Part shown: in pieces, positions 1 through 28,553 of the stretch
Position numbering within the stretch: position 1 is the stretch's first letter
Layout: each line of letters starts with the position of its first letter
IMG/VR virus record: IMGVR_UViG_3300009414_000053
Span: 1 to 28,553 of that record
DNA: 28,553 nucleotides
From: a virus
Direction: 5' to 3' (one strand)
Notes under the pieces: generated by a model
Seen by the model: the letters and a program-made list of their open reading frames with translations, nothing else
What the model was told of the DNA's origin: nothing
The model's database searches: none
Made by a program: the position numbers and the translations under genes

Positions 1-1
1 A

Positions 2-745
2 CGCCGTGGTGATATTGATTCAATGTCCTTTGGATTCATTGCAACAAATGATCGTTGGGAATTTGATGATGGACAGGAAGTGAGATATTTGGAGGAAGTG
101 GAACTTCTGGAAGTCTCTGTTGTAGCATGGCCAGCGTATCAAAGTACAGAAGTCGCAGTTCGCAGTTTGTTGGCTTATCAAGAGGAAGTAAGGGTAGACC
201 CTGACGCTGATGGCAATTGCCCCACTGGTTATCACAAGATGCCAGCAGACGATGACCATGACTCGGCTTGGTGCATGGAAGGTGAGTCGCATCCATCTGA
301 AACCTACGATAGTGATCAAAGGAATGTGCCGGCAACAGTTGATTCTCCTAAAGCCCCTGAAGATATGTCTTGGGATGGTGATGGTGCTAGAGGTCGCGTT
401 TTGAGGTGGGCTGGCGGTCCAGACAAAGAGAATGTCGATTGGGACAAGTATGAGAAGGCGTTTGCTTGGTTCGATGGTGAAGAGCGAGAGAACCTTGGTT
501 CATACAAGTTGCCACATCACGATATAGTGGACGGTGAACTGAAGGTAGTGCTTCGTGGAGTCCAATCGGCTAACGGTGTTATGCAGGGTGCGATGGGCGG
601 TGTTGAACTTCCAAGTTCAGAGCGAAGCAAAGTTCAAGCACATCTGGATTATCATCTACGGCAATTTGACAAAGAGGAAGAGAATTCTCGTACCCACGAA
701 GTCCTTGAACTACGGTTGCGGATCGCAGAGAGCAAAAACCTCTAA
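2..745 (+). CDS. HK97-family prohead protease, 5' truncated, with C-terminal extension
   Basis: This is the 3' part of a capsid-maturation serine protease; the gene runs off the left edge and its frame is open from base 2. The motif R-G-D-I-D-S-M-S-F-G-F, followed about 35 residues later by E-V-S-V-V-A-W-P-A-Y, is characteristic of the HK97 prohead protease family, which cleaves the delta domain of the capsid protein during head assembly. After about residue 75 comes an extension: an acidic piece with G-x-C-P-x-G-Y-H-K-M-P, then a region with Y-K-L-P-H-H-D and R-G-V-Q-S-A. I have seen such tails attached to phage head proteins, and their role is unknown. The catalytic histidine region lies upstream of the window. 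The capsid gene follows 213 bases downstream, which supports the assignment. Confidence 0.85.
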   Translation, partial: RRGDIDSMSFGFIATNDRWEFDDGQEVRYLEEVELLEVSVVAWPAYQSTEVAVRSLLAYQEEVRVDPDADGNCPTGYHKMPADDDHDSAWCMEGESHPSETYDSDQRNVPATVDSPKAPEDMSWDGDGARGRVLRWAGGPDKENVDWDKYEKAFAWFDGEERENLGSYKLPHHDIVDGELKVVLRGVQSANGVMQGAMGGVELPSSERSKVQAHLDYHLRQFDKEEENSRTHEVLELRLRIAESKNL

Positions 746-958
746 TTTCTTTTAACCAATTGTCGAATTAGTCACACTCGCGGTGAATAAAGAGGTGATG
801 AGTATGGTGAGTCTTATGACTTGGAAGCCGTTGCTTACCCATTACCCTGCTCTGACATAGGTAATTTCCCCGCCGATGCGGTGTTTATCTGCTGGTTTTA
901 TTTATTAACTAGCCGTTATCGCATTATTTGCATTACGGCGCAATGAGGAAATCTTCTT
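746..958. other. Intergenic region between protease and capsid genes
   Basis: No convincing gene lies in these 213 bases. A small perfect stem CCGC-CGAT-GCGG sits at 870-881, followed by a T-rich stretch, so a weak terminator or processing hairpin is possible. One frame reads E-Y-G-E-S-Y-D-L-E-A-V-A-Y-P, loosely like the end of a protease domain, but it has no start and a stop lies just upstream. The capsid ribosome binding site GAGG is at 945-948. Confidence 0.4.
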
Positions 959-2167
959 ATGGATCTTCAAAAATTAACTGAAAAACGCGCATCGCTTATA
1001 TTTGAAGCGCGAGCAATCATGGATGCGGCTACTGCCGAAAATCGTGATTTAGATAGTGAGCAAAGAAACCAAGTAGACACCATGCTTGACGATGCTGATG
1101 GAATTGAAAAAGACATCGCGCAACGTCAACGAATGGAAGCCGCTTCGGATCGTCTTGCTCAAGTAAACGAACGAAAGACTGAGCTTCAAAAGAGTGAAGT
1201 TAGCGAACCTGCTCCTGAAGTACGCGGAATAGCAACAAGAGCGTATGCTGAAACATTTTGGCAATATGTACGAGATGGTGAACATTCACTAACTCCAGAA
1301 CAGCGTGCTGTCATGGTTGAAGGGACAAACACTGTGGGTGGTTTTGCTGCACCAATGTTTGACTTTGGGCAAGCCAGTTTGCAAGACATGATTATTGAAA
1401 CAATGGACTCTGCATATAACTTCCAAGAATATGCAACTCGCATTACTATTGGTGGTGAGATCAATGTGCCAGTACAAAATGCAGTTGGTACTGCCGCGTG
1501 GACAGCAGAAAATGTTGATGCGACTGAATCAGAAACAACCTTCACTCAGTTGAAATTCCAACCGCATAAAGCGACCCGCATTGTTCAGGTTTCGCGGGAA
1601 CTATTGGCTGACTCGTATGTTGACATGGCATCCTTTATGGCTGGTATGTTCGGTCGTTCTTTTGCGACATTGTTGAATGCCGCTTTTATCGATGGCGATG
1701 GTACTGCAAAGCCCCATGGAATTACTGATGGTACGGATAAAGGTGCGGATGCTGCATCAGCAACAGTCATTACTTGGGATGAATTACAAACGCTGTTCTA
1801 TTCGCTCAAAGAACCTTATCGAGCAAATGGCACTTGGCTTTTCAATTCAACAACTGCTGCTGAAATCCGTGGCTTGAAAGCAGACGGTCGTTACATTTGG
1901 GAACCAAGTGGACAATTAGGGCAACCCGACTTGTTACTTGGCAGACCAGTTGCAATCAATGATGATTGTGAAGATACGGCTACTGGACTCAAGCCAATTC
2001 TGTTTGGCGATCTCAGTTATTACTGGATTACTTGGCGAGAAGGAATGGACTTCCAACGACTTGACGAATTGTACGCTGTTGCGGGAAATATAGGACTTCG
2101 CAGCGAATTACGTGTCGATGGACAGCTTACTTCAAGCGAAGCAGTTAAACACATGCTAATGGCATAA
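959..2167 (+). CDS. Major capsid protein, HK97 fold
   Basis: This 402-residue protein builds the icosahedral head. Residues 1 to about 85 are charged and helical (many E, R, K, Q, D and A), the usual delta or scaffolding domain of HK97-type capsid proteins, which the upstream protease would remove. The mature part probably starts near G-I-A-T-R-A-Y-A-E. Further family features are T-V-G-G-F-A-A-P near residue 121, a long beta-rich central region, and a C-terminal segment with F-G-D-L-S-Y-Y-W-I followed by R-S-E-L-R-V-D-G. Length and order are typical for the family. The ATG at 959 has GAGG ten bases upstream. It is the only head gene set off on both sides by untranslated spacers, which fits separate high-level expression. 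The cleavage site is an inference. Confidence 0.93.
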   Translation: MDLQKLTEKRASLIFEARAIMDAATAENRDLDSEQRNQVDTMLDDADGIEKDIAQRQRMEAASDRLAQVNERKTELQKSEVSEPAPEVRGIATRAYAETFWQYVRDGEHSLTPEQRAVMVEGTNTVGGFAAPMFDFGQASLQDMIIETMDSAYNFQEYATRITIGGEINVPVQNAVGTAAWTAENVDATESETTFTQLKFQPHKATRIVQVSRELLADSYVDMASFMAGMFGRSFATLLNAAFIDGDGTAKPHGITDGTDKGADAASATVITWDELQTLFYSLKEPYRANGTWLFNSTTAAEIRGLKADGRYIWEPSGQLGQPDLLLGRPVAINDDCEDTATGLKPILFGDLSYYWITWREGMDFQRLDELYAVAGNIGLRSELRVDGQLTSSEAVKHMLMA

Positions 2168-2183
2168 GAGCCATTAGTTTATT

Positions 2184-2230
2184 GTTACTTAATAGTGGGA
2201 GGGGTAGACAACTGCCCCTCCCATAGTAAC
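2184..2230 (+). terminator. Two-tier hairpin after the capsid gene
   Basis: An inner perfect 9-bp stem (TGGGAGGGG at 2196-2204 pairs with CCCCTCCCA at 2215-2223) is enclosed by an outer 6-bp stem (GTTACT at 2184-2189 pairs with AGTAAC at 2225-2230). No T-run follows, so it is more likely an RNA-stabilising or processing hairpin, or a leaky attenuator, than a full intrinsic terminator. It would separate abundant capsid mRNA from the neck genes. Confidence 0.6.
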
Positions 2231-2241
2231 AGGAGAATAAA

Positions 2242-2445
2242 ATGCCAGAATATAAAGTAATTAAAGACGGTCTTGACAAGCATAACAATCTTTATCGAGA
2301 AGGTGATGTTGTTAGTCTTGAGGAAGATTGGGCTAAACATCTAGTGGGTCGCGGGATCATAGAACTTGTTAAGGCGGTCAAAGCAGCGAAACGAGAAAAG
2401 GCAGAAAGCAAGATTAACTCTGTCAGGGAAAGATCTGGAGAATGA
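2242..2445 (+). CDS. Small hypothetical head-region protein
   Basis: A 67-residue protein with a clear AGGAG ribosome binding site and ATG. It begins with a compact segment (Y-K-V-I-K-D-G then Y-R-E-G-D-V-V-S-L and L-V-G-R-G-I-I-E) that looks like a small beta fold seen in short proteins beside phage head genes, and it ends in a lysine- and glutamate-rich helix. The gene lies between capsid and head-tail connector, and its stop overlaps the next start (ATGA), so the two are probably translated together. A minor head or neck accessory role is inferred from position only. Confidence 0.6.
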   Translation: MPEYKVIKDGLDKHNNLYREGDVVSLEEDWAKHLVGRGIIELVKAVKAAKREKAESKINSVRERSGE

Positions 2446-3017
2446 GTCTAGTTGTATCAGTTGAACCTACTGAAGAGCCGGTAACACGGACGGAAGTAAA
2501 AGCACATCTTCGTATTGATACGACAGATGACAACACGCTTCTTGATACATTGATTAGTGCGGCTCGACACTATGCGGAGAACTTTACGAGAAGAGCGTTT
2601 GTGACCCAAACGCTTGTTTTGCGTATGGACGCTTTCCCAGCAACAGACATCGAGTTGCCTAGAGCGCCAGCCGCCAGCGTTACATCAATCGCATACATAG
2701 ATACTGATGGAGCAACCCAAACATGGGCTGCCGAAAACTATACGGTGGACGTTAATACAAAGCCAGCGCGAGTCGTGTTGGCATACGATAAAAGTTATCC
2801 AGACACACGCACTGTGATCAATGCGGTCACTGTGACCTATGTGGCTGGGTATGGAGATGCAACAACTGTCCCCCAAGGAATAAAGTTGGCGATCAAGAGT
2901 CTAGTCGGTCATTGGTACGAGAACCGCGAAGGTTCGACATATCACGACAAGGTACATCTTGTCCCACTTGCAATCGATGCACTGTTGACCCAGTACAGCA
3001 TACCGGAGTTTGTATGA
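2442..3017 (+). CDS. Head-tail connector protein, gp6-like
   Basis: A 191-residue protein of the phage gp6-like (YqbG/gp15) connector family, which forms the ring below the portal that joins head and tail. Family features are visible in order: E-P-V-T-R-T-E-V-K-A-H-L-R-I at residues 12-25, an acidic D-D-N-T-L-L-D-T-L-I-S-A-A-R segment, Y-A-E-N-F-T-R-R-A-F, the central beta region with I-E-L-P-R-A-P, then V-T-Y-V-A-G-Y-G near 140 and the helical L-V-G-H-W-Y-E-N-R-E. The start overlaps the previous stop by ATGA and its own stop overlaps the next start the same way. Position after the capsid gene agrees. Confidence 0.9.
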   Translation: MSLVVSVEPTEEPVTRTEVKAHLRIDTTDDNTLLDTLISAARHYAENFTRRAFVTQTLVLRMDAFPATDIELPRAPAASVTSIAYIDTDGATQTWAAENYTVDVNTKPARVVLAYDKSYPDTRTVINAVTVTYVAGYGDATTVPQGIKLAIKSLVGHWYENREGSTYHDKVHLVPLAIDALLTQYSIPEFV

Positions 3018-3343
3018 GTGTACGAGCCGGCAGATTGCGTCATCGCGTATCGATCCAGAGTCAAAGCACAACGCTTGATTCTTATGGAGAAACCACAGGG
3101 TCTTGGACCACTGATGATACTGTGTGGGCTGCTGTCGAACCGGTAAGTGGAACAGAGCGTGACATCGGCGAAGGTGTTGCTGGCATTGTTACCCATCGGG
3201 TAGTGATGCGGTACAGCTCTGATGTTTCTCCCAAGAAACGATTGCTGTTCGGGACTAGGGTGCTGAACATCTTGTCATCACTTAATCCAGATGAACGCGA
3301 TGCACAACTGACACTCATGTGTTTGGAAGAGGTGTCCGAATGA
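3014..3343 (+). CDS. Head-tail adaptor (head-closure) protein
   Basis: A 109-residue protein of the SPP1 gp16-like head-closure family, which plugs the connector and receives the tail. The start is the ATG inside ATGA at 3014, giving M-S-V-R-A-G-R-L-R-H-R-V-S-I-Q, the typical opening (G-x-L-R-x-R-V-x-I-Q). It is followed by Y-G-E-T-T-G-S-W, V-W-A-A-V-E-P-V-S-G and T-H-R-V-V-M-R-Y, all usual for this family. A longer reading from upstream would overlap the connector gene by about 100 bases and is not supported. It is coupled by ATGA overlaps on both sides. Confidence 0.88.
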   Translation: MSVRAGRLRHRVSIQSQSTTLDSYGETTGSWTTDDTVWAAVEPVSGTERDIGEGVAGIVTHRVVMRYSSDVSPKKRLLFGTRVLNILSSLNPDERDAQLTLMCLEEVSE

Positions 3344-3864
3344 GTAAGTATTTTGAAATATCGGGCGGCTTAACCGGAAATATGGAATTGGAAAAACTCT
3401 TCAAGGAACTTCCGGTCAAGGTGCAACGCAACGCTTGTCGTAGGGCTGCGACTAGAGCCAACAGGGAATTTCGCAATCAGGCGAAGGTAAACGTCCCAGT
3501 AATGAGTGGTAGACTTAGAAAGAATATTAAAAGTAAGGTGTCTCTCAAGCGAGACATAGTGATAGGACGTACTGGTGTTCAGTCTAAAAAGGAACAGGGT
3601 TTCTACGCCAACTACATTGAGTATGGAACTGTTACCAGATACCACAAAAAACCAACTGCTATTTCGACCATGAGGATGCAAGAAGGTGATACCCCGTGGT
3701 GGAGAAAAATAAAAAGCCGACCCGGTGGAAAAATAGCACTTGGTCGTTTCCCAGCAACAAGATTTATGAAAAGGGCGTTTTTGTCTAAGAAAGATGCAGC
3801 AAAACGTGCGTTTCATACTGAGATACATGCAACTTTGATTAGCGAGGCATTTAGCAAGAAATAA
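3340..3864 (+). CDS. HK97 gp10-like neck/tail-completion protein
   Basis: A 174-residue basic protein that begins at the ATG at 3340 overlapping the upstream stop. The part V-P-V-M-S-G-R-L-R-K-N-I with later Y-I-E-Y-G-T-V is the signature of the HK97 gp10-like family, which acts at the head-tail interface or in tail completion. An internal segment rich in K, R and W and a helical lysine-rich C-terminus follow. Gene order (connector, adaptor, gp10-like, terminator-like, tube) is standard for long-tailed phages. A start 21 bases upstream exists but would lengthen the overlap and lacks a ribosome binding site. Confidence 0.88.
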   Translation: MSKYFEISGGLTGNMELEKLFKELPVKVQRNACRRAATRANREFRNQAKVNVPVMSGRLRKNIKSKVSLKRDIVIGRTGVQSKKEQGFYANYIEYGTVTRYHKKPTAISTMRMQEGDTPWWRKIKSRPGGKIALGRFPATRFMKRAFLSKKDAAKRAFHTEIHATLISEAFSKK

Positions 3865-3878
3865 GATGGTTTATTGAA

Positions 3879-4292
3879 ATGGCAATAGAAATAGCATTAC
3901 GAGCATTGTTAGTTGCAGATAGTGATGTAACCGATCTAGTCGGCACGCGGATCTATCCTGAAATGCGACAACAGGGCGAAGACTTCCCAGCAATAGTTTA
4001 TCAGTTGGTATCAACACAACCACAGAATTCTATGGCTGGTGGGGGATCAACAGTGATAACCAGAGCATCGATGTCATTCGACTCGATAGCCGAAACCTAT
4101 GCTGGTGCAAAGACTCTTGCTAGTAAGGTTCGTGCTGCTATTGGAGACTTGGCTAGTAATACATATTCAACGGTAAGGATTTATAGTTGTTTCCATGAAG
4201 GAGACAGCGCAATAACAGAAGATTCACAGGTCGCGGGGGATCGGGGTGTGTCCCGAATCATTAGCGACTACACAATTTGGTATGACAATTGA
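3879..4292 (+). CDS. Tail-completion protein, gp17-like (DUF3168 type)
   Basis: A 137-residue protein. The N-terminal pattern I-A-L-R-A-L-L-V-A-D-S-D-V-T-D-L-V-G-T-R-I-Y-P, followed by D-F-P-A-I-V-Y-Q-L-V-S, is typical of DUF3168/gp17-like tail-completion proteins that cap the neck end of the tail tube. It has no overlap with its neighbours but lies within 15 bases of both. The scattered TTCCCAGCA motif occurs inside it (near 3984) and encodes the F-P-A part. Confidence 0.82.
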   Translation: MAIEIALRALLVADSDVTDLVGTRIYPEMRQQGEDFPAIVYQLVSTQPQNSMAGGGSTVITRASMSFDSIAETYAGAKTLASKVRAAIGDLASNTYSTVRIYSCFHEGDSAITEDSQVAGDRGVSRIISDYTIWYDN

Positions 4293-4308
4293 TTAGGAGA
4301 ACGATCTT

Positions 4309-4734
4309 ATGGCTGGCATGACATCGAATACAACAGACTTTACGTGGGATGGCACAATTACAACAGAAATACTATCGATCAGTGGACCATCGGTATCAAT
4401 ACCGACTATTGATGTGTCCACAATGGATCAGGGAACTGCTGGTACAACCCCAAGTGCAGGTGCAAAGCAATTTCTTAAGGGCATTGCAGATTATGGCGAA
4501 ATTACATTTGAGATTGCTTTTGATATAGATGATAACGCTACTCACCTAGCACTTACAGCCGACATGCTTGTCCCACAAACCATAAAGACATGGAAAATTG
4601 AGTGGCCAGATGGAACTGACTATACAGAAGGCAGTGGTTTTATTACTGCATTTTCACCAACCGGCTCACTTGATGACAAAATGACAGCATCGGTGACAAT
4701 CCGAACCACAACAGCCATCACATGGCCATCATAA
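4309..4734 (+). CDS. Major tail tube protein, copy 1
   Basis: A 141-residue beta-rich protein preceded by a good AGGAG site. It sits where the tail tube subunit is expected, ahead of the chaperone and tape-measure genes. It is clearly homologous to the following gene: shared blocks are S-I-S-G-P, T-I-D-V, G-E-I-T-F-E-I-A, G-F-I-T-A-F-S and the C-terminal L-D-D-K-x-T-A-S-V. The C-terminal block resembles the end of phage lambda gpV-like tube domains. It polymerises, by inference, into the hexameric rings of the tube. Confidence 0.85.
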   Translation: MAGMTSNTTDFTWDGTITTEILSISGPSVSIPTIDVSTMDQGTAGTTPSAGAKQFLKGIADYGEITFEIAFDIDDNATHLALTADMLVPQTIKTWKIEWPDGTDYTEGSGFITAFSPTGSLDDKMTASVTIRTTTAITWPS

Positions 4735-4763
4735 ATAAATAATTAGAAAGTTAGGAGAACATT

Positions 4764-5159
4764 ATGGCAATCACAGCCAACGGAACAACAATATCATTTG
4801 ACGGCAGCGTGCCGCAAGATCTACTATCGATTAGTGGACCAACATTTTCGGTAAACACAATCGATGTAACGAGTATGTCCAGTACACGAAGAGAATTTAC
4901 CAGTGGTCAGTATGACTCTGGTGAAATCACATTTGAGATTGCGTATGATCCCGGATCAGTCACTCACAAGGCATTAGTAACGGATATAGATGCATCAACC
5001 GCCGCAACCGTTTGGTTTATCACATTTTCGGATAACTCAACTTGTACAGGAACAGGTTTTATTACTGCGTTTTCTTCATCTGGCACACTTGATGACAAAT
5101 TGACAGCAAGTGTATCAGTTAAATGTACCGATACTATTGCATATGCAGTAGCACCATAA
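4764..5159 (+). CDS. Tail tube protein, copy 2 (paralogue of upstream gene)
   Basis: A 131-residue beta-rich protein with its own AGGAG site, starting 29 bases after copy 1. It shares the same ordered blocks (S-I-S-G-P, T-I-D-V, G-E-I-T-F-E-I-A, G-F-I-T-A-F-S, L-D-D-K-L-T-A-S-V) while the segments between have diverged, so the pair comes from an old tandem duplication. Copy 2 has shorter loops and lacks the G-T-A-G-T-T-P-S insertion. One copy may form the tube and the other a terminal or decorating ring, or the tube may be mixed. This cannot be decided from sequence. Confidence 0.83.
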   Translation: MAITANGTTISFDGSVPQDLLSISGPTFSVNTIDVTSMSSTRREFTSGQYDSGEITFEIAYDPGSVTHKALVTDIDASTAATVWFITFSDNSTCTGTGFITAFSSSGTLDDKLTASVSVKCTDTIAYAVAP

Positions 5160-5174
5160 TTTGGAGACTAATTC

Positions 5175-5528
5175 ATGCTAGACAAAAAATCAATTCTCGA
5201 TTCAGACGATCTTCCACGCGAATGTGTAACTGTCCCTGAATGGGGCGGTGACATTTTCGTTAGAACTTTAACCGGGGCAGAACGTGATTCATTTGAGCAG
5301 CAGATGCTCGACTCGCGTGGCAAGAATAAGGAAATTAACATTTCTAATATTCGCGCTCGGCTAGGCATCTTGACTATCTGCGATGAAGAAGGCACACGCC
5401 TATTTGCCGCCAAGGATATGGATGAACTTGGGAAGAAGTCTGCCGCAGCGTTGGATCGTATCTTTACAGTCGCACAGCGATTGAACGGATTGTCCGGCGA
5501 AGACGTAGAAGATCTAGCAAAAAACTAA
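5175..5528 (+). CDS. Tail assembly chaperone, short form (gpG-like)
   Basis: A 117-residue protein that ends in frame 0 at TAA 5526-5528. Its position between the tail tube and tape-measure genes and the slippery heptamer at its last codons identify it as the short tail-assembly chaperone, equivalent to lambda gpG. Such proteins coat the tape measure during tail assembly and are not in the finished virion. The N-terminal half contains W-G-G-D-I-F-V-R-T-L-T-G-A-E-R-D, a common opening in these chaperones (a beta strand then T-L-T-x-x-E-R). GGAG lies upstream of the ATG. Confidence 0.88.
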   Translation: MLDKKSILDSDDLPRECVTVPEWGGDIFVRTLTGAERDSFEQQMLDSRGKNKEINISNIRARLGILTICDEEGTRLFAAKDMDELGKKSAAALDRIFTVAQRLNGLSGEDVEDLAKN

Positions 5529-5863
5529 AAGAGCCGACCAACGCGCGGCGATTTTATTTCACGTTGGCTCTAGCACTTGGCATGACTGTTCGGGAATTGT
5601 TGTCAAGGGTGGACTCTAGGGAACTTGCTGAATGGGTTGCATACAACTCACTCGATCCAATTGGCAATTTCAGAAGTGACCTTCAATCAGGAATCATAGC
5701 AAGCACTATCGCAAATGTTAATCGTGGCAAAAACACATCACCGTTTTCCCCTCACGACTTTATGCCTGTGCTGGACAAACCTACAAAGGTAGATAGCGTA
5801 GATGAAATGAAAGCAACTATGATGAGAGCCGTATCAATAATAAATAAAGACAAGGTTGAGTAA
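5175..5863 (+). CDS. Tail assembly chaperone, frameshifted long form (gpGT-like)
   Basis: A -1 ribosomal shift on A-AAA-AAC (5519-5525) would join the 117-residue short form to a 112-residue extension read from base 5525, giving about 229 residues. The extension begins L-K-E-P-T-N-A-R-R-F-Y-F-T-L-A-L and continues with L-G-M-T-V-R-E-L-L and E-L-A-E-W-V-A-Y-N, the usual gpT motif. The extension has no convincing start of its own (only a TTG at 5564 in mid-domain), so the fused product is the sensible reading. The TAA closing the extension overlaps the tape-measure ATG at 5863. Confidence 0.87.
5519..5525 (+). promoter_or_regulatory. -1 ribosomal frameshift slippery site A-AAA-AAC
   Basis: The heptamer fits X-XXY-YYZ in the frame of the short chaperone (codons GCA AAA AAC TAA). 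The zero-frame stop follows directly, and the -1 frame is open into a gpT-like domain. This is the canonical arrangement for programmed tail-chaperone frameshifting. Confidence 0.9.
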
Positions 5864-8652
5864 TGGCAACAGTCGGAACATTGTTAATCAACGTCATCGC
5901 TAAAACTGCGGGTTTCCGTAAGGGACTGAATAAAGCAAACCGTAGGATGAAACTTTTTTCTAATGGGATGAAAAAGGTTTTTGGTGGTCTAAAGCGACTT
6001 GGATTCGTTGCGGCTGCGGCTGCAGTTGCTGCGTTTGGAATGGCACTTAGGTCAACCATTAAGACCTTCGTTGAATTTGAAGCGGGAATGGCAGAAGTCC
6101 GTTCTATTCTTCTTGATGTTTCAGACAGGGTGTTTGCAAAACTAACGAAAGTTGCGCGGCACTTGGGCGCTACCACTAGGTTTACGGCGGTGGAAGCAGC
6201 CAAAGCAATGTCTTTCATGGCGCGTGCTGGTTTTGAAGTGAATGAAGTTATGGCTGCATCGCCACACGTTCTGGACTTAGCATCAGCCGCCGGGATGGAA
6301 CTTGCGGAAACAGCAGACATTGTTTCACAGGTTATACGAGGCATGGGTCTGGAGGCAACAGAAGCACAAAGAGTTACCGATGTTCTTGGTCTTACTGCGG
6401 CTAGAACAAATACATCTGTTTCCCAGTTGGGACAGGCGTTTGGATATGTAGCACCGGTAGCACACGCGCTAGGAATCACGCTAGAACAAACTGCCGCAAT
6501 GCTTGGCATGTTGTCGAACGCGGGTATTCAAGCAGACCGAGCTGGTACTGGTCTTAAAAATATCTTTGCTGAGTTGGCTGCGGAAATTGACGAAAATGGA
6601 ATCTCGGCTTTGGAGAAGTTTACCAAGGGCGGGATCAGCGTTGCTGAAGCGTTTGAGATATTCCAAAAGCGGGGTGGTCCAGCCATCCTTGCTCTTGAGT
6701 CTATGGCCATGAGGACAGATGAACTTATTGCTGTCTTACAATTAGCAGAAGGCACAATTAAGCGAATGAACGATATTCGCATGGACACAATTGAGGGTGC
6801 TTGGAAACTTGTTAGATCTGCTGTGTCTGATCTTCAAATTGAAATAGCAGAAAAGTTAGAACCAACAATACGAAATGTTGAAGAAAGTCTTAGGGAACTT
6901 GCAGTAGCCGCAACACTGGTGGTTGGGAATTTTGCGGAATCAATGGACGGATCTATCGTTTCTGTTCAACAACTTAATGAGGCGATTATTTCTTTAATAA
7001 AAGGAGTAAGGGTATTATCCAATGTTGTTATTAGGGTCGCTGGTGCTGTGATGATAGTTTGGACTTTGGTAAGTGCTACCGTAGTCACAGTTTTTGTTGC
7101 TGCGCTGGAAATAGTAGCCGGTGTCATGTTTGCAATTTCGACACTTTTGGGATTATTTTGGGATGATGCAAAGAGATTTGCTAATGATTTAGAACGTCTG
7201 ATGGTGTCACTGGCAAAAGAAGTTGGAAGACAGTGGGTGTCTGTTGCTGACGCAGTTAAACAAACATTCGGGTCTAGTGAATTTGTCATGGGGCTTCAGG
7301 TTGTTGAGCGTGCGTTGGCAGAACAGTTGAGGTTACAGCAACAAATATATGAAGTCACAGAAGCCAATAACAAGTTGATGGTAGATCCGGTACGTCTTAG
7401 TCAAGCAATAATAAAGTCAGATCAAAAGAGAAACGATTTATTGACAGAGAGACAGAGATTGCAACGCGCTGAAGGTACTGTGAGGCAGACGGCGCATCTT
7501 TTAGGTGATCCCTCACTCATTGATAAATGGTCGCTTAAATTGAGTGGAGTAAAATCGGAAATAGAACGAGTTACGTTGGCAGGAAAAGATTTAAGGGAGA
7601 AACTTGATGCGCTTGATGCTAGATGGCAATTACAAATAAAGGTTGTGACACAGGGTTTAGAACTTGGTGATAAGGACGCGCTCAAGGGAGTAAGAGCAGA
7701 ATTAGAAAAAGAGCTGGAAAAACATGTTAAAGCGCAGAAAGGGGTAAAGGCAACATCAGACGAATGGGGTTTATATGCGGCTCAAATCTCACGAGTATCA
7801 ACTGCGATCACAGATCTAACAGGTCATATAGATGCTTTGAAAGGCGCAGAGGATGCATTTTTCAACGCCAACAAACGTATTGGTGAAACCAAAGCACAGT
7901 TTCAAGAGAGAATGAATTGGATTGAAGAGCAACGAGTGGCTCTGGTAGAGTGGACAAAAGATCAACACGATGAAATTGATAAACTGAATGCTGCGCTTTT
8001 GGGAGTGCCGGTAGAAATTTATTTGGGGGATATGGCGTGGTTGTCTCTTGCATCAATAGCAAATGCAAAAGCACTAGCCGCAGAAGTCAAAGCATTAGAA
8101 GACAAAAACAAACGCATGACTGACGGCCAAGCCCTTATAGAAAAACACACATCGGCAACCGACAAATATACTGCCGCAGAAGCAAGATTAAACAAGATGT
8201 TGGCCGAGGGCTTCATCGATGATCGAACACGGGTGCTTGAATTGGGAGAACTGGCAAAAGCAAGGGATGCGGCACTTGGTATTGGTAAACCAGACATGGG
8301 GAAAGCGATAGAGGGTATTCAATCCGCATTCGGTACTGTGAAAATGAAAGCCCAGTTTGGTGGTGGAGCGCAGAGTGTTGCAACAAAACAACTCAATACC
8401 GCTACTCAGCAGTTAAGTAGTTTGAAATCAATCGCTACCAATACAGGGACGATGGCATCAACAACCGGCGCAAACAGTCTTGGTATGCAGTTAGCCGGCG
8501 CAATGAACGATGTGACTTTCACTATTATAGGTATGGACAAACAAGAAGAGTTGTTGCGTGAAGGCAATGAGACAAGAGATAGTTCTTTGTCCGAATTGAA
8601 AAAGATAAATGCTGGGGTAGCGGCGATGAGTAGTAGTGGAGTTTTACAATGA
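5863..8652 (+). CDS. Tail tape-measure protein (TP901 type)
   Basis: A 929-residue protein whose length sets the tail length; at the usual ~1.5 angstrom per residue this suggests a tail near 140 nm (inference). The N-terminus is basic and helical. Residues ~65-250 form the TP901 tape-measure core: F-E-A-G-M-A-E-V-R-S-I, F-T-A-V-E-A-A-K-A-M-S-F-M-A-R-A-G-F, then T-S-V-S-Q-L-G-Q-A-F and L-S-N-A-G-I-Q-A-D-R-A-G-T-G-L-K-N. A strongly hydrophobic stretch follows at about 375-430, as in other tape measures that insert in the membrane. The remainder is long charged helices with coiled-coil character (about 480-800) and a Ser/Thr/Gly-rich end. Its ATG overlaps the preceding stop, and its stop overlaps the next start. 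Confidence 0.95.
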   Translation: MATVGTLLINVIAKTAGFRKGLNKANRRMKLFSNGMKKVFGGLKRLGFVAAAAAVAAFGMALRSTIKTFVEFEAGMAEVRSILLDVSDRVFAKLTKVARHLGATTRFTAVEAAKAMSFMARAGFEVNEVMAASPHVLDLASAAGMELAETADIVSQVIRGMGLEATEAQRVTDVLGLTAARTNTSVSQLGQAFGYVAPVAHALGITLEQTAAMLGMLSNAGIQADRAGTGLKNIFAELAAEIDENGISALEKFTKGGISVAEAFEIFQKRGGPAILALESMAMRTDELIAVLQLAEGTIKRMNDIRMDTIEGAWKLVRSAVSDLQIEIAEKLEPTIRNVEESLRELAVAATLVVGNFAESMDGSIVSVQQLNEAIISLIKGVRVLSNVVIRVAGAVMIVWTLVSATVVTVFVAALEIVAGVMFAISTLLGLFWDDAKRFANDLERLMVSLAKEVGRQWVSVADAVKQTFGSSEFVMGLQVVERALAEQLRLQQQIYEVTEANNKLMVDPVRLSQAIIKSDQKRNDLLTERQRLQRAEGTVRQTAHLLGDPSLIDKWSLKLSGVKSEIERVTLAGKDLREKLDALDARWQLQIKVVTQGLELGDKDALKGVRAELEKELEKHVKAQKGVKATSDEWGLYAAQISRVSTAITDLTGHIDALKGAEDAFFNANKRIGETKAQFQERMNWIEEQRVALVEWTKDQHDEIDKLNAALLGVPVEIYLGDMAWLSLASIANAKALAAEVKALEDKNKRMTDGQALIEKHTSATDKYTAAEARLNKMLAEGFIDDRTRVLELGELAKARDAALGIGKPDMGKAIEGIQSAFGTVKMKAQFGGGAQSVATKQLNTATQQLSSLKSIATNTGTMASTTGANSLGMQLAGAMNDVTFTIIGMDKQEELLREGNETRDSSLSELKKINAGVAAMSSSGVLQ

Positions 8653-9593
8653 CCCTTGTATACACTGAGTTACTTCCCAGCAGGACAATTACGAGAGACA
8701 AGGGTGACGTTGGCGCAACAAGAACCTTCATGGTGTATGACGATGCTGGTACACAGCTTCTCATTGACGATGCGATCAACTCGTTCGATGGTCCACAGAT
8801 CGGTGACGAGCATCCTGATGTAGATGGGATCTACGCATTTGGATATTCAATAGAGGCATCTAGCAAAAGGGGTTCTGCCTACGAGGTAGAATTTTCTTAC
8901 AAAGTCCCAGTGGAAGATACAGATCCCGGCGGTTCAGAAGATGCGTTTACCGGTGGTCTAAATACAGATGTTGAGCCGTTAGCGATTGACGATGGTGGAA
9001 ATAGTGGGGGTGGTTCTGACGATGATGATGATGATGGTATTACTGAGGGCGATTTTGATATTGCCTTTACCGGCGTTAGCATTGTTACAAGCACAAGTCT
9101 GCAAGATGCGTGGGTAAGTGATCCTGCCATCCCAGCAAGTGGAGAACAGACTAACAATTTTCAGGGTACTCCTACCGTTACTGCTTTCACAAACACGGTA
9201 CATGAAGGCGGTACTCCGGTAACTGCTTATGTCCCTCAAGCCACTATCACCCTCAGTACACAATATGCTGGCTCTACATTTAATCTGGCAGGACTTCATC
9301 TTATTACCGGCATGCGAAATCAATCTACCTTTATGGGTCTAAGTGTCGGATCAGTATTGTTTATGGGGATGTCTGTTCAGAGATCCGAAATAAGTTTGTA
9401 TGACATCTCATATGAGTTTTTGTGGGATGGGTGGAGTCATATGCGCCAAAGCTGTCGAAGGTTTACAGATGAGGCAAGTGTTGGTAAGCCGAATTTTACT
9501 GGTGCTACCGAAGGCATATTTGCTTCAGGTACTCTTCCCATCTATCTTCTCCAGCCCACATTGGGATTAACCAGTTTTGGATTTGCACCATGA
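8649..9593 (+). CDS. Probable minor tail / distal virion protein
   Basis: A 314-residue protein coupled to the tape measure by an ATGA overlap, the usual place for distal-tail genes. I do not recognise the family. The first ~100 residues look like an Ig-like or beta-sandwich module (short beta strands, Y-E-V-E-F-S-Y-K-V-P-V). A glycine- and aspartate-rich linker follows (about 112-128, with a run of six D), then a second domain rich in G, T, S and aromatic residues containing L-H-L-I-T-G-M and W-D-G-W-S-H. This two-domain plan with a flexible acidic hinge suits a virion surface or tail-tip protein. Confidence 0.6.
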   Translation: MTLVYTELLPSRTITRDKGDVGATRTFMVYDDAGTQLLIDDAINSFDGPQIGDEHPDVDGIYAFGYSIEASSKRGSAYEVEFSYKVPVEDTDPGGSEDAFTGGLNTDVEPLAIDDGGNSGGGSDDDDDDGITEGDFDIAFTGVSIVTSTSLQDAWVSDPAIPASGEQTNNFQGTPTVTAFTNTVHEGGTPVTAYVPQATITLSTQYAGSTFNLAGLHLITGMRNQSTFMGLSVGSVLFMGMSVQRSEISLYDISYEFLWDGWSHMRQSCRRFTDEASVGKPNFTGATEGIFASGTLPIYLLQPTLGLTSFGFAP

Positions 9594-10129
9594 CCCAGTG
9601 GCCATCTATATCAACTGGTCTTGGGAAACTTACTCCAGCCCTTTGGGGTCGGTTACTCAAGATGCTCAAGTGGTATGAATCTCAACAACTGGATTATCGT
9701 AGGGCTGCCAATATCTTCAGTGGTGAGGCATCCAGCGTTACATACTTCCTTGCAACTATCACTGATAGTACGGAAATAACTGCTGATCAAAATATATATC
9801 GCTATTCGTGGACAGAAGTAAAACTTCTTGAAGACGATGATGGCGTAAATACAAAAACTGGTGGTAGAACTGGGTTGAAGTCGAGCGCTACTACTGGTGC
9901 ATTGAATTTGTGCGAATTGCAAAACGATGATGAAAATGTATCGCCCGGTGTGGATCTGGATGGTGCAGATTATCCTGCCGGCTTTACCATGAGGGCAATA
10001 GGTTCTTGTATAGATTCTGTACAAATTGACACGGTGGTAATTATGTATGAAATTATTGATAACACTGGTGAAACACGCTGGGTATTCTGCCTGGCAAATG
10101 CTCATGATGGGATTTGTGAAGCGCCATGA
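9590..10129 (+). CDS. Hypothetical virion-associated protein
   Basis: A 179-residue protein joined to its neighbours by ATGA overlaps on both sides. Visible features are I-Y-R-Y-S-W-T-E-V-K-L, then the segment G-A-L-N-L-C-E-L-Q-N-D and a later V-V-I-M-Y-E-I. I associate this pattern (beta strand with Y-x-W-x-E, then A-L-N-x-x-E) with small structural proteins found beside phage tail genes of unknown role. Position between a tail protein and the cysteine-rich protein suggests a distal-tail component. Confidence 0.55.
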   Translation: MTQWPSISTGLGKLTPALWGRLLKMLKWYESQQLDYRRAANIFSGEASSVTYFLATITDSTEITADQNIYRYSWTEVKLLEDDDGVNTKTGGRTGLKSSATTGALNLCELQNDDENVSPGVDLDGADYPAGFTMRAIGSCIDSVQIDTVVIMYEIIDNTGETRWVFCLANAHDGICEAP

Positions 10130-11118
10130 CCGGTTGGAGGCGAGGAAAGTGCGACTGTTGTGGTGATGAGGTTTGTGGATGTACTTGTTCACCAACAGTT
10201 GTTGATGCTGATCTTGCAGATGTAACAATCAATCATCCCGCAACTACCGTTTGGGCAATTGGCTGTGCCTGTAATTCTGTAACATGTGAATGCGAAGATA
10301 GTAGTGATCCAGATGAATATACAGGATTTTCAACCTCTGTTCCAGGTTGGAGTAAAACTGCAAGGTCGGCGGGTGGTTGTGGTCAAACCACACCTGCCTT
10401 TGGTGACTTAGAAATGATATACGACTGTGTTGATATTGACACATGGGGAGATGGTCATTATCCATCTTTATCAAATGTGTACGGTTTGGATTATGACGAA
10501 TGCGGTGAAGATGGTATAAGCCCCAATACCGTAGCACTAGATGTAGGATGTTGTGGTAGTTTTCCTACTGCGCCTGAAAGTTACGCCTATTCTGATAGAT
10601 GGGACACAGATGCTATGAACTATTATTGTGGTGGAGGTTGGGGCAGCGGGATATACCGGCGTAGGCAAACCGTTCTAAAGGGGTTGGGGGTGAAGGTATC
10701 ACTTCATCCTGATTGCGCAGGTGAATATTGGTGGCTACTCATAGTTTTATACGCAGCATCGAGTTGCATTAGCCAAACAACGGGTAGTTCAATAGTCACC
10801 AGTAATGATGCCTGTTCTAGTAATTATTGGGAATTGCTTTATAGATGGCCTTGCGAAGGGGGGGTTGGCTTGAATTGTTGTTTCACGACCAAGCGAAGTA
10901 CGGATGCAGATGTCGAATTATATTCTGGCAGACCGGGATCAACGGTGAGTGATGCTTCGCAATGGGACAAATGGAAGGGCGCTACATCGTTGGTGAATGG
11001 TGATAGGGTTGATGAAACTTATATGTGGGGACTCAACACATGTCAAACCGCCAACTCCGCAACAGGCGGTCCACTGACCGTAGTTCCTGAACTATCATGG
11101 ACGGCAAGAGCAATCTGA
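10126..11118 (+). CDS. Cysteine-rich probable virion protein
   Basis: A 330-residue protein with 23 cysteines, far more than its neighbours. The first 20 residues carry a knot of six (K-C-D-C-C-G-D-E-V-C-G-C-T-C), suggesting a metal-binding or disulfide-knotted N-terminus. Further pairs follow (C-A-C, C-E-C, G-C-C-G, N-C-C-F). The rest is rich in G, S, W, Y and D, like extracellular or virion-surface beta domains. There is no signal peptide. Near residue 205 a short hydrophobic stretch (Y-W-W-L-L-I-V-L-Y-A-A) is more likely core strand than membrane. Family not recognised; position in the tail cluster suggests a tail-tip or adsorption protein. Confidence 0.6.
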   Translation: MTGWRRGKCDCCGDEVCGCTCSPTVVDADLADVTINHPATTVWAIGCACNSVTCECEDSSDPDEYTGFSTSVPGWSKTARSAGGCGQTTPAFGDLEMIYDCVDIDTWGDGHYPSLSNVYGLDYDECGEDGISPNTVALDVGCCGSFPTAPESYAYSDRWDTDAMNYYCGGGWGSGIYRRRQTVLKGLGVKVSLHPDCAGEYWWLLIVLYAASSCISQTTGSSIVTSNDACSSNYWELLYRWPCEGGVGLNCCFTTKRSTDADVELYSGRPGSTVSDASQWDKWKGATSLVNGDRVDETYMWGLNTCQTANSATGGPLTVVPELSWTARAI

Positions 11119-11462
11119 TGCAAGTAGATTGTGTTCATTGGAAAGATTGTGGGATTCCTAGAGGTGGTTGTTGCACTATCGGCGCGTGGCAGACTCCAAG
11201 CCATGAGGCGTGTTTAACCATGTGTGAATTGCGGCTTAGTTTGTCAGACCAAGATTTAGAAACAAAACTTGAAACAATAAACAACCCCAAGAAGCCAAAA
11301 CCTAAAAAGAAATCGGCCTGTGGATCTAAAGGATTCGGTGATACAATAAAAAAAGCAATCGACAAAGTAACATTGGGCAAGGTCAAACCATGTGGCGGGT
11401 GTAAGAAACGGCAGGAAGCATTAAACAAACTGTTGCCATATAAAGAGAAGGACGGTAAGTAA
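11118..11462 (+). CDS. Small Cys-rich protein with C-x2-C tail motif
   Basis: A 114-residue protein taken from the ATG at 11118 in a TGATG overlap with the preceding stop; an in-frame ATG at 11097 would add seven residues. The N-terminal third holds seven cysteines (D-C-V-H-W-K-D-C-G, G-G-C-C-T, A-C-L-T-M-C). A lysine/proline linker (K-P-K-P-K-K-K) follows, then the C-terminal motif C-G-G-C-K-K-R-Q-E-A-L-N-K-L, which I recognise from small phage virion-region proteins and which looks like a metal-binding hairpin. Function is unknown. Together with the preceding gene it forms a cysteine-rich pair. Confidence 0.6.
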   Translation: MQVDCVHWKDCGIPRGGCCTIGAWQTPSHEACLTMCELRLSLSDQDLETKLETINNPKKPKPKKKSACGSKGFGDTIKKAIDKVTLGKVKPCGGCKKRQEALNKLLPYKEKDGK

Positions 11463-12379
11463 TGGAAGATAGAACATGGACAGGCACAACCGATGGCGAT
11501 TGGGAGAAAGATGCCAACTGGGGTGGGGAATCTTTCCCAACAGGCGGCGAAGATGTTTTTTTCACTTCTGGAAGTGTAAATGTTGATACGAATTTGGATC
11601 AGAGTGATATAGAATTAGCGAGTTTAACAATTGGTCCGAAATATACTGGCACTATTGGTCCACTTACCGGTGATCCGGCTGTCACAGAAACGCCACTAAA
11701 GTTAGGATCGATTGCTGGCAAAATAACTTATGGTCAAAAAGTGGGGGTATGTTACATAAGTGGTGATACAAGTGGTGCTGATGCAATATTTGCTGATGTT
11801 ATAGTTGAAGCAACTTCAACCGAAAGTCCAGCTCTAAAATTTGTCACTTGCGATATAACTAGATTGAACATAGTGGGCGGTTTGGGTACTGTTTACATTG
11901 GTACTGGGGTAGACATCACTAGCACAATTTTGATGGTCGGATGTAAAAGCGTGACACTAGAAATAGATTCTGCGGCTACTATCGAATGTAACATCTCCAT
12001 TAGTGATGGTAGATTAGTAACTCCGATAGCCACTGATACCATAACCATGTTTGGCGGCTTGGTGGAGATGGCAGATGGTGGTGATGGGACAACCGATACC
12101 ATCACAATATACGATGGAATATTCAAGTGTAAAGCCCCTGCTGATACGACCATCACCGACTTGGTGGTATATCAAGGATTTTTTGATGCAAGGGGTGCAA
12201 CTGCACCGGGACAGACCCAAGTGGCCGGAACAGGAATTACCATTACCAATACAACTGTATATGAAGGTGGAATTCTTGATGAGCGAAACGGTTTACAAAA
12301 TGTCACCTATTCAACTCCCATAAAAGTTCGTGGCGGCATTGTCTATCTCAACGCTGGCAGAAGTATGGATATTGATTAA
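11462..12379 (+). CDS. Beta-helix-like surface protein, copy 1
   Basis: A 305-residue protein opening with T-W-T-G-T-T-D-G-D-W-E-K-D-A-N-W, the pattern W-x-G-x-x-x-x-x-W-x-x-x-x-N-W common in secreted or autotransporter-like beta-helix proteins. The rest is regular short strands rich in T, I, V, G and D, with the blocks T-I-G-P-K-Y-T-G-T-I-G and D-A-R-G-A-T-A-P, consistent with a right-handed beta-helix or solenoid, as in phage tail fibres and spikes. The following gene is a paralogue with the same blocks in the same order. Its role in host binding is inferred from architecture and position. Confidence 0.65.
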   Translation: MEDRTWTGTTDGDWEKDANWGGESFPTGGEDVFFTSGSVNVDTNLDQSDIELASLTIGPKYTGTIGPLTGDPAVTETPLKLGSIAGKITYGQKVGVCYISGDTSGADAIFADVIVEATSTESPALKFVTCDITRLNIVGGLGTVYIGTGVDITSTILMVGCKSVTLEIDSAATIECNISISDGRLVTPIATDTITMFGGLVEMADGGDGTTDTITIYDGIFKCKAPADTTITDLVVYQGFFDARGATAPGQTQVAGTGITITNTTVYEGGILDERNGLQNVTYSTPIKVRGGIVYLNAGRSMDID

Positions 12380-12396
12380 AGGAAAGAAGGAAATAA

Positions 12397-13326
12397 ATGC
12401 CGGGAGCAGTAATAACTCAGTGGACAGGCGCAGTAGATGGCGATTATTCAGATAATGCTAACTGGACAAATAATGTACCGACTACAAACGGTAATGCCGA
12501 TGTATATTTCACAACAGGAAGTGTTGACTGTAATGAAAATCTCCCAGTAAGAGCAGACGAGGTTGAATATTTACAATTAACAATTGGTCCAAAATATACT
12601 GGTACAATTGGAAGTTCGACAGTTCCATTAGAACTTTATGATGGTTTAAATGGGGGAGTTGTCGATGTATTTTACGGACAAAAAACCGGACAAGTATTTC
12701 TTTACGCCAATATTACAGGCGACCTTGTTGTTGAATCTACCTCTACAAGCAATCCATCCTTGGCAATTGTGGCTTCTGCTGCTGGTTCTGTGTCTTCAAT
12801 AAAGATCACTGGAGAAACATACATTACAGGTGGCAATGGGACGGTTTTGTTTGAAAAACTTGTTCTGAGTGGAGATGTATACATGGTAGATTGCAAGGGG
12901 GTAACGCTTGAGGTTGGTGAGGATTGTGTTATTGCAACAACTGATTTCTTTGTGGGAGAGGGAAGGTTGTTATTGAACAGTTTGGCTACATCCGGTGGAA
13001 TAACGATAACGGATGGGCTAGTAGAAATATTGGGTAGTGGGAGTGTAAATTTAGATTCTCTCACGATGTATGGTGGAACAGTTAAATGGAAACTAACGCC
13101 CTCGTCTAGTGTTAATATCATAACTTTATTGACTATGTATGGTGGATTTTTTGATGCAAGAGGGGCAACTGCGCCATCGATGACAATTACTGATACAACG
13201 ATATACAAGGGGGCGATTATAGATGAGCGTAATGGACTTTCCAACATTACCTATACCAATTCCATTGTCACTCACGGAGGGGTAATTATGTGTGATCCGT
13301 TTAGGACGATAGAGGTGAATCCATAA
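12397..13326 (+). CDS. Beta-helix-like surface protein, copy 2 (paralogue)
   Basis: A 309-residue protein with an AAGGAAAT-type site upstream. It matches copy 1 along its whole length: W-T-G-A-V-D-G-D-Y-S-D-N-A-N-W at the start, L-T-I-G-P-K-Y-T-G-T-I-G near 66, F-F-D-A-R-G-A-T-A-P near 250 and I-D-E-R-N-G-L near 275. The segments between have diverged in sequence but not in spacing, as expected of solenoid rungs. Retention of two full-length tandem copies suggests a hetero-oligomeric fibre or two receptor specificities (inference). This is the last virion-type gene before the DNA-metabolism module. Confidence 0.65.
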   Translation: MPGAVITQWTGAVDGDYSDNANWTNNVPTTNGNADVYFTTGSVDCNENLPVRADEVEYLQLTIGPKYTGTIGSSTVPLELYDGLNGGVVDVFYGQKTGQVFLYANITGDLVVESTSTSNPSLAIVASAAGSVSSIKITGETYITGGNGTVLFEKLVLSGDVYMVDCKGVTLEVGEDCVIATTDFFVGEGRLLLNSLATSGGITITDGLVEILGSGSVNLDSLTMYGGTVKWKLTPSSSVNIITLLTMYGGFFDARGATAPSMTITDTTIYKGAIIDERNGLSNITYTNSIVTHGGVIMCDPFRTIEVNP

Positions 13327-13335
13327 TCTCCCAGC

Positions 13336-14199
13336 ATGGCACTTCCCTTCACAGTAGAACATCCATCGAGAAATGTACATGTAGTACGTACACAGGTTAA
13401 GGGCTACACTGATTTTGAGCAATGGTTTCTGCTTTCCTCAGACCGGCATCACGACAATGCTCACAGTGATCACAAACTCGAACTAAAACATCTCAAACAA
13501 GCTGTCGAACGGAACGCTGGCATCATAGATGTCGGAGATCTACATTGTGCCATGCAGGGCAAGTGGGACAAGCGTGCAGACGTTACTGCGTGCAGACCAG
13601 AACAACATCAAGGAAGATACTTGGACTCTCTTGTTGAATGTGCCAGTGAATTCTATGCTCCCTATGCTGAGAATTTCATAATGATCGGTAGGGGGAATCA
13701 CGAAACCTCAATACTGAAGCGACATGAAACAGATCTTACTGAACGAACATGTGAACGCATGAGCGCTTTGTCGGGTCATCATGTTCAAGCCGGCGGCTAT
13801 GGTGGATGGGTACGATTCTGTTTTAAGTACATCAAGCAGAGCCAGCGATTCAATATGAAATATTTTCATGGCTCTGGAGGTGGTGGGCCTGTAACACGCG
13901 GCGTGATCCAGACTAACCGGATGGCTGTGTTCCAGCCGGACGCTGATATTGTTGTGAGTGGTCATACCCACGATCAGTGGATTGTCCCAATCGCAAGGGA
14001 GAGAATTCTTGACAACCACGAAATAACGCTCGATGAACAGATGCATATTCGGATCGGGACATATAAAGATGAATATTTAGATGGTCATGGTGGCTGGCAT
14101 ATTGAACGCGGAATGCCGCCTAAACCAGTTGGAGCAATGTGGTTAAGATTCTATGCTGAAAGCAAGAAAATAAAGTTTGAAGTTATTCCTGCAAAGTGA
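13336..14199 (+). CDS. Calcineurin-like metallophosphoesterase
   Basis: A 287-residue protein with all the usual metal ligands in order: D36-x-H38 (S-S-D-R-H-H-D), G67-D68, G-N-H-E at 120-123, Y-F-H-G with H178, and G-H-T-H at 209-212. The family hydrolyses phosphomono- or diesters using two metals; phage members are often nucleases or nucleotide phosphatases. The substrate cannot be read here. It is the first gene after the virion cluster. The ATG directly follows a copy of the scattered TCTCCCAGC motif (13327-13335), and the nearest ribosome-binding sequence is GAGGTG some 20 bases upstream, so initiation context is unusual. Confidence 0.88.
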   Translation: MALPFTVEHPSRNVHVVRTQVKGYTDFEQWFLLSSDRHHDNAHSDHKLELKHLKQAVERNAGIIDVGDLHCAMQGKWDKRADVTACRPEQHQGRYLDSLVECASEFYAPYAENFIMIGRGNHETSILKRHETDLTERTCERMSALSGHHVQAGGYGGWVRFCFKYIKQSQRFNMKYFHGSGGGGPVTRGVIQTNRMAVFQPDADIVVSGHTHDQWIVPIARERILDNHEITLDEQMHIRIGTYKDEYLDGHGGWHIERGMPPKPVGAMWLRFYAESKKIKFEVIPAK

Positions 14200-14258
14200 C
14201 CGAAGTGTATGTGGCGAGATTACTTATCGCAGGTTACAATATTAGGAGCATTCAACAC

Positions 14259-14429
14259 ATGAATCCAGAAAAAGAAAATTATTGCGAACGTGCCTACTGG
14301 GAGAGTCCCCGATTCAACAGTTGTCGCACCAGTGGTACGGTGCGATACCTAGTGGGGTACACTTTAAGTTCGCTCCTCTTCTTATCTCTTTTTGGCATTA
14401 TTGCGTTTGTAATATATTCTTTTGGCTAG
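14259..14429 (+). CDS. Small single-pass membrane protein
   Basis: A 56-residue protein from the ATG at 14259, chosen because AGGAG lies at 14244-14248. A GTG at 14196 overlapping the phosphoesterase stop would add 21 residues in frame. The first half is polar (N-P-E-K-E-N-Y-C-E-R) and the second half is one membrane segment of about 20 residues (L-V-G-Y-T-L-S-S-L-L-F-L-S-L-F-G-I-I). Function unknown. Confidence 0.5.
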   Translation: MNPEKENYCERAYWESPRFNSCRTSGTVRYLVGYTLSSLLFLSLFGIIAFVIYSFG

Positions 14430-14452
14430 ATCGTGTTGAATCTATCCTTTCG

Positions 14453-14484
14453 CCTCCCAGCCGGCCTAACAGTCGGTTGGGAGG
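14453..14484 (+). terminator. GC-rich hairpin before the ATPase gene
   Basis: CCTCCCAGCCG (14453-14463) pairs with CGGTTGGGAGG (14474-14484), an 11-bp stem with one G-U pair and a 10-base loop. No T-run follows, so it may be an attenuator or mRNA-end structure between the virion and replication transcripts. The left arm contains the dispersed CTCCCAGC motif. Confidence 0.5.
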
Positions 14485-14513
14485 TTCGCGGTAACAAATA
14501 TAGGAGGTAAACC

Positions 14514-15275
14514 GTGTTCAAAAAAGCAACAAAAGCACAGTCGAAATTACGCGCAGCCATTTATGGTCCTGCGGGTTCGGGAAAGACATTCACTTCATTG
14601 TCAGTCGCAACTGGTCTAGGAAAAAGGATCGCATTCATCGATACTGAGCGTGGCTCGGCATCCAAGTATTCAGATCGATTTGATTTCGATGTGTGTGAAC
14701 TAGAAGAAAATACTCTTGGCAATTATATTACTGCAATCGGTCAAGCGGTCGAAGGAAAGTACGATGTGCTGATCATTGACTCCTTGACCCACGCATGGAA
14801 AGATCTATTAGAAGAAGTAGATCTGCTGGCGAAGACGAAATTTAGGGGAAACTCTTGGAGTGCTTGGAGTGAGGGGACACCACGGCAACGATCATTTATA
14901 GATGCCATCATTGGTGCGCCGCTTCATGTTATTGGGACGATGCGAACAAAGACCGATTGGTTAGTGGGTGAGAGTGCTAGGGGGAAGACAACAATTAGCC
15001 GTGTTGGTCTAGCGCCGGAGCAGGGCAAAGGAATCGAGTACGAATTCGACCTACTCATGGAGATTTCAACTGAACATGTTGGGCATGTTGTAAAAGATCG
15101 AACCGGCAAATTTCAAGATGCATTGATTGATAAGCCGGATGCTGAATTCGGGAAACAATTACACGCTTGGCTAACTGATGGTGAGATTGCAGAAAACACC
15201 ATTGATTACGCCAAGAAGATTTTTGATGCAGAACAAGTAGTGTCTGCTGAAACCACCCCAATCACCAAGTTCTAG
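14514..15275 (+). CDS. RecA/AAA-type ATPase, Sak4-like recombination protein
   Basis: A 253-residue P-loop ATPase. Walker A is G-P-A-G-S-G-K-T at 18-25 and Walker B is Y-D-V-L-I-I-D-S at 83-90; F-I-D-T-E-R-G precedes at 41-47. This is the layout of the phage nucleotide-binding family that includes Sak4-type single-strand annealing or recombination ATPases. The family is typically partnered with a single-strand binding protein, and the next gene fits that role. The GTG start has a near-ideal AGGAGGT at 14502-14508, suggesting strong expression and the beginning of an operon. Cytoplasmic. An exact role in recombination or replication is inferred. Confidence 0.82.
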   Translation: MFKKATKAQSKLRAAIYGPAGSGKTFTSLSVATGLGKRIAFIDTERGSASKYSDRFDFDVCELEENTLGNYITAIGQAVEGKYDVLIIDSLTHAWKDLLEEVDLLAKTKFRGNSWSAWSEGTPRQRSFIDAIIGAPLHVIGTMRTKTDWLVGESARGKTTISRVGLAPEQGKGIEYEFDLLMEISTEHVGHVVKDRTGKFQDALIDKPDAEFGKQLHAWLTDGEIAENTIDYAKKIFDAEQVVSAETTPITKF

Positions 15276-15285
15276 GAGAAACACG

Positions 15286-15771
15286 ATGCCTTACGATTGG
15301 ACAGAAGCAAGCACCGCAGAAGGTGCAGAACATTCAGAGCGAATGCCAACTGGTATTCACACCGTCACGATTACTCGGATAATTCATGGCGGTAAAAACG
15401 GAACATTTGAAAGTAAAAACGGCGATCCTCAGATCTTAGTAGTTTTTTCAGATGATCAAGCGCGGGAAGCAACCCAGATGATTACGCTTTCACAGAAAGC
15501 AGGATGGGTGCTGGCAAAATTGATGACCAACTTTGACCCCCCTATGAATCTAACCAAGATGACCGAAGCTGGTGTAACACCTGACAGTTTTGCAAGTCCT
15601 GATTTTGCAGAAACCCAATTGGTTGGCAGGAAACTTGCCATCAAGGTGGAGTGGGAAGCCAGCGCAAAAGGCGATAAAGAATATTCCAACATCACGCCTA
15701 TGAATACTGGTGATATGGAAGCGGCTATGTCTGCGAGTCAAGTAGATTTTGGTACTGAACTACCAATATAG
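15286..15771 (+). CDS. Probable single-strand DNA binding protein (DUF669-like)
   Basis: A 161-residue protein starting ten bases after the ATPase gene with a TAGGAG site. It has a beta-rich OB-like core (G-I-H-T-V-T-I-T-R-I-I then L-V-V-F-S-D-D and L-V-G-R-K-L-A-I-K-V-E-W) and an end in D-F-G-T-E-L-P-I. The pairing with a Sak4-like ATPase, the size and this fold resemble phage SSB-like proteins of the DUF669 kind. It would cover single-stranded DNA during phage replication and annealing. Assignment rests on context as much as on sequence. Confidence 0.6.
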   Translation: MPYDWTEASTAEGAEHSERMPTGIHTVTITRIIHGGKNGTFESKNGDPQILVVFSDDQAREATQMITLSQKAGWVLAKLMTNFDPPMNLTKMTEAGVTPDSFASPDFAETQLVGRKLAIKVEWEASAKGDKEYSNITPMNTGDMEAAMSASQVDFGTELPI

Positions 15772-15852
15772 GTAATATTTCAGTTACCTCCGGTGGTGGC
15801 ATTCCTTTGTTGGGTGTCATCGCCTTACCAACCCCACAAAGGAAGTCCACGG
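15772..15852. other. Short spacer with imperfect stem before the ParB-like gene
   Basis: TTGTTGGGT and ACCCCACAA at about 15808-15840 form an imperfect stem (one mismatch) just ahead of the GGAAG ribosome site. It could modulate translation of the ParB-like gene. No T-run and no promoter are evident. Confidence 0.3.
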
Positions 15853-16734
15853 ATGGCAAACGACAACACAGTTTCTTTGAAGATTGAAGATATTAAGATC
15901 AACGGTGACACGCAACCGCGAGTTTCCATTGATGACTTGGCAGTAGCCGACTATGCATATGCATATGAGTCGGGTGAGAATATGCCCCCTGTTGTCGTTT
16001 TCTTTGATGGGGTTAATCATTGGCTGGCTGACGGATTCCATCGTTGGCATGCGGCACGAAGGGCTGTTCTTACAGATCTCCCAGCAACAATAAAGGATGG
16101 GACACGCGAAGATGCCCAGTGGTATGCGATTTCCGCTAACCAAACACATGGCTTGCGCCGGTCAAATAAAGACAAACGCAGATCCGTCACAATGGCTCTT
16201 GGGATTCATCCCGATTGGAGTGATTACCAGATAGGTGAGCATGTCGGCGTATCGCATGAGATGGTCAGAATGGTTCGTGCTTCACTAGCAGAGTTTGCTA
16301 GTGAAACCGTCCGTAAGACACGCGATGGCAGGGAGATCGATACCACGAATATTGGTGGTTCTCCCAGTGAGGTATTTGTCAAGAATCCTCCGATGCCTAC
16401 TGATACTGTTGACGCAATCGGCATGTTAGTGCCAGAACATCTGGTTAATAAGTGGAATGAACTGAATAGAGAAGTAAATGAGATGATCGATCACGCGAAT
16501 GCGTTACAGGCATTTGTTGCTCATCTTGGTGATCGCATGGATGGGCTGGGTGCAGATGTTTCAATTAGTGCGATGCGTGCTGATGTGATCAACATTGTTT
16601 CTGCAATCCAATTGACCGCCACGCCCCATGCAATCTGTTGCTACTGCGGTGGTGATGGTTGCGAGACATGTACTAATCGTGGCTGGCTATCCAAGCACAT
16701 GTTTAACTGTGTGCCTGAAGAATTGAAGATATGA
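15853..16734 (+). CDS. ParB-like DNA-binding protein with C-terminal zinc-ribbon-like motif
   Basis: A 293-residue protein; the start chosen has AAAGGAAG at 15838-15845, whereas a GTG at 15793 would need 20 implausible extra residues. Residues ~10-110 form a ParB/sulfiredoxin-type N-terminal domain: D-T-Q-P-R, Y-A-Y-A-Y-E-S-G-E, L-A-D-G-F-H-R-W-H-A-A. A helix-turn-helix follows around 120-160 (Q-I-G-E-H-V-G-V-S-H-E-M-V). The C-terminus carries C-C-Y-C-G-G-D-G-C-E-T-C, a probable zinc-binding knuckle not found in plasmid ParB. Phage ParB-like proteins act as transcription regulators or DNA-binding nucleases. The ATGA overlap with the methyltransferase suggests joint function. Confidence 0.78.
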   Translation: MANDNTVSLKIEDIKINGDTQPRVSIDDLAVADYAYAYESGENMPPVVVFFDGVNHWLADGFHRWHAARRAVLTDLPATIKDGTREDAQWYAISANQTHGLRRSNKDKRRSVTMALGIHPDWSDYQIGEHVGVSHEMVRMVRASLAEFASETVRKTRDGREIDTTNIGGSPSEVFVKNPPMPTDTVDAIGMLVPEHLVNKWNELNREVNEMIDHANALQAFVAHLGDRMDGLGADVSISAMRADVINIVSAIQLTATPHAICCYCGGDGCETCTNRGWLSKHMFNCVPEELKI

Positions 16735-18020
16735 ATGTGGATATTGCCCCAATCAATCATCTCTCGTTATGCGCAGGATACGGAGGTATCGATCTCGGAC
16801 TCTCAAGAGTTTTGCCAGATGTGCGAACAATCGCTTATGTGGAGATCGAAGCATTCGCAGTCGCAAACTTGGTCGAAAAGGTTGAAAAGGGTTGGCTGGA
16901 TGAAGCACCTGTCTGGACGAACCTTAAAACCTTCGATGCAAAACCCTTTTGCGGAATGGTGGATGTCTTGTCAGGAGGTTTCCCCTGCCAGCCGTTCAGT
17001 CATGCCGGCAACAGAGAGTCTACTGACGATCCTAGACATCTATTTCCCGATGTCGAACGAATCATCGGAGAGTGTAGACCTTCAATCATCTTTCTGGAAA
17101 ATGTCGAAGGAATCATCTCAGCAAAACTCCACGGAGAACCAGACACTTCGGTTCTCAAGCATGTCTTGGAAAGATTGGAAGACTTGGGTTACAAAGCAAC
17201 GGCAGGAATATTCAGTGCGGAAGAAGTCGGCGCACCTCACAGACGAAAGAGGGTCTTTATCTGTGGCATTTCCAACGATGACTGTGAGCGATTCGTTCGG
17301 AAGCAGAAGAGCCACAGCGAAGAAGGATCACTGGAAGAGCAACGATGGAACGACCCTGACAGATGCGGTTCAATCTCCCAGCAACAATCTCCCAGCAGTA
17401 TGGTCAACCCCAAGTGCGTTTCAGCAGGGCGGGACGGCTCAGAAATTCAGGGACAGACAACTGAAGTGGGCAGAGAAATATCACAACCATCCTCCACTGA
17501 ACATTCAAGTGGAGATGGAAGACCAGAACATATCGTGGGCAACACCACAAGTGACGGACTCAACGCGAGACAACCAGATAAGGAAGCCGGACGAACTGAG
17601 CGATGCTGCCAAGCAGGGCGGGTGTCGGAATCTGAGGGAAGATGTTGTCAATTGGGCAACACCGAACACGATGGATCATCTGAGCAGGAGCGAGGAAGCA
17701 CTTCGCAACCAAGCGAAGGGTCAGAGAAAGGGTCGCACGCGACCTTGCAATCTGAGGGAACAGATAGATCCCAAGTCAAACGAGATTTATTCCCAAACAG
17801 ACCAAACCAATCCCAGCAATGGTGGGAATACCCAAGAACAATCGGAGAAGCCGAAGAAACTCAATCCCCTTTGGGTGTGCCAACTGATGCTGGGTTCAGA
17901 GTATCCAGCGACTTGGTTAATGCCACTAGAGTGGATTCGCTCCGACTCGGAGGCAACGGTGTAGTGCCGGCAACCGCAGCAAAAGCATTTATGTATTTGA
18001 TGGATGAATTGACACGATGA
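16731..18020 (+). CDS. C5 cytosine DNA methyltransferase
   Basis: A 429-residue protein that methylates cytosine at C5 using S-adenosylmethionine. Motif I is S-L-C-A-G-Y-G-G-I-D-L-G-L (12-24), motif IV G-G-F-P-C-Q-P-F with catalytic C86, motif VI F-L-E-N-V (121-125), motif VIII A-P-H-R-R-K-R-V-F-I (168-177), and motif X G-N-G-V-V-P with A-A-K-A (408-419). Between about 182 and 375, where the target-recognition domain belongs, the frame is low-complexity, dominated by S, Q, E, G and R, with short repeats such as G-N-T-x-x-D-G. The same DNA is open in the +1 frame (see the overlapping entry). Overlaps both neighbours by ATGA. Target site unknown; it may protect phage DNA from restriction. Confidence 0.9.
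   Translation: MNVDIAPINHLSLCAGYGGIDLGLSRVLPDVRTIAYVEIEAFAVANLVEKVEKGWLDEAPVWTNLKTFDAKPFCGMVDVLSGGFPCQPFSHAGNRESTDDPRHLFPDVERIIGECRPSIIFLENVEGIISAKLHGEPDTSVLKHVLERLEDLGYKATAGIFSAEEVGAPHRRKRVFICGISNDDCERFVRKQKSHSEEGSLEEQRWNDPDRCGSISQQQSPSSMVNPKCVSAGRDGSEIQGQTTEVGREISQPSSTEHSSGDGRPEHIVGNTTSDGLNARQPDKEAGRTERCCQAGRVSESEGRCCQLGNTEHDGSSEQERGSTSQPSEGSEKGSHATLQSEGTDRSQVKRDLFPNRPNQSQQWWEYPRTIGEAEETQSPLGVPTDAGFRVSSDLVNATRVDSLRLGGNGVVPATAAKAFMYLMDELTR
16735..17964 (+). CDS. Overlapping +1-frame protein with W-x-TP-x3-D repeats (possible dual coding)
   Basis: A second open frame of 409 codons lies wholly inside the methyltransferase gene; its ATG is four bases after the methyltransferase ATG, so one ribosome site could serve both. 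From residue 179 (base 17269) it shows repeated units: F-P-T-M-T-V-S-D, W-S-T-P-S-A-F, W-A-T-P-Q-V-T-D, W-A-T-P-N-T-M-D, with ends such as T-L-T-D-A-V, N-L-R-E-D-V and N-L-R-E-Q-I. Near the end is L-N-P-L-W-V-C-Q-L-M. I recognise this pattern (W-P-T-P repeats closed by L-N-P-x-W-V) from phage and bacterial proteins, often annotated as methylase-related or hypothetical. Before residue 179 the frame may only shadow the methyltransferase. Whether it is translated alone, by frameshift, or not at all is unknown. Confidence 0.4.
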   Translation: MWILPQSIISRYAQDTEVSISDSQEFCQMCEQSLMWRSKHSQSQTWSKRLKRVGWMKHLSGRTLKPSMQNPFAEWWMSCQEVSPASRSVMPATESLLTILDIYFPMSNESSESVDLQSSFWKMSKESSQQNSTENQTLRFSSMSWKDWKTWVTKQRQEYSVRKKSAHLTDERGSLSVAFPTMTVSDSFGSRRATAKKDHWKSNDGTTLTDAVQSPSNNLPAVWSTPSAFQQGGTAQKFRDRQLKWAEKYHNHPPLNIQVEMEDQNISWATPQVTDSTRDNQIRKPDELSDAAKQGGCRNLREDVVNWATPNTMDHLSRSEEALRNQAKGQRKGRTRPCNLREQIDPKSNEIYSQTDQTNPSNGGNTQEQSEKPKKLNPLWVCQLMLGSEYPATWLMPLEWIRSDSEATV

Positions 18021-19696
18021 AACTTAGACCGTACCAGAACGATGCCATCGAAGCCATTGAAAATGGTTGGGAAGATAACACTTCCCAGTTGTTGGTTCTC
18101 CCAACAGGTACAGGCAAGACCATCGTGTTCACCAAACTCATTGACCGGATGATCATGGGCGGTAGAACACTTGTCATTGCCCATCGTGAAGAATTGATTT
18201 GGCAAGCTGTCGCAAAAATAAAAGTTATCACTGGCATTCAACCCTCCATAGAGATGGCTGACTATCGTGCAGACGAAGGGTTCTTCTCAAGGAATCCAGT
18301 TGTGGTATCAAGCATCCAAACACAGAATGCGTGCAAGCGGTACGCCAAATTCGACCCAACACAATTTGAGTTGTTAGTAATCGATGAAGCCCATCATGCA
18401 CCAGCAACAAGTTACAAGAAGTTGATTGACTACTACAAGAAACACAACCCGAACATCAAAATCCTTGGGGTCACGGCTACGCCGGATCGTGCTGACAAGA
18501 AAGCACTTGGCATGATCTTTGATACGGTTGCCTACGAATTGAAGATTCAAGATGCTATTGATGATGGCTGGCTCGTCCCAATCTCCCAGCGATCAGTCAT
18601 CGTCAATGGTCTTGATTTTTCTTGTATCAAGACAACGGCTGGCGATCTGAACGGAAAGCAACTCGCGGCAGTAATGGAGTACGAATCAAATTTGCATGGC
18701 ATAGCCCAGCCCACACTGGAAATTGTTGGTGATCGCAAGGCGCTTGTGTTCGCATCTAGCGTGGCACATGCTGAAAGACTATCGGAGATCTTTAATAGGT
18801 ACAAGCCCAATAGGTCGGAGTGGGTATGTGGCAAGACACCAAAGGATTCTCGTAGAGAAACCCTGCGTAGGTTTGCAGACGGTAAGACACAGATCCTTGT
18901 AAACGTGGGGTGTTTCACTGAGGGATTTGATGAGCCAAGCATTGAGGTAATCGTGCTGGCTAGACCCACTAAGTCCAGAGCATTGTTTGCACAGATGGTA
19001 GGTCGTGGCACAAGAACATTGACGGGAACGCTGGATGGATTGGATGATGCTGATGTACGCAAAGAAGCAATTGTAAATTCCACAAAGCAAAATCTCGAAC
19101 TGATCGACTTTGTTGGCAACACTGGAAGACATCGACTGATTCATGCGACTGATCTTCTTGGTGGTGACTACACAGATGAGGAAGTTTCATTTGCCAACAC
19201 CATCATGGAAGCAACTGAGAAGTCTACCGATGTTAAAGAAGCATTGGAACAATCTAAAGAAGAGGTTGCCAAGCAAGCGGAAGAAAAGCGATTGCGGGAT
19301 GAGGCAGAGCAACAACGCAGACAACAGATACGAGCGAAGGTTGACTACTCATCGAAGAGCAATGACCCATTTGCCATATTACAAATCAAGCCAGTAGAAA
19401 GGCATGAAGGGTGGTATACCAACAAGCCCTGTTCGGATCGACTCAGCGCCGGCCTTAAAAAGTTTGGTGTAGAAGCCGACATAATTGCTGGGCTGGATTC
19501 GCGTGAGGGTTCAGCGTTGATCGGCAAACTAATTGAGCGATCCAAGAATGGCAAGTGTACTTACAAGCAAGCGAAGTTACTTCGTAAGTATGGATATTCA
19601 GGTAATGAAAGTAAGAAAGAAGCGTCAAGTATTATTGATGGATTAGCAGCCAATGGTTGGCGGCGCAATCAACACACCGAAGCCCCAAGATATTAG
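18017..19696 (+). CDS. Superfamily 2 DEAD/DEAH helicase
   Basis: A 559-residue ATP-dependent helicase or translocase. Motif order is L-R-P-Y-Q at 3-7 (Q-motif-like), Walker A P-T-G-T-G-K-T at 29-35, A-H-R-E-E-L at 55-60, D-E-A-H at 123-126, V-T-A-T-P-D-R, then in the second lobe V-G-C-F-T-E-G-F-D and Q-M-V-G-R-G-T-R. This is the common phage or restriction-type helicase core of about 420 residues. After a glutamate/lysine coiled-coil (about 410-450) comes an extra C-terminal region to 559 with Y-K-Q-A-K-L-L-R-K-Y-G-Y, a motif I associate with small DNA-binding tails of phage helicases. It overlaps the methyltransferase stop by ATGA. Likely used in replication or recombination. Confidence 0.9.
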   Translation: MKLRPYQNDAIEAIENGWEDNTSQLLVLPTGTGKTIVFTKLIDRMIMGGRTLVIAHREELIWQAVAKIKVITGIQPSIEMADYRADEGFFSRNPVVVSSIQTQNACKRYAKFDPTQFELLVIDEAHHAPATSYKKLIDYYKKHNPNIKILGVTATPDRADKKALGMIFDTVAYELKIQDAIDDGWLVPISQRSVIVNGLDFSCIKTTAGDLNGKQLAAVMEYESNLHGIAQPTLEIVGDRKALVFASSVAHAERLSEIFNRYKPNRSEWVCGKTPKDSRRETLRRFADGKTQILVNVGCFTEGFDEPSIEVIVLARPTKSRALFAQMVGRGTRTLTGTLDGLDDADVRKEAIVNSTKQNLELIDFVGNTGRHRLIHATDLLGGDYTDEEVSFANTIMEATEKSTDVKEALEQSKEEVAKQAEEKRLRDEAEQQRRQQIRAKVDYSSKSNDPFAILQIKPVERHEGWYTNKPCSDRLSAGLKKFGVEADIIAGLDSREGSALIGKLIERSKNGKCTYKQAKLLRKYGYSGNESKKEASSIIDGLAANGWRRNQHTEAPRY

Positions 19697-19708
19697 AAAG
19701 GTCAGTCA

Positions 19709-20509
19709 ATGGTAGATCATCTTATATTTTACTCTGGTGGCATAGCATCGTGGGCAACCGCAAAGCGTGTAGCAGATATGCATGGCACTGAGAATCTTAG
19801 GATGTTGTTTACAGATACACTCATAGAAGATCCAGACTTATACAGGTTTCTTGATGACTCGGCTGCAAATGTGGGTGGAGAACTAATCAAGATTGCAGAT
19901 GGCAGAACACCTTGGGAAGTGTTTAAGGATGTACGGATGCTTGGTAATAGCCGGCTTGATCCCTGTTCCCGAATTCTAAAACGAGAGATGGCAACAAAGT
20001 GGGTAAAGAAAAATTATCCAGATCCCAAGGATGTTGTCTTATACATTGGTATGGATTGGTCAGAAGAGCATAGATACCTGAGATCAAAAAGGTTTTGGCA
20101 ACCATATGAAGTGCAAGCCACACTGTTAGAAAAGCCATACCTGATGAAAGATGACATGATTGCTTGGCTTAATGATGAGGGTATAGATGAACCACGCTTA
20201 TACAAATTAGGATTTCCACACAACAACTGTGGCGGTGGATGTATTAAAGCTGGTCAAGCACATTTCAAACATTTGCACAAAGCATTGCCTGAAGTTTATG
20301 CAGAGTGGGAAAGAGAAGAAGAAAAGATGAGACAATTCTTAGATAGAGATGTGTCGATTCTGAAAGATCGTAGGGGTGGTACAACTAAAACATTAACCTT
20401 GAAGCAACTGCGTAAGCGTGATGACGATCAGTGTGATCTGTTTGAGTGGGGCGGGTGTGGATGCTTCTCTACTTTTGAAGATGATGAAATGAAAGGTCAA
20501 TCAACATGA
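19709..20509 (+). CDS. PAPS-reductase-like (PP-loop) protein
   Basis: A 266-residue protein with an adenylate-binding PP-loop S-G-G-I-A-S at 9-14 and a following F-T-D-T-L-I-E-D-P-D-L-Y, both typical of the phosphoadenosine-phosphosulfate-reductase-like domain. Cysteines occur as N-N-C-G-G-G-C around 172-177 and G-G-C-G-C near the end, suggesting a metal or Fe-S site. Phage members of this family are not sulfate assimilation enzymes; known relatives activate substrates for nucleic-acid thiolation or other modification. Location after the methyltransferase and helicase supports a DNA or RNA modification role, which remains inference. AAAGG precedes the ATG. Confidence 0.78.
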   Translation: MVDHLIFYSGGIASWATAKRVADMHGTENLRMLFTDTLIEDPDLYRFLDDSAANVGGELIKIADGRTPWEVFKDVRMLGNSRLDPCSRILKREMATKWVKKNYPDPKDVVLYIGMDWSEEHRYLRSKRFWQPYEVQATLLEKPYLMKDDMIAWLNDEGIDEPRLYKLGFPHNNCGGGCIKAGQAHFKHLHKALPEVYAEWEREEEKMRQFLDRDVSILKDRRGGTTKTLTLKQLRKRDDDQCDLFEWGGCGCFSTFEDDEMKGQST

Positions 20510-20739
20510 AATGTAAAGACAACTCAGTGGAAGTGGCGATGTGCCTATTTGTAACTACGATAGCGATAGTCTTAACCATATTGGAACTAGACACCGGCTG
20601 GAGAATGTTCAACTGGTTTGTGGGTTTCCTGTTCTTTGTCATGGGTGTTCGTTATACATGGCTAGAATATCATTACAAGAAGATGTGGAAAGAAACATAC
20701 GATAGAAGGATAGAAAGGATGTTGAACGATGAAAGATAA
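20506..20739 (+). CDS. Small two-pass membrane protein
   Basis: A 77-residue protein overlapping the preceding stop by ATGA. Two hydrophobic stretches (about 10-28, M-C-L-F-V-T-T-I-A-I-V-L-T-I-L; about 35-50, F-N-W-F-V-G-F-L-F-F-V-M-G-V) are joined by a short D-T-G-W turn, followed by a positively charged tail of ~25 residues that would lie in the cytoplasm. It does not look like a recognised holin, but that cannot be excluded. Function unknown. Confidence 0.6.
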   Translation: MKCKDNSVEVAMCLFVTTIAIVLTILELDTGWRMFNWFVGFLFFVMGVRYTWLEYHYKKMWKETYDRRIERMLNDER

Positions 20740-20941
20740 AAACCAACTTATCCTTGAAGAACGTGTACGCAGATACAAACAAATATGTATGCGAGTTATG
20801 TCGGATTCTCTACCTCCCAGTGATCCCCAAATTTACTTGTTGATCATGTTGGACTTACCGCCAGCCAAGACCCGCAGGGAAGCGGTTGATCTTATCTCCC
20901 AGCATCTAAATGAGGACGGCAATGAGTTACAATTGGATTGA
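20729..20941 (+). CDS. Hypothetical small protein
   Basis: A 70-residue, mainly helical charged protein that overlaps the previous gene by 11 bases. AAAGGATGTTGAACG upstream gives an acceptable ribosome site. It contains P-P-S-D-P-Q-I-Y and L-I-S-Q-H-L-N; both are encoded across copies of the dispersed CTCCCAG motif (20814 and 20895). Family not recognised. It lies directly before the primase and overlaps it by 20 bases. Confidence 0.5.
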   Translation: MKDKNQLILEERVRRYKQICMRVMSDSLPPSDPQIYLLIMLDLPPAKTRREAVDLISQHLNEDGNELQLD

Positions 20942-21800
20942 AGCATCACAACCTAAAGTGTGGTCGAGCGAAAGTAATACGGAATGGATTCGCGTAAGTC
21001 GTACTCAGCCCTGTGCTATATGCAAGAAGCAGGATTGGTGTACAAGAGCAAGTGATAACTCCGTTCACTGTTGCATGCGAGTGCCTAGTCCAGTTGAACT
21101 TAGCAATGGTGGACATCTACATGCTGGGATAAAGACTCCCGATGGGCTGACACCAAAGGAGTCATCGAAGAAAACCCCGCGCATCAATGCAACTGCGGTG
21201 TGGACACGCTGGCTTACCTATCACACTAAATCAAGTAACATCCTAGATCTTTCTATTGAACTTGGAGTAAGGCCCGAAGCTCTCAAACGATTGCATTGTG
21301 TTCGTGCTAACCCACGGCGAAGTGCTTTTGCTTTTCCTATGTTCAACTCTTATGGTGAGATCGTTGGACTACGGCTACGCCATGACGATGGAAACAAAAC
21401 CACTGTCAAGGGTAGTAAGTCTGGACTCTTTCTCCCAACAGGAATTGGGAAGGACAAGTGCTTGTTGATTGCAGAGGGTGAGTCGGATACCGCAGCATTG
21501 CTGTCGGCTGGCATGGATGCCATCGGTAGACCCAGTTGCCTTGGCTTGATCAGCATGGTCAAGGGTTATTTGAATCGACTTGATGTGATCCCTGAAATAG
21601 TTATATGTGCTGACGATGATCTGCCGGGCTTGAACGGCGCTCGCAAACTTGCAACAGGATTGTTGGAGGTGACAACCTCTGTGCGAATCATTCGTCCACC
21701 ATCATGCAAGGATTTTCGTGAGTGGATATATGGTGGGGCAACTCGTCAATCCATTGAGTGTCTCATTCATGCCGCAAAGTTCTGGAGGGGTGATCGATGA
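20922..21800 (+). CDS. DNA primase-like protein with zinc finger and TOPRIM domain
   Basis: A 292-residue protein read from the ATG at 20922, which has GAGGA five bases upstream; an ATG at 20910 is also in frame. An N-terminal zinc-finger-like segment P-C-A-I-C-K-K-Q-D-W-C with N-S-V-H-C-C-M-R is typical of phage primases and guides single-strand recognition. The TOPRIM domain is clear from about 185: L-L-I-A-E-G-E-S-D-T-A-A-L, then I-V-I-C-A-D-D-D near 228, supplying the metal-binding E and D-x-D. No helicase domain follows, so this is a primase without a fused helicase; the SF2 helicase upstream may act separately. It overlaps the next gene by ATGA. Confidence 0.85.
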   Translation: MSYNWIEASQPKVWSSESNTEWIRVSRTQPCAICKKQDWCTRASDNSVHCCMRVPSPVELSNGGHLHAGIKTPDGLTPKESSKKTPRINATAVWTRWLTYHTKSSNILDLSIELGVRPEALKRLHCVRANPRRSAFAFPMFNSYGEIVGLRLRHDDGNKTTVKGSKSGLFLPTGIGKDKCLLIAEGESDTAALLSAGMDAIGRPSCLGLISMVKGYLNRLDVIPEIVICADDDLPGLNGARKLATGLLEVTTSVRIIRPPSCKDFREWIYGGATRQSIECLIHAAKFWRGDR

Positions 21801-22153
21801 CCAGTTGGATACCTATCCGAAGAAACCTTTACGATTCTCCCAAGACGTTTCTGGTTGCAAGGCAACTCAAGGTAGATCGTTTTACTGTGGTTGGCATGGT
21901 GGTCTATGTGTGGAGTTGGGTAGGGGAACACTCTATTGATGGACATATTCCAGATCTCGAAGTTGATGGGCTTGATGAGATTGTTGGTATAGATGGAATT
22001 GGTGATGCAATGTTGAGGGCTGGGTGGTTGCAAATTTCTGGTGGTGACTTACTATTCCCTGAGTGGGATCAATGGAACGGTCAATGTACAAAAAAAAGGT
22101 TACTAGATGCAAGACGAAAACAACGGAAACGAAAACAAGAGTCTACGGCGTAG
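21797..22153 (+). CDS. Replication-initiator-like winged-helix protein
   Basis: A 118-residue protein overlapping the primase stop by ATGA. The opening W-I-P-I-R-R-N-L-Y-D-S-P-K, the middle V-V-G-M-V-V-Y-V-W-S-W-V-G-E-H and the end L-F-P-E-W-D-Q-W-N-G-Q with K-K-R-L-L-D-A-R-R-K-Q-R-K-R match the plan of short phage replisome-organiser proteins: a winged helix and a basic tail. It is about the right length for the DNA-binding domain alone, without a helicase-loader domain. It probably recognises the phage origin; the repeat arrays at 25.8-26.3 kb are candidate binding sites. Confidence 0.65.
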   Translation: MTSWIPIRRNLYDSPKTFLVARQLKVDRFTVVGMVVYVWSWVGEHSIDGHIPDLEVDGLDEIVGIDGIGDAMLRAGWLQISGGDLLFPEWDQWNGQCTKKRLLDARRKQRKRKQESTA

Positions 22154-22298
22154 TCTGTGGGTGTTGGCTATCGAGATGGGAGCATTGTGTATTGGCTGTG
22201 TAATGAAGGGACTCGGTTGGATTGTTGGTATATGGTTAGGCCTTCAGTTGGTGGGTGGCATTGACCTTCCGTTCAACTGTAACTTCTACGGATTCTAA
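22107..22298 (+). CDS. Small membrane protein
   Basis: A 63-residue protein that overlaps the previous gene by 47 bases in another frame. It has a polar head (M-Q-D-E-N-N-G-N-E-N-K) and one or two hydrophobic stretches (W-V-L-A-I-E-M-G-A-L-C-I-G-C-V; W-I-V-G-I-W-L-G-L-Q-L-V). A weak AAGG precedes the ATG. The overlap is large for this phage, so it may be a chance frame, but the following gene begins right after its stop. Confidence 0.45.
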   Translation: MQDENNGNENKSLRRSLWVLAIEMGALCIGCVMKGLGWIVGIWLGLQLVGGIDLPFNCNFYGF

Positions 22299-22300
22299 GT

Positions 22301-22513
22301 GTGCCTGACGAGATGGAATTTTTTGGTGGACCAGCCGATGGTAAACGAATACTCTTGGTTGAAGATGCATTCGCTGTCAAGGTTTCCTATGTAACCCAAG
22401 TCGGCCTTCAAGAAGATTACTTCTACTTGCCCTACTCCGATGACATCCTGATGTATGAAGAAATTTATTCTGGACTAATGGATGACGAAGAGCCGAATGT
22501 TGGCGTAGGATGA
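22301..22513 (+). CDS. Hypothetical protein (F-F-G-G-P-A-D-G-K motif)
   Basis: A 70-residue acidic protein, GTG start two bases after the previous stop; an ATG 12 bases later is an alternative. The opening E-F-F-G-G-P-A-D-G-K followed by hydrophobic strands and Y-x-L-P-Y resembles a family of short phage and plasmid proteins of unknown function. It overlaps the next gene by ATGA, so it is part of the same operon. Confidence 0.6.
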   Translation: MPDEMEFFGGPADGKRILLVEDAFAVKVSYVTQVGLQEDYFYLPYSDDILMYEEIYSGLMDDEEPNVGVG

Positions 22514-22761
22514 GTAAAGAAAAAAGGTATCGTGAAAGGACTTGGAAAGAAGTTGCTCTGTTATATAACCAGAAGTTTCATACTAGGGTGTGTCCCAGTT
22601 CACTTGAACGCACACACCGAAGATTGCTCAAGAGGATACAAGCAAAGTTCATGGAAGACCAAGTGATACGAGATTGGCTAGAGGACAACGGCTACCTCAG
22701 ATCGGAATCTCCCAGTGGCAAAATCTCCCAGCAGGTATCGGAATCTCCCAGTGGCAATTAA
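22510..22761 (+). CDS. Small putative DNA-binding protein with repeat-derived C-terminus
   Basis: An 83-residue basic protein coupled by ATGA. The N-terminal 55 residues are helical and look like a small helix-turn-helix (T-W-K-E-V-A-L-L-Y-N-Q-K-F, then S-S-L-E-R-T-H-R-R-L-L). The last ~20 residues (S-E-S-P-S-G-K-I-S-Q-Q-V-S-E-S-P-S-G) are encoded by three copies of the CTCCCAG motif in a 21-bp direct repeat, so this tail seems to have been added by spread of the repeat. Function unknown. Confidence 0.55.
   Translation: MSKEKRYRERTWKEVALLYNQKFHTRVCPSSLERTHRRLLKRIQAKFMEDQVIRDWLEDNGYLRSESPSGKISQQVSESPSGN
22701..22757 (+). repeat. 21-bp direct repeat with three CTCCCAG motifs
   Basis: ATCGGAATCTCCCAGTGGCA plus one A occurs at 22701-22721 and again at 22737-22757, a period of exactly 36 bases, with a third motif (TCTCCCAGCA) between. 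Both copies place a GTG (22715 and 22751) in frame with the downstream endonuclease. Confidence 0.9.
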
Positions 22762-23092
22762 CTCGCGGCGCAAGGGAAAGACCGGCGAATTAGAATGGGC
22801 AGCTTTCATGCGATCCCACTTCGGGGTCAATGCCAGAAGGGGATGTCAGTATGCTGGCGGTGTTGATTCACCTGACGTTATCGGCTGGGAGGGGACTCAC
22901 GCGGAAGTCAAGCGTTCGGAGTCTCTCAACCTAAGTCGTGCCATGAAACGCTGTGTGGAGGATTCTAAGGGGCAAGCAATACCCTATGTGGCTCACAGGA
23001 AGAACAGGGAGGAATGGATGATCACTGTGAGAGCATCTGACCTACTGGACTTCATTGAGTGCATTAAAAAACCCACATCACCAGAGGCATGA
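22751..23092 (+). CDS. Endonuclease / Holliday-junction resolvase-like (PD-(D/E)xK type)
   Basis: A protein of 113 residues from the GTG at 22751; a GTG at 22715 would give 125. The order R-K-G-K-T-G-E-L-E-W-A-A-F, G-G-V-D-S-P-D-V-I-G and H-A-E-V-K-R-S-E gives the E, D and E-x-K residues of a PD-(D/E)xK nuclease, as in archaeal-type Hjc and phage VRR-NUC-like resolvases. Such enzymes resolve recombination or replication intermediates before packaging. Both candidate starts lie inside the 36-bp-spaced repeat. The stop codon lies within the arm of the convergent terminator. It is the last rightward gene. Confidence 0.78.
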   Translation: MAINSRRKGKTGELEWAAFMRSHFGVNARRGCQYAGGVDSPDVIGWEGTHAEVKRSESLNLSRAMKRCVEDSKGQAIPYVAHRKNREEWMITVRASDLLDFIECIKKPTSPEA

Positions 23093-23098
23093 TGTGGG
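23066..23098 (-). terminator. Terminator of the leftward operon
   Basis: CCCACATCA (23072-23080) and TGATGTGGG (23090-23098) form a perfect 9-bp stem; read leftward it is followed by a run of six T (the A-run at 23066-23071). It ends transcription from 25.7 kb and separates it from the convergent rightward operon. Rightward reading lacks the T-run. Confidence 0.88.
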
Positions 23099-23116
23099 CT
23101 GTGAGTGGGGCAGTTG

Positions 23117-23632
23117 TCAACTACCAGTAAGCCATTCGTTGTGGATGTCATCGATCCACCAAGACTCTGGATTATCTCCCAGTGCTGATGCAAGTTTCGC
23201 AGTCAGTTTATCCTTGATGCCATCGTAAGTCGGATTCTGTGGTCTACGAAGCAATTCCTTATGAGGTTCAGGGTTCTCAACCTTGATGTAGACAATCGCA
23301 TATGTATCTGGTGAGATGTTTTCATCTTCATCCAAGCACCCTTCGTCAGTCATCCATTCGCACAACAACTTTTCCAATTCTTCTAAATCGTTAGAGGTAT
23401 ACTCGCAGTTTTCAATTATCAAGTAATACTTTTTACCTTCACCATCTGGTCTACCAAAATTGAACCTTCCATCAACATTCACTAGGATGTGATATGTTTC
23501 CATAACATACCCACCTTCTGTCCATGAGTCCATGTATGTCAATGCGGTTACCACATCGTCAGGATCATCGTGGTTTTCATAACTTCCAGTAACCTTCTTA
23601 CGAGTGGCTTGCATAGTCTTTAGATGTTCCAT
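23117..23632 (-). CDS. Hypothetical acidic protein
   Basis: A 171-residue acidic protein, last gene of the leftward operon; its start overlaps the upstream stop (TAATG) and GAGGA precedes it. Visible features are a beta-rich middle (M-E-T-Y-H-I-L-V-N-V-D-G then K-Y-Y-L-I-I-E-N-C-E-Y), a helical part with E-L-E-K-L-L-C-E-W-M, and tryptophans near the end (E-S-W-W-I-D-D). I do not recognise the family. The terminator follows 19 bases downstream. Confidence 0.6.
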   Translation of the reverse strand: MEHLKTMQATRKKVTGSYENHDDPDDVVTALTYMDSWTEGGYVMETYHILVNVDGRFNFGRPDGEGKKYYLIIENCEYTSNDLEELEKLLCEWMTDEGCLDEDENISPDTYAIVYIKVENPEPHKELLRRPQNPTYDGIKDKLTAKLASALGDNPESWWIDDIHNEWLTGS

Positions 23633-23841
23633 TAACCGTTGTCCTCCTTGGTAGATATAAACAAGAATCCCCCGCCGTTGCCTTCTTCATCACGACTAAC
23701 TTCTACTTGCCTTTCAGTCTTGTCTGCTAGAGTCATGGTGAATACAGGAAAAGGATCAAGCGCATATTCGTCCTCTAAAAAATTGAATCCTGTAATCGTT
23801 GCTCCGACAAGTTGGTTGTAATATTCTTTGGGCATTGTCAT
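23632..23841 (-). CDS. Hypothetical small protein (E-G-N-G-G-G-F motif)
   Basis: A 69-residue beta-rich protein with GAAAGGATAATG upstream. The order G-A-T-I-T-G-F, then F-P-V-F-T-M-T-L-A-D-K and V-S-R-D-E-E-G-N-G-G-G-F-L resembles a widespread small phage family (a strand-loop fold ending in D-x-E-G-N-x-x-G-F) of unknown function. Operonic with both neighbours. Confidence 0.6.
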   Translation of the reverse strand: MTMPKEYYNQLVGATITGFNFLEDEYALDPFPVFTMTLADKTERQVEVSRDEEGNGGGFLFISTKEDNG

Positions 23842-23855
23842 TAGACATTATCCTT

Positions 23856-24095
23856 TCAAGATAAGTTAAGTTGAAAACCTACTGTGTCCCAGTTGGTTCG
23901 TGTGGCTTCTTCTGGTAGTTCCAAACGCAGTGCGATGATATGTTGAAGTTCTGTTGCACGACCCATCGTATGTAGCACATGTGCGAATGCCTGAATCTTC
24001 TTAGCGTTTCGCATCTTGCCGTACCGTGTTACGAGTTGATCGTCCGTCATCGTGTTGATCCGTTTCCTTTCATGTTTTAGGGTTGCTTCACTCAT
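23856..24095 (-). CDS. Hypothetical small helical protein
   Basis: A 79-residue basic-then-neutral helical protein; the start overlaps the upstream stop by ATGA. It contains M-T-D-D-Q-L-V-T-R-Y-G-K-M-R-N-A-K-K and H-V-L-H-T-M-G-R-A-T-E-L. The family is not recognised. Likely translated by coupling because no separate ribosome site is apparent. Confidence 0.55.
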   Translation of the reverse strand: MSEATLKHERKRINTMTDDQLVTRYGKMRNAKKIQAFAHVLHTMGRATELQHIIALRLELPEEATRTNWDTVGFQLNLS

Positions 24096-24475
24096 TTGTA
24101 TGGGTACTCCGAATCATCTCTATCATCCTCAAACCTTTTCACAACACGACCAAGACAAGTCATGGAGTCATCTCTAGGGACATCGCCCCCACCCTTCGCA
24201 AGGAATTCTGCAAAGAAGTATTTGAGGACTTGGGATATTTGATCGGCATTAAAATCTGGCTTGGAGTTGCAGAAGGGATGTCCAACTCCCAAGCAATCTT
24301 CTACCAGCCACATGATGATGCCTCTCCCAGCATCGGTATCGTTCCCCCACAAATCCTCTACGAATGCATAGAGGTCTGCCCCAGTGGCTTCCTTAAGAAA
24401 CTCCGGTATGTCATCAAGTGAATTTATTACTGGTGTGTCATTCGGTATATCTCTGTGGTACTTACTTTGTCTCAT
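24092..24475 (-). CDS. Hypothetical acidic protein
   Basis: A 127-residue protein. The start M-R-Q-S-K-Y is chosen because GAAAGGACACCG directly precedes it, the same site used by its operon neighbours; a start 14 codons upstream would overlap the next gene. It is acidic and helical (L-D-D-I-P-E-F-L-K-E-A-T-G-A-D, A-F-V-E-D-L-W-G-N-D). No recognised domain. Confidence 0.58.
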   Translation of the reverse strand: MRQSKYHRDIPNDTPVINSLDDIPEFLKEATGADLYAFVEDLWGNDTDAGRGIIMWLVEDCLGVGHPFCNSKPDFNADQISQVLKYFFAEFLAKGGGDVPRDDSMTCLGRVVKRFEDDRDDSEYPYK

Positions 24476-24486
24476 CGGTGTCCTTT

Positions 24487-24732
24487 CTACTGAAGTTTCA
24501 AATTTAGCACAGCACATACCATGCCCAGTGTTTCGCTATTTAGTTTTGTCCTGCCGGAGAAGTATCGGTACAAGCAGTCCTTAGTAATTTGGTGACCACA
24601 CGCGGTAAGAATCTTGTTCATCTCGTACACGGTGTACTTCTGCTTGTCCATTGCTTCACCGATTACCTTACGCATCTCATTCGCCTTGGCTGTTCGCTTG
24701 ATCTCTTTGATACATTCTTTGGGGTATTCCAT
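24487..24732 (-). CDS. Putative helix-turn-helix regulator
   Basis: An 81-residue basic protein with AAGGAG ahead of a start that overlaps the upstream stop (TAATG). From residue 20 it reads like a Cro/C1-type HTH: M-R-K-V-I-G-E-A-M, Y-E-M-N-K-I-L-T-A-C-G, D-C-L-Y-R-Y-F-S-G-R-T-K-L-N-S-E-T-L, where the Y-R-Y-F-S-G-R-T part resembles the recognition-helix and turn of XRE proteins. It may regulate the leftward promoter or the repeat region; this is a hypothesis. Confidence 0.55.
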   Translation of the reverse strand: MEYPKECIKEIKRTAKANEMRKVIGEAMDKQKYTVYEMNKILTACGHQITKDCLYRYFSGRTKLNSETLGMVCAVLNLKLQ

Positions 24733-25175
24733 TAGGCGTTCTCCTTCCCAGCAAGTTTGTTAGCGACTTGCATGATGTTGTGGAACTTGTCCAAGTGATC
24801 ATTGAGCATTGCCCCCGCTTCTTTCATAACCGCAATGTCGTGTTCCATGTCCTTGGACTCATCAAATGCTAAGCGAGAAATCATCGTTCCAATCTCGCAT
24901 GGGTTCGGCAAGTTGTCGTAGATTGCTTTGATTGTTGAATCTCCCAGTGGCTCTGGTGCATGCTCCTGTCCCAATTGCTTGATTGCTTCTTGAATGACAT
25001 CTTCTCCCCATTCGTGTCCTTCGCGGTCTTCTGAACATTGAGCAGATAAGTCAGACAAAAGATCATTGACTCTATTCTCTGGTAAGCAATTCAAGCATAA
25101 GTCATCGCCACCGACTCTAGTCACCTCTTCGGGTCGGTCAATTACTTCTTCACATTTGTCACAGTAAGTTGGCAT
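24732..25175 (-). CDS. Hypothetical protein with N-terminal zinc-ribbon
   Basis: A 147-residue acidic protein. M-P-T-Y-C-D-K-C is taken as the start because GAAAGGATAACT lies just upstream; an extra 17 codons are open but unsupported. C-D-K-C at 5-8 and C-L-N-C near 27-30 make a four-cysteine zinc ribbon. The rest is helical with D-L-L-S-D-L-S-A-Q and a C-terminal amphipathic helix (L-D-K-F-H-N-I-M-Q-V-A). Role unknown; the ribbon suggests protein or nucleic-acid contact. Confidence 0.62.
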   Translation of the reverse strand: MPTYCDKCEEVIDRPEEVTRVGGDDLCLNCLPENRVNDLLSDLSAQCSEDREGHEWGEDVIQEAIKQLGQEHAPEPLGDSTIKAIYDNLPNPCEIGTMISRLAFDESKDMEHDIAVMKEAGAMLNDHLDKFHNIMQVANKLAGKENA

Positions 25176-25177
25176 AG

Positions 25178-25555
25178 TTATCCTTTCGTTAAGTCCCAGT
25201 TGTAGAAGTAACCTTGGTGTGGACAATCTTTTGGCTTGGCATCAGCAGTCCACTCAAAGTTAGGATCACGGCTAAGTGTTGGGTAGATGATTCCATTTTG
25301 GTCATCAAGGAATGCCAAGGTAATACCATCGTCACGACTCAGAGTCCTGTTGGCAATAGCAGGATGTTCGCGGTTCATCTCAGCGACCAGTTCGTAGTAA
25401 TCCTTACCACCAAACACTCCGTACCCTTCGTAGTCTACTTCTATCCACACATTGTCGGCGTTGTCCCGCATGCATACAGTGAATGTCGCAACATCACTGT
25501 ATCGGCTTGCGATGGACTCGTTTGTATCTGCTGTCATCCAACTAAAAAATCCCAT
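25178..25555 (-). CDS. Conserved phage protein, G-F-F-S-W-M-T-A-D-T family
   Basis: A 125-residue protein starting with M-G-F-F-S-W-M-T-A-D-T-N-E-S-I, an N-terminus I recognise from a conserved family of small phage proteins of unknown function. Further pieces are V-D-Y-E-G-Y-G-V-F-G-G-K-D-Y-Y, a Y-E-L-V-A-E-M-N segment and Y-F-Y-N-W-D-L-T near the end. GAAAGGAAAGAAC precedes the ATG. It is the second gene behind the leftward promoter. Confidence 0.72.
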   Translation of the reverse strand: MGFFSWMTADTNESIASRYSDVATFTVCMRDNADNVWIEVDYEGYGVFGGKDYYELVAEMNREHPAIANRTLSRDDGITLAFLDDQNGIIYPTLSRDPNFEWTADAKPKDCPHQGYFYNWDLTKG

Positions 25556-25577
25556 GTTCTTTCCTTTCTGGTTCTAG

Positions 25578-25736
25578 TTAATCCGCTTCAATTAAAGACA
25601 AGTCTTTTGTGTCAATTGTTTCTATTGACCCATCCGAAAATTGCACAAGCAATTTTCCATATACAGTTAAAGAGACAATAATTCCGGCGCGGTTGTTTGC
25701 GTGTACTGAGTCGCCTATTTCATAGTTCCGTTCCAT
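25578..25736 (-). CDS. Very small beta-barrel-like protein, first gene of the leftward operon
   Basis: A 52-residue protein beginning M-E-R-N-Y-E-I-G-D-S-V and ending L-S-L-I-E-A-D, with GAAAGGATAAAGA before the ATG. Pattern: I-G-D-S-V-H-A, G-I-I-V-S-L, G-K-L-L-V-Q-F-S-D-G-S-I-E-T-I, which is the strand order of a small SH3/KOW-like barrel (G-D-x-V, strand, V-x-F-x-D-G). It is the gene nearest the promoter at 25775-25803. Its reading frame and ribosome site match its neighbours, which supports it as real. Function not known. Confidence 0.72.
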   Translation of the reverse strand: MERNYEIGDSVHANNRAGIIVSLTVYGKLLVQFSDGSIETIDTKDLSLIEAD

Positions 25737-25774
25737 TCTTTATCCTTTCTGCCGGCTGTATTACCGACCCCCAT

Positions 25775-25803
25775 AGTATAACAGACAATAGTCTACTAGT
25801 CAA
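25775..25803 (-). promoter_or_regulatory. Strong sigma-70-type leftward promoter
   Basis: Read leftward: TTGACT (complement of 25798-25803), a spacer of exactly 17 bases (25781-25797), and TATACT (complement of 25775-25780). It lies about 40 bases ahead of the first leftward ATG. The CTCCCAGCA repeat cluster abuts its upstream edge at 25801. Confidence 0.85.
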
Positions 25804-25902
25804 GTCCAAATCTCCCAGCACCTGAATCTCCCAGCACCTGAATCTCCCAGCACCTGAATCTCCCAGCACCTGAATTTCCCAGCAAGTCCAAATCTCCCAG
25901 CA
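25801..25902 (+). repeat. Cluster of six (T/C)TCCCAGCA motifs, mostly at 16-bp spacing
   Basis: TCTCCCAGCA occurs at 25811, 25827, 25843, 25859 and 25893, and TTTCCCAGCA at 25875; the first five copies are spaced 16 bases (unit ATCTCCCAGCACCTGA). A 20-base sequence starting CAAGTCCAAATCTCCC is present at both ends (25801-25820 and 25883-25902). The cluster abuts the -35 box of the leftward promoter, so it is a candidate operator, activator site or replication iteron. Confidence 0.92.
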
Positions 25903-25933
25903 GTTATCTGTGCCTACGCGGGAAATTTGGCGA

Positions 25934-25961
25934 ATTCTCGAACCCTAACAGACCCCGAACA
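25934..25961 (+). repeat. 28-bp leader of the 12-bp array, copy A
   Basis: A 28-base sequence (ATTCTCGAACCCTAACAG plus ten more bases) directly before the first 12-bp unit. It matches 25 of 28 bases of the last 28 bases of the window (28526-28553). Confidence 0.85.
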
Positions 25962-25962
25962 G

Positions 25963-26286
25963 TACACGCCACGGTACACGCCACGGTACATGCCACGGTA
26001 CACGCCACGGTACATGCCACGGTACACGCCACGGTACATACCACAGTACATGCCACGGTACACGCCACGGTACAAGCCACGGTATAAGCCACAGTACAAG
26101 CCACGGTACACGCCACGGTACACGCCACAGTACATGCCACGGTACACGCCACGGTACAAGCCACGGTATAAGCCACGGTATAAGCCACGGTATAAGCCAC
26201 AGTACATACCACAGTACATGCCACGGTACACGCCACGGTACAAGCCACGGTATAAGCCACAGTACAAGCCACGGTATAAGCCACGG
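25963..26286 (+). repeat. 27 tandem 12-bp units, consensus TACAYGCCACGG
   Basis: Twenty-seven units follow one another with no insertion or deletion. Variation is confined to a few positions: base 3 (C or T), bases 5-6 (CG, TG, AG or TA) and base 11 (G or A). Each boundary makes GTAC. All six frames are open because the unit lacks stop codons, and one + frame reads four-residue repeats [T/M/K/I]-P-[R/Q]-Y from a TTG at 25927, but no ribosome site precedes it. A DNA-level role (iterons, partition or regulator titration) is favoured over coding. It is not a CRISPR array, since there are no unique spacers. Confidence 0.93.
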
Positions 26287-26301
26287 TACACGGCGCGCAT
26301 T

Positions 26302-26328
26302 AAAAAACCCCGCCAATATGCGCGGGGT
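26302..26328 (-). terminator. Terminator of the second leftward block
   Basis: Read leftward, ACCCCGC (complement of 26322-26328) pairs with GCGGGGT (complement of 26307-26313) around an 8-base loop, followed by TTTTTT. It closes the transcript from 28.3 kb just before it would enter the 12-bp array. Confidence 0.88.
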
Positions 26329-26350
26329 GTGGGGTTCAATTGTCGCGGTG

Positions 26351-26653
26351 TTAATCGCTTACATGCCGAACAATTAGATGATCTTTAGCCCATGGGGTGG
26401 GGTTGTCTATTTCGCTCGCTGTAGAATACTTAGCCCCTGCAATAGCCGTGGGGCGATCTAGCATGGTAAAGGTAGTAACGCCGATGTTAATCGACAAAGC
26501 CGGCGTGCCCCATGCTAGGGGCTTACCATAGTAACCATGATTGGCGATATGTAAAATCCCATCGGTGGGGCATACCAACACCGAAAGCCGGCGCGGGTTA
26601 CCGTTGGTATCGTTCTTTGTTGATAGTTGAATATGTACGGTATTTTTTGGCAT
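26351..26653 (-). CDS. Hypothetical protein
   Basis: A 100-residue protein with GAAAGGACTAAGAAC before the ATG. It is beta-rich (V-H-I-Q-L-S-T-K, L-S-V-L-V-C-P-T-D-G-I-L-H-I) and contains P-A-L-S-I-N-I-G-V-T-T-F-T-M. The family is not recognised. Last gene of the block; the terminator follows. Confidence 0.6.
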   Translation of the reverse strand: MPKNTVHIQLSTKNDTNGNPRRLSVLVCPTDGILHIANHGYYGKPLAWGTPALSINIGVTTFTMLDRPTAIAGAKYSTASEIDNPTPWAKDHLIVRHVSD

Positions 26654-26669
26654 GTTCTTAGTCCTTTCA

Positions 26670-27467
26670 TTAACGGTGTACAGGGTAGATGATATCTACC
26701 GTGGAAATTGCACACGCTGTACAACTCCCACACTTAGAGCGCGTCATCGCTTGCTTGCGGCGTTCACGCTGTGACGGCTTAGTGTTTAAATGTTGCGCCG
26801 CGACTGCGGGGCATACGATACATTTTCGTCCAGTTATCGCGGATCGTTTGCGCGCCATCTCTTTAGATACTGCAACGCGCTCGGCGGGGCTGTGATCTTG
26901 CATTGAACCTCCCACAGTGGATACCGGTATATCGGCGTGCTTGTCGAAATCATACGCCGGCGATGATAGCCGGACGGCTACGATGTCACCAACGGCTTCA
27001 TTGTATGCGTGATACTTTGCCAGTGATTCAACCGGCAAGTGGATAGGCGTACCGGCGGCGGTTACCTCTTCACATAGTGTTCGGAAGTTATCCGGCACAA
27101 CTACCGGCACGCTACCGAAAGCCGAAAACCGAAACCACGGTACATGACCCCGCGTAGCAAGTAGATACGCAAATTCAAGCCGCGCGCGGTCGATTAACTC
27201 GGTAGCCGGCTCGACCTCATGCCGCGCCAACTTCCCGCGTAATGACTTGCCACGATAGCCGGCTTCAAGTGTTGCCGCGTAACACTTGCCATCCGCCGGC
27301 GCTGCGTTGGGGTTGGTACTGTTGGGGTGATACATGCAGCCGGTGTCACAGTTAAGACCGCCGGATACGCCGAAATTCAGCGCAACCCCGCCGGCTACCG
27401 ATTTACTGAATGTCGATAGCGGCGGGGACTTTGTTTCAATTGTCAAGTTAGCCATTTTAGTTGTCAT
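26670..27467 (-). CDS. GP88-like phage protein with Cys clusters
   Basis: A 265-residue protein resembling the phage 'gene product 88' family: S-K-S-V-A-G-G-V-A-L-N-F-G-V-S-G-G-L then C-D-T-G-C-M-Y-H-P and K-C-Y-A-A-T-L-E, L-R-G-K-L-A-R-H-E. The C-terminal part has two further clusters, K-C-I-V-C-P and K-C-G-S-C-T-A-C. Such spacing suggests an Fe-S cluster or zinc sites, as in radical-SAM-like or metal-binding folds; the family's function is not established. GGGAG lies nine bases before the ATG. Many codons use GCC, CCG and CGC more than the left-hand genes, which suggests a separate origin. Confidence 0.72.
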   Translation of the reverse strand: MTTKMANLTIETKSPPLSTFSKSVAGGVALNFGVSGGLNCDTGCMYHPNSTNPNAAPADGKCYAATLEAGYRGKSLRGKLARHEVEPATELIDRARLEFAYLLATRGHVPWFRFSAFGSVPVVVPDNFRTLCEEVTAAGTPIHLPVESLAKYHAYNEAVGDIVAVRLSSPAYDFDKHADIPVSTVGGSMQDHSPAERVAVSKEMARKRSAITGRKCIVCPAVAAQHLNTKPSQRERRKQAMTRSKCGSCTACAISTVDIIYPVHR

Positions 27468-27591
27468 AATCTGCGCTCCCTGTTAGTAAGCATATCACGA
27501 TTGAAAAAATAAAAAGCCATTTAAAAACGGCGGGATAGAATGCTCCCACAATTAAGATAATGACGAACGGTATCAAGAGGGCTGTTATCAT
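27457..27591 (-). CDS. Very small membrane protein
   Basis: A 44-residue protein from ATG (complement of 27589-27591), with TGGAG ten bases upstream. It begins M-I-T-A-L-L-I-P-F-V-I-I-L-I-V-G and has two hydrophobic stretches separated by F-Y-P-A-V-F-K-W. Its 3' end overlaps the start of the GP88-like gene by 11 bases, an operon-type overlap. It is short, and the evidence is the start context, position and hydrophobicity. Confidence 0.5.
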   Translation of the reverse strand: MITALLIPFVIILIVGAFYPAVFKWLFIFSIVICLLTGSADYDN

Positions 27592-27620
27592 GTTTTTTTT
27601 ACTCCAAAAATAAAGTCCAG

Positions 27621-27649
27621 TTCCCAATGGGTATATCTTCCCAATGGGT
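27621..27649 (+). repeat. Two direct repeats TTCCCAATGGGT
   Basis: The 12-mer occurs at 27621-27632 and 27638-27649, a 17-base period. Each contains the near-palindrome CCCAATGGG. The pair lies between two leftward genes, an operator-like arrangement, upstream of the small membrane protein. Confidence 0.7.
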
Positions 27650-27894
27650 CAAGATACGCGCTCAATGTAGAATGTATGACCCTGCGCGTACGCTGTCATG
27701 TATCGCGGATCAACATCGGCGTGGCTTGTGAATTGTGAAGAGTCAAGAACGATATAAACATCACCGCCGGCGCGGTATGTGTAATCGGTCACAATCTCGG
27801 TACACTCGGTACATGCAAGCCCGAGCGCGACTACTAACGCTTGCATGCGAGCAAAGCGCGGTATTGGTTGTGTGTGTGTGTGTGGTAGTGTCAT
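27649..27894 (-). CDS. Hypothetical protein
   Basis: An 81-residue protein with GAAAGGACACAGACACC upstream. It has a C-T-E-C motif near residue 30 and a beta-rich second half with Y-R-A-G-G-D-V-Y-I-V-L-D and T-F-Y-I-E-R-V. No recognised domain. The N-terminal H-T-H-T-Q arises from a GT dinucleotide run at about 27870-27882. Operonic with its neighbours. Confidence 0.5.
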   Translation of the reverse strand: MTLPHTHTQPIPRFARMQALVVALGLACTECTEIVTDYTYRAGGDVYIVLDSSQFTSHADVDPRYMTAYAQGHTFYIERVS

Positions 27895-27912
27895 GGTGTC
27901 TGTGTCCTTTCA

Positions 27913-28320
27913 TTAGACGGCTAGGAAGTGCGCGGATTGCGCGGGAAAGTATGCAACACTTGCATATGTAAAGATTGATTCAGTATTGTTCTTTGTGAAG
28001 TCATACGCGCGGAATGGGTTGAAGTGTACGGTTACCGTATCGACTGCTTGTAACCACTCGACATCGGTCGAGCCATCGGCAACAATTGTACCCTCTATTT
28101 TGGCTACAACTTCACGCGATTGCTTGGCGCGGATACGGTCGACTCCCTTGTGGGATACTATCGGCGTGGCATCGGTAAGGGTCACGCGCTCGGCGTGGTG
28201 TGACAATCGCCAACCCTTGCCGGCTATCTTCACGCATACGCTCCATTGCTCACGGTGTCCTGCGCTTTGTCTATTTAGATTCTTATGTACTCGTACTAAT
28301 GTTCCTGTGGGTAGTGTCAT
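27913..28320 (-). CDS. Conserved-looking phage/plasmid protein of unknown function
   Basis: A 135-residue protein with GAAAGGATTACC before the ATG. The opening T-L-V-R-V-H-K-N-L-N and later V-T-L-T-D-A-T-P-I-V-S, R-I-R-A-K-Q-S-R-E-V-V-A-K-I-E-G resemble a small family common in phages of high-GC hosts, where R-V-H-x-N-L, a V-x-L-x-x-A/V segment and an arginine-rich patch followed by V-x-G recur. Function unknown. It is the first gene of the second leftward block; the palindrome-rich region lies upstream. Confidence 0.58.
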   Translation of the reverse strand: MTLPTGTLVRVHKNLNRQSAGHREQWSVCVKIAGKGWRLSHHAERVTLTDATPIVSHKGVDRIRAKQSREVVAKIEGTIVADGSTDVEWLQAVDTVTVHFNPFRAYDFTKNNTESIFTYASVAYFPAQSAHFLAV

Positions 28321-28525
28321 GGTAATCCTTTCGATGCTGTAATGGTACTCGATTATTATCGACTACGCAAGCCGTCACCATGATATTATTCTCGGTCTAT
28401 ATATAGTCGAGCCGGCGCGGTCACGGTGTCACTGCCGGCGTTGTACCCCACATATGGCCCACTACATATAGTGGTCTGAGGTTCGAGAGCCACTACATAT
28501 GGGGTACTACATGTTGTGGTCTACT
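28321..28525. repeat. Palindrome-rich upstream region with two related ~32-bp copies
   Basis: Arms GTACCCC-ACATATG (28443-28456) and CATATGGGGTAC (28496-28507) form an inverted repeat around a nested perfect palindrome CCACTA-CATA-TAGTGG (28459-28474). A sequence ACTACATnn-n-TGGTCTnnnnTTCGAGA-n-CC occurs twice about 45 bases apart (from 28461 and 28506). This is the upstream control region of the second leftward block. No strong promoter is seen, though TATATATAG near 28400 could be a -10 region. Confidence 0.65.
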
Positions 28526-28553
28526 ATTCGAGAACCCTAACAGAACCCGAACA
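28526..28553 (+). repeat. 28-bp leader, copy B at the right edge
   Basis: The last 28 bases match copy A at 25934-25961 in 25 of 28 positions and are cut by the window edge exactly where copy A is followed by the 12-bp array. This suggests a second array lies just outside. Confidence 0.8.

Follow-up and report, generated by a model that had tools for sequence, protein, structure and literature searches.

Described systems of polar sites

The preliminary description of this DNA stated that no system of this kind was known, which was too strong: lambdoid Chi, mycobacteriophage stoperators and KOPS are all precedents. The density of KOPS rises towards one locus. Phage iteron origins and plasmid centromeres (lambda ori, R1 parC) are direct repeats in non-coding DNA beside a promoter, and are not known to have some 30 solitary copies spread over a genome on one strand. 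Lambdoid phages enrich Chi, with the highest density in the part of the genome that separates the replication genes from the packaging site (PMC3784561, Bobay et al. 2013), and Chi is selected in phages that lack an inhibitor of the host enzyme (PMC3784561). The stoperators of L5/Bxb1-type Cluster A phages are 20–30 asymmetric sites, which are oriented with transcription and lose their function when reversed (PMC6550527, PMC9283540). A KOPS/SRS-type signal has been suggested for the Bacillus phages Sam46 and Sam112 (PMC8190038).

The 28,553 bases of the window analyzed in the current study form an IMG/VR virus record from an uncultivated, probably marine, tailed phage, in which copies of the word TCCCAG are scattered on one strand and repeated in a tandem array. 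The word resembles Chi in being short, asymmetric, over-represented beyond composition and codon use, and present in one orientation and in any frame, and its densest region matches the lambdoid location provided that the terminase end is joined to the right end of the genome. It differs from Chi in its higher density, in the tandem array at a promoter, and apparently in the word itself. The KOPS/SRS octamers (FtsK, SpoIIIE) are likewise short, polar, located within genes in any frame, and denser towards one locus, but the tandem array sets the present case apart and the word is unlike GGGNAGGG or GAGAAGGG. As with stoperators, the nearest parallel among phages, there are about 30 scattered asymmetric sites (30 in the window and two more + sites in contig L009), a set of sites at an early leftward promoter, and diverged words in relatives; the core, however, is 7 bp rather than 13–14 bp. 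The array, which is a direct repeat in a non-coding stretch beside a promoter and near replication genes, also resembles iterons and centromeres.

The phage genome and its relatives

Positions 8003–10505 of contig L009 are identical to window positions 1–2503, and this contig extends the genome 8 kb leftwards. The extension encodes an HNH endonuclease (upstream of the terminase), a P27-type small terminase, a large terminase, a portal and a protease; judged from gene content, the HNH, P27-type small terminase and large terminase genes suggest cos packaging. Rightward genes of the window encode the major capsid protein and tail proteins including the tape measure, followed by a repair-exonuclease-like protein, a Sak4-like (Sak4/RecA-like) ATPase, SSB, a ParB-like protein (ParB_N domain), a cytosine-5 methyltransferase, a helicase, a primase-like protein and a RusA-like resolvase. 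Small leftward genes follow from 23.1 kb, and one right-end gene matches Pfam Phage_L5_gp82 (2.6e-16). Searches of Pfam, PHROGs and NCBIfam gave no repressor at trusted scores, no integrase was recognized in the window, and the small terminase showed the P27 type only, with no FtsK-gamma domain. A further record (behind L010) is identical over window positions 184–12164, so that the left half of the window has been assembled independently, and the last 2.6 kb rest on this one contig.

One relative (L011) shares 88–94% nucleotide identity. Cousin D (L076) is more distant (helicase 68% and primase 52% identical), and was the only right-half relative recovered by primase and promoter-pattern scans; a second cousin, E (L077), was also compared. 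A search with the right-end gene found no relatives, and the annotated phage collection held no close relative of this phage.

The word and its distribution

The preliminary description had estimated about 36 copies of TCCCAG on the + strand, about 3 of the complement, and none in the last 2.6 kb. A count of both strands gave 36+/3-, with no + copy to the right of 25895 (0/36 in the last 2.6 kb). While the number held, the copies are not all independent: six belong to one 16-bp tandem array (25809–25900), and once the clusters of three (about 22706–22751) and two (about 17372–17397) are collapsed, the scattered sites that count as independent number about 27 in the window, or 29 in the longer genome. 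The proposed core was right as to TCCCAG, but the TCTC prefix is restricted to the right half, where the extended form of the word is ATCTCCCAGY; it is missing in front of the eight TCCCAGY of the left 12.4 kb. The next base was C or T in 36/36 + copies, and the word common to all of them is thus TCCCAG[C/T] (7 letters). Counts in the window were 19+/1- for TCTCCCAG, 12+/0- for TCTCCCAGCA and 3+/0- for TCTCCCAGTGG.

In an unsupervised ranking TCCCAG was first among 3854 hexamers of the window. To the left of the array 30 copies were found where a trinucleotide (order-2 Markov) background predicts 4.7, in agreement with the excess over chance claimed earlier; this background-corrected count had been set beforehand as a refuting test, and both the excess and the strand bias were present. 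One-mismatch words showed no comparable enrichment, and degenerate matches showed no bias or excess on the + strand, which points to stringent recognition. Beyond about -3 and +9 of the word the sites are no longer similar to one another. Such sharp limits, together with an exact word and polarity, are on sequence grounds the profile of a putative recognition site and not of a copied repeat.

The scattered sites are given below; those from 3494 to 8905 come from the count and the L011 comparison.

2635..2641, +, TCCCAGC (FPAT), common to the window and L011
3494..3500, +, TCCCAGT
3749..3755, +, TCCCAGC (FPAT)
3985..3991, +, TCCCAGC (FPAI)
6421..6427, +, TCCCAGT, tape measure gene
8675..8681, +, TCCCAGC
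8905..8911, +, TCCCAGT
9130..9136, +, TCCCAGC, retained in L011 despite differing flanks (82% identity)
12540..12548, +, TCTCCCAGT
13327..13335, +, TCTCCCAGC, spacer, immediately 5' of the ATG at 13336
14455..14461, +, TCCCAGC, intergenic
16077..16085, +, TCTCCCAGC, ParB-like gene
16360..16368, +, TCTCCCAGT (SPSE), ParB-like gene
about 17372..17397, +, AATCTCCCAGCA pair (ISQQQ at 17376), cytosine-5 methyltransferase gene
17811..17817, +, TCCCAGC
18083..18089, +, TCCCAGT, helicase gene
18582..18590, +, TCTCCCAGC, helicase gene (GTG CAG in D and E; V to S here)
20815..20821, +, TCCCAGT
20895..20903, +, TCTCCCAGC, 5' of the primase-like ORF
22593..22599, +, TCCCAGT
about 22706..22751, +, three copies of AATCTCCCAG, end of the 83-aa ORF 22510–22761 and start of the RusA-like resolvase ORF
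23175..23183, +, TCTCCCAGT, within a leftward gene
23887..23893, +, TCCCAGT, within a leftward gene
24323..24331, +, TCTCCCAGC, within a leftward gene
24746..24752, +, TCCCAGC, within a leftward gene
24940..24948, +, TCTCCCAGT, within a leftward gene
25194..25200, +, TCCCAGT, within leftward genes

The contexts quoted in the preliminary description (FPAT at 2635 and 3749, ISQQQ at 17376, SPSE at 16362, a spacer at 13329) were found as described, and so was the + orientation within leftward genes at 23177, 24325 and 24942. Most sites are mid-gene; a gene end is found within 60 bp of 10/30 sites (6.5 on average for random placement) and within 30 bp of nine (3.5 at random, p=0.006).

From left to right, the density per kb was 0.25 (the 8 kb left of the window), 0.67, 0.62, 1.43, 1.00 and 2.63 up to the array. 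This is a roughly tenfold rise towards the array, and uniformity was rejected (KS p=0.004; p=0.03 with clusters collapsed). When the test was confined to the window, again with clusters collapsed, the rise was not significant (p=0.14).

The array region

The six clustered copies lie in a region with the following features:

25775..25803, - strand, predicted leftward promoter P_left (TTGACT-17-TATACT), adjoining the array; promoter scan
25809..25900, six TCCCAGC, all +; tandem array of five 16-bp units AATCTCCCAGCACCTG plus one copy at 25891
25962..26290, second, different direct-repeat array with about 27 copies of the 12-bp unit GTACAAGCCACG, also in this non-coding region
26307..26328, - strand, leftward terminator-like hairpin at the right border of the region; scan

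The terminator and the promoter enclose about 550 bp of non-coding DNA, which contains both direct-repeat arrays and lies near replication genes. In cousin D the counterpart of P_left is conserved (TTGCGT-17-CATACT), and a same-strand TCCCAG array lies in the same place upstream of it, made of at least 10 TCCCAGTG units and continuing past the end of the contig. When viral and bacterial collections were searched with the array pattern, most of what came back was chance matches or unrelated repeats (Bacteroidia, cyanobacteria and others).

Strand, frame and codon use

Outside the array the strand count for the whole genome was 32+/3- (p=4e-7; 3e-6 with clusters collapsed). The six scattered sites inside leftward genes are all +, no - copies occur there, and the array is + as well. 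At about 23 kb, where the gene direction turns, the sign of the GC skew flips as well, but the motif stays on its strand. In rightward genes the sites fall in all three frames (8, 6 and 6).

Codon use had been dismissed as the cause by eye, and a shuffle preserving codons and all proteins bears this out: 5.5±2.2 in-gene copies of TCCCAG were expected and 25 observed (0/2000), while the same synonymous-codon shuffle gave 0.33 for TCTCCCAG against 11 observed. The excess was found in the left structural genes (8 vs 1.8), the rightward replication genes (10 vs 2.6) and the leftward genes (7 vs 1.65), each with 0/2000. The earlier proposal of an oriented DNA signal beyond protein sequence and codon use is therefore supported by the codon shuffle, the use of all three frames, and the constant strand across the flip in GC skew.

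A function at the RNA level was considered and rejected, given the constant strand within leftward genes and the position of the inverted repeat at about 23.1 kb between convergent operons. This inverted repeat scored as terminator-like on the - strand, and Rfam gave no match.

How sites arise in related phages

In L011, TCCCAG was again the top hexamer (rank 1/3591). All eight window sites compared with L011 were kept (8/8), which is weak evidence as the flanks are 82–100% identical. In cousins D and E the word was unremarkable in the hexamer ranking, and scattered copies in D showed no excess (6+/5-). The top 7-mer in the codon shuffle of cousin D was TCCCAAC, a one-letter variant (9 vs 1.3) that is mostly + (10/4) and mostly in the right half; the 7-mer ranking was blind to TCCCAG, and the likeness was spotted afterwards. 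This suggests that the dispersed word may differ between related phages.

The second refuting outcome named beforehand, relatives that share the codons but do not conserve the motif at synonymous positions, was not seen either: the comparison with relatives showed the same amino acids with other codons, and sites gained by substitution rather than insertion. At 2635, 3749, 3985 and 6421, D and E encode identical or almost identical residues (FPAT, FPAI and VSQLG in at least one of them) by other codons, and the site at 18584 involves a V to S change in the helicase relative to D/E. L017/L031 have two new sites by substitution, one with an R to P change and one synonymous. Examples of such gains are TCTCGTAGC to TCTCCCAGC and GTGCCGGCA to GTCCCAGCA. 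In alignable relatives gains are in-place codon replacements within conserved genes, with protein length mostly kept. Around sites 17376, 8905 and 12542 the sequence is absent from D/E or aligns with gaps (for the 17.4-kb pair, a methyltransferase stretch that is absent from E and aligned in D only with gaps), indicating that weakly constrained DNA accumulates sites as well.

The scattered sites do not share the flanks of the 16-bp array unit, and the idea that they are copies of this unit was rejected on that ground.

Possible function

That the word keeps to one strand whichever way the genes run is most simply explained if it is read along the DNA axis. We tentatively propose, with a probability of about 40%, that the copies are polar recognition sites of this type, Chi-like or alternatively KOPS-like. 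A putative reader protein or machine would approach from one genome end and act on meeting the word in one orientation. Most likely this would be Chi-like, the reader being a host or phage nuclease-helicase that degrades or processes ends and so would make a substrate for recombination. In the KOPS-like alternative the word would orient a translocase, with the array as its loading site, and the same pattern would be expected. The strand bias, the codon shuffle, the top rank in two phages, the gains by substitution and the rise in density all count in favor of polar sites, and the gene set (terminase with the HNH gene upstream, Sak4/RecA-like ATPase, SSB, helicase, RusA-like resolvase, repair-exonuclease-like protein) fits a Chi-like life.

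Several observations speak against it. A tight array of 6 copies (at least 10 in cousin D) is unnecessary for Chi, and the density of 1–2.6 per kb is well above that of lambdoid Chi (0.2 per kb). The array word of cousin D, TCCCAGTG, differs from its scattered word TCCCAAC, and the gradient in the window alone is not significant once clusters are collapsed, as given above. A KOPS for phage packaging through FtsK-gamma was rejected, as no such domain was found in the small terminase, though a host FtsK might be the reader. In four bacterial or archaeal genomes TCTCCCAG had no overall strand bias, a result that is uninformative for draft contigs.

It is conceivable, though rather unlikely, that the phage itself encodes the tracking system: a nuclease-helicase or translocase that would load at, or move towards, the P_left array and be steered by about 30 same-strand TCCCAGY, the words differing in relatives (TCCCAAC in the cousin) through co-evolving specificity, as a viral counterpart of Chi or KOPS. 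To our knowledge, no polar guide system of this kind has been described in a virus, and a phage-encoded one would be the first. If the word is Chi-like, the recombination word of an uncultured host could be read from its phage. About 30 one-strand, 7-letter words are under measurable selection in this small genome, at a cost in codon choice and sometimes an amino acid, pointing to a directional function of the DNA itself for which none of the annotated genes accounts.

A network of scattered operators of the Cluster A mycobacteriophage type is rather unlikely. In such a network an immunity repressor would silence the prophage by binding asymmetric sites, both by the early leftward promoter and at 20–30 places elsewhere, and this would account for the array touching a conserved leftward sigma-70-type promoter, for a number of sites equal to that in L5-type phages, for diverged words within one phage group (TCCCAGY here, TCCCAAC in D) and for the right-end match to Phage_L5_gp82. 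Stoperators follow transcription and fail when reversed, however, whereas the sites here stay + within leftward genes; the short intergenic placement of stoperators is likewise not seen, and neither a repressor nor an integrase was recognized in the window. We consider it doubtful that the 25.8–26.3 kb arrays and the scattered copies together serve replication or segregation, the former as iterons or a centromere (with an origin by the A+T-rich region at P_left) and the latter as secondary initiator, primase or ParB-type sites. The two arrays between terminator and promoter, the primase-like, helicase and ParB_N-domain genes, and the retention of the array in a cousin with replication proteins about 52–68% identical would fit, but origin iterons or a centromere would account for the array and not for the scattered copies. 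Iterons do not normally occur as lone copies on one strand within structural genes at distances above 20 kb; primases mostly recognize trinucleotides, and parS sites are palindromic.

The preliminary description also offered a spreading micro-repeat, which as the main process was not supported. A selfish or neutral repeat that template switching or slippage has spread out of the array is improbable, even though the tandem arrays, the clusters at 22.7 and 17.4 kb, the sites where D/E have gaps or lack the sequence, and the excess near gene ends are what it would produce; the shared flank ends at -3 to +9, the flanks of the array are not copied, position 7 is obligatorily C/T in an exact word, and substitution occurred in place with length kept in most conserved genes. 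An explanation by base composition, codon usage or chance has in its favor that sites of the left half frequently read F/V/I-P-A/V in phase 1, but it is extremely improbable, being refuted by the codon shuffle in every gene class; moreover, TCCCAG is the top hexamer in two phages and lies on the non-coding strand of leftward genes.

Right end of the contig

To the right of the 16-bp tandem TCCCAG array lies a second direct-repeat array, which has a higher-order period of 84 bp, with one further single-site match at 27135.

25962-26290: direct repeats, about 27 copies in all, each 12-bp unit a variant of GTACAAGCCACG
27913-28320, - strand: leftward gene with matches to Pfam Phage_L5_gp82 (2.6e-16) and to phrog_586

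The last 2.6 kb (25904-28553) is richer in G+C (about 0.51 versus 0.45), carries leftward genes of its own and contains no TCCCAG on the + strand. A search for relatives of one of these leftward genes found none. The two matches of the gene at 27913-28320 might hint that the host is an actinobacterium.

The sequence immediately preceding the 12-bp array, ATTCTCGAACCCTAACAGACCCCGAACA, recurs in slightly altered form at the extreme end of the window, so that the contig probably breaks off at a second copy of the array. There may be a chimeric join at the array.

Coding context of the triple cluster and paralogous genes

The triple TCTCCCAG cluster encodes the final 18 residues (ESPSGKISQQVSESPSGN) of a short ORF.

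22510-22761: 83-aa ORF, weak Lsr2 DNA-binding match (E=0.005, under the cut-off)

Two pairs of neighbouring paralogous genes were also observed, at 4309-5159 (about 42% identical) and 11462-13326 (about 38%).

Related words and repeats in other phages

In cousin phage D (L076), TCCCAAC was the top-ranked 7-mer, and five TCTCCCAAC sites lie on the + strand in the right half of the genome; TCTCCCAACA was found in cousin phage E too, in three similar contexts. An unrelated 41-kb phage (IMGVR_UViG_3300000302_000009; L211-L212) contains 72 TCCCAGY on the + strand and three on the - strand, mainly in 9-bp clusters; it is a second one-strand TCCCAG genome, probably different in nature.

In L009, the contig extending the genome leftward, a 30-bp unit (GGACAACAAGCAGGTGAAACATTTTCAGCA) is repeated in tandem about 4.6 times at 2082-2220, within a gene to the left of the terminase genes. 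Repeated GTCCGCA/TGCGGAC words occur in apparently non-coding DNA at the left ends of two relatives (L011, positions 1-160, and the L076 record), possibly representing another regulatory or end region.

What the first reader, a model, noticed from the sequence alone, without database searches (positions are those of the whole stretch)
17269..17964. Second reading frame inside the cytosine methyltransferase encodes a repeat protein where the main frame becomes low-complexity
Frame 0 carries every catalytic methyltransferase motif, but residues ~182-375 are S/Q/E/G/R-rich filler. Exactly there the +1 frame shows four W/F-x-T-P-x3-D units of about 40-45 residues ending in L-x3-V/I, then L-N-P-L-W-V-C-Q-L-M. 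The +1 frame is open for 409 codons with an ATG only four bases after the methyltransferase ATG. From memory, both kinds of sequence appear in databases under different names, so this may be true overprinting, a paired-frameshift target-recognition domain, or a widespread annotation error.
Basis: partly seen in the sequence, partly recalled or inferred. Interest (0 to 1): 0.8.

Follow-up and report, generated by a model that had tools for sequence, protein, structure and literature searches.

The report
Dual-frame two-subunit phage DNA methyltransferase
One stretch of phage DNA appears to encode two different proteins in two reading frames at once, the catalytic half and the target-recognition half of a DNA-methylating enzyme, an arrangement that turns out to be widespread in phages and bacteria although only one of the two frames was annotated in the records looked at.

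Summary
In detail: frame 0 (16731-18020) and the +1 frame (16735-17964) are both open and overlap almost completely. This is real overprinting. Frame-0 relatives found without using the +1 frame have 9 stops in +1 over motifs I-VIII where 220 are expected. Past motif VIII, 50 of 59 relatives keep frame 0 stop-free (0 stops against 377 expected). Purifying selection switches frame along the gene: frame 0 over I-VIII, +1 over the W-x-T-P modules and a motif-IX-like segment, frame 0 again at motif X. The +1 tail is homologous to the target-recognition half of single-frame mycobacteriophage C5-methyltransferases. When motif X lies in +1, frame 0 is released and fills with stops, 7 of 7 loci. Best reading: a heterodimeric C5-methyltransferase with alpha (I-VIII, X) in frame 0 and beta (target-recognition modules, IX) in +1, resembling M.EcoHK31I. 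Here the two starts lie 4 nt apart and beta carries a shuffled module array. Relatives span many bacterial phyla. Assembly, activity and translation of beta are inferred. Paired frameshifting is disfavoured, because it would not require stop-free passenger segments.

The parts
16731..18020 (+). alpha ORF (frame 0): C5-cytosine methyltransferase catalytic subunit, motifs I-VIII and X, 429 aa
   Evidence: PF00145 1.6e-39, phrog_363 3.8e-53; AlphaFold2 residues 1-200 pLDDT mostly about 90+, 211-407 mostly below 50, motif X helix about 95; M.HhaI Z 20.1, 202 residues aligned
16735..17964 (+). beta ORF (+1 frame), 409 codons: N-terminal extension, target-recognition modules and motif IX
   Evidence: phrog_1008 9.4e-10; open far beyond chance; homologues in viral contigs
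16731..16740 (+). double start ATGAATGTGG: frame-0 ATG overlaps the stop of the upstream ParB-like gene (ATGA); +1 ATG follows directly
   Evidence: sequence; +1 ATG upstream of motif I in 96 of 105 dereplicated relatives, ATGTGG in 81; in 48 of those 96 frame 0 has only GTG or TTG starts
16761..17258 (+). frame-0 motifs I (LSLCAGYGGID), IV (GGFPCQPFS), VI (ENVEG), VIII (GAPHRRKRVF); +1 is also constrained at scattered sites
   Evidence: A5 invariant columns; substitutions peak at frame-0 third positions; 20 of 33 four-fold columns have over-conserved third bases
17158..17268 (+). conserved +1 segment just before the first module (SWKDWKTWVTKQRQEYSVRKKSAHLTDERGSLS)
   Evidence: third bases at frame-0 G153 (52/53 T) and A163 (56/56 G) fix +1 residues here
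17269..17400 (+). beta module 1 (FPTMTVSD...LTDAV)
   Evidence: sequence; module survey
17401..17535 (+). beta module 2 (WSTPSAFQ...LNIQV)
   Evidence: sequence; module survey
17536..17652 (+). beta module 3 (WATPQVTD...LREDVVN)
   Evidence: its merged cluster has 101 copies in 89 loci, at array positions 1-6
17653..17859 (+). beta module 4 (WATPNTMD...LREQI) and linker
   Evidence: same merged cluster as module 3
17860..17916 (+). beta motif-IX-like segment LNPLWVCQLMLGSEYPATW (consensus KLNPxWVEQLMGLPxGWT)
   Evidence: A1 alignment; +1 constrained here; matches the same place in single-frame MTases
17280..17786 (+). frame-0 passenger segment (S/Q/E/G/R-rich), kept stop-free but little constrained
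17787..17840 (+). frame-0 conserved element FPNRPNQSQQWWEYPRTI (consensus WPARPGExQxEWEEPRV)
   Evidence: nearly invariant P355, Q362, W365, E366, R369 in A5; the same element lies between IX and X in single-frame L225
17940..17993 (+). frame-0 motif X (LRLGGNGVVPATAAKAFM)
   Evidence: invariant G-N-G-V-V-P in A5; frame-0 constraint returns here

Best explanation
The locus encodes a two-subunit C5-cytosine DNA methyltransferase by overprinting. Ribosomes start at two start codons 4 nt apart. Frame 0 gives alpha: AdoMet-binding and catalytic motifs I-VIII, a disordered passenger, then motif X, which packs back on the catalytic domain. The +1 frame gives beta: an N-terminal extension read over the alpha catalytic codons, then an array of four target-recognition modules, then motif IX, that is, the small DNA-reading domain. 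Alpha and beta assemble into a complete enzyme, like M.EcoHK31I; the module array would allow several target sites, as in multispecific Bacillus phage methyltransferases. The phage probably uses it to mark its own DNA against host restriction. Shown here: both frames kept open by selection, relay of constraint between frames, homology of the +1 tail to the target-recognition half of single-chain enzymes, alpha model lacking a small domain. Inferred: translation of beta, assembly, activity, multispecificity and biological role.
For: Openness: +1 over I-VIII, 0 stops against 177 expected in 59 loci with a flat third-frame control; 71 of 80 loci stop-free and 9 stops against 220 expected when relatives are fetched by frame 0 alone; frame 0 past VIII, 0 against 377 in 50 loci. 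Constraint relay: substitutions at +1 positions 1/2/3 are 615/2098/1215 over I-VIII and 2626/2557/4317 beyond; frame 0 again at motif X. Third-base over-conservation in 20 of 33 four-fold columns over I-VIII. Start ATGTGG conserved. Nine loci with a +1 stop have TAA-AAA-ATG at the same codon. Homology: phrog_1008, which the +1 product hits, matches residues 219-407 of Martik gp71 at 6e-58; hhalign 7e-8 at motif IX; single-frame enzymes keep VIII, P-T-P modules, IX, X in one frame. Motif X in +1: frame 0 has stops in 7 of 7; motif X in frame 0: stop-free in 118 of 121, with six switches by parsimony. Structure. Bacillota loci have SD-like sequences before an internal +1 ATG.
Against: No ribosome profiling, proteomics or activity data. 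The +1 tail alone folds poorly (mean pLDDT 60.6) and finds no PDB relative; A1 finds no MTase in PDB sequences and no Pfam hit. Loci are related, so stop counts are not independent events. Two cases (L009=L079, L018) have motif X in frame 0 behind frame-0 stops and fit neither class. Motif IX of the window is unusual (LMLGSEYPATW for LMGLPxGW). Lower synonymous divergence than flanking genes (0.11 against 0.32) is confounded by lower overall divergence.
Confidence: 0.82

Rival explanations
1. A single chain is made by two programmed frameshifts: frame 0 to +1 after motif VIII, then back to frame 0 before motif X.
For: The order of constraint (frame 0, +1, frame 0) equals the motif order of single-chain enzymes.
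Against: It does not require +1 to be stop-free over I-VIII, frame 0 to be stop-free over the modules, a conserved +1 ATG, stop-restart in +1 or internal SD-ATG in Bacillota. Slippery sites were not systematically searched.
Confidence: 0.08
2. Beta is a real +1 protein but works on its own (for example as a regulator or DNA-binding protein), not as the missing half of the methyltransferase.
For: The +1 product alone has no Pfam or NCBIfam match; no complex was modelled.
Against: Homology to the target-recognition half and IX of single-chain enzymes; motif X can move into +1; the alpha model lacks a small domain.
Confidence: 0.08
3. Only frame 0 is translated; the +1 ORF is a passive shadow of codon usage or composition.
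For: Annotation pipelines often call frame 0 alone; long ORFs can arise by composition.
Against: Synonymous shuffles of each gene's own codons predict many +1 stops that are absent; +1 is the constrained frame in the module region; frame 0 is the one that closes when motif X leaves it.
Confidence: 0.02

Closest known systems
M.EcoHK31I (E. coli, YGGCCR), two-polypeptide C5-methyltransferase
   Same: Large subunit with motifs I-VIII and X, motif IX in a smaller polypeptide (PMC3404938); from memory, the small subunit is read from an alternative frame inside the large gene.
   Different: Here the overlap is nearly the whole gene with starts 4 nt apart, and the +1 product also carries the target-recognition modules as a variable array; PMC3404938 places the predicted TRD of EcoHK31I in the large subunit.
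M.AquI, alpha and beta subunits
   Same: Catalytic motifs I-VIII in alpha, target-recognition part and motif IX in beta; loci with motif X in +1 match this split.
   Different: From memory the AquI genes overlap only slightly; PMC3404938 gives alpha part of the variable region.
Multispecific Bacillus phage C5-methyltransferases (SPR, SPbeta, phi3T, rho11)
   Same: Phage C5-methyltransferases with several serial target-recognising domains (Wilke 1988 and Gunthert 1987, listed in PMC8936443).
   Different: From memory single chain, single frame; module sequences were not compared here.
Single-frame mycobacteriophage C5-methyltransferases (Martik gp71, ShiLan gp70, Saroj gp68)
   Same: Same catalytic family, same P-T-P modules, motif IX and motif X.
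   Different: All in one frame, one polypeptide.
phrog_1008 / phrog_363 (PHROGs)
   Same: The +1 and frame-0 products fall in these families.
   Different: The two were clustered as separate 'DNA methyltransferase' families; the library's description does not state the link between frames.

Membership tests
C5-cytosine DNA methyltransferase (PF00145 superfamily) | Motifs I, IV (PCQ), VI (ENV), VIII and X with the AdoMet-dependent methyltransferase fold | tested here: met
   PF00145 1.6e-39; invariant motif columns in A5; M.HhaI Z 20.1; all in frame 0
C5-cytosine DNA methyltransferase (PF00145 superfamily) | Small domain: target-recognition region plus motif IX | tested here: met
   Present in the +1 frame, by sequence homology to single-chain enzymes; the fold itself was not confirmed
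C5-cytosine DNA methyltransferase (PF00145 superfamily) | Methylates cytosine C5 in DNA | not testable with these tools
   needs enzyme assay or bisulfite/nanopore data
Two-subunit C5-methyltransferase of the M.EcoHK31I kind | Large subunit has I-VIII and X but lacks IX; IX lies in a second polypeptide | tested here: met
   (at the level of reading frames; polypeptides not observed)
Two-subunit C5-methyltransferase of the M.EcoHK31I kind | Second polypeptide encoded in an alternative frame inside the first gene | tested here: met
   +1 ORF 16735-17964 inside 16731-18020, conserved in relatives; that this defines EcoHK31I is from memory
Two-subunit C5-methyltransferase of the M.EcoHK31I kind | Both polypeptides needed for activity | not testable with these tools
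   needs expression of each frame alone and together
Two-subunit C5-methyltransferase of the M.EcoHK31I kind | Sequence kinship with M.EcoHK31I itself | not tested
Multispecific phage C5-methyltransferase | Several serial target-recognising domains in the variable region | tested here: inconclusive
   serial modules are there: 1-9 per locus, 542 in 141 loci, same module type at different positions; that each module reads its own site is inferred
Multispecific phage C5-methyltransferase | More than one methylated target site | not testable with these tools
   needs methylome data

The most novel reading that the evidence does not exclude
A roughly 400-codon, same-strand, almost fully nested gene pair in which both subunits of a heterodimeric enzyme are started at overlapping start codons, purifying selection is relayed between frames, and the hypervariable target-recognition array is shuffled inside the double-coding region; widespread in phages and in genome contigs of many bacterial phyla, and so among the commonest long same-strand overprinted gene pairs in prokaryotic DNA.
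Probability: 0.6. Interest if true: 0.9.

Novelty: new variant of a known kind. Interest (0 to 1): 0.8.

Why it matters
Long same-strand double coding is thought to be rare, and many reported cases are doubted. Here more than a hundred related sequences, natural single-frame relatives and natural releases of one frame allow direct tests of how a gene can encode two proteins, why the double coding persists, and how DNA target specificity can be shuffled inside it. It also means that many methyltransferase annotations in phages describe only half of the enzyme, or the other frame, so cloning one annotated ORF may give an inactive protein.

Tried and rejected
Folding the +1 tail alone gave a low-confidence model and no PDB match; taken as inconclusive. 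A1 against PDB sequences and Pfam gave only chance hits. The flanking-gene control for synonymous sites is confounded by lower overall divergence of the MTase; the own-codon-usage test is used instead. The stop counts in bacterial genome loci are partly circular, since ORFs were chosen open; they are used only for start-site context. Passive shadow and sequencing error rejected: many separate records, including cultured phages. Papers on dual-frame phage methyltransferases: none found; the library lacks most subscription papers, and REBASE was not available.

Full report
OBSERVATION. The window is a phage record (G000 is a virus record of 28553 bases). Frame 0, 16731-18020, is a 429-aa C5-cytosine methyltransferase (PF00145 1.6e-39; phrog_363 3.8e-53). 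The +1 ORF, 16735-17964, has 409 codons. It has no Pfam or NCBIfam match but hits phrog_1008, 'DNA methyltransferase', at 9.4e-10. The upstream ParB-like gene ends in the ATGA that starts frame 0, and the +1 ATG follows directly (ATGAATGTGG).

IS IT MORE THAN CHANCE. A scan of viral contigs with the +1 protein gave 73 loci; in nearly all of them both frames are open along the gene. Shuffling synonymous codons of frame 0 over motifs I-VIII in 59 loci predicts 177 +1 stops; none is seen, while the third frame shows 511 against 518. Because those loci were found through +1, the test was repeated on the 80 best loci fetched with the frame-0 N-terminal half only: 71 have no +1 stop, and in all there are 9 against 220 expected. 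Past motif VIII the reverse test, with +1 held and frame 0 counted, gives 0 stops against 377 in 50 of 59 loci; the other nine have stops, in L018, L020 and L022 close to the expectation without constraint. Loci are related, so these are not independent events, but the window alone gives p 0.007 and 0 of 500 shuffles.

WHICH FRAME IS CONSTRAINED. In pairs of related loci, substitutions over I-VIII fall 615/2098/1215 at +1 codon positions 1/2/3 (+1 position 2 is the frame-0 third position), and 2626/2557/4317 past motif VIII. A profile along the gene with 36 non-overlapping pairs shows frame-0 third positions favoured up to motif VIII, +1 third positions favoured over the modules and motif IX (fractions 0.37-0.55), and frame-0 third positions favoured again at motif X (0.61). 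So selection is relayed: frame 0, +1, frame 0. Each frame is largely a passenger where the other is functional, yet stays open. Over I-VIII the +1 protein is not pure passenger: in 57 diverse loci, 20 of 33 conserved four-fold codons have a third base far more conserved than own codon usage predicts, for example A163 GCG in 56 of 56, P60 CCT in 56 of 57, G153 GGT in 52 of 53. These fix +1 residues, several of them in the segment before the first module.

WHAT THE +1 PRODUCT IS. Mycobacteriophage methyltransferases (Martik gp71, ShiLan gp70, Saroj gp68, FreddyB gp73, a Mycobacteroides abscessus prophage) carry motifs I-VIII, then PTPxxxD modules, then LxxxFxEWMMGxPxxW, then a GNGV motif X, all in one frame. 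phrog_1008 matches the C-terminal half of such a protein (residues 219-407 of Martik gp71, 6e-58), while phrog_363 matches the whole. hhalign of the +1 last-module-plus-LNPxWVEQLMGLP alignment with their C-termini gives 7e-8. A bacterial single-frame member, L225, reads LNPAWVEQLMGYPDGW, then WPARPGEPQYEYEHPRT, then LKALGNAVVPQQ: its middle element is the one that frame 0 keeps in dual-frame loci (A5 columns P355, Q362, W365, E366, R369). From memory, motif IX of M.HhaI is LHPRECARVMGYPDSY, so the +1 segment sits where motif IX should be.

NATURAL EXPERIMENTS. In seven viral loci motif X has moved into +1, and frame 0 then has 6 or more stops past motif VIII in all seven; where motif X is in frame 0, frame 0 is stop-free in 118 of 121. 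On a tree of the catalytic half the switch needs six events by parsimony, although only some of the separations are strongly supported (L022 groups with L060, which has motif X in frame 0, at 96.8/100). Frame 0 is thus kept open through the module region to connect motif X to the catalytic domain. In nine loci +1 has one stop; in the five examined it is always at codon 99 and always followed by AAAATG, after which +1 continues: this looks like termination-reinitiation. In Bacillota the +1 ORF opens only about 90-130 codons before the end of motif VIII, often at an ATG preceded by a purine-rich SD-like sequence inside alpha.

STRUCTURE. AlphaFold2 of frame 0 (44 rows) gives residues 1-200 with pLDDT mostly about 90 or more, 211-407 mostly below 50, and the motif X helix at about 95. 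VIA-align puts it on M.HhaI at Z 20.1, rmsd 3.0, with 202 of 327 residues aligned, spanning both ends of the chain: a large domain with motif X but without a confidently predicted small domain. The +1 tail alone gives mean pLDDT 60.6 and no PDB match, which is inconclusive.

MODULES. 542 modules in 141 loci fall into 130 clusters; the same type occurs at array positions 1 to 6, arrays hold 1-9 modules, and 104 different arrays are seen (the largest cluster merges two related types). This resembles the serial target-recognising domains of multispecific Bacillus phage enzymes (references listed in PMC8936443). That each module reads its own site is inference.

DISTRIBUTION. A genome scan with LNPx[WF]VExLM found at least 346 relatives; of the 80 fetched, 71 have catalytic motifs one base earlier (dual frame; several are repeat copies in one genome) and 2 are single-frame; they come from Bacillota, Pseudomonadota, Bacteroidota, Verrucomicrobiota, Spirochaetota, Elusimicrobiota and others. 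Cultured phages carry it too, and 161 GenBank phage records match the Acinetobacter +1 form, mycobacteriophages, whose examined enzymes are single-frame, among them. In the dual-frame records examined only one frame is annotated: frame 0 in Synechococcus phage Yong-M2-251, +1 in the same locus of Ssp-JY39, +1 in Acidovorax phage Alfacinha3, one frame in one Vibrio phage and the other in a second.

MECHANISM. Best supported: two polypeptides, alpha from frame 0 and beta from +1, forming one C5-methyltransferase. M.EcoHK31I is the precedent, with motif IX alone on the small subunit (PMC3404938). Differences: starts 4 nt apart, near-total overlap, and a variable target-recognition array in +1. 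Paired frameshifting would explain the relay but not the stop-free passengers, the conserved +1 start, stop-restart or internal starts. Translation, assembly and activity remain to be shown.

VERDICT. True overprinting, of a known enzymatic kind in a striking variant. Whether REBASE curators or a paper outside the held library describe it could not be checked.

Noticed in passing
window 25959-26290 and 25809-25884: A 12-base tandem array (27 copies, 84-base higher-order unit x4) that stays open in several frames, beside a 16-base array of 4.8 copies.
   Followed up: no
L114, L116, L120-L122, L143-L146: The +1 frame has one stop in the N-terminal part; in the five loci examined it is at codon 99 and followed at once by AAAATG: apparent termination-reinitiation that splits beta into a leader and a shorter protein.
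   Followed up: partly
L009 (= L079) and L018: Motif X lies in frame 0 but frame 0 has 8 and 17 stops before it; how motif X would be joined is unexplained.
   Followed up: partly
L134; also L113, L124, L137, L139: Modules continue after motif IX, and L134 carries two copies of the motif-IX-like segment.
   Followed up: no
window 19709-20509 and L002 (Martik gp73): A PAPS-reductase-like gene lies two genes downstream of the methyltransferase in both the window (phrog_424 5.5e-49) and Mycobacterium phage Martik.
   Followed up: no
L158 and L159: The same Synechococcus phage locus annotated in different frames in two records: 'hypothetical protein' in +1, 'cytosine-specific DNA methyltransferase' in frame 0.
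   Followed up: yes
L184 2394-2400: The distant Acinetobacter form has the same double start, GTGAATG, with frame-0 GTG and +1 ATG 4 nt apart; related loci occur in four E. coli genomes such as PT62.
   Followed up: partly
L249: Single-frame member whose frame also shows VANTxxx-type filler, while another frame reads WPTPTARD-type modules: a possible intermediate with modules and motif IX in different frames.
   Followed up: no
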